Source: Tannerella serpentiformis (lineage in GTDB: Bacteria > Bacteroidota > Bacteroidia > Bacteroidales > Tannerellaceae). From it: a DNA stretch of 64,000 nt. Below the pieces are notes generated by a model. That model ran no database searches. It worked only from the letters and a program-made list of their open reading frames with translations, and was not told where the DNA came from. Positions 1-64,000 of this stretch are shown here, one piece after another. Positions within the stretch are counted from its first letter, which is position 1. Each line of letters begins with the position of its first letter. A program made the position numbers and the translations under genes. The DNA lies in NCBI RefSeq assembly GCF_003033925.1, contig NZ_CP028365.1:62001-126000 (forward strand). The letters are read 5' to 3'.

Positions 1-350
1 CCGGCAACTTCTACCAGAAGGGCGACCGCGTCCGCCAGCTGCTGGCCGGGCAAGGCATCGATGCCACGCTGATCAATCCGCGCTACCTCACGGGCGTCGA
101 CACGGCGCTCCTCGACGAGCTGAAGAAGGATCACGCCGTCGTGGCCACGCTCGAGGACGGCACGCTCGACGGCGGCTTCGGCGAACGCATCGCGCGCCAC
201 TACGGCCCGTCCGCCATGCGCGTCCTCAACTTCGGCGTCAAGAAGCAGCTTTACGACCGCTACGACGTCGACGAGCTGCTCCGTGAGAACCACCTCACCG
301 ACGAGCAAATCGCCGAGGACGTCCTCGCCACGCTCGCCGCAATCGGGTAA
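1..350 (+). CDS. dxs: 1-deoxy-D-xylulose-5-phosphate synthase, C-terminal part
   Basis: Open from the window edge (frame starting at base 3) to TAA at 348-350, giving about 115 residues. It matches the C-terminal transketolase-like domain of Dxs: a segment reading TLINPRYL, then VVATLEDGTLDGGFGE, the family's conserved 'EDG..GGFG' turn, and a final helix-rich tail. Dxs makes 1-deoxyxylulose-5-phosphate from pyruvate and glyceraldehyde-3-phosphate, the first step of the MEP isoprenoid pathway, in the cytoplasm. The thiamine-binding N-terminal domain lies outside the window. A strong hairpin terminator follows within 35 bases, so it ends its transcription unit. Confidence 0.85.
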   Translation, partial: GNFYQKGDRVRQLLAGQGIDATLINPRYLTGVDTALLDELKKDHAVVATLEDGTLDGGFGERIARHYGPSAMRVLNFGVKKQLYDRYDVDELLRENHLTDEQIAEDVLATLAAIG

Positions 351-379
351 CCCATCCGCATACTTCTTTTTGCTTCACA

Positions 380-430
380 CGGAGGGAAGGTTTCGACTCA
401 TCGCAGTCGGCGCCTTCCCTCCGCTTTTTT
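380..430 (+). terminator. Rho-independent terminator after dxs
   Basis: Perfect 11-bp stem (CGGAGGGAAGG at 380-390 with CCTTCCCTCCG at 413-423), a 22-base loop and a run of T at 425-430. Confidence 0.85.
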
Positions 431-480
431 GTACCCTTTATTCCAGCAGAGAGACCGGGGCTTTGTTTTTCTACATGACC

Positions 481-511
481 CTGAAATCGCTGATTTCAGC
501 CTTGTTTTTTA
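481..511 (+). terminator. Second terminator-like hairpin
   Basis: CTGAAATC (481-488) pairs with GATTTCAG (492-499) over a 3-base loop and is followed by a T-run at 505-510. It may be a backup terminator shielding phoH. Confidence 0.5.
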
Positions 512-554
512 CAATGCACCAAGGTGCCTTTCGTTTCTTTAGTTCCTCTCTATC

Positions 555-562
555 TACTTTTG
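555..562 (+). promoter_or_regulatory. Bacteroidota -7 box for phoH
   Basis: TACTTTTG fits the TAnnTTTG consensus of the Bacteroidota primary sigma factor. It lies 42 bases before the phoH ATG. I could not place the -33 element convincingly. Confidence 0.5.
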
Positions 563-603
563 CCGCTCCCAAAGCCGGATCCCATTCCGCTTACCTATTA
601 TAT

Positions 604-1566
604 ATGATAGAACAAACCTATATCCTCGAGGGCGTCGACCCGGTCGTCTTTTACGGTGTCAACAACGGTCACCTGCAACTCCTGCGCACGCTCTACCCGA
701 AGTTGCGCATCGTGGCGCGTGGCAACGTGGTGAAGGTCATCGGCGAGGAGGACGAGTTAGCGGTCTTCCTACGTAAGCTGCGCGAGGTTGAGCGCTACTG
801 CGCCGAGCGTAACGCACTCACCGAGGAGGTGATTATCGACTTAGTCAAGGGCAACGAGCTGCCGCCCGTAGCACAAGATCACTTGATCATCTATGGCGTC
901 AATGGTCGCGCCATCACCGCCCGCTCGGCCAATCAGCAGTTGCTCGTCGATCGCTTCGAGGAGAACGACCTCACCTTCGCCATCGGGCCCGCCGGATCGG
1001 GCAAGACCTTCGTCGCCATCGCCCTGGCCGTGCGCGCCCTGAAGAACAAGCAGGTGCGCAAGATTATCCTCAGCCGACCCGCCGTAGAGGCCGGCGAGAA
1101 ACTCGGCTTCCTGCCCGGCGAGATGAAAGACAAGCTCGACCCCTATCTCCAGCCCCTCTACGACGCGCTCCAAGAGATGATCCCCTCGGCCCGCCTGCGC
1201 GAATACATGGAGAACAACGTGATCCAGATCGCCCCGCTGGCCTTCATGCGCGGCCGCACGCTGAGCGATGCCGTCATCATCCTCGACGAGGCGCAAAACA
1301 CCACCAAGCATCAGATTAAAATGTTCCTCACCCGCCTCGGCATCAACGCCAAGATGATCGTCACGGGCGACGTGACCCAGATCGATCTGCCGCCGCAAGC
1401 CACCTCCGGACTTATTCACGCCATGCACGTCCTGCGCCGCGTGCCAGGCATCGGGCACGTCGAGTTCGACTGTAAAGACATCGTCCGCCACCGGCTCGTG
1501 CAACGCATCGTCGAGGCGTACGAAAAAGAGAAAGAAAAAACAGAGGAGGAATCCTCCAATCAATAG
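604..1566 (+). CDS. phoH: PhoH family ATPase
   Basis: A 320-residue protein starting at ATG 604; the frame is open further upstream, but that part crosses the terminators and promoter. Residues 1-110 form an N-terminal domain. Walker A is GPAGSGKT at 128-135. The PhoH signature around SRPAVEAGEKLGFLPG follows, then a Walker B region with the motif ILDEAQN and a TGDVTQIDLP segment. PhoH-like proteins are cytoplasmic NTPases, some with RNA helicase or RNase-linked roles (for example beside YbeY); the cellular job here is not fixed by the sequence. Monocistronic by context. Confidence 0.9.
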   Translation: MIEQTYILEGVDPVVFYGVNNGHLQLLRTLYPKLRIVARGNVVKVIGEEDELAVFLRKLREVERYCAERNALTEEVIIDLVKGNELPPVAQDHLIIYGVNGRAITARSANQQLLVDRFEENDLTFAIGPAGSGKTFVAIALAVRALKNKQVRKIILSRPAVEAGEKLGFLPGEMKDKLDPYLQPLYDALQEMIPSARLREYMENNVIQIAPLAFMRGRTLSDAVIILDEAQNTTKHQIKMFLTRLGINAKMIVTGDVTQIDLPPQATSGLIHAMHVLRRVPGIGHVEFDCKDIVRHRLVQRIVEAYEKEKEKTEEESSNQ

Positions 1567-1587
1567 ATCATGTCCCCCGAGATAATG

Positions 1588-1620
1588 TACCCGGCCAACT
1601 TGGCTGGCGTCCCTGACGCC
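1588..1620 (-). repeat. REP-like hairpin element copy (minus orientation)
   Basis: A stem GGCGTC/GACGCC at 1606-1620 with a 3-base loop adjoins the fixed tail that reads, on the minus strand, as a diverged form of GGCGAAGTTTGGCCGGGTAC. A pyrimidine-rich segment (CTTGATCTTCTTTTGC..., from about 1620) follows; it is also found at 23715, next to another copy of the hairpin. Confidence 0.6.
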
Positions 1621-1754
1621 TTGATCTTCTTTTGCTTCTTTTCTTTCATCAAGGGAAGAAAAGAAGAGATGAGCTCGGCGTCCACCCCAACCCATAACTA
1701 CCCCAGACTACTTATAACCACTGCGACCGAAAGGCGCATAACTACTTCAAGAAT

Positions 1755-2705
1755 ATGAAAGCATTAACCCACACCGATTATCAATTCCCCGACCAGGTGA
1801 GCGTGTACCACGGCAAAGTGCGCGACGTGTACGACATCGCCGGCCGCACACTCGTCATGGTCGCTACCGACCGCATCTCAGCCTTCGACGTCATCCTGCC
1901 CGAAGGCATCCCCTACAAAGGACAAGTCTTGAACCAGATCGCCGCCAAGTTCCTCGACGCTACGACCGACATCTGCCCCAACTGGAAGCAGGCCGCCCCC
2001 GACCCGATGGTCACCATCGGCGTACGTTGCCAGAGCTTCCCGGTGGAGATGATCGTCCGCGGCTACCTCTGCGGCAGCGCTTGGCGTACCTATAAGAGCG
2101 GCGTGCGCGAGATCTGCGGCGTGCCTATCCCCGACGGCATGCGCGAGAACCAGCGCTTCGAACACCCCATCGTCACTCCCACCACCAAGGCCGAGATCGG
2201 CACGCACGACGAGGACATCTCGAAAGCCGAGATCATCGCCCGAGGACTCATGTCGCCCGAGGACTACGAAGTGGTGGAGCGTTACGCCCTGGCCCTCTTT
2301 GAGCGTGGAACACGCATCGCTGCCGAACGCGGACTGATCCTCGTGGATACGAAATATGAGTTCGGCTCGCACGACGGCACGATCTACCTCATCGACGAGA
2401 TTCACACGCCCGACTCCTCGCGTTACTTCTACGCCGAGGGCTACGAGGAGCGCTACGCCAAGGGCGAGCCGCAACGCCAACTCTCGAAAGAGTTCGTCCG
2501 CGAATGGCTGATGGAGCACGGCTTCCAAGGTAAGCCCGGGCAGCGCGTGCCGGAGATGACGCCTGCGATCGTGGCCGGCATTTCAGACCGTTACATCGAG
2601 CTTTACGAACACATCACGGGCGAGCCGTTCGTGCGCCACGAAGGCGGTGACCTCATCGCACGCATCGAGCGCAACGTGAAGGATTACTTACAGCAGAAAG
2701 CCTAA
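1755..2705 (+). CDS. purC: Phosphoribosylaminoimidazole-succinocarboxamide synthase (SAICAR synthase)
   Basis: A 316-residue enzyme that joins CAIR and aspartate using ATP to give SAICAR in purine synthesis, in the cytoplasm. Near the N-terminus it has the nucleotide-binding GKVRDVYDI and [20 protein letters not shown]; later [14 protein letters not shown] and LVDTKYEFG. The length is that of the longer SAICAR synthase form found in Bacteroidetes and yeast rather than the ~240-residue E. coli form. ubiE follows 17 bases downstream, so the two are probably co-transcribed. Confidence 0.95.
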
Positions 2706-2722
2706 CCAGAGGAGGGCGCACT

Positions 2723-3481
2723 ATGTCGGTCGAAGTGGAGCGCGTCGTGCCTTACGCAGGCAATGACGAAGACAAAGGGACGCAGGTCAGACGTATGTTC
2801 AACCGCATCGCCGGGCGTTACGACCTGCTCAACGGCATGCTGTCGCTCGGCTTCGACCGCGGCTGGCGCCGTAAGACGGTCGATTCGCTGCGGGCTATCG
2901 CCCCGCGCCGGGTGCTCGACATCGCCGCGGGCACAGGCGACATGGCGCTGCTGCTCTGTCGGCGCCTCTCGCCGTCGGTCCGCGTCGTAGCGGCCGACCT
3001 GTCTGAAGAAATGATGGCCGTCGGTCGGCGTAAGGCCGCCGAGGCGGGACTGTCAGACCGCATCGCCTTTGAGCAGCAGGACTGCATGGCGCTGACCTAT
3101 GCCGACGCCTCGTTCGACGCTGTAACGGTAGCCTTCGGCGTTCGCAACTATGCCGACTTGGAGCGTGGCCTTGGCGAGATGTATCGCGTGCTGCGCCCCG
3201 GCGGCGGACTGCGCATTGTGGAGCTGTCGGCCCCGCGTCGCTTCCCCATGAAGCAGCTGTATGGCATTTACTCCAGCGTCTTCATGCCGCTCGTCGGCGG
3301 TTGGTTCGGTCTCGAAAAGGATGCCTATCGCTACCTGCCCGCCTCCATCCGTAAGATGCCGCAAGGCGAAGACATGGCCGCGCTGCTCCGTCGGCAAGGC
3401 TTCACTGACGTCCGTGTGCGGACGTTCACCGGCGGCGTGTGCACGCTGTATTCCGCTACACGGCCTTCCAGCCGCGGGTAG
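2723..3481 (+). CDS. ubiE: Demethylmenaquinone / ubiquinone methyltransferase UbiE (MenG)
   Basis: A 252-residue class I SAM-dependent methyltransferase. The SAM loop reads LDIAAGTGDMALLL (about residues 66-80); RVVAADLSEEMM follows, then the UbiE-type FGVRNYADLERGLGEMYRVLRPGG. Bacteroidales make menaquinone, so the likely reaction is C-methylation of demethylmenaquinone at the inner membrane face. It follows purC by 17 bases. The last residues run into the repeat region that begins at the stop codon. Confidence 0.92.
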   Translation: MSVEVERVVPYAGNDEDKGTQVRRMFNRIAGRYDLLNGMLSLGFDRGWRRKTVDSLRAIAPRRVLDIAAGTGDMALLLCRRLSPSVRVVAADLSEEMMAVGRRKAAEAGLSDRIAFEQQDCMALTYADASFDAVTVAFGVRNYADLERGLGEMYRVLRPGGGLRIVELSAPRRFPMKQLYGIYSSVFMPLVGGWFGLEKDAYRYLPASIRKMPQGEDMAALLRRQGFTDVRVRTFTGGVCTLYSATRPSSRG

Positions 3482-3779
3482 TTATGGGGGGTCTGCTCCC
3501 GGTAGTTACGGCCTTGCGGCCGGGTAGTTAGCGGCTAAAGCCGCGGTAGTTATAGGTAGTAAAAGGCAGTTTGATCCACTTATAACTACTTCTGACTACC
3601 GCGCCTCAAAGGCGCATAACTACCCGGCCGTAAGGCCGTAACTACTGCGGATTTAGCCGCTAACTACCCGGGGCGCAGCCCCGTAACTACCGCACCCCAA
3701 AGGCGCATAACTACCCGGCCGCAAGGCCATAACTACTCATAACTACCCGCGCCCCCAAAGGCGCATAACTACTTATTCA
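3482..3779 (+). repeat. TAACTAC / GC-hairpin mosaic
   Basis: A gene-free stretch built from the heptamer TAACTAC (or GTAGTTA in its first part) alternating with tiny GC hairpins: GGCCGTAAGGCC, GCGGCTAAAGCCGC, GCGGATTTAGCCGC, GGGGCGCAGCCCC and GCGCCTCAAAGGCGC. The heptamer changes orientation near 3570, so the whole region is roughly an inverted repeat. A short version (CATAACTAC, GACCGAAAGGCGCATAACTAC) precedes purC at 1690-1750. No ORF here looks real. Confidence 0.8.
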
Positions 3780-3782
3780 CAC

Positions 3783-4529
3783 ATGAAGAAGAAATACGGT
3801 TTAATCGGCTATCCGCTGGTGCACTCCTTTTCCAAGAGCTTCTTCAACCGGAAGTTCGAGTCGGAGCACATCGATGCCGAATACATCAACTTTGAGATTG
3901 CAGACGTTCGAGAGCTGAAGAACGTGCTGCGCGACAACCCCGACCTCTGCGGCCTAAATGTCACCCTACCCTACAAGACAGCCGTCATCCCCCTGCTCGA
4001 CGACCTCACCGACAACGCCCGAAGCATCGGCGCGGTGAACGTCATCAAGTTTCGCGGACGCCACTTCGGCCGGCCACGTCTCGAGGGGCATAACTCGGAC
4101 ATCACCGGCTTCAAGGAGTCCATCGAACCCCTCCTTGGGCCCTCGCACCGCAAGGCGCTCATCCTCGGCACGGGCGGCGCCTCGAAGGCCGTCTTCCACG
4201 GCCTCAAGCAGCTCGGCCTCGGCGCCACCTACGTCTCGCGCTCCCGCAAACCTGCCTGCCTAACCTATGCCGACCTCACGCCGAAGGTGATGGAGCAATA
4301 CACCGTGATCGTCAACGCCACGCCCGTGGGCATGTACCCCAAGGTAGACGAATGCCCCGACATCCCCTACGACTTGCTTACGCCCTCGCACCTGCTCTAC
4401 GATCTGCTCTACAACCCGGATGAGACGCTCTTCATGCGCCGCGGCCGCGAACAGGGCGCAGAGGTGAAGAATGGCCTCGAGATGTTGCTTCTACAAGCCT
4501 TTGCCGCATGGCAGATCTGGAACAGTTGA
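3783..4529 (+). CDS. aroE: Shikimate dehydrogenase
   Basis: A 248-residue enzyme that reduces 3-dehydroshikimate with NADPH in aromatic amino-acid synthesis. Landmarks in order: GYPLVHSFSKSFF (substrate loop), LNVTLPYKTAVI with the catalytic Lys, GAVNVIKF, HNSDITGF, the NADP-binding GTGGASKAVFHGL (about residues 123-135), and NATPVGMYP. It lacks an Arg-rich NADP-phosphate loop as obvious as in E. coli; the equivalent here is SRSRKP. The next gene starts 12 bases downstream. Confidence 0.93.
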   Translation: MKKKYGLIGYPLVHSFSKSFFNRKFESEHIDAEYINFEIADVRELKNVLRDNPDLCGLNVTLPYKTAVIPLLDDLTDNARSIGAVNVIKFRGRHFGRPRLEGHNSDITGFKESIEPLLGPSHRKALILGTGGASKAVFHGLKQLGLGATYVSRSRKPACLTYADLTPKVMEQYTVIVNATPVGMYPKVDECPDIPYDLLTPSHLLYDLLYNPDETLFMRRGREQGAEVKNGLEMLLLQAFAAWQIWNS

Positions 4530-4541
4530 ACCATCGGCGCA

Positions 4542-4736
4542 ATGAATAAGCGGACAGTTATCCTGCGGACGTTGGCCGTGCTCATGGGGCTGATCACGGT
4601 CGGCACCGCGGTGGCCTACTTCGTGCTGCGACCCGATCGCGAATGGTTGGCCTTCTACGTGGCGTGCTGCGGCGGCGTATTAGTGGTCAACCTCGGCCTG
4701 ATGATGGTCTTCGCCGCAAAGAATATTCGGAAGTAA
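4542..4736 (+). CDS. Small two-helix membrane protein
   Basis: 64 residues with two hydrophobic helices, roughly 10-28 (TLAVLMGLITVGTAVAYFVL) and 37-57, separated by a short RPDREW loop, and a basic C-terminus AAKNIRK. It is closely coupled to aroE (12 bases). I do not recognise a named family; small proteins of this kind near aroE or purC are usual in Bacteroidales, but the role is unknown. Confidence 0.6.
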   Translation: MNKRTVILRTLAVLMGLITVGTAVAYFVLRPDREWLAFYVACCGGVLVVNLGLMMVFAAKNIRK

Positions 4737-4746
4737 CCCAATACCC

Positions 4747-4803
4747 TTATAAGGTATGACGAAGCTACCCTATAAGGTAGGACGAAGCTACCTTATAAGG
4801 GTA
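4747..4803 (+). repeat. Short tandem repeat, about 23-bp unit
   Basis: Two and a half copies of a unit containing TATAAGGTAGGACGAAGCTA. Each unit ends in an inverted TATAAGG/CCTTATA-like pair, so the region can fold as a ladder of weak stems. Confidence 0.6.
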
Positions 4804-4862
4804 TGAGTAAACAGCCACATTTACAGGGGGTAAGCGAACTACCTTCTAACCACCTATTTCAA

Positions 4863-5564
4863 ATGAATCGAATCAAACTACACATCCTTCTTGCCGTGTG
4901 CCTCCTGCTAACGGCAACACGTCTCACCACGCAGGCGCAAAACGTGCAGATGCACTACGACTTTGGCCACGCCCTCTACGACTCCGAACGTGGCCGCGCA
5001 CATTGGACATCCACCGTGGAGATGTTCCGCCCCGATGCCTGGGGCAACACCTTCTTCTTTGTCGATATGGATTACACGAACGACGGCGTCTCCGGCGCCT
5101 ACTGGGAGATCAGCCGAGAGCTGCGCTGGTGGAAGGCCCCCGTGGCGCTGCACGTGGAGTACAACGGCGGCCTGAACCACATCCGCAACGCCTACCTCGC
5201 CGGCGCTACCTACGCATGGAACCACCCCGACTTCACGCGTGGCTTCTCGCTTATGGCCCTGTATAAGTACATCCAGCGTGCGCCGGAGCCGAACAGTTTC
5301 CAGCTCACGGCCACTTGGTACGTACATGCCGCCGCGGGCCGCTTTACCTTCTCCGGCTTTGCCGACTGGTGGCGCGAGCCGGGCCGGGCGGGCGACTTAG
5401 CCTTTATCAGTGAGCCGCAGCTGTGGGTCAACCTGAACCGCTTCCCCGGTATCGACCCACACTTCAATCTCAGCCTCGGCAGCGAGGTGGAGCTGTCGAA
5501 CAACTTTGCCGGCCAAGACGGATTCCGGGTTAACCCGACCATAGCCGCCAAGTGGACCTTCTGA
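4863..5564 (+). CDS. DUF5020 family outer-membrane protein, Tsx-like
   Basis: 233 residues from ATG 4863, chosen over 4803 because it gives a clean signal peptide (MNRIKLHILLAVCLLLTATRLTTQAQ). The mature part is rich in alternating aromatic strands and ends in Phe (AAKWTF), as expected of an outer-membrane beta-barrel. The pattern fits DUF5020, a Bacteroidota family resembling the Tsx nucleoside channel. An NCS2 purine permease follows 87 bases downstream, so I infer nucleobase or nucleoside entry across the outer membrane, then uptake by the permease. Confidence 0.7.
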   Translation: MNRIKLHILLAVCLLLTATRLTTQAQNVQMHYDFGHALYDSERGRAHWTSTVEMFRPDAWGNTFFFVDMDYTNDGVSGAYWEISRELRWWKAPVALHVEYNGGLNHIRNAYLAGATYAWNHPDFTRGFSLMALYKYIQRAPEPNSFQLTATWYVHAAAGRFTFSGFADWWREPGRAGDLAFISEPQLWVNLNRFPGIDPHFNLSLGSEVELSNNFAGQDGFRVNPTIAAKWTF

Positions 5565-5651
5565 GGGTTCGCAGAGCGACACTCTGCAAACCCTCAGTCA
5601 CGATCAATAACCGTAGTAGTAACTCCCCATCACCCCTACCTATACAACCAC

Positions 5652-6956
5652 ATGAACAAGACGACTACCCTAACGAGACTTTTCGGCTTCGATCCGCAGA
5701 CGATGAACGTGCGGACGGAGATCATAGCCGGCATTACCACCTTCCTGACGATGGCCTACATCCTGGCCGTCAACCCGAACATCATGGGCGACATCGGCAT
5801 GGACAAAGGCGCCATCTTCACCACCACGGCCATCATCTCCATGTTCTCCACCCTCATCATGGCGCTTTACGCCCGCCTACCCTTCGCCCTGGCGCCAGGC
5901 ATGGGCCTGAACGCCTTCTTTGCCTACACCGTCTGCACCAAGATGGGCTACGACTGGTCGTTCGCCCTCACCGCCGTGCTTATCGAGGGCGTGGCCTTTA
6001 TCATCCTCACCGAGACGAATCTCCGCGACGCCATCGTCAACGCCATCCCCGCCTCTATCCGCAACGCCATCGGGCCGGGCATCGGGCTCTACATCGCTTT
6101 CATCGGGCTGAAGAATGGCGGCGTCATCGCCTCCAGCTCTGCCACGTTTGTCACGCTCGGAACCATCACCTCCGGCCCCGGACTGCTCTCCATCATCGGC
6201 CTTGTGCTTACGGGCACACTGCTCATCCTCAACGTCCGCGGTGCCCTACTGCTCGGCATCCTCGGCACGACGCTCATCGGCTTACCAATGGGCCTGACCA
6301 CGTTTGGCGGTGTGGCTGGCCTGCCGCCGTCCATCGCTCCGATCGCCTTCAAGTTTGACTTCACACACGTCTTCACGGTCGACATGCTCATCGTCGTGCT
6401 TACGTTCCTCTTCATTGACATGTTCGACACCATCGGCACACTCGTCGGCGTCTCCACCAAGGCGGGGATGCTGCGGAACGGTCAAGTGCCGCACCTCAAG
6501 CGCGCCTTCATGGCCGACGCCGTAGGCACAACCATCGGGTCGATGATGGGATCGAGCGCCATCGCGACGTATGTGGAGAGTGCCTCGGGCGTGGCGCAAG
6601 GTGGGCGGTCGGGACTCACGGCCTTCACCACGGCCGTATGCTTCGCCGTGGCACTCATCTTCGCGCCGCTCTTCCTCTCCATCCCCGGTTCGGCTACGTG
6701 CCCCGTGCTCGTCATCGTCGGTCTCTTCATGCTCAGCCCCATCCGCGACATTGACTTGGACGACTATTCCGAGTCGCTCCCCGCCTTCATCTGCCTCGTC
6801 CTCATGCCCCTCACGTATAGCATCTCGGACGGCATATTGATCGGTATCATCAGCTACGTTGTCCTGAACCTGCTCGGCGGTAAGCGTCGCAAGCTCACCC
6901 CGACGATGTATGTCCTGGCCGTGCTCTTCATCCTGAAATACGTCTTTATCGGGTAG
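5652..6956 (+). CDS. NCS2 family nucleobase permease (guanine/hypoxanthine/adenine type)
   Basis: A 434-residue polytopic inner-membrane protein with about 12-14 helices. Hallmarks of the AzgA/PbuG branch of NCS2: FLTMAYILAVNPNIMGDIGM near the N-terminus, PFALAPGMGLNAFFAYTVC, and FIDMFDTIGTLVGVSTKAGM in the second half. Members co-transport purine bases with protons. The substrate cannot be fixed from sequence; purine is more likely than uracil for this branch. It sits downstream of the Tsx-like DUF5020 protein and ends in a shared bidirectional terminator. Confidence 0.88.
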   Translation: MNKTTTLTRLFGFDPQTMNVRTEIIAGITTFLTMAYILAVNPNIMGDIGMDKGAIFTTTAIISMFSTLIMALYARLPFALAPGMGLNAFFAYTVCTKMGYDWSFALTAVLIEGVAFIILTETNLRDAIVNAIPASIRNAIGPGIGLYIAFIGLKNGGVIASSSATFVTLGTITSGPGLLSIIGLVLTGTLLILNVRGALLLGILGTTLIGLPMGLTTFGGVAGLPPSIAPIAFKFDFTHVFTVDMLIVVLTFLFIDMFDTIGTLVGVSTKAGMLRNGQVPHLKRAFMADAVGTTIGSMMGSSAIATYVESASGVAQGGRSGLTAFTTAVCFAVALIFAPLFLSIPGSATCPVLVIVGLFMLSPIRDIDLDDYSESLPAFICLVLMPLTYSISDGILIGIISYVVLNLLGGKRRKLTPTMYVLAVLFILKYVFIG

Positions 6957-6981
6957 CGCGGAAGACGAAAAGCGGAAAACG

Positions 6982-7037
6982 AAAAGTCCTGCTGGCAGAG
7001 AAGGGGTGCGATACCCTTTCCGCCGGCAGGACTTTTT
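6982..7037. terminator. Bidirectional terminator between convergent genes
   Basis: AAAAGTCCTGCTGGC (6982-6996) pairs with GCCGGCAGGACTTTTT (7022-7037). T-runs occur on both strands, fitting its place between the permease and the crp-like gene. A very similar AAAAGTCCTGCCGG...CCGGCAG hairpin recurs at 45592-45648 in the prophage. Confidence 0.8.
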
Positions 7038-7067
7038 CCTTTCTACTGTTTCGCTTTACCGTCCCCT

Positions 7068-7772
7068 CTATCCCATACGACTGATCTTGCGAAGCTGATC
7101 CTCGTTGATCAACTTGATCTTGCGGCCGTCCATCGCTATGATCCGCTCGGAAGCAAAGGAGGAGAGCGTGCGGATGGCGTTCGAGGAAGTCATGTTCGAA
7201 AGGTTAGCCAGATCCTCACGCGAGAGGTAGATGCTGATCGTGGCACCATCCTCCTCCAGCCCGTAACTATCCTTGAGGAAGAGCAGCGACTCGGCCAATC
7301 GGCCGCGGATATGCTTCTGCGTAAGGTTCACGGTCCGCTCGTCGGCGATACCCAGATCGGCGGAGAGCTGGCGGATAAAAAACATAGCCAGCCGCGAGTT
7401 GGCATGGATGAGCATGTCAACAATCGTCATGGGGATGGCACAGACCGTAGACAGATCGCAGGCCGTAGCGCTGGTCAGGTAACGCTCCTTCGCGAAATAA
7501 GCCCGGTAAGCAAAGTACTGGATGGGGCGTATCATGCGGATAATCTGGCTACGTCCGCCCACACCTTCCTTGGCGATTTTGACCTTCCCCTTGAGCAAAC
7601 ACATCATCTCTTTCGGTTCGTCGCCTTCGGAGTAAATGATCTGGTTGCGCTTATAGTGCGCAATGATTGAATTTGCACGTAAGATGCTACGCTCTTCCTC
7701 GTTCAGCAGCCTCCACATGCGAGCCCAGCCCGCCGAGGCGTCCATTTCTTCTGTTTCTCTTTCTAATTCCAC
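7068..7772 (-). CDS. Crp/Fnr family transcription regulator
   Basis: 234 residues. Residues 20-130 form a cyclic-nucleotide-binding-type beta-roll (IIYSEGDEPKEMMCLLKGKVKI) and the C-terminal part is a winged helix (SREDLANLSNMTSSNAIRTL). The four Cys of classic Fnr are absent, and the roll lacks an obvious cAMP-binding RxS motif, so the signal is unknown. The motif IYLSREDLAN precedes the recognition helix, as in Bacteroidota Crp-like regulators. It is transcribed alone from a -7 box at 7807-7814. Confidence 0.85.
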   Translation of the reverse strand: MELERETEEMDASAGWARMWRLLNEEERSILRANSIIAHYKRNQIIYSEGDEPKEMMCLLKGKVKIAKEGVGGRSQIIRMIRPIQYFAYRAYFAKERYLTSATACDLSTVCAIPMTIVDMLIHANSRLAMFFIRQLSADLGIADERTVNLTQKHIRGRLAESLLFLKDSYGLEEDGATISIYLSREDLANLSNMTSSNAIRTLSSFASERIIAMDGRKIKLINEDQLRKISRMG

Positions 7773-7806
7773 TTATGTCCTACTTGGTATAACTATTTTG
7801 ACGGGC

Positions 7807-7814
7807 CAAATGTA
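7807..7814 (-). promoter_or_regulatory. -7 box for the crp-like gene
   Basis: The minus strand reads TACATTTG, 34 bases before the start codon at 7772, matching TAnnTTTG. Confidence 0.5.
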
Positions 7815-7896
7815 AACCAATCCGGAAATCTCAAAATCGAAGATGGATCAGAGCGCAGAGAAGGCGTTCAAACGGTATTTCGACGCCATTCCAGCC

Positions 7897-8880
7897 TCAC
7901 TTCAGATAAATATCTCCGAACGAGGACGTGACGCTCACTCGCGCCCGCGGGCTATCCGACGCGCCAGCCGTGCCTGAAAGCTGATTGGTGTGTCCGCTCC
8001 GCGTATCGGCAGCACGGATATTCAGGTCGCCGGTATGGATTTGGCCGTAAGAGGCCGAGAGGTCGGCGCGGAAAGCGTGACCGGGCGTCAGGCCGAGGTG
8101 CACCTCGCTGTAGGAGGCTTTGACGGAGATCTCGCTGAAGCCACGCGCCACCTCGCCGATTCTGAGGCCGCTGAAGCGCAATTTGTCCACGACGCACGAT
8201 TCGCTCAGCCGATCGATCCTTATCTGCGTATAGCCCGCGGTCAATGTGCAGCGGCCGACGGATTCGATGCGGTAAGTGCCGTCGAACTTCGTCTTGCCCG
8301 TGAGTTGCCCCACGGTGCCGAGGGTGATGCCTGAATACTGGCTATTGAGGTTGAGCATCGAGCAGCGGTCGATGGAGGCCTTGCCAAAGGAGACGTTGAC
8401 CGAGGCCGTCGAAGCCTCCTTGAGGTAGAGGTCGCCATACTTCACCGTGACGGTGAGCGGTTGCGTGGCCCGGTTGATGTAGATGTTGCCGAACTGGTTG
8501 GCGAGCGAGAGGACGACGTCGCGCGGGACCGTCACGGTGAAGTCCGCCGCACGGCCGCAGTTATTACAGATGATCTTTTGGAAGGTCGTCCGGCCCTCCA
8601 CCCGGTTGCCCGACAGCGAGAGGTCGACGTTGACGGCCTCGGCATACCGACGCGCCTCCTCTTCCGTCTTACCCTCGCCGCGCAGCTCCACGCGCACAGT
8701 GATCTTACGATCCGCACCTTCGACGATGCGAATCTCACCGAAGCAGTTGCTAAGGGCGAGCTCAGGACGCGCTCCAACACTGAACTCCTTCACAATCTGC
8801 CGCCGATAAACCTTCTTGGCGGCTGTGCTGCCCATGGCGCAAAGGCTCACGAGCAGCACGGTAAGCAGCATTCTTTTCAT
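7897..8880 (-). CDS. Secreted DUF4097-type beta-helix protein
   Basis: 327 residues with a signal peptide (MKRMLLTVLLVSLCAMGSTAA). The rest is a run of short beta-strands with repeated GDLYLKEAS / FGNIYINRA / FGDIYLK phrases, the layout of DUF4097/adhesin-like beta-solenoids. There are two Cys close together (IICNNCG). It is the third gene of a sigma factor / anti-sigma / DUF4097 operon and overlaps the anti-sigma gene by 4 bases. Such trios are common in Bacteroidota; the envelope function is not established. Confidence 0.75.
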   Translation of the reverse strand: MKRMLLTVLLVSLCAMGSTAAKKVYRRQIVKEFSVGARPELALSNCFGEIRIVEGADRKITVRVELRGEGKTEEEARRYAEAVNVDLSLSGNRVEGRTTFQKIICNNCGRAADFTVTVPRDVVLSLANQFGNIYINRATQPLTVTVKYGDLYLKEASTASVNVSFGKASIDRCSMLNLNSQYSGITLGTVGQLTGKTKFDGTYRIESVGRCTLTAGYTQIRIDRLSESCVVDKLRFSGLRIGEVARGFSEISVKASYSEVHLGLTPGHAFRADLSASYGQIHTGDLNIRAADTRSGHTNQLSGTAGASDSPRARVSVTSSFGDIYLK

Positions 8881-9398
8881 GATTCCTCTTTCTTATAGTG
8901 GGTTGATAATTGCGTTTGGATGTGCTTCAGCGCGTCGATCTTGGAGGTGTAGACGCGCACGATGAGGGTGATTCGCTCGTCGTCGGGCAGCTGCACGTCG
9001 GGCACGCCCTCGGCCTGCATGGCTTGAAGTTCTTCGAGCAAAGCGCGACGATCTTCATTCTCCGTATCGCCGATCAGGGCACGCGTGGCCTCCAGCTCGT
9101 GATCGAGCTTCATGGCATAATAGCGCTGCACCTCGACGGGCGATTCCGCCGCATCGTCGCAGCCGTCGCTCGCAACCGTCGTCGGCCACAGCCAGACGGC
9201 CGTAAGGGCCACGGCCGCCGCCAGCGCCACGGCACCGATGGCCAGTCGCCACGACAGCCGACGTCGCCGACGCAATGCGCGCTCGGCATCTAATCGTTGG
9301 GCAAAGCGTTCGCGATGGCCCGCCGGCGGTGTATCGGCGGCAAAGATCTCCGCGGCCAGCGCCTGGAGTCTGTTTTCTAATTTATCGTTCGTGTTCAT
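8877..9398 (-). CDS. Probable anti-sigma factor, single-pass membrane protein
   Basis: 173 residues. A cytoplasmic N-terminal part (about 1-45) ends in RALRRRRRLSWR, followed by one membrane helix (LAIGAVALAAAVALTAVWLW, about 46-66) and an outer domain with predicted helices. It lies between the ECF sigma gene (overlap 4 bases) and the secreted DUF4097 gene (overlap 4 bases). Position and topology point to an anti-sigma factor holding the sigma factor at the membrane. A zinc-finger anti-sigma HxxxCxxC motif is not visible. Confidence 0.65.
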   Translation of the reverse strand: MNTNDKLENRLQALAAEIFAADTPPAGHRERFAQRLDAERALRRRRRLSWRLAIGAVALAAAVALTAVWLWPTTVASDGCDDAAESPVEVQRYYAMKLDHELEATRALIGDTENEDRRALLEELQAMQAEGVPDVQLPDDERITLIVRVYTSKIDALKHIQTQLSTHYKKEES

Positions 9399-9940
9399 CC
9401 TTCTTCCTTTCGTGTTAAGAGTTTACGCAGCCTCGACAGGCCGCGGGTGTATTGCACGCGCACGCTGGAGGGGTTGGCCCGAAGCGCCACGGCGATGTCG
9501 GCAAAGCGCATCTGGCCGAAGAGGCGCAGACGGAGTATGTTGCGGTAGGTCTCCGGCAGACGCTCTACGCTGCGGCGGATCGTGTCCGTGTCGGGCAGCT
9601 CGTCCGGGTCGTCAGGTTCGTCCGAGGGAGGCTCGTGCAGCATGTCTTCGTTGATGGTGACCGTGAGCGGAGCATGGTCCCTGCGCAGGCGGTCGATGGC
9701 CGCATTCGTAGCCATGCGACGCAGGTAACGCGTCATGGCGGCGGCGTCAGACTGCAACAGGGAGGGCCGGAGGAGCACCTTCATCAGCACATCTTGCATC
9801 ACCTCTTCCGCCTCATCACCCGCGCCCAGCACGGCCGCTGCGCTGTGGTAGGTCGGCCCGTGAAAACTGTCGTAAAACGCCAGCTGCGACGCCCGCTGCT
9901 CGCGCCTCACACCCTCGATGATCTGCTCGTAACTGTCCAT
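9395..9940 (-). CDS. ECF-type RNA polymerase sigma factor
   Basis: 181 residues. Region 2 spans about 20-85 (YDSFHGPTYHSAAAVLGAGDEAEEVMQDVLMKVL) and region 4 about 115-175 (LPETYRNILRLRLFGQMRFADIAVALRANPSSVRVQYTRG is its helix-turn-helix stretch). It directs polymerase to an envelope-response regulon. The downstream anti-sigma gene overlaps by 4 bases, so translation is probably coupled. Autoregulation is likely from family habits, but I found no convincing promoter before it. Confidence 0.87.
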   Translation of the reverse strand: MDSYEQIIEGVRREQRASQLAFYDSFHGPTYHSAAAVLGAGDEAEEVMQDVLMKVLLRPSLLQSDAAAMTRYLRRMATNAAIDRLRRDHAPLTVTINEDMLHEPPSDEPDDPDELPDTDTIRRSVERLPETYRNILRLRLFGQMRFADIAVALRANPSSVRVQYTRGLSRLRKLLTRKEEG

Positions 9941-10067
9941 TGTTCGCGTCTTTTTCCATCCATCTACCCCCTTAACGCACCCGCAGCGAAAATGCTACAG
10001 GTGGGGAGGACAAGTTTTTCTATCGGTAAAGAGCAATCCGCGTTTTTGATGGTAAAAACAAGGGCCG

Positions 10068-10503
10068 CCTGCCACAAACTTTTTCGGCTCATTTCCTTGA
10101 GGAATCGCTCGCCACAAACTTTTTCGGCTCATTTCCTTGAGGAATCGGCCGCCACAAACTTTTTCAGCCCATTTCCTCAGGAAATCGGCCGCCACAAAAC
10201 TTTTTCGGCTCATTTCCTCAGGAAATCGCTCGCCACAAACTTTTTCAGCTCATTTCCTCAGGAAATCGGCCGCCACAAAACTGTTTCGGCTCATTTCCTC
10301 AGGAAATCGGCCGCCACAAAACTTTTTCAGCTCATTTCCTCAGGAAATCGGCCGCCACAAACTTTTTCGGCTCATTTCCTCAGGAAATCGGCCGCCACAA
10401 AACTTTTCGGCTCATTTCCTCAGGAAATCGGCAGCTCACTTGCTCACTCATTTCCTCAGGAAATCGGCCACTCACTTACTCACTCATTTCCTCAGGAAAT
10501 CGT
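10068..10503. repeat. Tandem array, 40-41-bp unit, palindromic core ATTTCCTcAGGAAAT
   Basis: About ten and a half units, each holding GCCACAAA, CTTTTTCGGCTC and the palindrome ATTTCCTcAGGAAAT. The first two units carry a variant core (ATTTCCTTGAGGAAT). The unit is 40 bp in the early copies and 41 where an extra A is present. The long ORFs read through the array are by-products of its near-multiple-of-3 period. The array stops just before an inverted-repeat end at 10513-10529. Confidence 0.9.
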
Positions 10504-10512
10504 AGTATGGCC

Positions 10513-10529
10513 TACATCGAACTCACGTT
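10513..10529 (-). repeat. Solo terminal inverted repeat of the array-carrying element
   Basis: On the minus strand this reads AACGTGAGTTCGATGTA, identical over 17 bases to the left end of the element at 31465. No matching left copy is visible near 9950-10060, so the element here has lost one end or never had it. Confidence 0.6.
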
Positions 10530-10578
10530 AATTGGAGCGCCTAAAACTTTTCGGCCTCTTCATGCGGCATGAAGCCAG

Positions 10579-11346
10579 TTACACGTCCCGCTCGCCGGCC
10601 AGGATTTGCCGCAGATCTTCGGCCGAAACGTTGGCGGCGATCTGGCCGTTGTGAGCGACGGCTATCGTGCCGCGCTCCTCGGAAACGATGATGATCAGCG
10701 CGTCCGTCTCTTTCGACATGCCCAGCCCGGAGCGGTGACGGAGGCCCATCTCCTTGGGCAGGCTCACGTTTTTGGCTACGGGCAGGATGCAGCCCGCGGC
10801 AATGATCCGGCCGTCGCTGATGATCATGGCTCCGTCGTGCAGGGGGCTATTCTTGAAGAAGATGTTTTCGATGAGGCGCGCATTGATGTCGGCCATAAAC
10901 ATTTCGCCCGTCTTGGCGTAGTCCGAAAGATCCATCTCGCGGCGGATGACGATCAGGGCGCCGGTCTTCTTACGGGCCATGTTCATACAGGCCAAGACAA
11001 CGGGGGCGATGTAGTTCTGCTCCTTGGTGTCTGTTGTGCGACGCGAGAAGAGTTTGGCTACGAAGCGCCAACCGGGGTTCGACCCAAGGGTGACGAGGAA
11101 GCGGCGGATGTCGTCTTGAAAGAGTACCACAAGCACAATGAAACCGACGCTGATGAAACGATCGAGGATGGCGCCCATGAGGCGCATCTCAAGCACTTGC
11201 GAGACGATCAGCCAAACGATGACCACGGAGACAATGCCGCTGAAGACGGGCAGTGTGCCGGAGCTTTTCATCAGCTTATAGATCTGGTAGGTAAAGAAGG
11301 CTACCAGCAGGACGTCGAGCGCGTCTTTGATGCCGAAGGATATCAT
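10579..11346 (-). CDS. cdaA: Diadenylate cyclase CdaA
   Basis: 255 residues. Three N-terminal helices (within 1-75) anchor it in the inner membrane. The DisA_N catalytic domain follows, with the DGAMII motif (SPLHDGAMII) and GLRHRSGLGMSKETDALIIIVSEE, the RHR motif and its acidic partner. It makes c-di-AMP from two ATP. It lies 25 bases downstream of folP, the common folP-cdaA order in Bacteroidota. Confidence 0.93.
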   Translation of the reverse strand: MISFGIKDALDVLLVAFFTYQIYKLMKSSGTLPVFSGIVSVVIVWLIVSQVLEMRLMGAILDRFISVGFIVLVVLFQDDIRRFLVTLGSNPGWRFVAKLFSRRTTDTKEQNYIAPVVLACMNMARKKTGALIVIRREMDLSDYAKTGEMFMADINARLIENIFFKNSPLHDGAMIISDGRIIAAGCILPVAKNVSLPKEMGLRHRSGLGMSKETDALIIIVSEERGTIAVAHNGQIAANVSAEDLRQILAGERDV

Positions 11347-11371
11347 TATAGGGGAGTTTTTTTGAGGGGAA

Positions 11372-12217
11372 TTATTCCGAAGGGATCAGTTGGCGGGTGA
11401 TGCGAACGGCCTCGACGGCGGCGCGGACATCGTGCACACGAAGGACAGAGGCGCCATGCATGAGGGCGTAGGTGTTGAGCACGGTGGTGCCGTTGAGGCT
11501 GTCGTCGGGCGTGCCGCCAAGCAGGCGGTAGATCATGCTCTTGCGCGATATGCCGACGAGCAGCGGCTCCTCAAAGCGGTCGGCAAACTCGCTGAGGGCA
11601 CGCATGAGCGTATAGTTCTGCTCTAAGGTCTTGGCAAAGCCGAAGCCGGGATCGAGGAGGATGTCGGCCACGCCCAATCGGCGCAGCGTGCGCAGCTCGG
11701 AAGCGAAATACATCATGACGGCCTCCACCACGTCGTCGTAGTCCGTGAATTGCTGCATGGTACGAGGCGTGCCGCGCATGTGCATGAGGACGTAGGGGAC
11801 GCCCAGCGTGGCGACCGTAGCATACATCTGTTCGTCGAGCGAGCCGCCGGAGATGTCGTTGATCATGGCCGCGCCGTATTCCTCGACGGCCCGCCGGGCG
11901 ATGGCCGAGCGGAAGGTGTCGACGGAGACGGGCACATCGGGGTAATCGCGCATGAGGCGGCGGAGGACGGGCTCAAGCCGTGCCCACTCGTCGGCCTCGC
12001 TAACGTCGTCGGCGTCGGGTCGGGAGGAGTATCCGCCGACATCGATGAGTGTGCCACCCTCGTTGAGGATGGCCTCAATACGCCGCACTACGGCGGCTTC
12101 GTCTTGCTGTCGGCTGCCGGCGTAGAAGGAGTCCGGCGTGGCGTTTAGGATACCCATGATAAGGGGCACGTCGAGTGAGCGCAGTGTGCCCTTGAGGTTG
12201 ATTGTTTTTACGTTCAT
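11372..12217 (-). CDS. folP: Dihydropteroate synthase
   Basis: 281 residues. Family blocks in order: MGILNATPDSFYAGSR, DVGGYSSRPDADDVSEADE, VDTFRSAIARRAVEEYGAAMINDISGG, MHMRGTPRTMQ, DPGFGFAKTLEQNY and GISRKSMIY. It condenses p-aminobenzoate with dihydropterin pyrophosphate in folate synthesis and is the sulfonamide target. It is the first gene of the folP-cdaA pair. Confidence 0.94.
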   Translation of the reverse strand: MNVKTINLKGTLRSLDVPLIMGILNATPDSFYAGSRQQDEAAVVRRIEAILNEGGTLIDVGGYSSRPDADDVSEADEWARLEPVLRRLMRDYPDVPVSVDTFRSAIARRAVEEYGAAMINDISGGSLDEQMYATVATLGVPYVLMHMRGTPRTMQQFTDYDDVVEAVMMYFASELRTLRRLGVADILLDPGFGFAKTLEQNYTLMRALSEFADRFEEPLLVGISRKSMIYRLLGGTPDDSLNGTTVLNTYALMHGASVLRVHDVRAAVEAVRITRQLIPSE

Positions 12218-12307
12218 GTATGTTGTTAGTTACGAGTTTCGAGTGGGGGAGCAGGGGTGCCGGCCATCTTTCGGCCAAACTTCACTGGCGGATACAACTT
12301 CTTATTC

Positions 12308-14467
12308 TTACCCAGCGACCATGCGCCAGATGAAGGCGACAATCGATGTGACGATGATGCCCAGCACAAGGGGGAGAAGGGTGGCCACGGCGGTCCATTT
12401 CGCGCTGTGGGTCTCCTTATAAATGGTGTAGATCGTCGTGCTGCACGGGTGATGCATGAGGCAGAAGAGCATGAGGCAGACGGCCGTCAAGAGGTTCCAT
12501 CCGCCAGCCAAGAGGATCTGCTTCGTCTCTGCGTCTCCGCCTTCCATCAGCACACCCGCTGCGCCCGCGTCGCTCTGCCCAAGCACAAGCAGCGTCAGCA
12601 TAAGCACCGTAGGTATCACGATCTCGTTGGCGGGGATGGCTAAGATGTACGCGAGCAGGATGACTCCGTTCAGCCCCATGATCCACCCCGGTGTGCTCAG
12701 CCAATGGATCAGATGCGCGGCGATGCTCACACCGCCCACCGTGAGGTTGCAACAGAGCCAGATGACGGCGCCCGCGGGTGCCGCAAAGACGAGGGCTCGC
12801 CAAAGCACGATCAGCGTGCGGTCGATGATGGACGTATAGATGGTGCTCCAGAAGCGGGGCGGGCGGTATGGCGGCAGCTCGAGGTGGAAGGTAGAGACTT
12901 CGCCGCGGAGCAGTGTGCGCGAGAGCACCCACGAGCTGCCGAACATGAGCGTCACGCCCAGAAAGACGACGCCCATGACGGCCACCAGCGAGACGATCCC
13001 GCTGTAACGCGCCGGTACGGCGGCACCCACGAAGAGCGTGGCCAGCAAGATCTGCGTCGGCCAACGCCCGTTGCAGAGCGAGAAGTTGTTCGTGATAATG
13101 GCGATCAGTCGCTCGCGCGTACTGTCGATGATGCGCGTGGAGACGACGCCCGCAGCATTGCAGCCGAAGCCCATGCTCATCGTCAGCGCCTGCTTGCCAT
13201 GTGCCCCGGCTCGGCGAAAGAGTTCGTCGAGATTGAAGGCCACGCGGGGCAGATAGCCGAAGTCCTCCAGCAGCGTGAAGAGCGGGAAAAAGATGGCCAT
13301 CGGCGGCAGCATGACGGAGACAACCCATGCAGTGGAGAGGTAGACGCCGTCGACCAGCAGCCCCGTGACCCACGCCGGCGCACCGAAGCCCACGAAAAGG
13401 CCGCGCAGGGCCGGGTGAATCAGCCCCACGAGCAGGTCGCTCAGCCACGACGACGGGTAGTTCGAGCCCACGATCGTCATCCAAAAGACGCCCGAGAGCA
13501 GCGCGACCATGATTGGGAAACCCCACACGCGATGCGTCAAGATGCGATCCAGCCGCACGTCCATCGGCAGTCGGCCGCGGCGGTTGCCCTGCGTCACGAC
13601 GTCGCGACAGATCGCCTCAGCCTGGGCATAGATATCCTCCATCCATTGGTCGTGAAAGTTGTTGCTGATCTGGAGGTGGATGTTTTCGGCCAGCGCGTTC
13701 AGCTCGTCGTTGCCGAAGCGTTGGCGCACGCTCGGATCCTGCTCGACGAGTCGGAAGGCGATCCATTCGGCGTTCGATAAGTTGGGGTGCACACGGGCCA
13801 CGGCCTCGGTCAAGACGCGGATATGATCCGCCGTGGCGGGCGGCAAGTTCGTGGCGCGGTGTGGCCGGCAGACGTAGGCGCCCGTGGCCACCTCGTGCAT
13901 CATCTCCAGCAGGCGGTCGATGCCCTTGCCCGACCGCGCCGAGCAACCCGCCACGGGGATGCCGAGCCGTCGCGAGAGGGCGTTGAGGTCGATATGGATG
14001 TGGTTGCGCTCGGCCTCGTCGAGCAGGTTGACGCAAAGCACAGCGCGATCCGTGATCTGTAGCACTTGCAGGATGAGGTTCATGTTGCGCTCCAGGCGTG
14101 TGGCGTCGGCCACCATGACAGTCACGTCGGGCTTGCCAAAGAGGATAAAGTCGCGGGCGATCTCTTCATCCTCCGACGTGGAGGCGAGCGAGTACGTGCC
14201 GGGCAGGTCGACGATGCGATACGTGTCGCCACCGTAGCCGAAGAAGCCTTCGGCCTTGCCGACCGTCTTGCCGGGCCAGTTACCCGTGTGTTGCTTGAGT
14301 CCGGTCAGGGCATTGAAGACGGTGCTCTTGCCCGTATTCGGATTGCCGGCCAGGGCCACGACGAAGCGCTCGCCGTCGGCCTGCGCACCGCGTCGCTCCA
14401 GACCGTGCATAGGCGCCGCCTTGGGACAGGTGGCGCAGGGTGAGGCAGTGTTTGTTGTCTGATTCAT
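12308..14467 (-). CDS. feoB: Ferrous iron transporter FeoB
   Basis: 719 residues. A short N-terminal extension contains CATC (residues 11-14). The G domain follows: G1 GNPNTGKST at 41-49, G3 DLPGT, G4-like CVNLLDE. Then come a helical spacer and a polytopic membrane part from about residue 300 with the two FeoB gates (for example [18 protein letters not shown]). It moves Fe2+ across the inner membrane. It overlaps the end of the DtxR-FeoA gene by 4 bases, so the two are translationally linked. The small Cys-rich FeoC-like tail is absent. Confidence 0.95.
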
Positions 14468-15486
14468 TGGGGTTGTGGGATATGGGGAAAAGACGGCTGA
14501 GAGGAGCCGGTACCGATTAGGATGTAGCGCGCCTGATCGTGGCGCAGGGCGATGGCTGTCCCGCGCACGGCGTAGGCCACGGGGTTGCCCATCGGACTGA
14601 CGAGATCGATGCTCACTGTGCTGCCACGCACGAAACCAAGGTCGAGCAGACGGCGGCGGAGGGCGCCGCGACAGGAGGGCGAAAGGCCCACGATACGCGC
14701 CGTGACGCCCGCCTCGAGTCGGGTCAGCCGTCGGGCATCAGCCTCGGGACTGCGACGCACCTCGTCGTCCGTCATCGGCTCCATGTTGAGCGCCGCGTGG
14801 GCCGCCGCAGGCAGGGCGAAACGCTCGCCTTCGTACATGAAGGTGAAGCCCTCCGGTGTCACGTCGGTGATGAAGAGCACGGAGTCCTTCGTCAGTCCGA
14901 GGTCGTCGATGAGGGTGAAGAGGGCGCGGTCGTCGTCCTCCACGTGCGTGACGCGCCACCAGCTGCGGGCCCGGAGCGCACGGTCGTCGTCGCCACGGTC
15001 GGCCACCTCCAGCGAGCGCGTAGGGATGGGGTCGCCGTGCGGATCGAACGACGGGTTGCGCAGCAGCGAGACGATGCGCTCCTGCTCGGCGTCACTGATG
15101 CGGTGCTCCATTCGGTGCGCGCGCTCGTGCCATTCCGCCGGCGCATAGCCCGAATGCTCGGCCAGATACTGCTCATAGATGCGATGTGCACGAACGATTC
15201 GGAGGGCGTGCTCACGGCCGGCGTCGGTCAGTTGTAGCTCGTCGCCCATCGTCAGCTCGCCCCGCAAGGCCAGTCGGCCAACAGCGGACGCCGTACGATC
15301 CGCGTCCGCCCCGAGCGACTCGCCCACGCGCTGCACCTCGTCGGCCGCGATGCGTCCGCCTAGCTCATAGACCGCCTTGAGGAGATCCTCCTCCACCTCT
15401 CTGTCCTGTTCGCGGTCGTGCCGCCCGAAGCGTGTCCGGATGGCGTCAAAGAGGCGTGTGCCGTGACTCTTTTCTCTCTTCATCAT
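14464..15486 (-). CDS. DtxR-family metalloregulator fused to a FeoA domain
   Basis: 340 residues from ATG 15486 (MMKREK...), chosen because a -7 box lies 32 bases upstream; the frame is open to 15561. The N-terminal helix-turn-helix spans about 25-85. The dimer/metal domain includes [15 protein letters not shown] and the DtxR hallmark [12 protein letters not shown], then an SH3-like domain with the segment [18 protein letters not shown] final FeoA domain ([24 protein letters not shown]) completes it. I infer an iron-sensing repressor whose FeoA part may also touch FeoB, encoded next. Confidence 0.82.
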
Positions 15487-15517
15487 CGTATAAATGTTGT
15501 GGTGTAAAAGCCGGTCG

Positions 15518-15525
15518 CAAAAATA
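15518..15525 (-). promoter_or_regulatory. -7 box for the DtxR-FeoA / feoB operon
   Basis: The minus strand reads TATTTTTG, 32 bases before the chosen start at 15486. Confidence 0.55.
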
Positions 15526-15561
15526 AGCACGGATAAATAGGGGGGATTCATAACCTCTCAT

Positions 15562-15897
15562 AGCAAATGCCCCTCAATCAGATTCTGATTTGCTACCCTT
15601 GGCAGCAAATGCCCCTCAATCAGATTCTGATTCGCTACCCTTGGCTGCAAACGCCCCTCGATCAGATTCTGATTCGCTATCCCTGACAGCAAACGCCCCT
15701 CAATCAGATTCTGATTCGCTACTCTTGGCAGCAAACACCTCCCAATCAGATTCTGGTTCGCAACCCTTGGCAGCAAACAACTCCCGATCAGATTCTGATT
15801 CGCAACCCTTGGCAGCAAACGCCCCTTAATCAGATTCTGATTCGTTACCCTTGGTAGCAAATGCCCCTCAATCAGAAACGGATTGGCATCTTACTGC
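15562..15897. repeat. Tandem array, exact 42-bp unit, core AATCAGAtTCTGATT
   Basis: Eight units start at 15562 and recur every 42 bases to 15856, the last one partial. Each holds AGCAAATGCCCCTC, the palindrome AATCAGAtTCTGATT and CTACCCTTGG. It lies between the divergent feo and tamB promoters. Confidence 0.92.
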
Positions 15898-15928
15898 ACA
15901 CCGAGGGGGGCGCGGGTGGTATTTCCCA

Positions 15929-15936
15929 TATTTTTG
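15929..15936 (+). promoter_or_regulatory. -7 box for tamB
   Basis: TATTTTTG fits TAnnTTTG and lies 31 bases before the tamB ATG. Confidence 0.5.
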
Positions 15937-15967
15937 CCCGCCGTAATAAACAGACGGATCGAACACG

Positions 15968-18900
15968 ATGGCTAAATGGATCAAACGCACAGTCAAGACA
16001 TGCCTGCTGGCGCCCGTGGGGGCGGTGGCGGTGGGTGCCGTGTTGCTCTATGTGCCACCGGTGCAGAATGCGGTGCTGAAGGTCGTGCTGCGGCACGTAT
16101 CTGAGCGCGTCGGCATGGAGATCACCGTGGGGCATGTGCGACTGTCGTATCCGTTAGACCTCACGCTGCGCGACGTCTCGGTGCGCGACTCAGTGTGCGA
16201 CACGCTGCTCAACGTGCGCGGGCTCTCCGTCAGCGTGCGGCCGTGGCCCCTGCTGCGGGGCGAGGTATTCGTCTCAGAGCTACAGTTGGACAGTGCGCTG
16301 GTGCACAGCAAAGGGCTGATCGAGGGCATGCACTTGGACGGCACATTCGGGCGACTGGCTACGGCCGACGTTGGTCTTTGGGCCAAGAAGGAGGAGCTGA
16401 AGCTCGACAACGTACTGCTGGCTGATGTGGAGGTGGCGCTGGTGATCGACTCAATCCCCCCCTCGGACACGACCGACACGACCGTCAACCGCTGGCGGAT
16501 CACGGCCGAACGACTCGACCTACAGCGCGTAGGCTTCACCCTGCGCATGCCTAAGGATACGCTCGGGGTAACGACTTACCTGGGCGATGCACGCGTGACG
16601 GGCGTATCGGCCAACTTGGAGGCACAGCGTTACGCGGCCGGACGGCTTGACATCCGCGGCGCCTATGCGGCCTACGATGGCAGTGAGCGGCCACGCACCG
16701 TGGGCCTCGATCCGCAACATATCTCTGCCTCAAACATCCGCCTGCTGGCCGACTCCGTGCGCTACCATGCGGGCGACCTGCGCGTGGCGCTTCGTGAGGC
16801 GTCGCTCGACGAACGGTCAGGGCTTTCGGTGGAATCGCTGTCGGCTTATGTGCATCTGGATAGCACGGGGGTCTCCGTCTCGGAGGGCATGCTGCGGACG
16901 ACGCGTTCGTGGATCGACCTGCAAGCGCATGTGCCGTGGGCCGCGCTGTCGGATAGACCGACGGCCGATCTTCAGGCGGAATGGTCGGCGGGTATTGATG
17001 GGCAGGACGTGCTGACGGCCATGGGCGAACAGGGGCCGCGACTGATGCGGGCGCTGCCGGACTCGTTGCTGTATCTCTCGGGACTGGTGGAGGGCAACTT
17101 AGAGCGGATGCGGGTGCACGATCTGATGGGTGGTTTGCCCGGTGCCTTCACGTTTGAAGCCTACGGATCGGCTGAGCATGTCATGGACGAGCGGCGACGC
17201 ACGGGGCAGATCAACCTAAGGCTACAGACCGAAAGCCGACAGTACCTCAGCCGTTGGATCCCGGAGATTTCGGGTGGACGGGTACGGATGCCTGAACGTA
17301 TGCGGGTGGAGTTGGAGGCGTCGCTCAAAGGGAGCGAATACCAAGGGCGATTGAAAGCTGAGGAGTCGGGCGGACGCATCGAGCTGACGGGCCGCTACCA
17401 CTCGCTGCGAAACGAGTACGCCGTCGATGTGCGCGTAGACAGCCTCCGGCCGGTGCACTTCCTGCCGCAGGATTCGCTCTACCGACTCACGGCCGTGCTG
17501 CACGCCGAAGGGCGAGGCACGGACATCTTTTCACCCCGCACACGCATCACCCTGCGCGGTTCCGTGGCCGATGTGCATTACGGATCCTATCGCCTCTCCG
17601 GCCTCTCGCTCGACGGTTCATTGCTCAACCATCAAGCGCAGGCCACGCTGAACAGCGAGTCGCCTTATATAAAAGGTAAGGTCATGCTGGACGGTGTCGT
17701 CCGGCGCGACCGCATGGCAGGCGTGGTGGCCATCGACATGGATACGCTCGATCTGATGGGGCTCAAGCTGACAAAGGATCCGCTCTCCGGCTCTTTCCAA
17801 CTCTTCTCCGAGATGGAGACCGACCTCAAGCGGCGCCATCGGTTAGACCTCACCCTGGGCAACTGGGCCATCACCACGGACCAGCAGATCTATCGCCCGA
17901 AGATGCTCACCCTACACGCCGTCAGCGATGACGACACGACACGCCTCTCCTTCCACGCCGGCGACATGGGGCTAATTGCCACCGGCAACGCTGACGCGCC
18001 CACGCTCCTCCAACGCCTCGGAAATGTATCCGACGTCTTCCGCAGACTGATGGAGCACGACAGCGCCGCCCATATCGAACGCCTCACGCCGCTCCTGCCC
18101 ACGCTCAACATACAGCTGGAGGCCGCGCAAGACAATCCGCTCTACAACTACCTTCAGGAGCAGAACATCTTCTTCGATCGGCTCACCGTCCATGCCTCCA
18201 CCTCACCCGTCGACGGGCTACAAGCCAACGCCCTGCTGCTCTCCGTGATGAAGGATACGATGCGGCTCGACACCATCTGCCTCGACATCCGCCACGATTC
18301 GATCGAGGGCCTGACTTACGCTGTCGACGTGATCAAGAACCGCTTTCGCGGACAAGACGCCTTCACCGCCGGGCTGCGCGGCCACCTCTTAAACGGTGTG
18401 GCAGAAGTCAACGCACTCTATCGTGACAGTCGTGGCGAGACGGGCCTCCAACTTGGCGTGCAGGCCGAACAGCGTGGCAAGGCATACCGCTTCCACTTCA
18501 TCCCCGACGAGCCTGTGCTGGCCTTCATGCCATTCAAGCTGAACCCCGAGAACTACGTGGAGATGCGCAGCCTAAAGAGCATCTCCGCCGATCTGAAGTT
18601 GACCGGACCTGAGAATGCCGCGCTATGGATGCACTCCAGTGAGGACTCTACAGAGCTGGCTGTCGAGATCAACCAACTCGATCTCCAGCAACTGTCGCGC
18701 TTCGCCGCTATCCCGGATATGCAGGGGCGGGTCAATGTGGCTCTGCGCTACGTGCCCTCCGACGTGTCATTCCTCATTGCTGCCGACGCGAACATCGACA
18801 ACCTCATCTTCCGCGGACAGCCTGTCGGCGAACTCCTGCTCAACGGTGTCTACCTGCCCCTCGACAACAATCGCCACCGCTTCGACGCCCACTTCTACCA

Positions 18901-20686
18901 CAACGAGTCGGAACTGGCGACAGTCTCCGCCTTCTATCGGCAGCCGCAACAGAAACAGGCGCAGGGCATGATAGACGGCACGATGCAGTTCGATCGGATC
19001 CCTCTTAATGAGCTGAACCCCTTCTTCGGCGGTGCCTTAGATATGCAGGGCGTGTTGCGTGGCCGGTTGACGTTAGAAAGTCGCGATCGGGGTCCGATTT
19101 GGAACGGCTATTTGCAGCTCGACTCGACCTCGATGTACGTAAGGGCTGTAGGCACGCGCTTCCGCTTCGACGATCAGGAGGTGGACATCAAGGACAGTAA
19201 GCTGCGCCTCACCAAATATGGCATCTACACCACGGGCGGCAATCCGTTCGTGATCAGTGGCACGGTGGACTTCAGCAAGTCGATGAAGGAAACGGCAGAC
19301 TTGCGACTGCTGGCGCAAGACATGCTACTCATCGACGCCCCCGACGGCGCACCCGGAGCCATGCTCTACGGTCGGCTGCCCATCGATCTGAATCTCACGG
19401 CTCGCGGCCCACTGCGCGTGCTCAAGGTGCGCGGTGGCGTGCACGTGCGCAGTGGTACGAACGTCACGTATGTCATGCTCGACGCCAACGACGAGCTGCA
19501 AGACAACTTCGCCGGGCTGGTCTCCTTCACCTACTTCTCCGACACCGTCCCGCAACGCATTCGTGACATAGAACGGCAGAACGCTGCGCGTACGAGTTCG
19601 ATAGGCGGACTGGACGCCCAGCTTACGCTGCGCGTGGATCCCACGGCGCGCCTAAAGGTGGATATGGGCGGCGCCGGCGAACGCTCCAACCGTATCGAGC
19701 TGCGTGGCGGCGGCGATCTGTCGTTCCATTACACCCCGCTCGGGGATATGAACATGAGTGGGCGATACACCCTCTCTGGCGGATTGATTCGCTACAGCAT
19801 CCCCGTGATCCCGCTGACGGACTTCACGATTCAAGACGGCAGCTACGTAGAGTGGCAGGGCGACTTGATGAATCCTTACCTCAACCTGACGGCCCTCACC
19901 CGACAGCGGTCGACTGTCAACCTCGACGGGCGTTCGCAGATGGTGGACTTCAACGTAGGCTTACAGGTCAGGCAGCAGCTGCGCAACATCGCCCTCAAGT
20001 TCATCCTCGAGGCGCCTAAGAATGGCACCGTGCAGACGCAGCTGGCCGCCATGGGCGAAGAGGAGCGCAGCAAGCAGGCCATCGGTCTCCTTGTCACGGG
20101 TGTCTATCTGGCCCAGAGCGGCACTGGCAACGAGCATCTGGATGTGGGGACGGCCATCAGCAGCCTACTCCAACGCGAGATCAACAACATGCTCGGCAGC
20201 TTGGGCGGCGACGTCCCCTTCTCGTTCGACGTAAACACCTACGACGGCACCGACGGCAAGGGTCGGCGTATCGATTACCTCGGTCGCTTCTATATGGGCT
20301 TCCTCAAGGAGCGCATTTACACCACCCTCGGTATGCGTTACTCGACCAACGATCCCGTGATGGGCAACCGGCTCTATCTCGACGAGGCCTCGCTGGAGTA
20401 TCGCCTCGACGCCGACGGTTCGCGCTTCGTCAAGGTGTACAATCAGACGGACTATGAGAATCTCTTCGAGGGCGAGATCCGCAAGACGGGCCTGAGCGCC
20501 ATCTTCCGACGTAAGGTGAAGCGCTTGGCCGACCTCTTCGACTTCCGCAAACGTCGCAATCGCACGGTAGTGACCGAGCCCGAGCCCGCCGCACCCGATA
20601 CGGACGAGACGGAAACGGACTCCACCGAAGGCGCTCCCGCCGAGGATACGACGCGTCGGAACGCCGACCCTTCCCCTAACGACTAA
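15968..20686 (+). CDS. tamB: Translocation and assembly module protein TamB (AsmA-like bridge protein)
   Basis: 1572 residues. One N-terminal membrane helix (about 10-30) anchors it in the inner membrane. The rest is a very long beta-rich body typical of AsmA/TamB groove proteins. The C-terminal DUF490 domain carries LSGGLIRYSIPVIPLTDFTI and DGSYVEWQGDLMNPYLNL. TamB-like proteins span the periplasm and are linked to outer-membrane protein assembly and phospholipid transport. A BamA/TamA-like partner begins 9 bases after the stop. The acidic tail after about residue 1535 looks unstructured. Confidence 0.9.
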   Translation: MAKWIKRTVKTCLLAPVGAVAVGAVLLYVPPVQNAVLKVVLRHVSERVGMEITVGHVRLSYPLDLTLRDVSVRDSVCDTLLNVRGLSVSVRPWPLLRGEVFVSELQLDSALVHSKGLIEGMHLDGTFGRLATADVGLWAKKEELKLDNVLLADVEVALVIDSIPPSDTTDTTVNRWRITAERLDLQRVGFTLRMPKDTLGVTTYLGDARVTGVSANLEAQRYAAGRLDIRGAYAAYDGSERPRTVGLDPQHISASNIRLLADSVRYHAGDLRVALREASLDERSGLSVESLSAYVHLDSTGVSVSEGMLRTTRSWIDLQAHVPWAALSDRPTADLQAEWSAGIDGQDVLTAMGEQGPRLMRALPDSLLYLSGLVEGNLERMRVHDLMGGLPGAFTFEAYGSAEHVMDERRRTGQINLRLQTESRQYLSRWIPEISGGRVRMPERMRVELEASLKGSEYQGRLKAEESGGRIELTGRYHSLRNEYAVDVRVDSLRPVHFLPQDSLYRLTAVLHAEGRGTDIFSPRTRITLRGSVADVHYGSYRLSGLSLDGSLLNHQAQATLNSESPYIKGKVMLDGVVRRDRMAGVVAIDMDTLDLMGLKLTKDPLSGSFQLFSEMETDLKRRHRLDLTLGNWAITTDQQIYRPKMLTLHAVSDDDTTRLSFHAGDMGLIATGNADAPTLLQRLGNVSDVFRRLMEHDSAAHIERLTPLLPTLNIQLEAAQDNPLYNYLQEQNIFFDRLTVHASTSPVDGLQANALLLSVMKDTMRLDTICLDIRHDSIEGLTYAVDVIKNRFRGQDAFTAGLRGHLLNGVAEVNALYRDSRGETGLQLGVQAEQRGKAYRFHFIPDEPVLAFMPFKLNPENYVEMRSLKSISADLKLTGPENAALWMHSSEDSTELAVEINQLDLQQLSRFAAIPDMQGRVNVALRYVPSDVSFLIAADANIDNLIFRGQPVGELLLNGVYLPLDNNRHRFDAHFYHNESELATVSAFYRQPQQKQAQGMIDGTMQFDRIPLNELNPFFGGALDMQGVLRGRLTLESRDRGPIWNGYLQLDSTSMYVRAVGTRFRFDDQEVDIKDSKLRLTKYGIYTTGGNPFVISGTVDFSKSMKETADLRLLAQDMLLIDAPDGAPGAMLYGRLPIDLNLTARGPLRVLKVRGGVHVRSGTNVTYVMLDANDELQDNFAGLVSFTYFSDTVPQRIRDIERQNAARTSSIGGLDAQLTLRVDPTARLKVDMGGAGERSNRIELRGGGDLSFHYTPLGDMNMSGRYTLSGGLIRYSIPVIPLTDFTIQDGSYVEWQGDLMNPYLNLTALTRQRSTVNLDGRSQMVDFNVGLQVRQQLRNIALKFILEAPKNGTVQTQLAAMGEEERSKQAIGLLVTGVYLAQSGTGNEHLDVGTAISSLLQREINNMLGSLGGDVPFSFDVNTYDGTDGKGRRIDYLGRFYMGFLKERIYTTLGMRYSTNDPVMGNRLYLDEASLEYRLDADGSRFVKVYNQTDYENLFEGEIRKTGLSAIFRRKVKRLADLFDFRKRRNRTVVTEPEPAAPDTDETETDSTEGAPAEDTTRRNADPSPND

Positions 20687-20695
20687 AAAAGAAAG

Positions 20696-23023
20696 ATGAA
20701 GCCGAACCACTCCCCCCTCCTCCCCCTTTTTTTCTTTGTTCTTCTGCTCAGCGCATCCTGCTCCACGACGAAAATGCTTCCTCCGGGCGAAGTGCTCTAC
20801 ACCGGCATCGAGCGCATCGTAGTCAACGACCCCGCCAATCAGCGCCACCGCGGCGCGGACGAGGTGATGGGCAAGGTGGAAGAGGCTCTGGCCTATGCGC
20901 CGAATAACGCCCTCCTAGGCAGTTCCACCACACGCACGCCGCTGCCTATCGGGCTCTGGGTCTATAACGCCCACGTCGGGAAAAAGGGGCGCTTCCACCA
21001 GTGGATGTACCGATGGCTCGCGGCGCGGCCGGTGACGCTAACCACCGTAAAGCCCGCCAACCGGGCGCTGGCAGCGCAGAACGTACTCCACGAAAACGGT
21101 TTCTTCCGCGGCGCGGCCCGCTATGAGATCATCCCCGACCACAAGGATTCGCTCAAAGCCCGGGTGCGATACCTCGTCACCCTGGGCGAGCCTTACGTGA
21201 TCGACTCTGTCCGCTTTCGTCGCATGCAAGATCGGAGCGATACCACCATCAAGTGGCGCGACGAAGAGCGTCTGCTTCACCGAGGCGATCTCTTCACCCT
21301 CGATCGCCTCGAAGCGGAACGCCAGCGCATCGCCACCATCATGCGTAACAACGGCTATTATTACTTCCGACCGGAGTACATCGAGGTGCAAGCCGACTCG
21401 ACGAAGGGAGACCACCTCGTAGACCTACGCGTACGTGTCCGGCGCGACATTCCCCGCGACTTCATCCGTAAGCCGTGGTTCTTGGGACGCACAGCCATCC
21501 GCCTGATCGGTTACGACGGCGAGGAGCCAACGGATAGCCTCACCTACGGCCCCGTCACCATTCATTACGAGGGCAGGCTGCGCCTCCGCCCCCACGTCCT
21601 CTTCAATGCCTTGCGCTATGAGCGTGGCGACCGCTATAGCCTCGCCGCTCAGGAGGAGACGCTGGCGGCGATGAACAAGCTGCGCACCTTCCGCTTTGTG
21701 GATATGCAATACACGCCCACCGACACCTCCGCCACGTGCGACACCATGAACCTGCGCATCCGTGCCACCTACGACTATCCGCTCAATAGTCGCCTCGAGG
21801 TCAAGGGTACCCTCAACGATAATCACTATGCCGGGCCTGGGTTCAATCTGGCCCTGACCCGGATGAACCTCTTCCGCGGCGGCGAGAATCTCTCCGCCAC
21901 TGTGTTTGGCTCGTACGAGTGGCAGACGGGTGCGCGCACCGCCGGGCATACGGGGCTGGTGAACAACTACGAGATCGGCGCACGCGGCTCGCTGACCTTC
22001 CCCCGCCTCGTCTTACCGAAATTTGGTCACAAAGACCGGGATCTGATCGCTACCACCCGCCTCGAGGCGCAGGCGACAGTCATGAACCGTGCGCGATTCT
22101 TCAACCAGCTCAGTTTCAGTGGCAGTCTCTCGTACGACTTCGTTCCCAACCCCATCCGCCGACACACGTTCACGCCGCTACGCCTCACTTACTCGCGGCT
22201 CATAGGCACCACGGCCGCCTTTGACAGCATCACCTCAAGAAACCCATCCATTCGCCAGAGCCTTCAGGATCAATTTATTCCCGTCGTAGAGTACACCTAC
22301 ACGCTCGACAACTCCACCGTGCGTGAGGAGCGCAGCAAGACGCGCTGGCATTTTTCGATCGCAGAGGCCGGTAACCTGCTCTCAGCCACTAACCTCCTCT
22401 TCGGGCGACGGTGGGACGAGAAGGGCAAGACTGTCTTCAAGAACCCGTATTCGCAGTTCCTGAAGATGACCACTGAGCTTCGCTACAATCATTACATAGA
22501 TCGCCATCAGCGCCTCGCCTTCCGCATCGGCGGCGGCATCATCTACAGCTACGGCAATGCCTCGGAAGCCCCGTACAGCGAGCAGTTCTACGTCGGCGGC
22601 GCCAACAGCATCCGCGCCTTCACCATCCGCAGCGTCGGCCCTGGCCACTTCGCCCCGGATAAGAATGACCCGTACGCCTACATTGATCAGATTGGCGACA
22701 TCAAGCTGGAGGCCAACGCCGAGTATCGTTTCCGCATCGTGGGCGACCTGGCCGGCGCCGTCTTCCTCGACGTCGGCAACGTGTGGCTGCTGCGCGACGA
22801 CCCCGCGCGTCCCGGCGGACAGTTCGCGTGGAGACACCTCCTCACCGACCTCGCCACCGGCACCGGCATAGGCTTTCGTTACGACATCAACCTCCTCGTC
22901 TTCCGTTTCGACATCGGTTACGCCCTCCACTTCCCCTACGACACCGGTCGGCGCGGCTATCTCAACGCCCCCAACCTACGCGACGCCCTCGGGTTCCACT
23001 TAGCCCTCGGCTACCCCTTCTGA
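20696..23023 (+). CDS. BamA/TamA family outer-membrane lipoprotein
   Basis: 775 residues. The signal peptide ends in a lipobox (LLLSASCSTTKMLPPGE, Cys near residue 20), as in the Bacteroidota BamA/TamA form often annotated as a surface-antigen lipoprotein. POTRA-like segments cover about 30-330. The C-terminal 16-strand barrel holds the conserved FYVGGANSIRAFTIRSVGPG (strand/L6 region) and ends in Phe (LALGYPF). With tamB directly upstream I infer the outer-membrane half of the TAM complex; the main BamA should lie elsewhere. Confidence 0.88.
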   Translation: MKPNHSPLLPLFFFVLLLSASCSTTKMLPPGEVLYTGIERIVVNDPANQRHRGADEVMGKVEEALAYAPNNALLGSSTTRTPLPIGLWVYNAHVGKKGRFHQWMYRWLAARPVTLTTVKPANRALAAQNVLHENGFFRGAARYEIIPDHKDSLKARVRYLVTLGEPYVIDSVRFRRMQDRSDTTIKWRDEERLLHRGDLFTLDRLEAERQRIATIMRNNGYYYFRPEYIEVQADSTKGDHLVDLRVRVRRDIPRDFIRKPWFLGRTAIRLIGYDGEEPTDSLTYGPVTIHYEGRLRLRPHVLFNALRYERGDRYSLAAQEETLAAMNKLRTFRFVDMQYTPTDTSATCDTMNLRIRATYDYPLNSRLEVKGTLNDNHYAGPGFNLALTRMNLFRGGENLSATVFGSYEWQTGARTAGHTGLVNNYEIGARGSLTFPRLVLPKFGHKDRDLIATTRLEAQATVMNRARFFNQLSFSGSLSYDFVPNPIRRHTFTPLRLTYSRLIGTTAAFDSITSRNPSIRQSLQDQFIPVVEYTYTLDNSTVREERSKTRWHFSIAEAGNLLSATNLLFGRRWDEKGKTVFKNPYSQFLKMTTELRYNHYIDRHQRLAFRIGGGIIYSYGNASEAPYSEQFYVGGANSIRAFTIRSVGPGHFAPDKNDPYAYIDQIGDIKLEANAEYRFRIVGDLAGAVFLDVGNVWLLRDDPARPGGQFAWRHLLTDLATGTGIGFRYDINLLVFRFDIGYALHFPYDTGRRGYLNAPNLRDALGFHLALGYPF

Positions 23024-23850
23024 ATTTTTATCGAGCGAAGGGCGGCTGCGGCCGCCGGCGAAGTTTGCCCCGTCACGTTTTTCGATCCCCTCCAATCGAC
23101 CATAAGAAAAAACGCCTCCTGCCGGTAGGCTGTAGGGGCGTATTGAATACGCCCCCAAGGCGGGCCCAAAGGGGCCGTTAGGTGCATACCTAACGAAATC
23201 GTTCGCCCCGTACCCGGGGCGTTCGGAGGGCGTATGCCATACGCCCCTACCCTGCCGGCAGGAGAAGGCCTTCAATCCCTTGAAACAAATAGGAATCCAT
23301 ACGTACTCCGCCTCCCCTATGCCGGCAAGAATCGGTAAGTCCATGACGTCGGCTGTCCTTCCCCCGTCAGGTTTTTCGATCCACCCCAATCAACCATAAG
23401 AAAAAGCGCCTCCGGCCGGTAGGCTGTAGGGGCGTATCGAATACGCCCTCCCGACGGACCCGTAAGGGGCCGTTCGAGGCGTCTTTGGCCGAGTCGTTCG
23501 CCTCATGCTGGGAGTTAGGTGCATCTCCAACGAAGTCATTCGCCCCATGCTGGGGCGTTAGGAGGGCGTATTCGATACGCCCCTACCCTACCGGCAGGAG
23601 GGGGCAATCATTTCTGTGATCCAATTAGGAATCCATACGTTTTTCACCTTCTCTATACAAGCACGAATCAGTAAGTCCATGCCGCCGGCCAGCTTCCCCG
23701 GCCTCGGCAGAGGACTTGATCTTCTTTTGCCTTCTTTTCTTCCATCAAGGGAAGGGCGGCTGCGGCCGCCGGCGAAGTTTGCCCCGTCACGTTTCGGAAA
23801 CGCCCAGCCTCGAGCCTTGGATCTATTTTTCGATTTTAGTTAGCCATTCC
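23024..23850. repeat. Cluster of dispersed palindromic repeats
   Basis: No gene is supportable here. Two REP-like hairpins (stems at 23041-23056 and 23755-23770, each with tail GGCGAAGTTTGCC) flank two larger inverted-repeat elements, about 23115-23272 and 23415-23602. Each of these begins with CCGGTAGGCTGTAGGGGCGTAT and a GAATACGCC hairpin and ends with the inverse, ATACGCCCCTACCCTGCCGGC or its close relative. A pyrimidine-rich module (23714-23754) is shared with 1620. Confidence 0.8.
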
Positions 23851-23854
23851 CCCC

Positions 23855-23862
23855 TACCTTTG
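23855..23862 (+). promoter_or_regulatory. -7 box for hflX
   Basis: TACCTTTG lies only 7 bases before the hflX ATG, so the mRNA leader would be almost absent. Confidence 0.5.
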
Positions 23863-23869
23863 CAGCCGT

Positions 23870-25087
23870 ATGAAAGAATTCATTATCACCCAAGAGCAGA
23901 CCGAGCGCGCCGTCCTGGTGGGGTTAGTCACCCCCGAGCAGAGTGAGGCGCAGGTCAAGGAATACTTAGACGAGCTGGCCTTCCTGGCCGAAACGGCCGG
24001 GATTGAGCCTGTCCGACGCTTCACCCAGAAGGCCGACAAGCCGCATGCCGTAACCTTCGTCGGGTCGGGTAAGTTGCAACAGATTGGCGAGTATGTGGCT
24101 GAGAACGAGATAGGCATCGTGGTCTTTGACGACGAGCTCTCGGCCAAGCAGCTACGAAATATCGAAAAGGAACTCAAGGTGCGCATCCTGGACCGCACGA
24201 ATCTCATCCTCGACATCTTTGCCAAGCGCGCGCAGACGGCCCACGCCAAGACGCAAGTCGAGCTGGCGCAGTACCGCTATATGCTTCCCCGTCTGACGCG
24301 CCTATGGACGCACCTGGAGCGTCAGCGAGGCGGCGTGGGTATGCGTGGGCCGGGCGAGACGCAGCTCGAAACCGACCGGCGCATCATTCTCGACCGCATC
24401 TCCAAGCTCAAACGTGAGCTGGAAGAGATAGACCGGCAGAAGGCCACTCAGCGGCGCAACCGGGGCAAGATGGTCCGCGTGGCGCTCGTAGGTTATACCA
24501 ACGTGGGCAAGTCGACCCTCATGAACTTGCTTGGTAAAAGCGACGTGTTTGCCGAAAACAAGCTCTTCGCCACCCTCGACACCACCGTGCGCAAGGTGAT
24601 CATCGACAACCTGCCCTTCCTCCTCTCCGATACGGTGGGCTTCATCCGCAAGTTGCCTACCGAACTCGTCGAGTCGTTCAAGTCCACCCTCGACGAGGTT
24701 CGCGAAGCCGATCTTTTGGTGCATGTCGTGGACATTTCCCACCCTACTTTTGAGGAGCAGATCGAAGTCGTAGAGCGCACCCTGGCAGACATCGGTTGCG
24801 CCGACAAGCCCATCATCACGGTCTTTAATAAGATCGACGCGTTTTCGTTTGTCCCCAAGGACGAGGATGATCTCACGCCCCGCGAGCGCGAAAACATCCC
24901 CCTCTCCGAGCTTCGCGAGACCTGGATGAGCCGTCGCCCCGGCAGCTGCATCTTCATCTCCGCCCGCGATCGGACCAACATCGCCGCCCTCAAGTCGCTC
25001 CTCTACGAGCACGTCAAAGCCATCCATATCACCCGTTTCCCCTACAACGATTTTCTCTTTCAGCAGTACGACGGCGAAGGCGAATGA
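23870..25087 (+). CDS. hflX: GTPase HflX
   Basis: 405 residues. The N-terminal HflX domain holds FVGSGKLQQIGEYV and RVQ-type helices; the family signature RGGVGMRGPGETQLETDRR precedes a coiled coil (about 160-195). The G domain follows: G1 GYTNVGKST, G3 DTVGFIRKLP, G4 FNKIDA. HflX splits or rescues stalled 70S ribosomes, especially after heat stress. Transcribed alone; a hairpin terminator follows. Confidence 0.94.
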   Translation: MKEFIITQEQTERAVLVGLVTPEQSEAQVKEYLDELAFLAETAGIEPVRRFTQKADKPHAVTFVGSGKLQQIGEYVAENEIGIVVFDDELSAKQLRNIEKELKVRILDRTNLILDIFAKRAQTAHAKTQVELAQYRYMLPRLTRLWTHLERQRGGVGMRGPGETQLETDRRIILDRISKLKRELEEIDRQKATQRRNRGKMVRVALVGYTNVGKSTLMNLLGKSDVFAENKLFATLDTTVRKVIIDNLPFLLSDTVGFIRKLPTELVESFKSTLDEVREADLLVHVVDISHPTFEEQIEVVERTLADIGCADKPIITVFNKIDAFSFVPKDEDDLTPRERENIPLSELRETWMSRRPGSCIFISARDRTNIAALKSLLYEHVKAIHITRFPYNDFLFQQYDGEGE

Positions 25088-25118
25088 GCTAAGGACGGAA
25101 AGCGAAGCGTGAAAGACT

Positions 25119-25165
25119 GCCGGACGCACACTGCGGATCTCATTCCGCGTGTCGCCCGGCTTTCT
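25119..25165 (+). terminator. Terminator after hflX
   Basis: GCCGG (25119-25123) pairs with CCGGC (25156-25160), with inner pairs GCGGA/TTCCGC, and a T-rich run follows. Confidence 0.6.
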
Positions 25166-25324
25166 TGTCTTGATACGTTTACCCCAGTCCGGGCCATCTG
25201 CCCACCTATATAGAATAGGTATAGCCCCGCATGTGGGTACACGAATCCCATCCTCGCCCAAAATAGGATTCTCGAAAACGTATGGAATTCTATTCCCGGC
25301 GAGGATTCGATAGCTGTATCCATA

Positions 25325-25766
25325 TTGAATCCAATCCCCGCCGGGTTTTCGGTAGATATGGCCATTTTCATCCAATCCTCGCCGGGTTTTCGGTGGATAT
25401 GGCCATTTTCGTCCAATCCTCGCCGGGTTTTCGGTGAATATGGCCATATTCATCCAATCCTTGCCGGGTTTTCGATAGATATGGCCATTTTCATCCAATC
25501 CTCGCCGGGTTTTCGGTGGATATGGCCATTTTCGTCCAATCCTCGCCGGGTTTTCGATAGATATGGCCATTTTCGTCCAATCCTCGCCGGGTTTTCGATG
25601 GATATGGCCATTTTTGTCCAATCCCCGCCGGGTTTTCGGTGAATATGGCCATTTTCATCCAATCCTCGCCGGGTTTTCGGTGGATATGGCCATTTTCATC
25701 CAATCCTCGCCGGGTTTTCTGTGAATATGGCCATTTTCATCCAATCCTCGCCGGGTTTTGCGTGCA
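25325..25766. repeat. Tandem array, exact 41-bp unit, core ATATGGCCATat
   Basis: CCGGGTTTTC starts at 25341 and recurs every 41 bases to 25751: eleven units without a single length change. Each unit has the palindrome ATGGCCAT, extended to GAATATGGCCATATTC in one copy (25435-25450). Read on the minus strand, 18 bases of each unit (AAACCCGGCGAGGATTGG) nearly match the prophage arrays at 42.0 and 52.8 kb. Confidence 0.93.
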
Positions 25767-26035
25767 TCCATACAAATTTTAAGAGTTTCTCGCCGAGGTG
25801 GGGTTGGTCGCAAAGACATACACCCCAAAATGTATCGGGTTTATCTGTCATTCGCCCCCATGCGGAGGCGTTTGTGGGGCGTATGCCATACGCCCCTACA
25901 CCAAGACTCGAAAATCTGTCGAGGAAATGGCAGCATGTTTCATGGCGAATCTGATCCTTGACGGGTATAAGATTCATGCTGAAAAAATGAATTACGTATT
26001 TATCAAGGCGGAGAATGTATCGCGGCGCGGGAATG
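25767..26035. repeat. Gene-free stretch with one dispersed palindrome
   Basis: The palindrome GGGGCGTATGCCATACGCCCC (about 25877-25897) belongs to the family seen at 23.1-23.6 kb. CATTCGCCCCCATGCGGAGGC precedes it. I see no supportable gene. Confidence 0.5.
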
Positions 26036-26072
26036 AAAAAAAGGCCGAGGAAGAGAGTCTTCCTCGGCCTTT
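26036..26072 (-). terminator. Terminator of the di-heme protein operon
   Basis: A perfect 15-bp stem, AAAGGCCGAGGAAGA (26040-26054) with TCTTCCTCGGCCTTT (26058-26072), and a 7-base A-run at 26036-26042 that becomes the T-run on the minus strand. Confidence 0.85.
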
Positions 26073-26117
26073 GCGTGTCCCTATCGGTGAGATAAGGAAG
26101 CTATGAAAAGTGATGAA

Positions 26118-27785
26118 TCATATCGCGTTCACGAATGCCACCACGGCGTCGCGGTCTGCCTTCGGCAAATGGTAGAACTTTTCGACCGTACGATAGGCAT
26201 CGCTCTTCTTGCTGTAGGCGTGCCACATGATGGCCTCGATGGTGTTACGCGCGCGACAGTCGTGTAAGCGGTCCTCGCCGCCTGTGTTCACCCGCATGAG
26301 TCCGCGACCCCAGAGGGGCGGGGTTCTGCACCACGAGTTAAAGATGTCGTTCGCCATGAACATGCGATGCTGAACAAAGTCGGTGTAAGGATAGATCGTC
26401 TGGTGGGGATAGCGCGGCAGCTTGCGATTCTTTACCGGTTTGGGCGAGTAAATGTTATCATCGCTGCCGGTCTTCCACTGCGGGCGGTGGCAATTGGCGC
26501 AACCGATCTGCATGAATACCTCCTTGCCGCGCTGCACGGTTTTCGTGTTCAGGTTGCGGGCGCGGGGGATGGAGAGACCGCGATGCCAGACGGCGAAGGC
26601 GTAGTAGTTGTCGTCCTCCATCTCGGGCTCGAACTTGTGGATGGGGTTGTCGAACTGGTTGGTCTCAGGCGAGAGGAGGATGCGAATGGCGTTGGAGATG
26701 CCTTTCTCCGTCCCGTCGGCGTAATAAGGCGACGCGGGATTGGCTTTGATGCCCGCGACGACGGACGGATTCTCGGCCATGGCCTTAGCCCATTCGTTGG
26801 TGGAGCACATCCACGGCAGGTCCGTCCGCGAGACTCCCAGCTCGTCCCAGAGGCCTGCGTCCTCAAGCAAGGCCGCCTCGGTGAGATCGTAATTGAAGCG
26901 GCGGACACGCTTCTTTCCGTTGAGCTCGCTGTAACCTTCGGCGGTCAGACGATTCGCTCCCTTGTCCCAGATGACGGGGTTGAGGGCGACGCCATACTTA
27001 GCCTCGCGGCGATATTGGGCGATGATGGAGTCGTCCGGGATAGCATCGATGAGTCCGAGACCGGAGAAGCTGAGCGATACCAGCAGCCGCACCTCATAGC
27101 CTGAGGGCCGGGGCGAGGTGTTGAATGCGGTCTGGGGAACGGTGACTTCGGGGTAGATGAGTTCGTATTTCTCGCCGTCGGGGAAGGTCATCGGCAGGCC
27201 GCTTTCCATCGCCGCCACCGTTTTCCATTCGATCTTGATCTGGTCTGGGTCAACCGGCGGGAGGAAGGGGTGTGCGGCCATCACCTGGGTAAACTTGGTG
27301 ATGTGCTCGATGGGTTTGCCGTTGTTACTGCCCGGCGCGTCGGGATAATAAACCTGGATGACGTAGCCATTGCCATACTCGGGGCGGAACTGAGTCTGGC
27401 GCATACCGTGACCGCCATACTGGATGTGGCAGTCGAAGCAGGTCTTGCGTGAAGCCGCTGGCCCCCAGCCTTTGAATGGCGGCGTGCTGATCGTATACTT
27501 TCTCTCGTCAAAAGCCTCGCCCAGGTTGAAGAGCTCTATCAAACCTTGCTCTTCTACGGCGGGTGTCTCGTCGGCATAGGATCCGTTGACGACGTTGTCA
27601 GTCGTGCCCAGTTGACCTCCGGGATACCACTCGTCGGCCGAGAAGTTGCCGACGGCTTGACCGACAAAATTGGCGTCGGGGACATTCGGTTCGGGCTCGG
27701 GCTTCGGATCATCGCTGCACGCAGCGAAGGACACGAGCCAGAGCGCGGCTAACGCGGAAAGCGTGAGGTTGTGTTTGAGTGTCAT
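26118..27785 (-). CDS. Di-heme oxidoreductase-family lipoprotein (cytochrome c peroxidase-like)
   Basis: 555 residues. Lipobox Cys at residue 23 (VSFAACSDD). Two c-type heme sites: CFDCH at 116-120 and CANCH at 429-433, as in the di-heme (DUF1111, 'thiol oxidoreductase') family. Probably on the periplasmic side of the outer membrane or the cell surface. It is the last gene after the imelysin and porin-like genes, a set linked to iron in other bacteria. Whether it is a peroxidase, a metal reductase or an electron carrier cannot be told from sequence. Confidence 0.8.
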   Translation of the reverse strand: MTLKHNLTLSALAALWLVSFAACSDDPKPEPEPNVPDANFVGQAVGNFSADEWYPGGQLGTTDNVVNGSYADETPAVEEQGLIELFNLGEAFDERKYTISTPPFKGWGPAASRKTCFDCHIQYGGHGMRQTQFRPEYGNGYVIQVYYPDAPGSNNGKPIEHITKFTQVMAAHPFLPPVDPDQIKIEWKTVAAMESGLPMTFPDGEKYELIYPEVTVPQTAFNTSPRPSGYEVRLLVSLSFSGLGLIDAIPDDSIIAQYRREAKYGVALNPVIWDKGANRLTAEGYSELNGKKRVRRFNYDLTEAALLEDAGLWDELGVSRTDLPWMCSTNEWAKAMAENPSVVAGIKANPASPYYADGTEKGISNAIRILLSPETNQFDNPIHKFEPEMEDDNYYAFAVWHRGLSIPRARNLNTKTVQRGKEVFMQIGCANCHRPQWKTGSDDNIYSPKPVKNRKLPRYPHQTIYPYTDFVQHRMFMANDIFNSWCRTPPLWGRGLMRVNTGGEDRLHDCRARNTIEAIMWHAYSKKSDAYRTVEKFYHLPKADRDAVVAFVNAI

Positions 27786-27824
27786 ACTGAAATTCCTTTT
27801 CGTTGTTTGTAGATATAACAGGAA

Positions 27825-27875
27825 GGGGCATCGGGAAGTGATGGGGCTGAACCCGCCTCCCCGATGCCCCTTTGG
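27825..27875. other. Hairpin between imelysin and di-heme genes
   Basis: AGGGGCATCGGG pairs with CCCGATGCCCCTTT around a 25-base loop. It lies in the 192-bp gap inside the operon and could attenuate or process the transcript. Confidence 0.45.
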
Positions 27876-27977
27876 GAACTAAGGACGAAAAGCTAAGCGC
27901 GAACCGTGGACTCTGCTGACTGTGGCAAGATGGCCTCGGTGGCGTTTTTCGTCTTTCGTTTTTCCGTTACGGATGGG

Positions 27978-29237
27978 TTACTGTTTCGAGAACCACTCGG
28001 CAGCCTTGTTCAGATCTTCATCCAGGGTTTGGATCTTCTTCTGCGCCTCGCCTACGAGCGGATTGGAGATGTTGCTCACAAAGCCACCCTTGAGCTGCGT
28101 CTGGCAGTCCTCGAGGGCCTTCAGGGCAGCCTTGAGATCGCTCTCGAGCTTAGAAGCCTGGGCTGCGTCGTACTTCTTCATGAAGGCCATGATCGAGAGG
28201 GCCTCATTGCGATTGCCATTGATGCCGCCATAGAGCGAGTTCTGGATACTGATCAAGTTGTCGTGGAAATCGATGAAGGAGCGCTGGCTGTAGGGCGACT
28301 CGATGTAATTCTTGTCCTTGCCCGAGTAGGGATTGCCGATCTTGGTGTTGGCCACCTCGTCGCAGATGTTCTCACATCCGGCCTTGAGGATGGTGGTCAT
28401 GACCTCTTCCCAGGTAGCGTAGCCGCTGCCGGCTTTGGTAGCGCCGAGCAGGTCATCGGTGTACGATTTTCCGTTACGCGAAGACGGGAGTTCGATCTCT
28501 TCCACCCGATCCTTGTGAGCCTTGGGCGCGTTGGCGTTCCAAGCCACCTCGAGCTGGTAGCAACGGTCGCGGAGGTCGCCCGCCACAGCCGTGGCGTAAG
28601 TCAGCTCCTCGGCGCCTGTCACCTGGGCCTTGATGGCGGTGAAAGCCTCGTTGTCCTCGTTGGCTTGCAGCGCAGCGACGGTGCGGTTCTTGCCGTTGCG
28701 GAAGATCACGAATTCGATGCCGTGGAAGCCGAGCAACTCCTGTCCGAGCTTACCGGCCGCGTAGGCGATAGCGTCGTTTTCGTCACCGCCGAGCTTCTCC
28801 AGCTGGTACTTGTTGGTCAGGGCGGCAGCCAGACCGTCCACGTCGAGCGGCCAAGTGTCGATGTGCGGATCTACGCCGAAATCGGTAGCGGCACCAAAGA
28901 GGAAGGCCTCACTCTGCTCGTAGCTGGAACGAGCCTTGATGAACGTTTTGCAGATCTCGTCCACCTCGGCCTGCGTGAGGCTCTTGGGGTCTTTGAGGAA
29001 CTTTTCCTTGGCAGCCTTGAGCTTGTCGTAGAGCTCAGAGGTCTCAGCAGCGAGGTTTTTGTAAGTCAGGTTGACCGTGTTATCCACATACTGCTTGGCG
29101 ATCTGACTCATCTCTTTCTGCTTCTCGGTAAGCCCTTTCTCGATAGGATCATTGTTTTTCTCGCATGAGGAGAATCCCCATGTCAGCATTGCCCCTACGG
29201 TGAGGAGCAATGACGTTCTAAGATACTTCTTAATCAT
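27978..29237 (-). CDS. Imelysin (peptidase M75-type) lipoprotein
   Basis: 419 residues with lipobox Cys25 (WGFSSCEKN). An all-helical imelysin repeat fold is predicted. The family's GxHxxE motif is GFHGIE at 170-175. Imelysins are related to EfeO/M75 iron-binding proteins; despite the name, most are not shown to be peptidases. With a porin-like gene upstream and a di-heme protein downstream, I infer a role in iron acquisition at the envelope. Confidence 0.85.
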   Translation of the reverse strand: MIKKYLRTSLLLTVGAMLTWGFSSCEKNNDPIEKGLTEKQKEMSQIAKQYVDNTVNLTYKNLAAETSELYDKLKAAKEKFLKDPKSLTQAEVDEICKTFIKARSSYEQSEAFLFGAATDFGVDPHIDTWPLDVDGLAAALTNKYQLEKLGGDENDAIAYAAGKLGQELLGFHGIEFVIFRNGKNRTVAALQANEDNEAFTAIKAQVTGAEELTYATAVAGDLRDRCYQLEVAWNANAPKAHKDRVEEIELPSSRNGKSYTDDLLGATKAGSGYATWEEVMTTILKAGCENICDEVANTKIGNPYSGKDKNYIESPYSQRSFIDFHDNLISIQNSLYGGINGNRNEALSIMAFMKKYDAAQASKLESDLKAALKALEDCQTQLKGGFVSNISNPLVGEAQKKIQTLDEDLNKAAEWFSKQ

Positions 29238-29324
29238 GTGTCTATTATTAATGATGAATGCGTGTGTGCGTGTGTAGTACCCTCTCTGGGCTATGCCCTC
29301 CGTGGCACGTCTCTCGATGTCGGA

Positions 29325-30653
29325 TCAGAGGAAGAAGCCCTCATAGGCAATTCCGAGGGAGATGGAGGGTTCGTTATTGTATTGCTGCTTGAGCAGACGG
29401 GTGGAGTATTCGCCCTTCACCACGATCTGCGGCAGGGGGAAGTAGTTGAAGCCCACGGCCAGGCGTTGCTTGCCGGTGTACTCATACTTCTGCTGATCGC
29501 TGGAGGGGATGTAGGAGTTATAGTATTCGTACCGTCCGAAGAGGTAGAATTTCTGGTCGTCAGCGCGCAGCCGAGCCACCTGCGAGAAAATATCGTAGCC
29601 CGCTTCAAGGCCTACGGCCACGGCATTCTTGCCGACGGGCGTTTTCTTATAGGGGGCGGAGTTGGCCGTCAGGTTGCGTTTGATGGTGCTGATCGTAGCG
29701 GCGTCGCCCACGTAACCGTAGTCGGCGTTACCGCGGACGATCCAGTTGAACCGGTTAAACGCGAAGTCGAACGCACCGATGGCCACGGTGCCTTTCACAT
29801 TGTCGTAACGCTTCACGTTACCATTGGCGTCCTTCCCCTCGAGATCGTGTGGGAAGGCGTTGTGCATGGCGCGGCCATAGTATCCGCTCAGGCCGATGCG
29901 CAGCCCGGGGAAGGCGTAATAGTCAAGTCGGCCGATGAAGCCGTATTTGTTGGCCACCTTAAACTCATAGGGCGATCCGGCGCCGCCACTCACCCAACCT
30001 TCGCGATCGAAGAAAAAGGCGTCGAGGCCAGCCACCACTTGCGCCTCATACCGGACGCGTCCCGTGCGGCCCCAGAAGCTGATTCCCGTGTCGTGCCATG
30101 TGCAAGGCAGGATCGTGGCCTCGCCTTCGGGACGATAGACGGTGAAGAAATGGAGTGGCTCGTGGTGCGCGTTTGTCATGCCGATGGGCACAACAATATG
30201 GCCTGCGCGAATGTTGAAGGCGCGTGAGAAAGACTTCTGGATCCAGAACTGCTCCAGCTCCACCTCGCCGCCTTTCTCGACTTCCATCTCCCACTCGCCG
30301 CCCTCGGTAAATTCCTTTTCCTGAGCGCTACCTGTACCGGTGTGTTCGAACTCGATCTCGGAGCCCATCGTCCATCCTTTCCCGAAATTGTAGTTCAGAT
30401 AGATGACGGCGTGCGGCACATCGAAACGCCCGTGGCTGGGGTCGTTCTTGTACTTGGCGGCATCGCTGTAGCGATACACATTGTCGCTGTAGAAATTGCG
30501 GGAATAGGCGATCTCGCCATATCCACCGACGCTCAATCGGTTGCCCAGCACGTGATGTTGCACACTGTCCGAGGCATTCACTTGCGCCTCTACGGGCACG
30601 GTGGCGACGCCAGCCATAAGCCCGAGTAATAACCCAATCTTGACCTTATTCAT
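29325..30653 (-). CDS. Porin-like outer-membrane protein
   Basis: 442 residues with a signal peptide ending near VEAQ (about residue 24). Many amphipathic strands with aromatic girdles (GRYEYYNSYIP, AVGFNYFPLPQIVVKGEYS) and a C-terminal Phe-Leu suggest a 14-18 strand barrel. The N-terminal part (LSVGGYGEIAYSRNFY) is typical of Bacteroidota porin-like proteins. First gene of the porin / imelysin / di-heme operon, 87 bases before imelysin. The transported substrate is unknown; iron or heme is only an inference from neighbours. Confidence 0.7.
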   Translation of the reverse strand: MNKVKIGLLLGLMAGVATVPVEAQVNASDSVQHHVLGNRLSVGGYGEIAYSRNFYSDNVYRYSDAAKYKNDPSHGRFDVPHAVIYLNYNFGKGWTMGSEIEFEHTGTGSAQEKEFTEGGEWEMEVEKGGEVELEQFWIQKSFSRAFNIRAGHIVVPIGMTNAHHEPLHFFTVYRPEGEATILPCTWHDTGISFWGRTGRVRYEAQVVAGLDAFFFDREGWVSGGAGSPYEFKVANKYGFIGRLDYYAFPGLRIGLSGYYGRAMHNAFPHDLEGKDANGNVKRYDNVKGTVAIGAFDFAFNRFNWIVRGNADYGYVGDAATISTIKRNLTANSAPYKKTPVGKNAVAVGLEAGYDIFSQVARLRADDQKFYLFGRYEYYNSYIPSSDQQKYEYTGKQRLAVGFNYFPLPQIVVKGEYSTRLLKQQYNNEPSISLGIAYEGFFL

Positions 30654-30717
30654 TGTTCTTAATTATATGTCTGCTGCTTCTGCCGAAAGCCCCTTTGGAG
30701 TGAAAGGCTTTCGGCGG

Positions 30718-30751
30718 CAAAAGTAGAGGCGCCTCCAAACCATCACAATCC
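30718..30751 (-). promoter_or_regulatory. Promoter of the porin-imelysin-diheme operon with a 10-bp palindrome
   Basis: The minus strand reads TACTTTTG (30725-30718), and a TTG about 20 bases upstream can serve as -33. The perfect palindrome GAGGCGCCTC (30726-30735) directly abuts the -7 box, a good place for a repressor site. Confidence 0.5.
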
Positions 30752-30854
30752 CAAATATTAGGGATGTAAAAAATCTTTGCGGGGAGCGCGTCGCATCCTT
30801 CGCGCCCCCTGGGGGATCAAGCCCGGAAATACCGTGGCGTCCCCGTGCGGCTCT

Positions 30855-30862
30855 TACCTTTG
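30855..30862 (+). promoter_or_regulatory. -7 box for the acyltransferase gene
   Basis: TACCTTTG. Initiation about 8 bases downstream would leave the ATG at 30873 with almost no leader, which supports the start at 30900. Confidence 0.5.
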
Positions 30863-30899
30863 GCCCGACAAAATGGTATATCAAACGGAAAGAAAGAAC

Positions 30900-31439
30900 A
30901 TGAAGAAGAGACTTGGTAAGTGGCTTTTGGGCCTGATGGGCTGGCGTGTAGGGCCGGCAGGTAACGAGGTGGCGAAGTGCGTGATCTGCGTAGCGCCACA
31001 CACGAGCAATATGGATTTCATCATCGGCGAACTGTTTTATCTCGCCATTGGCAAGCAGGCCGCGTTTTTGATGAAAAAGGAATGGTTCGCCTTTCCGCTG
31101 GGCCTCTTCTTTCGCGCCCTCGGTGGCGTCCCGATCGATCGCAGTCGCAACACCTCCATGACGGAGCAGATGGCCGCAGAGTTCGCCCGCCGCGACCGTT
31201 TCCGCCTAGCCATCACGCCCGAAGGCACACGCAAACGCGTGGACGAATGGAAGCGGGGCTTCTATTACATCGCGCTCAAGGCCGGCGTACCCATCCAGCT
31301 GGGATACATCGACTACGGGCGGAAGGAGGTCGGCATTATGGAGACTTTCCGCCCCACCGGCGACGCCGAAGCCGATATCCAATACATCCGCTCGCGCTAC
31401 GAGGGCATGACCGGTAATCACAGCGAGCGATTCCAATAA
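30900..31439 (+). CDS. 1-acyl-sn-glycerol-3-phosphate acyltransferase family (PlsC-like)
   Basis: 179 residues from ATG 30900. The acyltransferase block I is degenerate, HTSNMDF in place of HxxxxD with the spacing kept (H...D), followed by a membrane-proximal FFRALGGVPIDRS and the block III TPEGTRKR. It probably transfers an acyl chain to a lipid intermediate at the inner membrane. It is shorter than E. coli PlsC (245 residues), like other Bacteroidota relatives. A MITE-like element begins 25 bases after the stop. Confidence 0.8.
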   Translation: MKKRLGKWLLGLMGWRVGPAGNEVAKCVICVAPHTSNMDFIIGELFYLAIGKQAAFLMKKEWFAFPLGLFFRALGGVPIDRSRNTSMTEQMAAEFARRDRFRLAITPEGTRKRVDEWKRGFYYIALKAGVPIQLGYIDYGRKEVGIMETFRPTGDAEADIQYIRSRYEGMTGNHSERFQ

Positions 31440-31464
31440 ACGTCCCCCCACGGCCCTGTTAAGG

Positions 31465-31816
31465 AACGTGAGTTCGATGTAAGAATAACGCCAGCAGAGA
31501 GCTTCTACGGGAGTCACACGATGGCCAAAACGCTTTTAGAAATACTTGCACCGGCGGTACAAGGGCCAAAAAGTGGTTTTTGCGATTTGCACCACCGGTG
31601 CAAGGGCCAAAAAGCAATTTTTTCCGTTTGCACCGATGGTGCAAGTGACAAAAAGTGGTTTTTTCTGTTTGCACCACCGGTGCAAGAAACAAAAAGAGGT
31701 TTTTGAGGTTTGCACCGCCGGTGCAAGCATTTCCAAAAGCATTTTGGCCTTTACAGCGCACTATGAAAGACATTCTCCAAGGATAAGATACCTCATTCTT
31801 ACGTCGAACTCACGTT
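31465..31816. mobile_element. MITE-like element carrying a 41-bp tandem array (copy 1)
   Basis: 22-bp terminal inverted repeats match at 21 of 22 positions: left 31465-31486 starts AACGTGAGTTCGATGTA; right 31795-31816 ends CGAACTCACGTT. AAGG sits directly outside both ends (31461-31464 and 31817-31820), a likely target duplication. Inside, about five units of 41 bp share the core TTGCACCaccGGTGCAA (31547-31735). It codes for nothing convincing. Confidence 0.75.
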
Positions 31817-31930
31817 AAGGAGCGTATTTTTCCGACCATTGCACGCCCTGCATTCCCGCCGAAAGACTTATTAATCGAGGAGTTTACTTAAACGAACCTG
31901 CTGACTTCCGGCGCCCTTTATCCGGCAACC

Positions 31931-31938
31931 TACTTTTG
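31931..31938 (+). promoter_or_regulatory. -7 box for the DUF3078 gene
   Basis: TACTTTTG, 24 bases before the ATG at 31963. Confidence 0.5.
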
Positions 31939-31962
31939 CGGCCGTATTAAAAACCAGAAACA

Positions 31963-32853
31963 ATGAAGAAACTATTCCTCCTTGCGGCCGTCGCCCTCCT
32001 CAGCCCGACGGCCTCGATCATGGCGCAGGACGACGCGCCGCGCGACACCTCGTATTGGACACACAGCGGTGCCGCCTCGCTGACCTTCGGGCAGACCTCC
32101 TTCACCAACTGGGCCGCCGGCGGCGAAAACTCCGTCTCCGTGCTCGCCGCCTTCGCAGGCAAATGGAACTACGCGAAGGATAGATGGATGTGGGACAACT
32201 CAGCCGACCTCGGCTACGGCCTCACCTATCAAGGTAGCGACCAGATCAAAAACGACGACCACATCGACCTCGCCACCCGCCTCGGCTACAAGGCCTCAGC
32301 CACCTGGGCCTACGCGGCGGAGCTGAACTTCAAGTCGCAATTCAACAAGGGCTACAGCAAGTATCCCGTGACGGACGACGCCGCCTACATCTCCAAATTC
32401 ATGGCCCCGGGCTACCTGCTCGGATCCATCGGTATGACCTACACCCACCCGCGCGAAGACCTCAAGGTGCTCATCTCGCCCGTGTCTGAAAAGATGACCT
32501 TCGTCTCCGACCGCCGCCTCTCCGACGAGGGCGCGTACGGCGTCGAGAAGGGCGACCGCGTGCTGGCCGAGTTCGGCGCCCTGGTCAAGGGCACCTACTC
32601 GAAGAAGATCACCGAAAACGTCCTCTTCAACACCGAAGTCCTCCTCACCTCGGCCTACAAAACCTTCGGCAACGTGGACGTGGACTGGAAGATGTCGCTC
32701 GACTGGAAGCTCAACAAATACTTCACCTTCAAGGCCAACACCTACCTCCTCTACGACGACGACATCCGCTACGTCGACAAGGACGGCGTGAAGCATGGCC
32801 CGCGCGTACAGTTCAAAGAAGTCGTCGGCCTCGGCCTCGGATACATCTTCTAA
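31963..32853 (+). CDS. DUF3078 family outer-membrane protein
   Basis: 296 residues with a signal peptide (MKKLFLLAAVALLSPTASIMAQ). The family signature FTNWAAGGENSVSVLA follows at about 44-60. The remainder alternates strands and ends ...VGLGLGYIF, a C-terminal aromatic typical of outer-membrane barrels. DUF3078 proteins are widespread in Bacteroidota and have no settled function. Confidence 0.82.
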   Translation: MKKLFLLAAVALLSPTASIMAQDDAPRDTSYWTHSGAASLTFGQTSFTNWAAGGENSVSVLAAFAGKWNYAKDRWMWDNSADLGYGLTYQGSDQIKNDDHIDLATRLGYKASATWAYAAELNFKSQFNKGYSKYPVTDDAAYISKFMAPGYLLGSIGMTYTHPREDLKVLISPVSEKMTFVSDRRLSDEGAYGVEKGDRVLAEFGALVKGTYSKKITENVLFNTEVLLTSAYKTFGNVDVDWKMSLDWKLNKYFTFKANTYLLYDDDIRYVDKDGVKHGPRVQFKEVVGLGLGYIF

Positions 32854-32940
32854 GAGACCCTCTTAGTCATCTCTCAAGCAGTTATCGAGAAGGCGCTGTG
32901 GAACTTGTTTTTCGCAGTGCCTTTCTCTTTTTTTCTTGGC

Positions 32941-33660
32941 GATTGTACGATACAATCGGCCGAAGCCTGTAGTGGTGATTGTACGATAACGTGAGTTCGA
33001 CAAAAGAATGAGATACCCTTTTGAGAATGTCATTGATAGCATGCTGTAACGGCCAACAGGTTCTCCGAAGCACTTGCGGGACTCCCCGCAAACGCCAAAG
33101 CAAATGCCGGGAGACTTGCGGGACTCCCGCAAACGCCAAAGCAAATGCCGAGAGACTTGCGGAACTCCCCGCAAACGCCAAAGTAAATACCGGGAGACTT
33201 GCGGGACTCCCGCAAACGCCAAAGCAAATGCCGAGAGACTTGCGGAACTCCCCGCAAACGCCAAAGTAAATACCGGGAGACTTGCGGGACTCCCGCAAAC
33301 ACCAAAGCAAATGCCGGGAGACCTGCGGGAGTACCCGCAAACGCCAAAGCAAATGCCGGGAGACCTGCGGGAGTACCCGCAAACGCCAAAGCAAATGCCG
33401 AGAGACTTGCGGAACTCCCCGCAAACGCCAAAGCAAATGCCGGGAGACCGGCGGGAGTACCCGCAAACGCCCAAAAGTTCTTCGAGGCACTTGCAACAGT
33501 GTTGTAGGCATTTCCAAAAGCACTTTGGCAATCGCGCGGATTCTGCGTATAGACTCTCTGCTGACACTATTCTTACACCGAACTCACGTTACAATACAAT
33601 CAGCCGCAACATGTAATGGCGATTGTACGATACAATCAGCTGAAGAAGTTTGTGGCGACT
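32941..33660. repeat. 36-bp palindromic tandem repeat, interrupted by an insertion
   Basis: The unit begins GATTGTACGATACAATC, with the palindrome ATTGTAcgaTACAAT. Unit 1 is 32941-32976. Unit 2 is split: 32977-32987 (11 bases) plus 33596-33620 (25 bases) make exactly 36. Unit 3 starts at 33621 and is longer (about 40). The inserted block is the MITE-like element plus 5 duplicated bases. Confidence 0.8.
32988..33590. mobile_element. MITE-like element carrying a 41/42-bp tandem array (copy 2)
   Basis: Left end 32988 AACGTGAGTTCG and right end 33590 CGAACTCACGTT match copy 1 over 12 bases, then diverge. Flanking 5-mers ACGAT (32983-32987) and ACAAT (33591-33595) form a one-mismatch target duplication. 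Inside lie about ten units of 41 or 42 bp with the core TTGCGGGAcTCCCGCAA or close variants, together with CGCAAACGCCAAAGCAAATG. The ORFs read through the array are not real genes. Confidence 0.8.
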
Positions 33661-33813
33661 GATTGAGACCATCGGAAGGGACATCCACGGCGCATGGGAG
33701 AAATTGCAACAAAAGGGTGAAAACAACTCCGGAGATTCCCCCTACAGACGGACGGGCGAAGGGGCCGAGAAGCCGCTCCCAGAGCCTTTTCCGCCAAATT
33801 CAAAACGGCTGCT

Positions 33814-33821
33814 TACCTTTG
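33814..33821 (+). promoter_or_regulatory. -7 box for the kinase operon
   Basis: TACCTTTG, 29 bases before the ATG at 33851, which decides that start over the much earlier open frame at 33650. Confidence 0.5.
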
Positions 33822-33850
33822 CCCTTGAAAATCTGAATGATTCAGAAATC

Positions 33851-35623
33851 ATGATTTTACCGAAAGGATATTGCTTGCAAAACGGGAAATATTGTCTGAC
33901 AGAGGTCATCGGACAAGGCGGATTCGGAATCACTTATTCGGGCGTTTGGAACACCGAAGTCAAGGGTGAACTGGGAGCCGTAAAGACCGCCGTACCGATT
34001 TGTATCAAGGAATATTTCTTCAAAGATTACTGCTTCAGAGACCCCGCCACGATGCAAGTCCGCGTGCATTCGGAGACGGGGCGCAGGCTGTTCGACAAGT
34101 TCCGCGAGCGGCAGATCCAGGAGGCACGCATCCTCTCGGAAGTGCACCACCCGTACATCGTGAATGTCCTCGAAGTCTTCGAGGAAAACAACACGGCCTA
34201 CATCGCTATGGAGCGCATCACGGGCCGATCGCTCAAGTCGTTGCTCGAAAACGAGGGGCAGCTGACGGAGCCGTGCGCACTCAAATATATCGACCAAATC
34301 GGGCGCGCGCTAGAGTTTGTACACGCCAAAAACATCCTCCATCTCGACATCAAGCCGGGCAATATCCTGATCGACGAGCACGACGACGCCCGACTGATCG
34401 ACTTCGGCGTCAGCAAACGCTACGACATCGATAGTCAGGAGACAAGCACTACCACGCTGACCCTCTCGAAGGGCTTCGCCGCCATCGAGCAGTACGACAG
34501 CGACGGCCTGACGGGCTTCTCGCCCCGCCCGGACATCTATTCGCTCGGCGCCACGTTCTACAACCTACTCACGGGCTGCGTGCCCCCCGAATCCATCCTC
34601 CGTGTGACTAAACCGCTCACCGAACCTTCGCGGCTGAACGCCAACATCACCCCCCGCACCGAACACGCCATCCTGCGAGCCATGCAGGTGAACCCCGCCG
34701 ACCGCTACGCGTCCGTCCGCGAAATGCTGGACGACCTCGACATCCCGCCCTATCCCGAACGAAAAGATCAGCCCGTGGCCGCTACCGGCCAAACGACTCA
34801 GCGTGCGCCACTCACGAACGACGACGAGCGGACGCAGTTGCTCACCGCCGACGTCGAAGAGACGGCCCTCCTCACTCCGGCGGAACAGCCCACCCCGGCG
34901 CGTCGGCGAAAGGGCAAACGCCGCGTATTGATCCCGCTATTGATCGGCCTCTCGGTGCTGATCGGCTGGGCCGCGTCGTACCTGATCGGCGGCAGCAAAC
35001 CGGCACCAACGAACGAACCGACGGCCAACCTATTGCTGCAAAGCGACGCAGGCAGTGATCGCTCGCCGTTCGATCCGCCCACGGTAGCGCCCTCGTCGGC
35101 CGCAGACAAACAGGCGGAAAAACATCAGTCGGAGGAGAAAAAGACGGACAAGAAGACCGAGGAGAAGAAATCCGATAAGACGGAAACTACCACGCGTGAC
35201 GATGCCTCATCCGAGACCTCAAACGCGCGCTACGTCGCCCTGGTCGCCTCCGGAAAGATGAAGATGGAACGCGGCGCCTATGCCGACGCCAAGCGTGACT
35301 TTGCGAGCGCGAAAGAGATCAAGGTGACCGAAGAGGTGATCCGCCTTAGTTTGGCTTGCGACGACCGCATCGAGGAGGACAACGTCCGCGACCGCAAAGC
35401 GCTCTACGAGCAGGGCATGCCCTTCGGCAGCTACACCATCGTTCGCAAAAAGCAGAACGGACGCTACGGCGCCATCGACGCGCAAGGCATCGAGCGCATC
35501 CGCTGCATCTACCTCAGTGTGGGGCGATCGGAAAACGGGCGTGCCTTCGAACGCGAAGACCACCTCTACGACATCTACAACGCCAACGGCACGATGGTAG
35601 CCCGGGGGCTCACAACGTATTGA
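33851..35623 (+). CDS. Transmembrane eukaryotic-like Ser/Thr protein kinase
   Basis: 590 residues. The kinase domain fills about 14-300: Gly loop GQGGFG 21-26, Lys53 (ICIKEYF), catalytic HLDIKPGN 164-171 (HxD variant of HRD), DFG 184-186, and RPDIYSLG 226-233. A cytoplasmic linker is Thr-rich (ERTQLLTADVEETALLTP), possible phospho-acceptor sites. One membrane helix spans about 359-380. The outer part has a Lys/Glu-rich spacer and ends with a WG-like unit (YGAIDAQGIERIRCIY, about 539-554). First gene of a three-gene operon with two envelope proteins. Confidence 0.88.
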   Translation: MILPKGYCLQNGKYCLTEVIGQGGFGITYSGVWNTEVKGELGAVKTAVPICIKEYFFKDYCFRDPATMQVRVHSETGRRLFDKFRERQIQEARILSEVHHPYIVNVLEVFEENNTAYIAMERITGRSLKSLLENEGQLTEPCALKYIDQIGRALEFVHAKNILHLDIKPGNILIDEHDDARLIDFGVSKRYDIDSQETSTTTLTLSKGFAAIEQYDSDGLTGFSPRPDIYSLGATFYNLLTGCVPPESILRVTKPLTEPSRLNANITPRTEHAILRAMQVNPADRYASVREMLDDLDIPPYPERKDQPVAATGQTTQRAPLTNDDERTQLLTADVEETALLTPAEQPTPARRRKGKRRVLIPLLIGLSVLIGWAASYLIGGSKPAPTNEPTANLLLQSDAGSDRSPFDPPTVAPSSAADKQAEKHQSEEKKTDKKTEEKKSDKTETTTRDDASSETSNARYVALVASGKMKMERGAYADAKRDFASAKEIKVTEEVIRLSLACDDRIEEDNVRDRKALYEQGMPFGSYTIVRKKQNGRYGAIDAQGIERIRCIYLSVGRSENGRAFEREDHLYDIYNANGTMVARGLTTY

Positions 35624-35650
35624 CTAAGTATAGACGCACAGACAAAGACA

Positions 35651-36607
35651 ATGAAGAAGTGGACGGGAATGCTGTTGCTGTGGATCGCGTGCTGCCTGTC
35701 GTGGCACGCCCAAGCGCAGCGACAGACCGAATACAATCGCAAGGGCGATGAGGCCCTGCAGCGCAAGGATTATCGGGATGCCAAAATGTGGTTCGAGGAG
35801 GGCGTCTTTGCCGAATGCGACCGCTACAGCATCGACCGACTGACGACCATCTGGCTCGAAGACGAAACCATGCACGTCTCCATGCGCACGGTGATGAACA
35901 AGTGCCTCAACTGCCTCACGGAGTGGGCCACGGAGCGCGATACGTTCGCCATCGATAAGCTCATCCTTTACTACAGTCGCGGCATCGGTACGGCCGAAAA
36001 CCCCGTCACGGCCGACTATTGGCGCCGACAATTAGAGATGGTTCGCCGCCAGAATCGGGGTGAAGACGAGGCGCCGACGGCTACACCCACATCAGTCACG
36101 CCCATGCGTTTCTTCTTCGGCTATCAGGCCTCACTGCTCGCACCCTTCGGTATACGCGTGGGCGGGATCGTCGGGCGGTTAGGATGGTACATCGCGGCGC
36201 AATCCAACTTCTCCTTTCAGGGCCACACCGCGACCTGTCGCACAGCCGACGGACGCTTCATCATCGAGGGTCAAAGCGGCTATTACGGATACATGGGTCG
36301 TAAGCAGGCCAATGTACTCATGGCCTCTGTCGGGCTGATGATCCGTACCCTGCCCGGCATCTACACCTCCGTCGGCGCAGGCTATTGGCAGCGTGACCTG
36401 ATCCGGCAATACGGTACGGCCGACAATGCCGGAAACATCTACCAGAGAGCGTGGGCCAAAGACCTCGACGCCTCCGAGAAAGGCCTGAAGGTGGATCTCG
36501 GCGCCACCTACCTCCTACCCCGCGGCCGATACTACGTGACGGGCGAATGCACCGTCCTCAACTTCCGATACCTCTACCCCGCGCTGGGTGTAGGCATGAT
36601 CTTCTGA
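35651..36607 (+). CDS. Outer-membrane protein with TPR/Sel1-like N-terminal part
   Basis: 318 residues with a signal peptide ending near HAQAQ (about 23). Residues 27-135 are helical with TPR/Sel1-type phrases (KGDEALQRKDYRDAKMWFEEG; LYYSRGIGTAENPVTADYW). The C-terminal half is a series of amphipathic strands ending in Phe (ALGVGMIF), so probably a small barrel. It starts 27 bases after the kinase gene. I recognise no named family; I infer a partner or target of the kinase pathway at the outer membrane. Confidence 0.65.
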   Translation: MKKWTGMLLLWIACCLSWHAQAQRQTEYNRKGDEALQRKDYRDAKMWFEEGVFAECDRYSIDRLTTIWLEDETMHVSMRTVMNKCLNCLTEWATERDTFAIDKLILYYSRGIGTAENPVTADYWRRQLEMVRRQNRGEDEAPTATPTSVTPMRFFFGYQASLLAPFGIRVGGIVGRLGWYIAAQSNFSFQGHTATCRTADGRFIIEGQSGYYGYMGRKQANVLMASVGLMIRTLPGIYTSVGAGYWQRDLIRQYGTADNAGNIYQRAWAKDLDASEKGLKVDLGATYLLPRGRYYVTGECTVLNFRYLYPALGVGMIF

Positions 36608-36636
36608 CATAAAAACGAAACAACGAGGCTCCTCCC

Positions 36637-38793
36637 ATGAACCAGAAATATCTCCCTTACGCATTCCTCTCTCTCCTTTTTACGCTGTTCCTCACCCTGC
36701 CGTCGGCCTGCATCGACGACCCGGAGGTGGAACCCGGCATACAGAACGCCCACACCCCGCAGATGGGCGAAACCGTAACCATCAACGCCCTCACGGCATC
36801 GTCCGTCACGCTGACGGCCACCGTGGTGCAGGCGAACGGGGCTGCCGTCACCGAACGGGGCTTCTGCTGGTCAGAGCAAGCCCACCCGACGGTGGATCAC
36901 CACACCAAAGTGTTCGGGAAAGGCATCGGCGAATATCAGGGCACCGTGGACGGGCTCGTCAACGGGCGCGACTACTACATCCGCCCCTATGCCCGCAACG
37001 CCAAAGGCGTAGCCTACGGTGAGGAGCGAAAGGTGCAGACCCAAACGGGCCTGGGCCTCGTGCATACCTTTATTATAGCCGACAGCACACGCGCAGCCAC
37101 CGCCGTCTGCGGTGGGCGCATCGAGATCTCGGGCGAGGGCGAGATCCTGGCGCGCGGTGTCTACTACTCCACCTCGCCCGACATGAACCCGAAGGATTCG
37201 TTCCTCAGCACATTTACGGCCGACTCTTTCCTCTGTCCTATCCGCGGCCTCAGACCGTCCACTACCTATTACGTCGAGGCCTTTGTTCGCAACCACTTCG
37301 GCGTCTACAACGGCATCCGAAAGTCCTTCACCACGACCGACGGCAGGTCCGTCGTCTCCTCTTTGGCTGTCCTCCATGTGAGCTACACCTCCGCCTCCGT
37401 GTCGGCGACAGTCCTCTCAGCCGGCGATGCGCCGATCGAGGAGCGCGGCTTCTGCTGGAGCACCCTGCCTGATCCTACCCTCACCAACTCGCCCCACGTG
37501 GAGGTCGGCTCCGGCACGGGCCCCTTCACGGGACAGTGCACCGGCCTCGAGGCCAATCGCAAATACTACGTCCGCGCCTACGCGGGCAACCGCGTCTACG
37601 GATATTCCTACAGTGCGCCCGACTCCTTCACCACGCTTAGCAGTCTCCCAACCGTCGTCACGCTGCCCGCGTCGACCCTGACTCGAGGCACGGCCACACT
37701 GGGCGGACGAATCGTCTCACCGGGCCAGAGTGCCGTCACCTCATGCGGCATCTGCTGGTCGCTGACGGACGAGACGCCGACGCTTTACAACGCCGAATCG
37801 GCCGAGCTTACCCTCAGTCCGGGAGGCACCTTCACCGGACAACTCTCCGGCCTCAGGGGGGGGCGCACGTACTACATCCGCGCCTACGCCACCAACGCCG
37901 AAGGCACATCGTACGGCGAGACCGTCGTCCAACGCATGCCCTCAATCTTCCGCACCATACCGCACAACTTCCCCGGTGCAGCCCGCCTGCAAGGCACCCC
38001 GACATGCTTCGCCACGACTGATCGCGGCTACCTATTGGGCGGTGACATCGGGCCTTACTACAGCGCCGACCTCTACTACTACAGCACCACGACCAACGAG
38101 TGGCGACAAATGCTGGCCTGCCCCGCTGGTCCGCTGAAGTGGCAAACGGCCGTCACACTCGGCGGATCGGCCTACGTCTTCGGCGGCATCGACGTGAACC
38201 ATCGCACCCGCAACAGCTTCTACCGCTACGACATCGCCAGCAATACTTGGTACACCATAGCCTCAAGCCCTGCGCCTGACTCGCTCTGCCTCGCCTTAGG
38301 CGTGGCCCTAAACGGCAACATCTTCCTCATCGGCGGGCGGGGCGACACGGCCACGAACCACGTCTGGGGTTACAACGTAGCAGCCTCCACGTGGATCCGG
38401 CAGCCCGACTTCCCCACGCAACACTACGGTGGCGTAGCCCTCACCGTCGGTACGATGGTCTACGCCGGCCTCGGCCGCAATGCTGACGGCTCCTTCAACC
38501 GCAACCTTTGGCGCACGATCGACCTCTCCACTTGGACACCCGAGACGGTCTGCTCCGTGGCCAACGGCGGCATCTTAGCCGGAACCACCTGCCGCAACAA
38601 GCTCTACCTCATCGATGAATCGTTCACGATCCTAGAGTATGACCCCGCCACGCACACTTGGACACGCCGCGCGCAGCTCCCGTCCGACTTCCGCGGCATC
38701 CACTGCATGTTCACCCTCAACGACATCATCTACATCGGTCTCTCACAGCAGTCCTCTACCCTTCTGGCCTACGATCCCACGTGGGATAACTGA
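36637..38793 (+). CDS. Surface lipoprotein with Ig/FN3-like repeats and a kelch propeller
   Basis: 718 residues. The signal peptide ends in a lipobox (LTLPSACIDD, Cys about 25). Four repeats of about 90 residues cover 40-430, each with the phrases ERGFCWS and YYVRAYAxN or YYIRPYARNAKGVAYGE, as in Bacteroidota fibronectin-like surface proteins. From about 450 kelch motifs follow (AYVFGGIDV..., IFLIGGRG..., MVYAGLGRN). It begins 29 bases after the previous stop, completing the kinase operon. Likely exposed at the cell surface; the ligand is unknown. Confidence 0.78.
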   Translation: MNQKYLPYAFLSLLFTLFLTLPSACIDDPEVEPGIQNAHTPQMGETVTINALTASSVTLTATVVQANGAAVTERGFCWSEQAHPTVDHHTKVFGKGIGEYQGTVDGLVNGRDYYIRPYARNAKGVAYGEERKVQTQTGLGLVHTFIIADSTRAATAVCGGRIEISGEGEILARGVYYSTSPDMNPKDSFLSTFTADSFLCPIRGLRPSTTYYVEAFVRNHFGVYNGIRKSFTTTDGRSVVSSLAVLHVSYTSASVSATVLSAGDAPIEERGFCWSTLPDPTLTNSPHVEVGSGTGPFTGQCTGLEANRKYYVRAYAGNRVYGYSYSAPDSFTTLSSLPTVVTLPASTLTRGTATLGGRIVSPGQSAVTSCGICWSLTDETPTLYNAESAELTLSPGGTFTGQLSGLRGGRTYYIRAYATNAEGTSYGETVVQRMPSIFRTIPHNFPGAARLQGTPTCFATTDRGYLLGGDIGPYYSADLYYYSTTTNEWRQMLACPAGPLKWQTAVTLGGSAYVFGGIDVNHRTRNSFYRYDIASNTWYTIASSPAPDSLCLALGVALNGNIFLIGGRGDTATNHVWGYNVAASTWIRQPDFPTQHYGGVALTVGTMVYAGLGRNADGSFNRNLWRTIDLSTWTPETVCSVANGGILAGTTCRNKLYLIDESFTILEYDPATHTWTRRAQLPSDFRGIHCMFTLNDIIYIGLSQQSSTLLAYDPTWDN

Positions 38794-38876
38794 TCCCCAC
38801 GCTCAAGGGGAACGGTGGCCAACTGAGCGTTATCCTGTGCGGAGGGCCGTCGAACACAGCGACGGGTTGTTGCAAA

Positions 38877-39030
38877 TCTGCGGCAGCCAGAAATAGTGTA
38901 TTTCGGCGCCCTTAAAATCTGCGGCGGCCAGAAATAGTGTATTTCGATCGCTGCAAATTCTGCGACAGCCAGAAATAGTGTATTTCAGGCGTTGTAAATT
39001 CTGCGACGGCCAGAAATAGTGTATTTATGC
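38877..39030. repeat. Tandem array, exact 41-bp unit, core GAAATAgtgTATTTC
   Basis: Units start at 38877, 38918, 38959 and 39000. Each has TCTGCGRCRGCCA and the palindrome GAAATAgtgTATTTC. It lies at or near the left border of the prophage. Confidence 0.92.
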
Positions 39031-39284
39031 CCCACAAAACATTAAGTACAACGGGGAAAACGGAAAACACTGATAGACAGAGATGTGAGAAAAAGAGCCG
39101 CCAAACATTCAGTACATTTCGCTTGGATTTCGGTTGGATTCGAGGGGATGGAATTGGGGGCCTACAACGGGCGGGTTGGATTGAGACCTCCCAAAGGGCT
39201 AAAAACGCGCGAAAAGGCGCATGAATACTGATGATCTGAGGGGATAAACAAAGGCGCTCAGAGGGCTCGAAATAGGGCTAAAAC

Positions 39285-39323
39285 GGGGTGTTCGGACGTA
39301 GGTTCGGGCACCCCTCTTTTTTT
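39285..39323 (+). terminator. Terminator-like hairpin at the prophage left side
   Basis: GGGGTG (39285-39290) pairs with CACCCC (39309-39314), followed by seven T at 39317-39323. It would stop host transcription from running into the phage early region. Bases 39031-39284 show no supportable gene. Confidence 0.6.
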
Positions 39324-39341
39324 ACCCCGTTTTTGGAGTTA

Positions 39342-39390
39342 GGGTCAAACTGGGGTCAAACTGGGGTCAAAAGTAGGGTCAAAAAATGGG
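39342..39390 (+). promoter_or_regulatory. Four helically phased GGGTCAAA sites
   Basis: GGGTCAAA occurs at 39342, 39353, 39364 and 39376, spaced 11, 11 and 12 bases, so on one face of the helix. This resembles an operator or transposase-binding cluster near a phage end. The rest of 39391-39568 shows no gene. Confidence 0.5.
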
Positions 39391-39568
39391 GGTAAATGGG
39401 GGCGAGAATCCCCCCCTTGCGGGTTAATAATGTGTTAAGTTGTGGACTTTTCGAGGTGAGTTTTACCCCCTATTACGGCGTAGGAGCGCAAGTTGCGACA
39501 GGTGGGACGCAACAAAGGGGGCTTAAAACCAGCGTTTTAGGCCGTTTTCAGGGGGTAAAGAGGGCTTC

Positions 39569-39892
39569 TTAGGGCTGAGATTTTAACAGTTTGGCGGATT
39601 CTACGGGGTTTTCGGGGGGTAGAGGTGCGTGGGCAGGTTCGAGATATTGAGTATGAATATCGGGTTCCTCTTTTTTCAGGTGATCAATGCGCATCAGCTT
39701 GATCTGTCGTTCCTTATCCTCAATCTCTCTTTGCCTGGTTTCAATCTCCTTTCGCTGGGCTTCGATCTCTTTTTGCCTGGCTTCGATCTCTCTTTGTTTG
39801 GTCTCGATCTCCTTCTGTTTGGCCTCGATGACAGCACGAAAGCGCTCATTTTCAGATTCTAAGCGGCCGACTTTGACGGATAGATCCTGTAT
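39569..39892 (-). pseudogene. Remnant of a coiled-coil protein, probably the prophage repressor C-terminus
   Basis: Open on the minus strand from 39892 to the stop at 39569 with no usable start codon. It reads a heptad coiled coil (EAKQKEIETKQREIEARQ...) ending RIDHLKKEEPDIHTQYLEPAHAPLPPENP. C-terminal coiled coils like this follow the HTH domain in Bacteroidota phage repressors. The HTH half is missing, and a stop codon abuts the fragment at 39893-39895. This is the usual place and strand for a Mu-like repressor; that identity is inference. Confidence 0.5.
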
Positions 39893-39900
39893 TTACCCGG

Positions 39901-40020
39901 ATGGTGAACATGGCTTTGAACGGTGAGTTTCGCAGTGACTTGGTCAAGCGCATCCGGCAACGGGCGCTGGATATGGGTCTGAAAGAGAAAGGAAAGGAAC
40001 AAGTAACTGTATTAAACTAA
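39901..40020 (+). CDS. Small basic phage early protein
   Basis: 39 residues from 39901 (or 36 from ATG 39910). It is rich in Arg/Lys (EFRSDLVKRIRQRALDMGLKEKGK) and ends VTVLN. It is short, but it sits 13 bases before the antirepressor gene on the same strand and has a phage-like composition. Role unknown; a small DNA-binding early protein is possible. Confidence 0.4.
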   Translation: MVNMALNGEFRSDLVKRIRQRALDMGLKEKGKEQVTVLN

Positions 40021-40033
40021 GGAAGTAAAGACA

Positions 40034-40669
40034 ATGGAAACGAGCATTTTACAATGGAAAGAAGGGGCATCCGTACGGATGCAGATGATTAAGGATGAGC
40101 CGTGGTTCATCGCTAAAGATGTGTGTGAGGTATTGGGGTTGATCAAGTACAGGGATGCTTTGTCCCGTGTAGAGGATGAGGACAAAGGGGTGTCCATTAC
40201 AGTGGACACCCTCGGAGGCCCTCAGGCAATGACGGCAGTAAATGAGTCTGGATTTTACTGTCTGGCTTTTCAAAGCAGGAAGCCGCAGGCACGGGCGTTC
40301 CGGAAATGGGTGACGGGCGAGGTGCTGCCGAGCCTTCGGAAATATGGTTACTACGTGGATCCGGGGGCACAGCTGACCGACGAGCAACGAGAGGAGCTGG
40401 AACGAGTGATGATGGGGCGGATGAGGCGCTACCTGTCACGGCGGGACTACATACAGGTGGCGCGCTCGACGGGTTACCCGGTGTGGTTCGTGCAGCGGGT
40501 AGTGGCTGGGCAGGCCGGCGGGCATGCCGGGAGCGTGATGCTGGCTTTGCAGGAACGGGCGCTGAAGAACTGTCGGGAGTATGTGAATCCGCTGTCGGAG
40601 GCGCGGATGACGTCCGTCATCGAACAACTGAATGGCAACGAAAAACGACGCGATGGAAACGAAGTATGA
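40034..40669 (+). CDS. BRO-N type phage antirepressor
   Basis: 211 residues. The Bro-N domain spans about 10-115: WFIAKDVCEVLGL, YRDALSRVEDEDKG, MTAVNESGFYCLAFQSRKPQARAFRKWVTGEVLPSLRKYGYY, the classic order. The C-terminal part is helical and includes QVARSTGYPVWFVQRVVAG, a possible second DNA- or protein-binding region. Antirepressors relieve phage repressors. Here the probable repressor next door is only a remnant. Confidence 0.85.
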   Translation: METSILQWKEGASVRMQMIKDEPWFIAKDVCEVLGLIKYRDALSRVEDEDKGVSITVDTLGGPQAMTAVNESGFYCLAFQSRKPQARAFRKWVTGEVLPSLRKYGYYVDPGAQLTDEQREELERVMMGRMRRYLSRRDYIQVARSTGYPVWFVQRVVAGQAGGHAGSVMLALQERALKNCREYVNPLSEARMTSVIEQLNGNEKRRDGNEV

Positions 40670-40853
40670 ATCCGTAATCGGCGAGCTGGGCCAGCAGTTG
40701 GAGCTGGCGCGGGCGGACGCGGAACGACTGGAAGAGGAACTGATGGACGAAGCGATCGTCCAGGCGGCGCACCCGCTATATGTGGAGTTGCTGCGTGCAC
40801 AGGCGCGTATCGACGCGATGAGCGATGCGATAGAATTGATCATTAACAGCTGA
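40632..40853 (+). CDS. Small coiled-coil phage protein
   Basis: 73 residues, overlapping the end of the antirepressor gene by 38 bases in another frame. Heptad-rich (GELGQQLELARADAERLEEELMD). The start may be ATG 40653 (METKYES...), which would cut the overlap. Unknown function; kept because the frame is compact within a run of tightly packed phage genes. Confidence 0.5.
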   Translation: MATKNDAMETKYESVIGELGQQLELARADAERLEEELMDEAIVQAAHPLYVELLRAQARIDAMSDAIELIINS

Positions 40854-40875
40854 AAAACGAAAAGTAAAAAACGAA

Positions 40876-41193
40876 ATGAATACGGATAAGGGTATGAGAC
40901 CAGCGGATGTCTCGGAGGTGAATAGCACGCTGATTCTGCGGGCTGATGAGATGGGAAATGAGCTGCGGAAGTTGGTCAAGGAGAAAGCCGAAGATCGTGC
41001 GGCGGTGTTGGTTACGATGGATCTGATGGACGAGGCAGCGGAGGCAGAGGCTACGCTGGCGGTGTATGGCCGGGGCTACATGCTGGTAGAGCTGTGCCGG
41101 CTGATGTGGAACGATACGCGGATTGGGCCAGCGCTGAGGGTGCTTTTGATGAGTGAAATCGAGAAAATCAAGCTGAGCGATGAAAACAAGTGA
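40876..41193 (+). CDS. Phage early-region helical protein
   Basis: 105 residues, almost wholly helical and acidic/basic (NTDKGMRPADVSEVNSTLIL, ADEMGNELRKLVKEKAEDRA, LMSEIEKIKLSDENK). It starts 22 bases after the preceding stop and overlaps the next gene by 14 bases. Unrecognised family. Confidence 0.55.
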   Translation: MNTDKGMRPADVSEVNSTLILRADEMGNELRKLVKEKAEDRAAVLVTMDLMDEAAEAEATLAVYGRGYMLVELCRLMWNDTRIGPALRVLLMSEIEKIKLSDENK

Positions 41194-41377
41194 ATTGAGG
41201 CCCGGGGCGTGCTACTGGTACACGAGCCGAGTGGGACGAGAGAGGGTGCGCTACCTATACAGAAGGGCGGACGGCTGCTTCGTGTTCGACTCGGACGACT
41301 GGCAGTCGATCTGCATGACGGCTGAACGAGTGGAAGAAAGGATTCGGGAGGACGAGACGTGGAGGCAAACAAACTGA
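41180..41377 (+). CDS. Small phage protein, tandem paralogue 1
   Basis: 65 residues: SELRPGACYWYTSRVGRERV, RYLYRRADGCFVFDSDDW, MTAERVEERI. It shares most residues with the protein at 41574 and a looser pattern (LxxGxxYxY...V/I.DRV) with the one at 41359. A small beta-barrel with one terminal helix is likely. It overlaps the preceding gene by 14 bases and the following one by 19. Function unknown. Confidence 0.6.
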   Translation: MKTSELRPGACYWYTSRVGRERVRYLYRRADGCFVFDSDDWQSICMTAERVEERIREDETWRQTN

Positions 41378-41577
41378 TCATCGGAATGCCATATGTCTAC
41401 CGGGCGAAGAACGGGAAGGACATGGTAGTGACGTTCACGGATCAAACCTACGACGGGCGCTATGTATTTCACACCAGAGGATGGAAATATCGGTTCGTGT
41501 TTGGGCCGGATACGGTGAAGGACAGGGTGTCGGAATCCTATGACGAACATACAACAATCGATCGGAATTGTATATGA
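41359..41577 (+). CDS. Small phage protein, tandem paralogue 2 (diverged)
   Basis: 72 residues from a GTG start: NKLIIGMPYVYRAKNGKDMV, VTFTDQTYDGRYVFHTRGW, GPDTVKDRVSE. Same layout as its neighbours, but the sequence has diverged. Its stop overlaps the next start as ATGA, so translation is probably coupled. Confidence 0.55.
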   Translation: MEANKLIIGMPYVYRAKNGKDMVVTFTDQTYDGRYVFHTRGWKYRFVFGPDTVKDRVSESYDEHTTIDRNCI

Positions 41578-41750
41578 AGGCAAGAGAATTGAGGCCTGGC
41601 GCGTGCTATTGGTACACGGGTCGGGGGCGGCGCGAAATGCTGCGATACCGATACCGGGAGCTGGATGTCTACTTGTTCGACTCGGACGAGGGGCAGTCGG
41701 TTAGACTGACGGCCGAACGGGTGGAACGATATATCCAAGGGAGGGCGTAG
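41574..41750 (+). CDS. Small phage protein, tandem paralogue 3
   Basis: 58 residues from ATG 41574 (MKARELRPGACYWYTGRGR), chosen because it overlaps the previous stop as ATGA and aligns with the start of paralogue 1. The DNA of 41180-41230 and 41574-41624 is also similar, showing a recent tandem duplication with one diverged copy left between. Confidence 0.6.
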   Translation: MKARELRPGACYWYTGRGRREMLRYRYRELDVYLFDSDEGQSVRLTAERVERYIQGRA

Positions 41751-41754
41751 GGCT

Positions 41755-41973
41755 ATGCTACGCATGTTTTTGGGTGCGCTCAGAATGACGAGCGTGGGGA
41801 TGTGGCTTCGGTTCGGATGCCTCGGGGTGTTGCTCTCGTGCACCCCGACAGAGGAATGTGAGCCGGCTGTGGCACTGGTACTGTATGCCGCTTGGGTGGT
41901 TATGATCGGGCTGATCTGGTGGCGTGACCGGGAACGAATGCGGCGAATAGCTGACCACCTGGGCGAGGATTAA
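41755..41973 (+). CDS. Small phage membrane protein
   Basis: 72 residues with one or two hydrophobic helices (WLRFGCLGVLLSC; VALVLYAAWVVMIGLIW, about 38-55) and a charged C-terminus RDRERMRRIADHLGED. It starts 4 bases after the previous stop. It might be a superinfection or lysis-linked membrane protein; no family recognised. Confidence 0.5.
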   Translation: MLRMFLGALRMTSVGMWLRFGCLGVLLSCTPTEECEPAVALVLYAAWVVMIGLIWWRDRERMRRIADHLGED

Positions 41974-42029
41974 TTGTTGCTTTGTTCAATGTCTAAACAA
42001 CCAAACAACCACCCGAAATGAGTCTCGGA

Positions 42030-42270
42030 TTTGACCAAAAACCGGTTGGAAGCCCAAAACGTGCCAAGGATTTGACCAAAAACCGGTTGGGAGCCCAAAA
42101 CGTGCCAAGGATTGCACCAAAAACCGTTTTGAAGCCCAAAACGTGCCAAGGATTTGACCAAAAACCGTTTTGAAGCCCAAAACGTGCCAAGGATTTGACC
42201 AAAAACCGATTTGAAGCCCCAAACCCGCCGAGGATTGCATCAAAAACCATTTTGGAGTCCAAAACCCGGC
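42030..42270. repeat. Tandem array, exact 41-bp unit, core AACCGGTT / AAAACcGTTTT
   Basis: Six units with GAAGCCC-like anchors at 42052, 42093, 42134, 42175, 42216 and 42257, every 41 bases. Each contains CCAAAAACCG and GAAGCCCAAAAC. It belongs to the same family as the array at 52.8 kb and lies between the early small genes and muA. Confidence 0.92.
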
Positions 42271-42389
42271 CTCGAATGGCTCTTTCTAACCCTTATATGC
42301 CTCAAAAACTTATCCGAGAGTGATCACTGGGCGGCTGTTATGCGCTGCCCGGGTTCCCCATTTTTAGCTTTTAGATTATAGTTTCCACG

Positions 42390-44402
42390 ATGCCTGCTTA
42401 CTCAATGATAGATGGTGTGCCCGCCCTGACGGTGAACGACTGGTGCCAGTCGGGGCTAACTTATCGGCAGTATTGTTACGATCGCCGCAACGGCGACGTG
42501 AAGATTCTGCGCCGCGGGGTGCGGGGCGAGACGGTGATCGACGCGCGGTCGATCCGCCGGGCCGACCGGCTGCGGGTGATCGAAAGGGTGATGGGGCGTG
42601 TGCCGCGTGAGGAACACCGGCCGCTCTACACCGTGGACATGGATCGGGAGGCGGAGGCCTTCTTCGCTGCTTACGAAAAAGCAGACGGGACACGCCTCTC
42701 GGAAGAGACCGTCCGGCAGCTCACGGCCAAGGCCTCAATCTTCAACGCCCTCCGCAAGGGACTCGCCCGACAGACGGAACGTCGCGCGGCCAGCGGCTCC
42801 AAACTTCGGAAAGGTGCCTACTGGCAGACGATGCTCCGTTGGCACACTGACGAGTGCCGGCGGTCGGCCGAAACGTACGGCGTGGCCGTACCGGAGTACA
42901 CCAACGCACGCAGCCTCGAGCGCGCCTTCCGCGCCTATGTGGCCGAGGGATACGCCGCGCTGCTGCCCCGCAACATGGGCAACGACGCGGCGCGGAAGGT
43001 GTCCCGCCGGGCTGAAAACCTGATCGTGGCGCTTTGGCGAACGAACGACAAGCCCTTCGCAGCCCGCGTGCATGAGCTCTACATGGAGTTCGCGGCGGGC
43101 GATACGGAGCTGTTCGACCGGGCGACCGGCGAGGTGTTCCGCCCCGAGGATTACCGTTACAAAGGCCGCCCGCAGGCGGTGAGCTGCTCGACCATCCGGC
43201 GGTACCTGAAAAACGTGGTCAACGAGACGGCCGTCTATGCCGACCGCAACGGCCAGTTCGACTACGCCAACTCGCAGCGCCCGAAGCATGTGCGACACAA
43301 TGGCCGGTTTGCCCTCTCCAAAATCTCGATGGACGACGCCGTCCTGTCCCGAAAAAGCACCCGCGGCTGGGTGGCCAAATACCTCTGCGTGGACGTCGTC
43401 TCGGGCTACTGGTTCCGCCCGGCCTACACCGTGGGCACGCCCACGCTGGACACCGTGATGGAGGCCTTCCGCAACGTCTTTTGCGAGCTCACGGAGCTGG
43501 GTCTGCCCATGCCGGCCGAGCTGGAAGTGGAGCATCACCTGATGCAAAACATCGACTGGCTGCCCGAGGCCTTCCAATTCGTCCGCTTCTGTTCGTCGCC
43601 CACCGAGAAACGGGCCGAGCACAACATCCGGTCGCTCAAATGGGGTACATCGAAGAAGCAAGGGCACATGTGTGGCCGTTGGTACGGCAAGGCGGAGGCC
43701 TTCAAAAGCGTGCGCAACAAGGTGCACGGCGATTTTATCGACCCCACCTTTCAACCGCAAACGATCATTGCCGACGATTTGACAGACATCGAACTACACA
43801 ATAACGCCTTGCACCCGCGGCAGAAAGAGTTCCCCGGGCTGACCCGCCGTGAGGTGCTTTTGAAACACGCCAACCCGACGCTGCGGCCGATCGCGCCGGA
43901 AAGGCTGTATAAACACATCGGCAACGTGACGGAAACGACCATCCGCAACAACGACTACGTGCGGGTGGCCAGCGCCGAGTTCGCCCTTGCGGACTTCGAT
44001 ATGCTCAGCCGCCTCCAGCCGAACGATCGGCGCGTGACGGCCTACTGGCTGCCCCAAGAGGATGGCTCAGTGCCGTGCGTCTACCTCTATCAGGGCGACG
44101 TCTACATCGGCCAGGCGACAGCTCGGGCGGAAATGGCGTACAACGAATGCGCCGCGGAACGCACTGAGGCGGACGAGGCGCGGATGCTCACGCAACATAA
44201 GCGTGCGGCGCGCTTCGACCGGATGATCCGCGAGCGGCGCCGGGAGATCCCCCAGGTGGGCCGAATCAGTAAAGAGACGGCTGAGGCCACGGCCGCGGCG
44301 CCCGTCCAAATCGTCGAAACCCGTCAGCCGATCGGCTATGAGGAAGACGAGCTCACGGCCTCGATGGAGGATTGGGCCGCCCGCGCGATCGATCAATTAT
44401 GA
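42390..44402 (+). CDS. Mu-like transposase A
   Basis: 670 residues. The N-terminal part (1-80) holds a Mu-type DNA-binding start (PALTVNDWCQSGLTYRQYC). A helical region follows to about 290, then an rve-like core with KYLCVDVVSGYWF (about 328-340) and SPTEKRAEHNIRSLKWG (about 402-418). I cannot place all three DDE acids with confidence: a canonical D-N-G second motif is not evident. The C-terminal Mu domain holds NNALHPRQKEFPGL. MuA cuts and joins the phage ends. MuB follows after a short gap. Confidence 0.85.
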   Translation: MPAYSMIDGVPALTVNDWCQSGLTYRQYCYDRRNGDVKILRRGVRGETVIDARSIRRADRLRVIERVMGRVPREEHRPLYTVDMDREAEAFFAAYEKADGTRLSEETVRQLTAKASIFNALRKGLARQTERRAASGSKLRKGAYWQTMLRWHTDECRRSAETYGVAVPEYTNARSLERAFRAYVAEGYAALLPRNMGNDAARKVSRRAENLIVALWRTNDKPFAARVHELYMEFAAGDTELFDRATGEVFRPEDYRYKGRPQAVSCSTIRRYLKNVVNETAVYADRNGQFDYANSQRPKHVRHNGRFALSKISMDDAVLSRKSTRGWVAKYLCVDVVSGYWFRPAYTVGTPTLDTVMEAFRNVFCELTELGLPMPAELEVEHHLMQNIDWLPEAFQFVRFCSSPTEKRAEHNIRSLKWGTSKKQGHMCGRWYGKAEAFKSVRNKVHGDFIDPTFQPQTIIADDLTDIELHNNALHPRQKEFPGLTRREVLLKHANPTLRPIAPERLYKHIGNVTETTIRNNDYVRVASAEFALADFDMLSRLQPNDRRVTAYWLPQEDGSVPCVYLYQGDVYIGQATARAEMAYNECAAERTEADEARMLTQHKRAARFDRMIRERRREIPQVGRISKETAEATAAAPVQIVETRQPIGYEEDELTASMEDWAARAIDQL

Positions 44403-44418
44403 ACCAACAAAATAGAAA

Positions 44419-44661
44419 CTACTTAACACGAATAGGACATGTTTCGACAGGATAACATTGTAGAGAATGAGCAATCATCGCCTCGCAGACAGCATATGGG
44501 TCAGCCGGCAATTCAACTAACCAATAGTTTTCCCCTTGCACCTGCCGGCAAGGGTATTTCATCAGCCGGGAAAACGACAAAAGAACTTTGGTACTCTCGA
44601 CGAACTGCTTGTCGGGCAGCTCGTCAGGGATTAAGCATTCAAGCAAATAGGACTCAGTCAT
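44419..44661 (-). CDS. Possible small antisense-strand protein
   Basis: 80 residues on the minus strand between muA and muB (MTESYLLECLIPDELPDKQF...DPYAVCEAMIAHSLQCYPVE). Its composition looks more protein-like than the overlapping plus-strand ORF. It contains four Cys. No family recognised; it could be a regulator or simply chance coding. Confidence 0.35.
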   Translation of the reverse strand: MTESYLLECLIPDELPDKQFVESTKVLLSFSRLMKYPCRQVQGENYWLVELPADPYAVCEAMIAHSLQCYPVETCPIRVK

Positions 44662-44686
44662 AGGAATAACGTCAAAACACACAAAT

Positions 44687-45580
44687 ATGAGCCTCACGAA
44701 CGAATACAAAGAGAAAATCCGGGCCGCGCTGGCGGCGCGTCGGGCCAATTTCGACGGCTCGGACGCCCGCTTTGCCGCCACGCTTGGCATAGGCAGCGCG
44801 CAATACAGCCGCATCAAGCGGGGCGAGACGGTCGGGGTGCTGGCTGATGAAAAGTGGATCAGCATCGCCCGCCGCTTGGGCGTCGGCCTGACCGATGCGC
44901 CGGCATGGCAGACGGCCGAAACGCCCGTCTTCAAATACATCACGGCGCAGCTCGAGATGTGCCAGCAGAACGGCCTCTCGGCTATGCTCTGCGACCTGAC
45001 CGACATCGGAAAGACCTACACCGCCCGGCAATATGTCAAAACGCACCGCAATGCCGTCTACGTGGATTGCTCGCAGGTCAAAACGCGGCAAAAGCTGCTG
45101 CGGGGCATCGCCCGAGAGTTTGGCGTGGGTAGCACGGGACGGCTGGCGGACGTCTACAACGACCTCGTGTTCTACCTCAAAACGCTCGATCGGCCGCTGG
45201 TCATCCTCGACGAGGCGGGCGACCTCAGCTATGAGGCTTTCCTCGAGATCAAAGCCCTATGGAACGCCACGGAGCACTGCTGTGGGTATTACATGATGGG
45301 CGCGGATGGCCTCAGCGAAAAGATCCGCCGGGCCATCGACAACAAGAAGGTGGGCTACGCCGAAATCTTCGGTCGCTTTGGCAAGCGCTATGGCAAGGTC
45401 GTGCCCACGGCCCGCGAAGAGGCCGAGCGCTTCCTGCAACTGACGGCGGCGATGATCATCAAAGCCAACGCCGGGGCGGATACGGACGTGAACCGCCTGC
45501 TGCGCCGCCTGATGGGCGAAGACAATACGCCATCCCTCCGACGCATAAACATCGAACTGTCGAAGGGAACTAACAACTAA
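44687..45580 (+). CDS. Mu-like transposition ATPase B
   Basis: 297 residues. An N-terminal HTH (about 20-65: SDARFAATLGIGSAQYSRIKRGE) precedes an AAA+ core with a degenerate Walker A, DLTDIGKT at 103-110, and Walker B VILDEAGDL. MuB binds target DNA and delivers it to MuA. The layout HTH plus AAA+ is that of MuB homologues in Bacteroides Mu-like phages. Confidence 0.85.
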   Translation: MSLTNEYKEKIRAALAARRANFDGSDARFAATLGIGSAQYSRIKRGETVGVLADEKWISIARRLGVGLTDAPAWQTAETPVFKYITAQLEMCQQNGLSAMLCDLTDIGKTYTARQYVKTHRNAVYVDCSQVKTRQKLLRGIAREFGVGSTGRLADVYNDLVFYLKTLDRPLVILDEAGDLSYEAFLEIKALWNATEHCCGYYMMGADGLSEKIRRAIDNKKVGYAEIFGRFGKRYGKVVPTAREEAERFLQLTAAMIIKANAGADTDVNRLLRRLMGEDNTPSLRRINIELSKGTNN

Positions 45581-45591
45581 CAACTAAAAAC

Positions 45592-45648
45592 GAAAAGTCC
45601 TGCCGGCCGGAGCGGTGAATCTCATCCGGCTATACCCCGGCAGTTTTT
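45592..45648 (+). terminator. Terminator-like hairpin inside the early operon
   Basis: CTGCCGG (45600-45606) pairs with CCGGCAG (45637-45643) and five T follow. It is the same family as the hairpin at 6982-7037. A weaker relative lies at 46316-46371. Partial read-through would set the ratio of MuB to downstream products. Confidence 0.55.
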
Positions 45649-45674
45649 ACCTTTTCACTTTTAGATTTTAGCTT

Positions 45675-46310
45675 ATGAAAAGAGCATTGACGGCGCGCAA
45701 TGTGCTGACCACAAAGTTCAACACCCTCGGGTTCGACGGTGTATGGCGCGATGCGGTGGGCGAGCCCGAACTGACGGGCAGCTGGATCATCTATGGCGAC
45801 ACGAAGAATGGCAAAACGACCTTCGCGATGATGCTATCCAAGTATCTGACCGCCTTCGGCCGCGTGGCCTACAACAGCGTCGAGGAGGGCAATTCGCGGA
45901 CGATCCAGATGGCTGTCGACCGTGCCGGCCTGCTCGAGGCGGGTGCCCGCTGGATACTGCTCGACCGCGAAAGCAAGGATGAGCTTTGCGAAAGGCTGCG
46001 GCGGCAACGCAGTGCGGACATCGTCTTTATCGATTCCGTGCAATTCATGGATCTGAAGTTTTCGGAATACAAAGACCTCAAGCGGCGCTTCCCCACGAAG
46101 CTATTCGTCTACATCAGTCACGTGGACGGCCGTCGCCCCTCGACGCCCACGGCCCTGCGCATCCTGCGCGATGCCAACGTGGCCTTTCGCATCGAAGGGT
46201 TCAAAGCCTTCCCCACGAGCCGTTATGGCGGCGGTCGGCCGGTAGTGATCTGGGACAAAGGCGCGGATGAATACTGGGGGCGGGAGGTAAACGGAAAAAC
46301 GAAAAGCTAA
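45675..46310 (+). CDS. RecA-like phage ATPase
   Basis: 211 residues. Walker A is YGDTKNGKTTFA (about 41-52), Walker B DIVFIDSVQFM, then FVYISHVDGRRP and a C-terminal RYGGGRPVVIWDKGADEYW. The fold is that of RecA/DnaB-type NTPases that phages use in recombination or replication. In Bacteroides Mu-like phages a comparable gene follows muB. The exact role is unknown. Confidence 0.75.
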   Translation: MKRALTARNVLTTKFNTLGFDGVWRDAVGEPELTGSWIIYGDTKNGKTTFAMMLSKYLTAFGRVAYNSVEEGNSRTIQMAVDRAGLLEAGARWILLDRESKDELCERLRRQRSADIVFIDSVQFMDLKFSEYKDLKRRFPTKLFVYISHVDGRRPSTPTALRILRDANVAFRIEGFKAFPTSRYGGGRPVVIWDKGADEYWGREVNGKTKS

Positions 46311-46394
46311 AAATGAAAAGTTGCCGGGTACCCGACCGGCCCCCTCCCACCGGTAGGACTTTTAGTTTTTACCTTTTAGATTTTAGTTCAAAGA

Positions 46395-46886
46395 ATGATG
46401 AAAGCAATAGACAACGATCACCGGAAGCGGCAACTACTGAAGCGCTTCCACATGCTGCTGAACAGGGCGCGGATCGATGAGGACGGTAAGCGCGAGATCC
46501 TCGCCTCGTATGGCGTAGAGCATTCCTCGGAAATGGATTGCGCAGGGCTGGCCGACGTGTGCAGTAAACTGGCCGTGGCGATGACCTCGCGGGCGTCCGA
46601 GGCTGACCGCTGGCGCAAGCGGGTGATGGCCGCCGTGTTCGGCTACTGCCAAGCGATGGACTATGAGGCGGATGTGAATCGGGTAAAGGCCATTGCCTGT
46701 CGGGCGGCCGGGGCGACGAACTTCAACCGCATCCCGCTGGATCGTTTACGCAGCCTTTACAACGCCTTTATGCAGCGTGTAAAAGACATTGAAAAGATCG
46801 GCCGAATGGCGGACACACCTCAGGGCGGCGGGGGCTTCCTCTATGTGATGTTCCCCGACGGACGGAAAGAGATCCCCAACGCATAA
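46395..46886 (+). CDS. Mu gp16-like (DUF1018) protein
   Basis: 163 residues, helical, with phrases such as RKRQLLKRFHMLLNRARID and IPLDRLRSLYNAFMQRVKDI that fit the gp16/DUF1018 family of Mu-like phages. A 25-bp stretch covering the end of the gene (AGAGATCCCCAACGCATAA) is duplicated just after the stop at 46892-46911. Function unknown. Confidence 0.65.
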   Translation: MMKAIDNDHRKRQLLKRFHMLLNRARIDEDGKREILASYGVEHSSEMDCAGLADVCSKLAVAMTSRASEADRWRKRVMAAVFGYCQAMDYEADVNRVKAIACRAAGATNFNRIPLDRLRSLYNAFMQRVKDIEKIGRMADTPQGGGGFLYVMFPDGRKEIPNA

Positions 46887-46942
46887 GACGAAAAGAGATC
46901 CCCAACGCATAAACAGATAAACACCTAAACGCATAAACAGAA

Positions 46943-47590
46943 ATGACAACAGTAGAAATGACGGCCGAGGAGCGGCAAGAGTTTGAGGCCTACAAACTGG
47001 CCAAAGAGAAGAAAGCGGCGGAGGCCAAACGGAAGTCCGATCGCGAAGCCTACACGGCATTGGTGGATGAGACGATCGCGGCCGTAATGCCCGAGCTGAC
47101 GAATATCAGCGAGGCTATCGCCCAGAAAAAGTCGGCCGCGGCGGAGGCCTTCCGCGGGGCATTGGAGATGAAGGCGGAGCTGTTCGGCGTGAAAGACGAT
47201 CAGCAGTCGCACACGTTCACCAACTCCGAGGGCACGATGCGCATCACCATCGGGCACTACATGCTCGACAATTACCGCGACACGGTGAATGAGGGTATCG
47301 CGATGGTCAAAACGTACATCGAATCGCAGGCCCGCGACGATGCCAGCCGCGCGCTGGTCAAGGCCATCCTGCGGCTGCTGTCACGCGACGAGGCGGGCAA
47401 TCTGAAGGCCTCCCGCGTGCTACAACTGCAAAAGATGGCTGAGGAAACGGGCGACGAACGCTTCATAGAGGGCGTGCGCATCATCCAAGAGAGCTACCAA
47501 CCCACGCCCTCGAAAGACTACATCCGCGCGGCGGTACGCGACGAGTCGGGCGCCTGGGTGGCTATCCCATTAAGCATGACGGACGTATGA
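46943..47590 (+). CDS. DUF3164 family phage protein
   Basis: 215 residues. It is charged and helical at the N-terminus (ERQEFEAYKLAKEKKAAEAK). The DUF3164 core follows: DDQQSHTFTNSEGTMRITIG, NVRDTV-like DNYRDTVNEG, LLSRDEAGNLKASRVLQL. It is common in the early region of Mu-like phages. The function is not known. It overlaps the next gene by 4 bases (ATGA). Confidence 0.82.
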   Translation: MTTVEMTAEERQEFEAYKLAKEKKAAEAKRKSDREAYTALVDETIAAVMPELTNISEAIAQKKSAAAEAFRGALEMKAELFGVKDDQQSHTFTNSEGTMRITIGHYMLDNYRDTVNEGIAMVKTYIESQARDDASRALVKAILRLLSRDEAGNLKASRVLQLQKMAEETGDERFIEGVRIIQESYQPTPSKDYIRAAVRDESGAWVAIPLSMTDV

Positions 47591-48045
47591 TCATCGCAGT
47601 AGACTTTGACGGAACGATCCACGACGGCCAGTGGCCGAGGATCGGCGAGGCGATGCCTGGGGCGCGTGAGGCGATCAACGCTCTGCGCGCCGAAGGGCAC
47701 TACATCATTATCTGGACATGCCGCGAAGGGCGCCAGCAAACGGAGATGGTGAACTGGCTGCTTGAAAAGGGCATCGGCTTCGATCGAATCAATGATCATC
47801 AGCCAGATCAGGTGGCGGCCTATGGCAGCGACGCGCGCAAGGTGTATGCGCATTGCTACGTGGACGATAAAAACGTAGGCGGGATGCTCCCGTGGAAAGA
47901 TATTGCCGCGTGGATCCGCCGCCAAGAAGAGGCCTACCGGAGGCGTCTTCGGACGCCGGCGAAGTTTGGCCAGGAACATGCCTGCGAAGTTTGCCGGGCG
48001 CATGCCGCTGGGAATAACACATCGGAAACGGACGACGAGGTGTAA
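47587..48045 (+). CDS. HAD-family phosphatase (BT0820-like) with a repeat-derived tail
   Basis: 152 residues. HAD motif I is DFDGTIHDG at residues 6-14, motif II WTCREGRQ, and motif III/IV near HCYVDDKNVGG. The family normally ends soon after LPWKDI. Here the last ~33 residues (RLRTPAKFGQEHACE...) are encoded by a REP-like hairpin copy at 47942-47971 and its neighbour, so the C-terminus appears replaced or extended by the repeat. Probably still active on a small phosphate substrate. Confidence 0.78.
   Translation: MIIAVDFDGTIHDGQWPRIGEAMPGAREAINALRAEGHYIIIWTCREGRQQTEMVNWLLEKGIGFDRINDHQPDQVAAYGSDARKVYAHCYVDDKNVGGMLPWKDIAAWIRRQEEAYRRRLRTPAKFGQEHACEVCRAHAAGNNTSETDDEV
47942..47971 (+). repeat. 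REP-like hairpin inside the HAD gene
   Basis: Stem GGCGTC-TTCG-GACGCC (47942-47957) and tail GGCGAAGTTTGGCC (47958-47971). A partial second tail (GCGAAGTTTGCCGGGCG) follows at 47984-48000. Confidence 0.85.
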
Positions 48046-48077
48046 AACAGGATGGCGGCGGGGATGATTCATATCGG

Positions 48078-48113
48078 GGCGGCTGCGGCCGCCGGCGAAG
48101 TTTGGCCGGGTAC
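48078..48113 (+). repeat. REP-like hairpin at the 5' break of the methyltransferase
   Basis: Stem GGCGGC-TGCG-GCCGCC (48078-48093) and the full tail GGCGAAGTTTGGCCGGGTAC (48094-48113). Confidence 0.9.
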
Positions 48114-48319
48114 GCGCGGGAGCGACTTCGAAACGGTCGTATCGTGTGAGATCGGCGCATTCGGTTCCGACGTGTTGGCCTCCCTGTTCCCCGCCGCCTA
48201 TCATCATAAAGACATTCGTACACTGACAAAAACGATCATCGATGAAAGACTTATTCCACGATTCGGCGCCGACTACGGCCGCCGTACGATACTCACCGGG
48301 GGGGGCAGCCATCGGGCTT

Positions 48320-48354
48320 GTACCCGGCAGACTTCGCCGGCGCCCGCAGGCGCC
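48320..48354 (-). repeat. REP-like hairpin in the catalytic loop of the methyltransferase
   Basis: Inverted relative to the copy at 48078: tail at 48320-48338 (GTACCCGGCAGACTTCGCC on the plus strand), stem GGCGCC-CGCA-GGCGCC at 48339-48354. Confidence 0.9.
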
Positions 48355-49287
48355 CCGTTACCTCTGGCCGGAAATGCTGCGCATTATTGGTGACGTCCGA
48401 CCGCGCTGGGTTATTGGTGAAAATGTTGCTGGCATCCTTTCAGGGTGGTACAACCCGCTCACGTCGCTACGCTGGAAAGCGAGCCCGATCTGTTCGGAGC
48501 GGGTAACGAGCTTCAAACGAAATGCGGGCAATACACCGTCCACCGGATCTGCAAAGACTTTGAAGCCATCGGATATACCATCCGGCCGGTGGTTATTCCG
48601 GCTTGTGCCGTCGGGGCACCCCACAGGCGCGACCGAGTGTGGTTCCTCGCCTCCGATGCCGCCGCGGACGGTGAACATTGGGGGGCACACGATAACCTTG
48701 CCTCCGCGCCTGCTTCCAACGCCACGAGCAAGCCTCGAGGCAGCAGGGCTGAATGTGAACAACAAGAAAATGGCAGCGAAGAAGGGGGCCAGCTACTTGG
48801 AGGAAGTCGTGGCTGGGTTCGTAGTCCGCGTGGGTGTTTCCGGGATTTTCCGAATGAATCACCGGTTCGCACTGACGATGATGGGATATGCTCCGAATCA
48901 CTGCGCCGCCGGATACGAGCGGATTTTGCGGACTGTCTGTCTGATGATGAAATCGAAGAAGCTATCCACCGCGCCGATAAACGATTCAACGAGGAAGCCC
49001 TAAGAGCGGCCGGCAACGCGATTGTCCCGCAAGTGGCTTATGAGATTATACGGGGGATTGTAGAGATAGAGCGGGGGGAGCATTTTCCTGACGTCAGGAA
49101 AGAAGCAGACAAGATATAAGAGTAAGATGTTATAAATTTCTTTTGATTGGGGCGGCCGGAGTCCGGGATGGATAGGCCGCCTTTGCTGTATATAGGCGGG
49201 TGACATTGTGTCTATCTTTTCACCTGCCAAATCGTCGCCCTTTCCCTCCGCTTTTGCTTCCTTTGCAAAAGCAAGGACAAGCAATCA

Positions 49288-49614
49288 ATGATGACCGGAC
49301 AGAATCAGACGAAAGAGGGGCAGAACCAGACGAAAGAGACGGAGGGAAATCCTTCCATGTGTTTGACACGGGCGGAGCGTCGCGAGGCGCGCCGCCGGCT
49401 GATGGCCGCACGCTTCTATTACTGGACGGAGGTACGCCGTCGCCGCTTCGATGATGTGATGCACATTCTGTCCGAGCATGAGTTTTTCGTAGACGAACGG
49501 TCTATTATGGACGTGCTGCGTGGGGTCAGCCACTACCTGTCTGACCTACACACCCGCCGCGAAACGGCGGCCGCCCTCCGCCGTGCTTACCCCTCGTGGA
49601 ACTGGGAGGGGTAA
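49288..49614 (+). CDS. Small helical phage protein
   Basis: 108 residues, or 85 from the internal ATG at 49357 (MCLTRAERREARRRLMAARF), which may be the true start since the first 23 residues are a TKEGQNQTKE-type low-complexity run. The rest is basic and helical (YYWTEVRRRRFDDVMHIL, IMDVLRGVSHYLSD). It lies next to the terminase remnant. It resembles small DNA-binding packaging or HTH proteins in size, but I cannot name it. Confidence 0.55.
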   Translation: MMTGQNQTKEGQNQTKETEGNPSMCLTRAERREARRRLMAARFYYWTEVRRRRFDDVMHILSEHEFFVDERSIMDVLRGVSHYLSDLHTRRETAAALRRAYPSWNWEG

Positions 49615-49624
49615 AAAAACGCTT

Positions 49625-50893
49625 TCAATACCTTTTCTTATTCACCGGCCGCGTGCCGATCGACCATGCCGTGGGGGTGATGGCGGCAACCTTACGCTGA
49701 GCCACGAAGTACCCCCCTTCTACTGCGTCTGGGCCGTCGGCTGGGGCGGGGAGTCCATCATCGAAGAGCTTAAACTGTTCCTCGAGTCGCTGCATGTGGG
49801 GATTCTCTTTTTCGGCGATGTTGAAAATCAGGTTGCCCGCCCGATTGAGCGGCTCGAGGTTGCCTTCAATTCGGGCGAACTTATCCGGTTTGGCTCGCTC
49901 GTCGGGTGCGATAGAGATGATGAATTTCCGTTCGATGGCCTTTTGCAGGAAAAGCGGCTTGAAAACCTGTTCGTAGAAGGGATCCTGTAGCTTGTTATTC
50001 TCGATGTAGTTGTAGATCGTCGTACGGTCGCGGACGTAATCCTTTTGGTAGTAGTACCAATTGACGAACTCATCATTGGTGACATGGTCGAGGAAGCCCG
50101 TAATGACATACAGACGGCCATCCAAAATGCCCAAAAGCACATTCGACTTAAACGATCCGAGCGCTTTCACGCCCTTGCGGTGCGTGGTACGATTGGAGGG
50201 TGCCGGGTCGCCATAACTAATGAGGAAGGGAAACTTATTAAGCGGGGGCACGGTACCCCATGTGATCTCTTTGAAGTACGTCCCTTCAACCACCGGGTTG
50301 TTGAAGCATTCCTTTTGCACCGAGGCGGCCGACACCTGAGCGAGTACTTCATCGATCATCGCCTCTGTATTCTTTTCCGGCCAGACCGAAACGCCCTCAG
50401 CAAAGTCTCGCTTGGGGTCGGGGCGGCGGATGTCTACCATTCGGATATTGATGATGTCCCAATTCCCCAGCGGCTTATTCCGCCCGGCCAGCTCACGGGC
50501 ACGCGCGCCAGCACGGGCAATGCAACAATCACGGGCGATGATATTGCCGCACCAAATAACCAACAGGGGCTCGCTGAATGAGCGTGTAAAGTAGAGGGCT
50601 TGCTCTGGTCCAGTTCCATTTGTCGGCGATGATTCCGGGGTTACGGCATTCTTCATCCGTGTCGAAATCATCGGGGGCGGCTGCGGCCGCCGGCGAATCT
50701 GGCCGGGTACATGAGGGAGGGGGAGTGGGAACAGCTCTTTGATCCATTCTGGGCGGGATGCGCCTCAGGGGCCATTGGCGGCGCTTTTCGCGTTCGGCCA
50801 CGGGCATGGCGCGATCGGGGTGGCCGTTTCTTCGCGGATGGATTGCAGGTATTGCTCCCATTCCTGTAAAGCCTGTTTGTCCGTCAGCTTCAT
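49625..50893 (-). pseudogene. Phage terminase large subunit, N-terminal ATPase domain deleted
   Basis: The C-terminal nuclease half is intact over 49625-50580: LLVIWCGNIIARDCC, KNTEAMIDEVLAQ, FLISYGDPAPSNR, YNYIENNKLQDPFYEQVF, ISIAPDERAKPDKF, ending RPVNKKRY. Upstream, DDFDTDEECRNPGIIADKW is read in a second frame (shift near 50615). At 50676-50710 a REP-like hairpin replaces the Walker domain. A start-like stub (MKLTDKQALQEWEQYL) remains at 50893. It runs against the surrounding late genes, so the segment is inverted. Confidence 0.82.
50676..50710 (+). repeat. REP-like hairpin at the terminase deletion
   Basis: Stem GGCGGC-TGCG-GCCGCC (50676-50691) and tail GGCGAATCTGGCCGGGTAC (50692-50710). 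Confidence 0.88.
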
Positions 50894-51045
50894 CGGAGCA
50901 TCTCTTTAATGTATTGATCGAATAGGGCACTGACTTCGATGGCCTTTGTGGGATCGAAGGCGCGCAGCGAGGGTTCAGTAAGGCCTGCGATACATTGATC
51001 ACATCGCGGACACCGCTGCTGGGCCCGGTGCGCCGGGTGGCGAAG
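50890..51045 (-). pseudogene. Fragment of a small phage gene upstream of the terminase
   Basis: The minus strand reads a Cys-rich RCPRCDQCIAGLTEPSLRAF and then DPTKAIEVSALFDQYIKEML, stopping at 50890 and overlapping the terminase start codon. The 5' part merges into a REP-tail-like sequence (GGCGAAGTTTGACCTG near 51038), so the start is lost. It could be a small terminase-type gene; that is a guess from position. Confidence 0.5.
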
Positions 51046-51394
51046 TTTGACCTGTTACCTGCATATCGGTTACGCTCCGAGCCCCTTTTTACCCCCTTCC
51101 TACACCGCTAATTGTCGGAAAAACAAGTACCGACTGGCCCGGATCCCCGCGGCAAAGAACCGCCGATTTTAACCGTTAAAACCGCCTGAATCCGCGGTTC
51201 TTTACACGCCGATTTGCGGGGCGTCTGGGTGCCCTTCACCTTTGCCGCCGAACCAACGAACAACTAACACCTAACAACGAACAACTAACAACTAACACCT
51301 AAACACCTAAACACCTAAACAACTAAACAACTAAACACCTAAACAAACCAACAACCAACGGGGCTTTAGCCCCCAACAACCAACAAACATCAGT
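51046..51394 (+). other. Leader region before the DUF6261 gene
   Basis: No gene. An inverted pair, CCGCGGCAAAGAACCGCC (51148-51165) with CGCGGTTCTTT (about 51194), could form a large hairpin. From 51255 an A/C-rich run of AACAACTAACACCT and AACACCTAAACACC repeats reaches the start codon. GGGGCTTTAGCCCC makes a small hairpin near 51360. Confidence 0.6.
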
Positions 51395-52393
51395 ATGGAC
51401 AAAGATTTAGAGATTAAGACCGTCGGGCAGAAGAAGCTCGACAACGCGATGCACGTGACCTATCACACCGAGATGCACGGCATCCTCAAATCGGCCGATC
51501 AGGCCAAGACCGGTATCCCAGCCGAGATCATGACCGACTACAACGGCGGCATCACCGAAGAGACCGAGCTCAACCGCGAGGCCCAAGCCGACGCCCTCAC
51601 GGCCGAGCTCGTGAAGGCTGACACGGCCCGCGATCGCGCCGTGCAGTACTTCTTCGCCTCCGTTCGTGCCGCCCGACTCTCGCCCGACGAGGCCGTACAG
51701 AAAGCAGCCGCCGCGCTCATGCCCACCGTCAGCGTCTACAGCGGTGCACCCACCGAGGCGGCCGACCGTGAGACGGCCCTCATCTCCGGCCTTGTGGTCG
51801 ACCTGAAGAAGGCGGAGCTCACGGCCCACCTCACCACGCTCCACCTTGCCGACCTGCCGGCCAAACTCGAGGCCCTCAATAAGGCGTTCTCCGACTTGGC
51901 CACCAAGCGCTCAGACGGGCGCGCGGCCACGAAGCTGCCGCTGGCCTCCAAAGTCCGCCCACGGACCGACGCCGCCTACGAGCGCATCCTCTTCACCCTG
52001 CGCTCCAACTACCTCTTCGGCTCCACGCCCATCGAGAAGCCGGCCATCGAGGCCCTTGCTGCCCGACTCAACCAGCGCGCCGCCGAGCTGGACGCCGCCT
52101 GGAAGCAGTCCGCCGCCCAGAAGAAGCGCGCGCCCCGCAAGCCGTCCGTCCCCAAGGAACCCAAGCAGCCTAAGGAGCCCAAAGACCCGAAGCAACCGAA
52201 GCAGCCCAAGGATCCGAAGAAGCCGGGCGGTGAACCCAAGCAGCCCGACCAGCCGAAGGACCCCAAGAAGCCGGGTGGTGGCTCCGGCGAACAGCCCCAG
52301 CCGGGCGGCGAGAAACCGAAGAAGCCGGGCGGCGAGAAACCGAAGAAGCCGGGCGGCGATGGCAATCCGGACATCACCCTGCCGGAGGAATAG
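51395..52393 (+). CDS. DUF6261 family protein with a Lys-Pro-Gly-rich tail
   Basis: 332 residues. Residues 1-250 are helical and fit DUF6261, a Bacteroidota family of unknown role. From about 250 the chain becomes repeats of KxPKxPK and KKPGGEKP, strongly basic and probably disordered, perhaps wall- or nucleic-acid-binding. It has an A/C-rich leader, and no other gene lies close by. Its presence in a phage late region is unusual; it could be cargo. Confidence 0.65.
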   Translation: MDKDLEIKTVGQKKLDNAMHVTYHTEMHGILKSADQAKTGIPAEIMTDYNGGITEETELNREAQADALTAELVKADTARDRAVQYFFASVRAARLSPDEAVQKAAAALMPTVSVYSGAPTEAADRETALISGLVVDLKKAELTAHLTTLHLADLPAKLEALNKAFSDLATKRSDGRAATKLPLASKVRPRTDAAYERILFTLRSNYLFGSTPIEKPAIEALAARLNQRAAELDAAWKQSAAQKKRAPRKPSVPKEPKQPKEPKDPKQPKQPKDPKKPGGEPKQPDQPKDPKKPGGGSGEQPQPGGEKPKKPGGEKPKKPGGDGNPDITLPEE

Positions 52394-53157
52394 GCGTTTA
52401 TGTGTTGGGGCCTAACGGCCCTGTTTAGATGTTTAGGTGTTTAGTTGTTGAGATGTTGAATTGTTGAGATGTTGAACCACTTGTCAAACCAACGAACAAA
52501 CGCCTCAACGACTCAACGGGCCGAAGGCCTCAACAACTCAACAGGTCGGAGGCCTCAACACCTAACAATGACCATGTACCCGTGTAGGGGCGGCCTCTGC
52601 CGAGGCTGGGAAGTCTGCCGGGGGCGTCTTCGGACGCCGGCGAATTTTGCCTGATACATGTAGGGGCGAATTGCATTCGCCCTCCAGACGTCCCGACAGG
52701 GACGGGCGCCAGACGCATTCATTCGGCCCCGTTGGGGGCCGTCTAATGGGGCGAATGCAATTCGCCCCTACACGGACGCCGCGAAACCCGCCGGGAATTG
52801 CGCCAAAAACCGATTTGAAGCCCGAAACCCGCCGAGGATTGGGCCAAAAACCGATTTGAAGCCCGAAACCCGCCGGGAATTGCGCCAAAAACCGATTTGA
52901 AGCCCGAAACCCGCCGGGGATTGCGTCAAAAACCGATTTGAAGCCCGAAACCCGCCGAGGATTGCACCAAAAACCGATTTGAAGCCCCAAACCCGCCGAG
53001 GATTGGGCCAAAAACACGTTTTTGGTCTGCGGCGACCCTCATTTCACACCCCAACAACGAACAACTAACACCTCAACAACTAAACACATAAACAGGGGCT
53101 TTAGCCCTCAACACCTAAACACCCCAACACCTCAACAGATAAACAAATAAACAAACC
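52394..53157. repeat. Repeat-rich gap: oligonucleotide runs, REP hairpins and a 41-bp array
   Basis: 52420-52565 has TTTAGGTGTTTAGTTGTTGAG and then CTCAACAACTCAAC runs with GGCCGAAGGCC-type hairpins. REP-like copies lie at 52594-52620 (CCTC-TGCC-GAGG) and 52623-52657 (GGCGTC-TTCG-GACGCC plus tail). GGGGCGAATTGCATTCGCCC pairs with its inverse near 52747-52770. From 52790 to 53010 units recur at 52820, 52861, 52902, 52943 and 52984, exactly 41 bp apart. 53045-53155 is another AACACCTAAAC run. Confidence 0.88.
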
Positions 53158-53643
53158 ATGAAAGTACTCTTTGAAGGTACCGGGGCCATGTTTCCTGTGG
53201 CCACCGCGTGTTTCGTATTCGTTTTAATCGCCATCATCGTAGACCTCATCAGCGGCATACGGAAGGCCAAAGAGAGTGGGCAAGAGATCCGCTCGAAACC
53301 ACTCAGCCGGACGGTCACGAAGTTCGTCATCTATGAGGGCGCCGTGGTCATTGCGACCATGATCGACTACATGCTGCATTTCTCGCATCTGTTTGTATTG
53401 ATGAAGCTGCACCCCATCGTAGGGTTGCCCGTCATTACCTGTCTGATGAGTGTCTTTCTCTGCATCATCGAGATTCTCAGCGTACGCGAAAAGGCCGACG
53501 AAAAGACCCGCCGCCGCTCTGAGGCTATCGTGCAAGCCGTGATTGAAGCCCTTGGAACGGATAACCTCGCCGAGATTCTACGGAAGAAGGCAGATGACAC
53601 CTTGCATGGCCACCAAGCGCCCCCTCAACAACCCAACAAATAA
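53158..53643 (+). CDS. Phage holin (Bacteriophage holin family 4-like)
   Basis: 161 residues. Three hydrophobic stretches lie within about 10-120: MFPVATACFVFVLIAIIVDL, YEGAVVIATMIDYML, IVGLPVITCLMSVFLCIIEI; the C-terminal tail is charged. This matches the holin type common in Bacteroides phages. It makes pores in the inner membrane to release the lysin. The endolysin gene starts 19 bases downstream, so the lysis module is intact. Confidence 0.78.
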   Translation: MKVLFEGTGAMFPVATACFVFVLIAIIVDLISGIRKAKESGQEIRSKPLSRTVTKFVIYEGAVVIATMIDYMLHFSHLFVLMKLHPIVGLPVITCLMSVFLCIIEILSVREKADEKTRRRSEAIVQAVIEALGTDNLAEILRKKADDTLHGHQAPPQQPNK

Positions 53644-53662
53644 ACGATTCAACAACCAACAA

Positions 53663-54193
53663 ATGGCAGATATACACAGATTAGGCGCCTTCATCCGGCA
53701 CTTTGAGGGCGGCTTCGCTAATGATCAGGACGATCCGGGCGGCCCCACGATGCGCGGCGTGACGATCGCCACGTATGAACACTATTGCCGCCTCCGGGGC
53801 TATCCGCGCCCCACGGTGGAGCGCCTGCGCAGCATCTCGGACGAGGAGTGGTGGAACATCCTGCGCACGCTCTACTGGGATCGCTGGCAGGCGGATCACA
53901 TCGTAAACCAATCGATCGCCGAGCTGCTCGTAGACTGGGTCTGGGCCTCGGGCTGGCCCGGTGTGCGCATCCCGCAGCGCCTCCTGGGCGTACGCGTGGA
54001 CGGCCGTGTGGGCCCCGAGACGCTCCGCGCCGTGAACACCTACACGCCGCAGCGCAAACTCTTCGACCGCATCATGCGCGCCCGGGAAGAATTCATTGAC
54101 GAGGTCTGCCGACGCCGCCCCCGGAGCATGAAGTATCGCCGCGGGTGGCTACGCCGGCTGCATAGCATCACCTTTGAAGAGCAAGCCCGATGA
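53663..54193 (+). CDS. Phage endolysin, GH108 muramidase type
   Basis: 176 residues from ATG 53663, the first start past the AACAACCAACAA leader. The catalytic region reads FIRHFEGGFANDQDDPGGPT, with the presumed catalytic Glu15; RDLYW-like RTLYWDRWQAD and a peptidoglycan-binding 3 segment (QRLLGVRVDGRVGPETLRAV) follow. It cleaves peptidoglycan at the end of infection. It overlaps the next gene by 4 bases. Confidence 0.85.
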   Translation: MADIHRLGAFIRHFEGGFANDQDDPGGPTMRGVTIATYEHYCRLRGYPRPTVERLRSISDEEWWNILRTLYWDRWQADHIVNQSIAELLVDWVWASGWPGVRIPQRLLGVRVDGRVGPETLRAVNTYTPQRKLFDRIMRAREEFIDEVCRRRPRSMKYRRGWLRRLHSITFEEQAR

Positions 54194-54387
54194 GCGCCGA
54201 AGAGTTCGACAGCATAGCCTTCACGCGCCGTCATGTGGTGCGCCTTATGGACGGCCGCGAGTACTCCATCGAAGCCGTGGACTTCGAGCAGCGCGAGGTG
54301 AAATATTACAGCGAGAGCGACTTCCCCCACTGGGTGAAGCTGAAGCGCATCGCGGCGGTGCTGAAAAAGGAATACGATACGACATGA
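54190..54387 (+). CDS. Small phage protein, homologue of the C-terminal domain of the 60309 protein
   Basis: 65 residues: AEEFDSIAFTRRHVVRLMDG, REYSIEAVDFEQREVKYY, HWVKLKRIAAVL. About half the positions match the last 58 residues of the protein at 60309-61283. A small beta-barrel is likely. It overlaps both neighbours by 4 bases, so it is co-translated with the endolysin and the methylase. Role unknown. Confidence 0.65.
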   Translation: MSAEEFDSIAFTRRHVVRLMDGREYSIEAVDFEQREVKYYSESDFPHWVKLKRIAAVLKKEYDTT

Positions 54388-55169
54388 AAAAGAGGCAAGA
54401 CGATTATGAGGCCTTTGTGGCCAAATTTGAGCGCAAACGCACCTCCGACGATTGCTACACGCCACCCGAGGTGTACGACATCGTGCGCGGCTGGCTCGGC
54501 GAACAGGTCGACCTCGCCGACGCCCAGATCGTACGCCCCTTTTGGCCGGATACGGATTACCGCGAAGTGGAATATCCCGACGGGTGCGTCGTGGTGGACA
54601 ACCCGCCGTTTTCGATTTTCGCCGAGATCGTACGGTGGTACTTAGAGCGCAGCGTACGCTTCTTCCTGTTCGCTCAGCATAAGACGATTTTGGGTCTCGA
54701 TGCGCCCTACACACGCCTCGTTTGCGGCGCAGGTGTGATCTATGAAAATGGGGCAAACGTGGCCACCTCTTTTGCCAGCAACCTGTTCGGGGACACGCTG
54801 GCCATGTCCGTGCCCGATCTTTATGAGCGCCTCACGACGGCTGTGCGTAGCAAAGATCCTTTGCCGCGTTATAGCTACCCCTCGCATTTGCTGACATTCT
54901 CCGATCTGGCCCGCTGCGCCAGCCACGGCGTAGCGCTCTCAATCCCTCGCGGCGAGGCCACGTTTGTCCGCCGTTTGGACAGCCAGCAAGCGGTGAAAAA
55001 AGCTATCTACGGCGGTGGCTTTTTGCTGTCTGACCGACAAGCCGGCCGCATGGAAGAAGCCCTTCGTGAGGCCGACCGCCTTAAAGCCGAAAAGGCTGCC
55101 AGCGTGACGTGGGCGATCTCCGACCGTGAGCGCGAAATCATCGCCCAGCTGAGCGCCGGGCAGGCTTAG
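54384..55169 (+). CDS. Adenine-type DNA methyltransferase-like phage protein
   Basis: 261 residues from ATG 54384 (ATGA overlap). It contains TSDDCYTPPEVYDIV and the N6-adenine motif DNPPF (VVDNPPFSIFAEIV), but I see no clear FxGxG SAM-binding loop, so it may be a partial or divergent methylase. The C-terminal part is helical (RQAGRMEEALREADRLKAEK). It probably modifies phage DNA against host restriction. Confidence 0.65.
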   Translation: MKKRQDDYEAFVAKFERKRTSDDCYTPPEVYDIVRGWLGEQVDLADAQIVRPFWPDTDYREVEYPDGCVVVDNPPFSIFAEIVRWYLERSVRFFLFAQHKTILGLDAPYTRLVCGAGVIYENGANVATSFASNLFGDTLAMSVPDLYERLTTAVRSKDPLPRYSYPSHLLTFSDLARCASHGVALSIPRGEATFVRRLDSQQAVKKAIYGGGFLLSDRQAGRMEEALREADRLKAEKAASVTWAISDREREIIAQLSAGQA

Positions 55170-55200
55170 TTTTTCACTTTTCGTTTTCACTTCTTTCCCC

Positions 55201-55620
55201 ATGTTTCTGACCGTCGACGAACTTTATACCCACCTGCATGACGAGACGGTGGCCGTCATTAGCCGCGACACGGAGGCCATACCCGTGGCCGCCATCGATG
55301 CTGCCATTGCCGAGGCCAAAAGCTACTTGCATGACTTCGATACGGCTGCCATTTTCTCAGCTGAAGGTGAGGCGCGCAATGCGCTGTTGCTGCTATTTGT
55401 CAAAGACATTGCCGTGTGGCACTTTGTGAACCTCGGGAATGCCTGTATCGATATGGAACTGCGCGAAAAGCGCTACGACAGTGCCATCGCGTGGCTGCGA
55501 CTTGTGCAAAAGGGCGATCTCTCACCAGACCTACCCCCGCGCACCGCTGAGCCCGGCAATGAGTCGCCGATCGGAAAGATCCACTTTGGCAGCAATCCCA
55601 AGCGCGGCCAGCATTATTAA
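55201..55620 (+). CDS. Mu gp36-like (DUF1320) protein
   Basis: 139 residues: FLTVDELYTHLHDETVAVIS, DAAIAEAKSYLHDFDTAAIF, VKDIAVWHFVNLGNACIDME, matching gp36/DUF1320, a head-tail connector-region protein of Mu-like phages. In Mu the gene lies after the major head gene; here it comes just before the portal, and no head gene is seen. Confidence 0.82.
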   Translation: MFLTVDELYTHLHDETVAVISRDTEAIPVAAIDAAIAEAKSYLHDFDTAAIFSAEGEARNALLLLFVKDIAVWHFVNLGNACIDMELREKRYDSAIAWLRLVQKGDLSPDLPPRTAEPGNESPIGKIHFGSNPKRGQHY

Positions 55621-55748
55621 GCTGTTTAGGCCTTGCGGCCTGTTTAGTTGTTGGGGGCTTCGCCCCGTTTATTCGTTGAATTGTTCAACAACTAAACAAC
55701 TAAACAACTAAACAATTCAACGATTCAACACCGATTAAACGCCATTTA
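55621..55748 (+). repeat. A/C-rich leader with GC hairpins before the portal gene
   Basis: The hairpins GGCCTTGCGGCC and GGGGCTTCGCCCC, each next to GTTTAG/TTGTT words, are followed by a AACAACTAAAC run and its inverse, forming one large inverted repeat (TTGAATTGTTCAAC at its centre). Confidence 0.75.
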
Positions 55749-58373
55749 ATGAGCAATAAAACGAAGCATAAACAGGCCGCCGCTGGCCCTATCTCTACGC
55801 AGATCATTGTGCAGCCTGTGGTGCGCACCGTCCACGATGTGGCCGCGTGGCGTTCCGCACTGCGTATGGCCGACAACGGTAACCGTACAAAGCTCTACGA
55901 CCTGTATAGTGACATCCTGCTGGATGGCGTGCTTGCCGACGCCATCGATAAACGTATCGACGCCGTCAAAGACGCCGATCTGTCGTTCACGATCGACAAC
56001 AAAGACGTGGATGTGATGTATGATCTGATGGATACGGTCGAGTTCGAGGAATTGATCGGCGAGATTATGATGGCTAAATTCTGGGGTATCTCCGTCGATG
56101 AGTTCGATTTTGACGAGGATCGAACCTTCCGCTTTACGTCTATCAATCGGAAGCACATCCGCCCGAAGTTGAAAGAGATCGTAAGGCAGCAGACGGACGA
56201 CCGCGGCATCTCCTACGCTGGTGATGATCGGGTCATTCAGTGGGGCAAAGACGACGATCTCGGGCTACTGCTGAAGGTCTCGCCATTGGTCATCTACAAA
56301 CGCGGCGGATTTGGCGACTGGGCGCAGTTTGTCGAGCTGTTCGGCATGCCCCTTCGCATCGGCAAATACAGCGCAATGGATGAAGCCAGCCGCCGCGAAT
56401 TGATCCGTGCTTTTGAGACGGCCGGATCGGCACCTTATCTCGTTATCCCCAAAGAGACGGAGGCCACGCAGGAAGCCAACGCTGCGTCTGGCAACGGACT
56501 TCTATATAAAGAGTTCCGGCAGGCTTGCACGGAGGAAATCCTGATCACCATTTTGGGGCAGACGATGACCACCGTAGACGGCAGTTCGCTGGCGCAGGGA
56601 CAGGTGCACATGGCTGTTCAAGAAAAGAAGCACCGTGCCGATAGGCGGTTCGTGGAGCGCATGCTCAATCGCTATTTCGTGCCCATGCTCATCCGCCGCG
56701 GCTATCCGATCACCGGCGGAAAGTTCCGCTACATGGATGCCAAACGCGAGCTCGAGGTGCCCGAGATCATCCAACTCTCGGACATCCTACCCATCCCGCA
56801 GAGCTACCTGCATGAAAAGTACAACATCCCTCTACCTGAGCCCGGAGAGCCTATCGCCCGCCGACAGGCGCAGCCGCTGTTTGGGGTGCCTGATGGGTCG
56901 CAAGAGGATGATGAAACGGACGAGGGAGACGCGCCCGACAAAGGCAAGGCGGATGCGCCAGAGTCTGACAAAAAGGCAGCGGAGGATGATGCGCCGACAA
57001 GTCGTAAAGTGAAACATGCGGATCGCGACCGCGGCAACTTCTTTACCCGGTTGTTCGATTTTTTCGTCCCCGCCCGGTCATACGGCCGGGCGACATCCGA
57101 CATCCTCACACTCTCGGAAGCCACGCTTGCGGATGCCCTGATCCGACAGACGATTGAGACAAAGGGACGTGCCTATTTCAGCGCCGACCTGTTTGCCTAC
57201 ACCCACACGGAGCTCATCCGCGGACTGCGAAAGGGCTATCGCCGCGCGGACGTCCGGCTGGCTGATAGTGGCTTTGTCTACAATGCCAACGATGATGCTT
57301 ACATCACCGCCTTGGAGCAAAACCTGTTTCATTTCTCAGCCGCCAAAACACTGGCTGAGGTAAGTGAGTTGAACCGTCTGTTCCGCGAGAGCAAGGGCTA
57401 CAGCGATTTCAGGAAGAAGGCCAGAGCGCTGCTAAAGGTCTACAATGAGCAATGGCTGCGCACGGAGTACAATACGGCCGTATCCGTGGCAGAATCGGCA
57501 AGCACCTACCGGCGATTGGTGGTACAGGCAAACATCTTTCCGTTTTGGGAATACCGCACCGTGGGCGATAATCGTGTTCGTTTGGAGCATCAGGCCTTGG
57601 AGGGGCTGACCTTGCCGACAGATGATCCACGCTGGCAAAAGATTATGCCACCCAATGGATGGAACTGCCGTTGCTACATTACCCCCAGAATGAGGCATGA
57701 AGGGGTAAACGTCGACTTTGGAGCCATGCAAAAGCGATGCGATGATTACCTCGAATCGCCCGAATGGAAACAGTGTGAGGCGCAGGGATTCGGCATCAAT
57801 CGTGCGAATGAAGCCGAGGTGTTTACGGCTAATCAGATGTACATTCATAAGTTCCCGAACATGTCGAGTAAGACCCTCGAAAAAATCACTCCGCAAGAGT
57901 GGGGTGTCCGTGAATCCGTCGACACGCTGAAACGGGAGGCAGAAAATGAAGTGCCCAAATATGAAGGTTCGGCAGATGAATGGTTCGAAGCTAATAAGGT
58001 AGTCGAAGACGGAACGGAACTTTTGAAGGTGGAAGACTACATCGGCCGCGTGTGGCAGATGGCAAAGGCGGCATTTGTCACACATTCAACGAACGCAGTT
58101 AAGAAGCGTGGTTTCCGCACTGAGTTTTTGAATGCCATCCGAGAGGTTGCCGCTTCGCCTGATGAAGTATGGCTGGCACGTGAGCGGAAAGATCGGATCA
58201 ATAAGGTAAAGGCATTGAACAACTACGTGATGATCAAATATTATAAGGACATCGCGTTGGCCGTAGTGGGGAAGCTCGAAAAATCAAAGTTGACTCTCAA
58301 ATCATGGTATGTGCTAAGGGATAAAGCGCCGCGCCGTGGGTTGCTGATTAGGAAACGCCCGAAAACAAAATAA
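55749..58373 (+). CDS. Portal (DUF935, Mu gp29) fused to MuF head-morphogenesis protein, with a nuclease-like C-terminus
   Basis: 874 residues. The DUF935 portal domain covers about 10-390 (VHDVAAWRSALRMADNGN, DIPPGW-like segments, ILGQTMTTVDGSSLAQGQVH). An acidic linker follows (about 395-440), then the MuF domain (about 480-640: WLRTEYNTAVSVAESASTYR, PRWQKIMPPNGWNCRCYITP). The last ~140 residues (DEVWLARERKDRINKVKALN, LTLKSWYVLRDKAPRRGLLI) resemble phage Barnase-EndoU-ColicinE5/D-RelE (PBECR) nuclease domains found on MuF proteins. In Mu these are two proteins (gp29, gp30). Confidence 0.85.
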   Translation: MSNKTKHKQAAAGPISTQIIVQPVVRTVHDVAAWRSALRMADNGNRTKLYDLYSDILLDGVLADAIDKRIDAVKDADLSFTIDNKDVDVMYDLMDTVEFEELIGEIMMAKFWGISVDEFDFDEDRTFRFTSINRKHIRPKLKEIVRQQTDDRGISYAGDDRVIQWGKDDDLGLLLKVSPLVIYKRGGFGDWAQFVELFGMPLRIGKYSAMDEASRRELIRAFETAGSAPYLVIPKETEATQEANAASGNGLLYKEFRQACTEEILITILGQTMTTVDGSSLAQGQVHMAVQEKKHRADRRFVERMLNRYFVPMLIRRGYPITGGKFRYMDAKRELEVPEIIQLSDILPIPQSYLHEKYNIPLPEPGEPIARRQAQPLFGVPDGSQEDDETDEGDAPDKGKADAPESDKKAAEDDAPTSRKVKHADRDRGNFFTRLFDFFVPARSYGRATSDILTLSEATLADALIRQTIETKGRAYFSADLFAYTHTELIRGLRKGYRRADVRLADSGFVYNANDDAYITALEQNLFHFSAAKTLAEVSELNRLFRESKGYSDFRKKARALLKVYNEQWLRTEYNTAVSVAESASTYRRLVVQANIFPFWEYRTVGDNRVRLEHQALEGLTLPTDDPRWQKIMPPNGWNCRCYITPRMRHEGVNVDFGAMQKRCDDYLESPEWKQCEAQGFGINRANEAEVFTANQMYIHKFPNMSSKTLEKITPQEWGVRESVDTLKREAENEVPKYEGSADEWFEANKVVEDGTELLKVEDYIGRVWQMAKAAFVTHSTNAVKKRGFRTEFLNAIREVAASPDEVWLARERKDRINKVKALNNYVMIKYYKDIALAVVGKLEKSKLTLKSWYVLRDKAPRRGLLIRKRPKTK

Positions 58374-58393
58374 GCCGGATTGCTCCGGCTTAT
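58370..58393 (-). terminator. Terminator of a lost minus-strand gene
   Basis: A 10-bp stem, ATAAGCCGGA (58370-58379) with TCCGGCTTAT (58384-58393), and an A-rich run just upstream that gives a T-run on the minus strand. It overlaps the stop of the portal-MuF gene. Confidence 0.6.
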
Positions 58394-58464
58394 GGGGATT
58401 GGTCTGCGGGCACGCTGTGAATCCAGTCGGCGAAAGCCTCATCATCCCCGAGATGCCTATAGCC
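58390..58464 (-). pseudogene. Minus-strand C-terminal fragment
   Basis: Minus-strand codons from 58464 to TAA at 58390 read GYRHLGDDEAFADWIHSVPA and then DQSP, with no start codon and a stop just upstream. It ends in the terminator at 58370-58393, which supports a real gene end left behind by a deletion. Bases 58465-58518 hold nothing else. Confidence 0.35.
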
Positions 58465-58518
58465 TTACCCGCGACCGCAAACTTCAATGCAAATATACAA
58501 CGAAACAGGGAACAGAAT

Positions 58519-59019
58519 ATGGATATAGATGAGTTCAAGAATTATTTGAAGGCTTTACCGGAAAAGATTTTGAGCACTGCGCCTGCCATTGTGTCAGAGA
58601 CAGCGGTAGAGTATTACAAAGAGCGCTTTGCGGTGAAAGGGTTCGATGGATCTCCGTGGATACTAGGCAGACCGAAAAAGAGCGGCTCCCTATTGGTGCA
58701 AAGCGGTAATCTGATGAATAGTATCCGTCCCGCCTACGTGGGGCCGGATAAGGTCGTCATCTCAGCCGGTAATGCCCAAGTGCCCTACGCACAAGTGCAC
58801 AATGAGGGGTTCGAGGGGGATGTGGCTATACAGTCCTACGTGCGCAGCACGAAGGGCAAAGCGAATAAGAAAAAGGCGGATGCCGGCGACGCCCCGGGCA
58901 CGGTAAAGGCGCACACGCGTCACATGAATATCCCCAAGCGGCAATTCATGGGCTATTCTCGAGACATGGCCGACCGCATCAAAAAGCGTCTCGATGAGGC
59001 CATCGATGGCATACTGTAA
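58519..59019 (+). CDS. Mu gpG-like virion morphogenesis protein
   Basis: 166 residues from ATG 58519 (MDIDEFKNYLKALPEKIL). Family features: AVEYYKERFAVKGFDGSPWI, KKSGSLLVQSGNLMNSIRPA, QVPYAQVHNEGFEG and RQFMGYS near the end. gpG-like proteins help head or tail completion. A start is possible further upstream, but that part crosses the minus-strand fragment. Confidence 0.82.
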   Translation: MDIDEFKNYLKALPEKILSTAPAIVSETAVEYYKERFAVKGFDGSPWILGRPKKSGSLLVQSGNLMNSIRPAYVGPDKVVISAGNAQVPYAQVHNEGFEGDVAIQSYVRSTKGKANKKKADAGDAPGTVKAHTRHMNIPKRQFMGYSRDMADRIKKRLDEAIDGIL

Positions 59020-59037
59020 TCAAATAGAATAGAGGCA

Positions 59038-59484
59038 ATGAATAAGGAACTGTTTATCGCTTTATGCGACCGAATCGGGCAGTGTGTGCCCGAGATTCGT
59101 TTTATAGACTTCGACCGCGGGCAGCTGAGCGCATCCGGCGAACGCCCGCCCGTGGAATGGCCTTGCTGTCTGTTGAGCATCGACTACACGAATTGCCGTG
59201 ACCTTGCCGTGGAAGTGAATACGCAATTGGTAATGGCTGACATCACCCTACGCGTGGCCTTTCCACCGGCTGGCGAAACGCACAACCACGCCCCTGAAAA
59301 GGTGCGCGACATGGCCCTGCAAATGCTCGACACGGTGGAAAAGCTACACGATGCCCTCCAAGGTGAGACGCTGGGCGATACGGTTTCCACCCTCAGCCGC
59401 AGCCGTGCCACAATGCAGACACGCAGCAATAAGATCGTCGTGTTCAATCTGATCTACTCGACGACCTTCCAAGAAGTAAAGTAG
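59038..59484 (+). CDS. Phage tail-completion/connector protein (Mu gp37-like)
   Basis: 148 residues starting 18 bases after gpG: CDRIGQCVPEIRFIDFDRGQ, WPCCLLSIDYTNC, HNHAPEKVRDMALQMLDTVE, ending FNLIYSTTFQEV. Size, position after gpG and strand pattern fit the small gp37/tail-terminator-type proteins. The family call is tentative. Confidence 0.6.
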   Translation: MNKELFIALCDRIGQCVPEIRFIDFDRGQLSASGERPPVEWPCCLLSIDYTNCRDLAVEVNTQLVMADITLRVAFPPAGETHNHAPEKVRDMALQMLDTVEKLHDALQGETLGDTVSTLSRSRATMQTRSNKIVVFNLIYSTTFQEVK

Positions 59485-59534
59485 ACAATCAAAAGGGGTG
59501 AAAATACCCCCCTTCGAGGTGTGAAAGGGATACA

Positions 59535-59567
59535 AAAAACGGGGCACGAAAAACACGCCCCGTTTTT
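59535..59567. terminator. Bidirectional terminator after the gp37-like gene
   Basis: AAAAACGGGGC (59535-59545) pairs with GCCCCGTTTTT (59557-59567). Just after it, TTGTACTTTTTGATTGG is repeated directly with a 22-base period, the second copy at about 59588. It is a plausible place for a new promoter, since TACTTTTTG resembles the -7 box. Confidence 0.75.
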
Positions 59568-59714
59568 GTACTTTTTGATTGGAAACCTTGTACTTTTTGA
59601 TTGGCGGATTATATATAACGACGTCCTTCAGAACATAGAGGGAAAACTGGCCTTTCGGATCATTCAGGCCATCCGCCGCCAAGTGGGGGACACAGACGAA
59701 AAGGAGGCAAAGCC

Positions 59715-60218
59715 ATGCAGGTAGTTAACCAAGGCGCATCGGCCACCTTCAACCTGAACTTGAAGAAATGCAAGCGCTTCATCGACTTCTCCAAGGTAAC
59801 TGACCTCACCGTGGCCCTGCTATGCGACAACATGAACGTCCGCACAGAGCTGAACCCCGGTGAACATTTCCGCGTGAGTGGTGACTGCCTGACGCTGCTC
59901 TTGGACAAGACGCTGACCGTCCGCGTGGGGAAATACAAAGTGCTCGTGCGTGGCAAGTATGAGGGAGAGTGGATCGCCTTCGATCCCTACGCCTTCGTCA
60001 TCGTTCGCACCCCCGCGCCTTCCGTCTACGAGACCACGCGCTACGGCATGACGGGCCATTTCGAGGTCAGTGTGGCCTTCGGCGACAGCGCTGGTGAAGA
60101 GGTCGACCCCGTCTTCCAGAACTCCCCCGCCGGCAACATTCGGCAAGAGGACATCGACGAATGGAACACACCGCCCAGCACCCTCTCTGACGCTGAGATC
60201 GACGCGATATGTAAGTAA
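59715..60218 (+). CDS. Phage late protein, beta-rich
   Basis: 167 residues starting MQVVNQGASATFNLNLKKCK. Many short strands follow (VRTELNPGEHFRVSGDCLTL, VGKYKVLVRGKYEGEWIAFD), then a polar tail (NIRQEDIDEWNTPPSTLS). It looks like a structural or receptor-facing phage protein. No family recognised. It begins after the terminator and the 22-bp direct repeat. Confidence 0.6.
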   Translation: MQVVNQGASATFNLNLKKCKRFIDFSKVTDLTVALLCDNMNVRTELNPGEHFRVSGDCLTLLLDKTLTVRVGKYKVLVRGKYEGEWIAFDPYAFVIVRTPAPSVYETTRYGMTGHFEVSVAFGDSAGEEVDPVFQNSPAGNIRQEDIDEWNTPPSTLSDAEIDAICK

Positions 60219-60308
60219 CCAAGGCAACGGTTAATATTTGGTGAGTAGCTGGGGCAGCTTCGGTCGCCCCCTCCCTCAACAACCCAACAAATAGACGATT
60301 CAACAACA

Positions 60309-61283
60309 ATGAACACTCCAACAAAAATTACCATCCCGCCGGAGTTTATCCCGGCCTATGCCCCCTACAGCTATAAAGGGCAACCCGTCAAGGGCGCCTT
60401 TGGGCCCAACACCCGCCCCGACTTTGTCAAGGCCAGCGACCGCGCCTACTTCGAGGCTGACAATACGCTCAGCAACGCGATGCGCCAGCTGATGATTGCG
60501 ATGGACGTACTGGACACCGGCGCAGGCATGAAGCCTGTAGGCGACTACAATTACTGCAACATCAAGGCACGCCGCGGGCAAAGCGGGCGACTTGGAGATG
60601 ACAAAGTAGAGGGAAGTCTCGATCCGTATGCCAACTACACCAGTCATGTGGACTTTGCCCGGGCTAAATTGCAGCTCATTCAGCACCCCCGATGGGGCGT
60701 GAACCTTGCAACGGATACCCCCTCGGAGGTGATCGACAAAATCGAGGGCACGCCCATTGTTTGGGGCACCCTCTTCAGCCCCGCCGCACAAAGGGCGCTG
60801 GAGAAGGGCCTCGGTATCGATGATTTGAAGTTCGACTACGAGAAGGCCATCGTGAAGCGTTACCGCGCCCTTGGGATCACAGACATCCAAAGCGCCCGCA
60901 AGAAGTATTATTGTGAGAAGATGACCGCCATCGGCCGGCAGGTAGGCCAGATGATGGCCGGCGGCGACCCGAACGTGACCTACACGCCCGACTTCGAGCG
61001 CAAGGCTACCCCCATCGAACCGCCTGTGGTACCACCTATCCGCCCGCTGGATCCCGCGGCCCCGGTCGTACCGCCCCAGCCTACGTTGGTGCAAGGACCC
61101 ACGCCGATCACCCCCGAAGCCTTCGACGCTCTCGCTTTCACACGAAAGACCAGGGCGCGGCTGATGGATGGGCGGACAGTCTACGTGACGGCCGTCGACT
61201 TCGAGCTCCGACAAGTGAAGTTTTACAACGAGAAAGACGCCCCCTACTGGGTGAATCTGGACAAGGTCACGGCCATCGTGTAA
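60309..61283 (+). CDS. Phage protein with lysozyme-like region and a reused C-terminal module
   Basis: 324 residues. Residues 1-235 are helical (QLMIAMDVLDTGAGMKPVGD, YNYCNIKARRGQSGRLG, YANYTSHVDFARAKLQLI, IDDLKFDYEKAIVKRYRALG), a layout like prophage proteins with a glucosaminidase-like fold, though catalytic residues cannot be confirmed. A Pro-rich linker lies at about 240-265 (PPVVPPIRPLDP). The last 58 residues are homologous to the 65-residue protein at 54190. Role unknown. Confidence 0.6.
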   Translation: MNTPTKITIPPEFIPAYAPYSYKGQPVKGAFGPNTRPDFVKASDRAYFEADNTLSNAMRQLMIAMDVLDTGAGMKPVGDYNYCNIKARRGQSGRLGDDKVEGSLDPYANYTSHVDFARAKLQLIQHPRWGVNLATDTPSEVIDKIEGTPIVWGTLFSPAAQRALEKGLGIDDLKFDYEKAIVKRYRALGITDIQSARKKYYCEKMTAIGRQVGQMMAGGDPNVTYTPDFERKATPIEPPVVPPIRPLDPAAPVVPPQPTLVQGPTPITPEAFDALAFTRKTRARLMDGRTVYVTAVDFELRQVKFYNEKDAPYWVNLDKVTAIV

Positions 61284-61310
61284 CCAATCAACTAAATACA
61301 AACAAACAAG

Positions 61311-61469
61311 GGAGACGGCTAACTGTAGGGGCAAAAAAGAAGCCCCTGTCTCCACCCGGGATAGCTCTCACACAGGCCCGGAATGATAAAGGTGCTGCTA
61401 CACCACGACAGAGGCTTTTTATGGCCTTTGATTCGGTGTAGCAGCACCTATTTTTATGTGAGAGAGGCC
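61311..61469 (+). ncRNA. Candidate structured RNA between two late genes
   Basis: Nested perfect stems: GGAGAC (61311-61316) with GTCTCC (61348-61353); AGGGGC (61327-61332) with GCCCCT (61342-61347); CTCTCACA (61365-61372) with TGTGAGAG (61457-61464); and a 15-bp stem AGGTGCTGCTACACC (61390-61404) with GGTGTAGCAGCACCT (61435-61449). Five T follow at 61451-61455. No ORF of note. Confidence 0.55.
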
Positions 61470-61519
61470 GCAAAAATAGAATTTAAACGATATACGAATA
61501 CTGATTAAACAACGACTAA

Positions 61520-62386
61520 ATGACTAACAACAAACCAATCATGAAGACGCCGATTACCTATTACGGCGGAAAACAGAAAATGCTCGGCGCCATCCTGCCG
61601 ATGATCCCTGAGCACAACATCTACGTAGAACCCTTCTTCGGAGGCGGTGCGGTCTTTTGGGCCAAGCAGCCGGCACCAGTGGAGTTCATCAACGACATCG
61701 ACGGTGAGGTAACAAACTTCTACCGCGTCCTTCAGACGGACTACCCGGCCCTGAAACGCGAAGTCGACAGCACGCTCCACAGCGAGCACGCCCACCGCGA
61801 GGCTCGCGCCATCTACCGTTCCCCTGAGGGACACTCGCCCGTCCGCCGCGCATGGGCCGTGTGGACGCTCTCGCACCAGTCCTTCTACGCCATTCTCGGC
61901 AGCACATGGAAATGTAGCATGACGCGCAACGTGGCCGGGCAGATCCAAGGTCGCAAGGCATCCTTCACAGCCGACTACACCCGCCGACTCGAGCACACGT
62001 CCATCTTCAGCCGCGACGCCCTGACCGTCATTCGACGGGCCGACCGCCCGGAGACATTCTTCTATGTCGACCCGCCCTACTTCAACTCCGACATGGGACA
62101 CTATGGTGGCTACACCGAGGAGGACTTCGGGCGCCTGCTTGAGGTGCTCTCCGAGGTCAAGGGGCGATTCATGCTTTCCTCCTACCCCTCGGAGTTGCTC
62201 ACCGAGCGTACCGCAACACACGGCTGGCACACTGTCGAGGTAGAGCAGCAACGCTCAGCCGGCGGCGGACGCAAGATAGAGGTGCTCACGATGAACTACG
62301 ACCCGTCCACCCTGACTCCAGCGCCCGACCCGACTCTACCCTCGGAGGATAGTCCTACGGGGGACAGCTCCGCGCCGACAGCATAA
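61520..62386 (+). CDS. DNA adenine methylase (Dam family)
   Basis: 288 residues (or 281 from ATG 61541, MKTPITYYGGKQ). Motif I variant VEPFFGGGAVFW (about 36-47), NDIDGEV, catalytic DPPY at 184-187 (FYVDPPYFNSDMGHYGG), and LSSYPSELL. It methylates the N6 of adenine in a short site, probably to protect phage DNA or mark it. The C-terminal 30 residues are a Pro/Thr/Ser-rich tail. Confidence 0.9.
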   Translation: MTNNKPIMKTPITYYGGKQKMLGAILPMIPEHNIYVEPFFGGGAVFWAKQPAPVEFINDIDGEVTNFYRVLQTDYPALKREVDSTLHSEHAHREARAIYRSPEGHSPVRRAWAVWTLSHQSFYAILGSTWKCSMTRNVAGQIQGRKASFTADYTRRLEHTSIFSRDALTVIRRADRPETFFYVDPPYFNSDMGHYGGYTEEDFGRLLEVLSEVKGRFMLSSYPSELLTERTATHGWHTVEVEQQRSAGGGRKIEVLTMNYDPSTLTPAPDPTLPSEDSPTGDSSAPTA

Positions 62387-62422
62387 CACCCGCCCATTAT
62401 CCAAGGCGGCCATGAAAAGGAA

Positions 62423-62463
62423 GACCCCGCACCCCCAGCCATAGGCAGAGGAGATGCGGGGTC
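62423..62463. other. Hairpin after the dam gene
   Basis: GACCCCGCA (62423-62431) pairs with TGCGGGGTC (62455-62463). No T-run follows. The rest of 62387-62574 shows no gene. Confidence 0.5.
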
Positions 62464-62574
62464 AACCATATCTGGACAGCAGCGCACCGACGCCCCACCG
62501 GGCGAACCGTTAAGGATATACAAACCACCCAAAAACGACGCGTCCGAAAAAAGCGGTGGTGTCACCCCAATCTT

Positions 62575-62618
62575 CGGACAAATCGTTTTGAGATTTCGGA
62601 CAAATCGTTTTGCGGATT
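62575..62618 (+). other. Two abutting 22-bp direct repeats at the likely prophage right end
   Basis: CGGACAAATCGTTTTG begins at 62575 and again at 62597; the units are exactly 22 bp and touch. In phage Mu the transposase sites R1 and R2 at the right end are also tandem 22-bp units, and what follows here is a 5'-truncated integrase gene. I could not find the same motif at the left side, so this is a candidate only. Confidence 0.4.
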
Positions 62619-63681
62619 ATAGGTGTCAATCATGCGCTGAGTGACATCGAACAACAATTGAATGCACTCTATGAGCGCACGCTCCGGGAGGAGCGATACA
62701 TCACGGCCGAGTATCTCAAGGAGCAATACCGGCTTCAGGACAAGCCGCGGCAGACGTTCGCCGACATTTACTCGGCTCTTTGTGAGGAGAAGGCGGCCCA
62801 TAAAAGCAAGGCCACAGCGCGGGGCTTTCGAGACAGCTACAAGAGTCCTTGACACACGCGGGCTGCAGCGCAGTTTGCCCCACGAGGTGGACAAGGCGCT
62901 GATAGAAGCCTATCGCCTCTACATGTTGCGCGACTTAGGCTATAAGATGAGTTCGGTAGCCGTCTACCTGAGGCGTCTGCATCAAGTCTTCCGGCGGGCG
63001 ATGTTAGAGGCGGGGCTGAGAGAGGATCCGTTCGACCTGATCGACATCGAGACGCCGGCCTACGAACGCAACGCCCTCAGTGCCGAAGACCTGCAACGGC
63101 TTTTGGCTTATCGCCCGCATCGCTCCGTGGACAACCATTTCCGGCTGATCTTCCTCTTGGGCTGCTTTACCGGCCTGGCATTCTCCGACCTCAAAAAGCT
63201 CCGCATAGAGGATGTTTACACGCTCAGCGACGGGCGCCGATACCTCTCCATCTGTCGCACCAAGACGCAGAGCGGCAGCATCGTGCCCCTGCTTCCCATC
63301 GCCGAAGAGATACTCGCCTACGTGGGACAGGGTCGTACTGAGAGGCTATGGTTTCGGGAGTTTCCCGTGAACAGCCACTTCAATCGCAAGATACGCGAGC
63401 TGCTCGTCAAGGCTGGTTGCTCGCCGCACACCGAGGCCAGTTCGCACACCGCGCGCCACACTTTCGCAACCACCATCTGCTTAGAAAACGGCCTGCCCAT
63501 CGAGACCGTGAGTCGGATGTTGGGGCATCGTTTTATCTCCGCCACGGAGTTATATGCCAAGGTGAGCAAGCAGAAGATCGCCCAAGAGATGCGTCCGCTG
63601 ATGGGCAGCGAGCAGACGCAGAAGCTACGCCGTGCCTTGCGAGTTTGTCCGCCGAGGAAGAGGGCGTTCGATCAAGAATGA
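62592..63681 (+). pseudogene. Tyrosine recombinase, truncated and frameshifted
   Basis: 62592-62852 reads the end of an arm-binding domain (NHALSDIEQQLNALYERTLR, QTFADIYSALCEEKAA). Near 62840 the reading shifts to a second frame that continues to 63681: SSVAVYLRRLHQVFRRAMLE, LLGCFTGLAFSDLKKLRIED, SHTARHTFATTICLENGLPI, LGHRFISATELYAKVSKQKI with the catalytic Tyr. The 5' end is missing at the border with the Mu-like prophage. It is probably a relic of another integrated element. Confidence 0.82.
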
Positions 63682-63684
63682 CTC

Positions 63685-63870
63685 TGGCAGGCGGCCTGCC
63701 AAAGTGGTCCAACACTCCGGTGACGTTGGCAGGCCGCCTGCCAGGACTATCGGACACTTTGGTGATGCTGGCAGGCCGCCTGCCAGGGCTATCGAACACT
63801 CAGGTGATGTTGGCAGGCCGCCTGCCAGAGTCATCGAACACTCCAGCGATGTTGGCAGGCCGCCTGCCGG
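63685..63870. repeat. Tandem array, exact 42-bp unit, core TGGCAGGCcGCCTGCCA
   Basis: Units start at 63685, 63727, 63769, 63811 and 63853. Each has the 17-base palindrome TGGCAGGCcGCCTGCCA and a CATCGAACACTC-like spacer. Bases 63871-64000 show no gene; TTGCTGT/ACAGCAA near 63968-63989 can form a small hairpin. Confidence 0.92.
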
Positions 63871-64000
63871 AGAATTTCTCACGATTAAGCCCGCCTGTTT
63901 CCAGCGTTCTCCCTCCTTATCCTCAGTGTTCCATCAATCCATGGCGCAGCGTGTCCTTTCGCCGACTTTTGCTGTCAAAAGAAACAGCAAGCGCGGGCAG

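Follow-up and report, generated by a model that had tools for sequence, protein, structure and literature searches.

A 64-kb stretch of Tannerella serpentiformis DNA, hereafter the window, carries nine tandem arrays with units of 40–42 bp and largely different sequences. The arrays are as follows.

10071..10502, no strand: 40/41-bp units, about 10.9 copies, palindrome ATTTCCTcAGGAAAT, with a second, weaker dyad GCC..AAACTTTTT..GGC (TRF and printed units)
15562..15876, no strand: 42-bp units, 7.5 copies, AATCAGAtTCTGATT (TRF and printed units)
25329..25759, no strand: 41-bp units, 10.5 copies, ATATGGCCATWT (TRF and printed units)
31546..31727, no strand: 41-bp units, 4.4 copies, TTGCACCnnnGGTGCAA and AAAAAnnnnTTTTT (TRF and printed units)
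33072..33471, no strand: 42- and 41-bp units mixed, 9.6 copies, TTGCGGGAcTCCCGCAA with a variable loop (TRF, printed units and autocorrelation)
38874..39026, no strand: 41-bp units, 3.8 copies, GAAATAgtgTATTTC (TRF and printed units)
42027..42265, no strand: 41-bp units, 5.8 copies, within a provirus region (TRF)
52782..53015, no strand: 41-bp units, 5.7 copies, of the same family as the 42.03-kb array, palindrome weak (TRF)
63685..63868, no strand: 42-bp units, 4.4 copies, TGGCAGGCcGCCTGCCA (TRF)

All nine were reproduced by TRF at the sites and with the periods of the original prediction, and in an autocorrelation scan periods 41 and 42 (and their multiples) top all other lags from 8 to 199. 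The spacing had been described as constant in six arrays, which is about right: TRF reports 0% indels in five of the nine (at 15.56, 25.33, 31.55, 42.03 and 52.79 kb), and the 38.88- and 63.69-kb arrays keep register when printed at a fixed 41 or 42 bp. The unit length is mixed in the 33.07-kb array (42 and 41 bp) and in the 10.07-kb array (40 and 41 bp). The palindromes listed earlier are present in the printed units and the core of the 52.79-kb array is weak, as claimed; the 42.03-kb array is likewise palindromic (CGTTTTG-5 nt-CAAAACG), and a 201-bp alignment of the 31.55-kb array with its reverse complement reaches 70%. The claim that all nine differ in sequence goes too far, since the 42.03- and 52.79-kb arrays align at about 82% and several arrays share loose clusters.

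The 15.56-kb array immediately adjoins the start codon of a minus-strand gene (14464-15561) with Fe_dep_repr_C and FeoA domains, the 25.33-kb array follows an HflX-like GTPase gene after 241 bp, and the 63.69-kb array lies immediately 3' of a phage-integrase-family gene. In this genome (G000) a DUF3078 gene (31963-32853) has an array on either side; no array was seen in the flanks of this gene (about 1.5 kb) in seven relatives, six of them with clear orthologues. A search for a plasmid source of the 10.07-kb array gave no match.

The pattern is genome-wide. In 1.244 Mb sampled of the 3.01-Mb genome (41%) there are 198 long tandem arrays (at least 100 bp and at least 2.5 copies), and by extrapolation the whole genome appears to hold some 350. 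Units of 40–42 bp account for 146 of the 198, units of 21–23 bp for 11 and near multiples for 20 (one each at 82, 83, 126, 128 and 165 bp, 12 at 84 bp and three at 168 bp). A broad spread of unit lengths would have spoken against the original prediction; in this 41% of the genome the spectrum is narrow, with 146 of the 158 arrays of period 24–70 bp falling at 40–42 bp. Units of three or five helical turns are nearly missing (one array at 31 bp and none at 52 bp among the 198). In the last 400 kb, sampled once the tests were already set up, 43 of 57 arrays have units of 40–42 bp. The same filter found no array in 20 Markov-shuffled windows (1.28 Mb), and seven arrays, one of them at 42 bp, turned up in an equal amount of DNA from 80 other Bacteroidales loci. 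Detailed statistics were based on 123 of the 146 arrays with a TRF period of 40–42 bp, namely those with a consensus of 40–42 bp and a match of at least 80%. These fall into 32 sequence clusters.

In relatives, 40 stretches contain 24 arrays, of which 20 have units of 21–23 or 41–42 bp, all from five genomes. In the sister species the array sequences differ and the 21/42-bp lengths are kept (one of the scans counted arrays from 80 bp and from period 12); the 31.55-kb array has no match in 40 other genomes of the genus. Sequences that vary between loci and between species, at a repeat length close to two or four helical turns, suggest that it is the spacing on the DNA, rather than the sequence, that is conserved. 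Within the sample the arrays are confined to one clade, the grouping into array-bearing and array-free genomes having been made post hoc, after inspection. Absence outside the clade is based on 100 kb of G023, 34 kb of G018 and 20 kb each of G009, G015 and G017, with just 3–4 kb each from seven further congeners. Within the clade, no counted array was found in the stretches of G003 (23 kb), G007 (4 kb) and G024 (3 kb). Species with and without arrays are not told apart by their counts of HU-family genes.

How far most units are palindromic, as originally predicted, depends on the measure. A clear palindrome is present in 84 of the 123 arrays by our own score, and in fewer on stricter per-array tests: among 105 arrays (first 844 kb), whole-unit symmetry reaches p ≤ 0.05 in 49 and an ungapped local palindrome in 37. 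Compared with shuffles, palindrome strength has z 8.8 for the 32 cluster representatives of this genome, 7.3 for 13 units of 21–23 bp from relatives and 6.5 for their 10 units of 40–43 bp; the individual units that beat their shuffles at p ≤ 0.05 number 13, 5 and 4, respectively. The loop is 0–1 nt in 16 of the 32 representatives, and there are arms made up of A and T alone. In 88 arrays the conserved arms are found at distances of about 5 and 16 bp from the main dyad, and in a number of arrays from the largest cluster the best two dyads are separated by 19 bp, which is not the half-period. Changes in the arms are compensatory: where both paired positions have changed, Watson-Crick pairing is kept in 35 of 46 cases in one count and 20 of 31 in another. 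The arrays also tend to begin and end at palindrome edges, 67 of 168 edges (26 starts, 41 ends) lying 6–12 bp from a dyad centre against about 24 expected, with edges taken from TRF, which is biased to end at well-conserved blocks.

The units are also phased internally with the DNA helix. With the 32 clusters weighted equally, AA/TT dinucleotides at harmonic 4 of the unit (about 10.4 bp) are raised 1.75-fold (z 4.8), against 1.12-fold in 2000 intergenic and 1.05-fold in 2000 coding control windows. The variability of alignment columns follows the same harmonic (p 0.001 for 95 arrays, p 0.004 for 21 clusters; z 3.3 for eight arrays of relatives), with the cluster-weighted signal dropping to z 1.9 under a block-3 null, and the stem-loop-stem-linker layout alone would produce part of this pattern. 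Other harmonics are raised too (AA/TT at harmonic 3, z 3.3; variability at harmonic 2, z 3.6 for 95 arrays), and the 21–23-bp units of relatives show no AA/TT peak at harmonic 2. A purine/pyrimidine signal at 10.4 bp (z 8.3 for all arrays, 1.4 for the 32 representatives, 1.7–2.8 for a larger set) is mostly due to large clusters. Intrinsic curvature finds little support as the main property: in a wedge model, z is 1.3–1.5 for representatives of this genome, 2.0–2.2 for the relatives' 21–23-bp units and −1.6 to −1.7 for their 40–43-bp units.

The original prediction had proposed selection for spacing on the helix, for example by a protein binding one face of the DNA or by a copying mechanism that measures length. 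The first part gains from the narrow periods in 41% of the genome and in the sister species, from the AA/TT and mutation-tolerant columns at harmonic 4, from the compensatory changes and palindrome edges, and from the absence of an RNA-strand signature (see below). Binding to one face fits poorly in a form that would allow any number of turns, given that three- and five-turn units are nearly missing and curvature is only weakly raised; this near-absence points instead to a dyad of about 21 bp as the module.

On the basis of these observations we put forward, as the best reading but one whose chances we judge to be evenly balanced, that the arrays are satellite-like and under selection for dyads in phase with the helix, which a putative DNA-binding protein would contact. 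The module would be a dyad of about 21 bp, or two helical turns, and in most arrays of this genome the 40–42-bp unit would pair a strong dyad with a weaker one, placing half-sites on one face of the helix at intervals of ~10.4 bp. A dimeric or oligomeric, probably nucleoid-type protein would read the phased dyads, largely irrespective of their sequence, and would coat or bend long intergenic stretches. Whole units may be gained and lost by slippage or unequal recombination, arrays would be homogenised within a locus, and new loci would be seeded mostly without flanks. The dyads and helix-phased conservation of protein-bound sites are present here, the latter weaker under the block-3 null; among 55 representative units no common recognition motif was found, in that no 5–7-mer is widely shared and the top over-represented 7-mer occurs in five. 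A bolder version is possible but on balance doubtful: hundreds of intergenic satellites of the clade would be selected for helical geometry alone, their phased ~21-bp dyads being sites for a largely sequence-independent, chromatin-like DNA-coating protein, with the sequence drifting between loci, strains and species.

Alternatively, the arrays may be neutral or selfish satellites, in which a mutational ruler acting in replication, repair or recombination duplicates lengths of ~21n bp (for example by hairpin-primed slippage or small-circle amplification) and templated hairpin repair keeps the palindromes. Related proviruses speak for this, their arrays differing by one exact unit and being locally homogenised. 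The 42.03-kb array has one extra unit in two related proviruses and is missing from two others, and the 63.69-kb array has 5.5 copies in L253 against 4.4 here. Provirus L223 carries a different ~41-bp array at the site of the 52.79-kb array. In L249 and L250 unrelated sequence occupies the site of the 42.03-kb array, so that the empty site gives no sign of a clean insertion and a target-site duplication is unreadable. Arrays of one family also occur at many loci: 85 of the 123 belong to a family with a member at another locus, where the flanks are mostly unrelated, and 108 of 119 same-family pairs have no common flank, so that there is no general leader or tail; the other 11 share flank homology (at least 40 bp, beyond 20 bp from the array). 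The near-absence of three- and five-turn units, and the occurrence of arrays in long gaps of all gene orientations, fit a ruler as well. However, a ruler alone predicts neither the 10.4-bp phasing of AA/TT and of column variability nor the palindrome edges, and we know of no enzyme with a ~21n-bp length ruler. We consider this explanation rather unlikely, though a serious one.

Tandem repeats in bacteria are usually viewed as belonging to a single family or as markers for typing. In the present case a clade keeps the length of the unit and not its sequence, and the units are internally phased at 10.4 bp. If a protein reads this geometry, the arrays would be a bacterial counterpart of satellite chromatin that is flexible in sequence and fixed in length, and selection on DNA geometry could be put to a direct test in a bacterium. 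Should the length be set by a copying process instead, this process would be a length-measuring mechanism of mutation that has gone unrecognised.

The position of the arrays relative to genes bears on a third explanation, which we think improbable, that each array is an operator cluster for its own local regulator, the period coming from the two-turn spacing of dimeric helix-turn-helix proteins. Dyads with arms ~10 bp apart would suit such operators. By the gene calls of a purpose-written codon-score script, rather than an annotation pipeline, 140 of the 146 arrays of 40–42 bp are intergenic, and the median distance to gene starts, 159 bp (below 30 bp in 6 of 135 arrays), also suits them. An apparent enrichment in divergent gaps (25 of 93 non-edge intergenic arrays) fades when gaps of at least 400 bp are compared: across all 60 pieces, 70 of 130 tandem, 14 of 33 convergent and 33 of 53 divergent gaps hold an array. 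The arrays in convergent gaps argue against local operators, as do family members elsewhere with mostly unrelated flanks, and the extrapolated number of arrays, in at least 32 clusters, would need dozens of regulators.

RNA hairpins, acting as post-transcriptional terminators or mRNA 3'-end structures, would account for short-loop palindromes, intergenic location and compensatory changes, but are very unlikely. Arrays are oriented at random with respect to genes (26 of 35 against 25.2 under the null, p 0.44), and G-U (98) is not in excess over A-C (101) at paired positions, so the constraint looks like one on DNA and not on RNA. Loops of 0–1 nt and A-T-only arms also argue against RNA, for which a 10.4-bp ruler has no reason, and known RNA families are unsupported: an Rfam search of the window gave no match at gathering score.

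Least likely of all, though close to the RNA reading in its chances, is a MITE-like (BrickBuilt) or REP/RAYT mobile element with the array as its interior, which would fit same-family arrays at many loci, the 11 pairs with shared flanks and the intergenic 23-nt minisatellite in P. gingivalis (PMC4596501), but not the mostly unshared flanks, the sequence differences between clusters, or the single PF01797 gene in G000 with none in array-bearing G014 and G016.

A full-text search of open-licence PMC papers returned no description of these arrays among the matches listed. The comparison is with systems that share some of their features. CRISPR arrays consist of regular palindromic repeats with unique spacers. 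The present arrays resemble them in their regular palindromic repeats, and their edges favour the palindrome; here, however, the entire 41–42-bp unit is repeated without unique spacers, and Cas1 is missing from G000, G016, G010, G004 and G021 (G014 has one), so CRISPR was rejected. Plasmid iterons are direct repeats as well, each about two helical turns long and bound by a protein, as the units here may be, but they have one sequence at one origin, whereas here there are many array sequences.

REP palindromes are linked to RAYT. Here PF01797 is not a constant companion, with one gene each in G000, G010 and G021 and none in array-bearing G014, G016, G004 and G012 (the assemblies of G014 and G016 are both 99% complete), and REP/RAYT was rejected. 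REPs are likewise short, many-copy intergenic palindromes, grouped in the extracts of PMC3733652 into tagged sequence super-families, whereas here the sequence varies between arrays. Prokaryotic genomes have a period of A/T runs near 10–11 bp, tied to curvature (PMC3940949, in extract); that is a whole-genome signal, whereas the one described here is concentrated in discrete palindromic tandem arrays. Archaeal Borg elements carry many independent, fast-evolving arrays per replicon, which are virtually absent from host genomes (PMC9879509), and in this multiplicity they are similar. Their repeats differ in being perfect, A-enriched and 43–65% inside ORFs, and a text search of that paper, which names 18-, 20- and 21-nt units together, found neither 'palindrom' nor 'helical'.

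BrickBuilt of Porphyromonas gingivalis, as described in the extracts of PMC4596501, is an intergenic, head-to-tail, spacer-free 23-nt minisatellite whose strains differ by whole units. It is one sequence family, with 19 copies in ATCC 33277 and small inverted-repeat ends; most copies have a leader and/or tail, and 3 of the 19 have neither. The likeness lies in the Bacteroidales host, the intergenic position (140 of 146 arrays) and the spacer-free units that change by whole units, as in the proviruses. The present arrays do not fit BrickBuilt: their flanks are mostly unshared (11 of 119 pairs share them) and there is no single 23-nt unit family; they form at least 32 clusters of 40–42-bp units in an extrapolated ~350 arrays, and keep their period instead of their sequence.

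The nine arrays of the original prediction, with periods of 40–42 bp, were all recovered by TRF at the predicted places, and the sequence itself displays their repeated units with the palindromes. An autocorrelation scan of the window (lags 8–199) is dominated by 41, 42 and their multiples. With the filter used for the census (an array of at least 100 bp and at least 2.5 copies), 20 Markov-shuffled windows yielded no arrays.

The window is G000:C1:62001-126000, in a genome of one contig (3,013,500 bp). For the census, 59 further stretches, each of 20 kb, were added to the window; in this total of 1.244 Mb (41% of the genome) TRF found 198 arrays. Their periods lie near 42 bp (40 bp, 13 arrays; 41, 68; 42, 65), among short lengths (21, 1; 22, 9; 23, 1) and among long ones (82, 1; 83, 1; 84, 12; 126, 1; 128, 1; 165, 1; 168, 3), the remaining 21 being spread from 7 to 378. 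The narrow range of unit length proposed from the window holds in this sample, where 146 of the 158 arrays with a period of 24–70 bp have units of 40–42 bp. These 146 make up 3.3% of the sampled DNA, with a median of 6.4 copies (range 2.6–31.7); by extrapolation, the whole genome would hold about 350. The last 400 kb was sampled once the tests were already set up, and there 43 of 57 arrays have units of 40–42 bp. As a control, 80 named Bacteroidales loci (1.247 Mb) contain seven arrays; a single one, from a Tannerellaceae MAG, has a period of 42 bp.

Palindrome scores in three sets of units exceed those of shuffles (z 7.3, 6.5 and 8.8), single units reaching p ≤ 0.05 in only 5/13, 4/10 and 13/32; the whole unit has dyad symmetry at p ≤ 0.05 in 49 of 105 arrays. 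When 88 arrays are aligned on their main dyad and averaged, positions about 3–7 bp from it, and again near 15–18 bp, pair and vary little, with higher variability at the dyad centre and 8–13 bp away. The main axis was picked for pairing, so that the information in this profile lies in the variability and the second peak alone. Of 168 array edges, 67 (26 starts and 41 ends) lie 6–12 bp from a dyad centre, the expected number being about 24.

AA/TT power at harmonic 4 of the unit (10.25–10.5 bp) is raised 1.75-fold (z 4.8; 32 sequence clusters, equally weighted), compared with 1.12 in intergenic and 1.05 in coding non-array controls; harmonic 3 is likewise raised (z 3.3). The harmonic-4 signal recurs in the last 400 kb (z 3.5, 38 arrays), the families being common with the first sample. 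Column variability gives z 6.1 at harmonic 4 over 95 arrays and 2.7 over 21 clusters (4.7 and 1.9 against a block-3 null), harmonic 2 also being raised (3.6 and 1.3); in relatives, z is 3.3 over 8 arrays.

By the report's own gene caller, 140 of the 146 arrays of 40–42 bp lie outside genes. The median distance from array edge to gene start is 159 bp (118 arrays with called neighbours), and edges within 30 bp are rarer for starts (6/135) than for stops (20/101; Fisher p 0.00025). Arrays occupy 117 of 216 gaps of at least 400 bp, a size to which they themselves contribute, with no clear preference for gap orientation. In tandem-gene contexts, one-sided changes of the palindrome arms on the coding strand comprise 98 G-U and 101 A-C; pairing is kept in 20 of 31 double changes, and the orientation of families relative to genes is random (26/35, null 25.2, p 0.44). 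All three observations fit the symmetry of double-stranded DNA better than RNA structure.

Nothing in 40 other genomes of the genus matches the 31.55-kb array, which within its own genome has 16 further matches (E ≤ 0.001), some being one place on both strands and one being its own reverse complement. In 40 stretches of 13 other genomes there are 24 arrays, their sequences differing from those of the window's genome. Grouped post hoc by presence of arrays, five array-bearing congeners have 23 in 20 stretches (356 kb; periods 21 bp, 9; 22, 1; 23, 1; 41, 2; 42, 7; three others), and array-free congeners with outgroups have one in 20 stretches (364 kb). A sixth congener, G012, has one 42-bp array within 4 kb. 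In an HflX tree the seven array-bearing genomes, including that of the window, all fall within one clade of ten (support 0.79), whose other three members were sampled over no more than 23, 4 and 3 kb. The HflX-like protein (23870–25087) has its closest relative, within the set of 80 named loci, in the MAG Tannerella sp. S17M_Sa_42 (86%), followed by Parabacteroides and Tannerellaceae records; the host is taken as a Tannerella or a near relative.

A provirus occupies 36637–64000 and runs on beyond the window; by offset, IMGVR_UViG_2823181820_000002 begins at about 36.6 kb and extends past the window end. Three segments of the window, of 10,483, 8,010 and 4,339 bp, are 100% identical to contig 000002 of IMG genome 2823181820, and the two therefore look like the same strain; that genome has a second related provirus contig (000004). 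The features of the provirus region are:

40034–40669, BRO family N-terminal domain protein
53158–53643, holin-family ORF
55749–58373, single ORF with Mu-type portal, Phage_Mu_F and PBECR2 domains
62662–63681, phage-integrase-family ORF

Comparison of related proviruses shows a whole-unit difference in copy number: the 42.03-kb array has one extra 41-bp unit in L247 and L248, related proviruses from other IMG genomes, and the units of L247 have been homogenised to a variant of their own. Unrelated sequence, without an array, stands at this site in L249, which comes from another IMG genome, and in L250, the second provirus of the window-matching strain. The 52.79-kb site carries a different array of about 41 bp in L223, and the 63.69-kb array has 5.5 units in provirus L253 against 4.4 in the window. 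Such variation among proviruses argues against an assembly artefact at these three sites.

Other repeats were seen. Upstream of the holin-family ORF, related proviruses carry 6 to 12 copies of a 93-bp repeat (L222:3767-4323, L224:3768-4324, L225:3241-4290), perhaps coding; the window has there a DUF6261 ORF preceded by AACAACTA/AACACCTA octamer repeats (51254–52393), and the 52.79-kb array. A paralogous stretch near 2.80 Mb (G000:C1 ~2.799 Mb; L004, L119) has a 41-bp array together with repeats of 27 and 25 bp that resemble those of the window. At 39718–39829 a repeat of 21/42 bp (77% match), which may be coding, overlaps a small predicted ORF and recurs in proviruses L247, L249 and L251. Arrays of 84-, 168- and 172-bp period have GGGGCGTAT..GCATACGCCCC palindromes (L080:319-1019, L118:12190-12697, L107:18481-19091), and heptamer arrays of TAGAGGG / TCTACCC run to 15–26 copies (L061:18790-18894, L103:14711-14837, L107:6944-7122).

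We give about an even chance to the reading we prefer, that the arrays are phased dyads under selection by a putative DNA-binding protein; that a mutational ruler sets the unit lengths seems rather unlikely. A 21-bp dyad module used once, twice or four times would give lengths of 21–23, 40–42 and 84 bp, and would also account for the rarity of 31- and 52-bp units.

Among the papers listed by full-text searches of the literature, none gives an account of arrays of this type. Tests of defining features came out against REP/RAYT, BrickBuilt MITE and CRISPR elements. The nearest precedent met is BrickBuilt of Porphyromonas gingivalis (PMC4596501).
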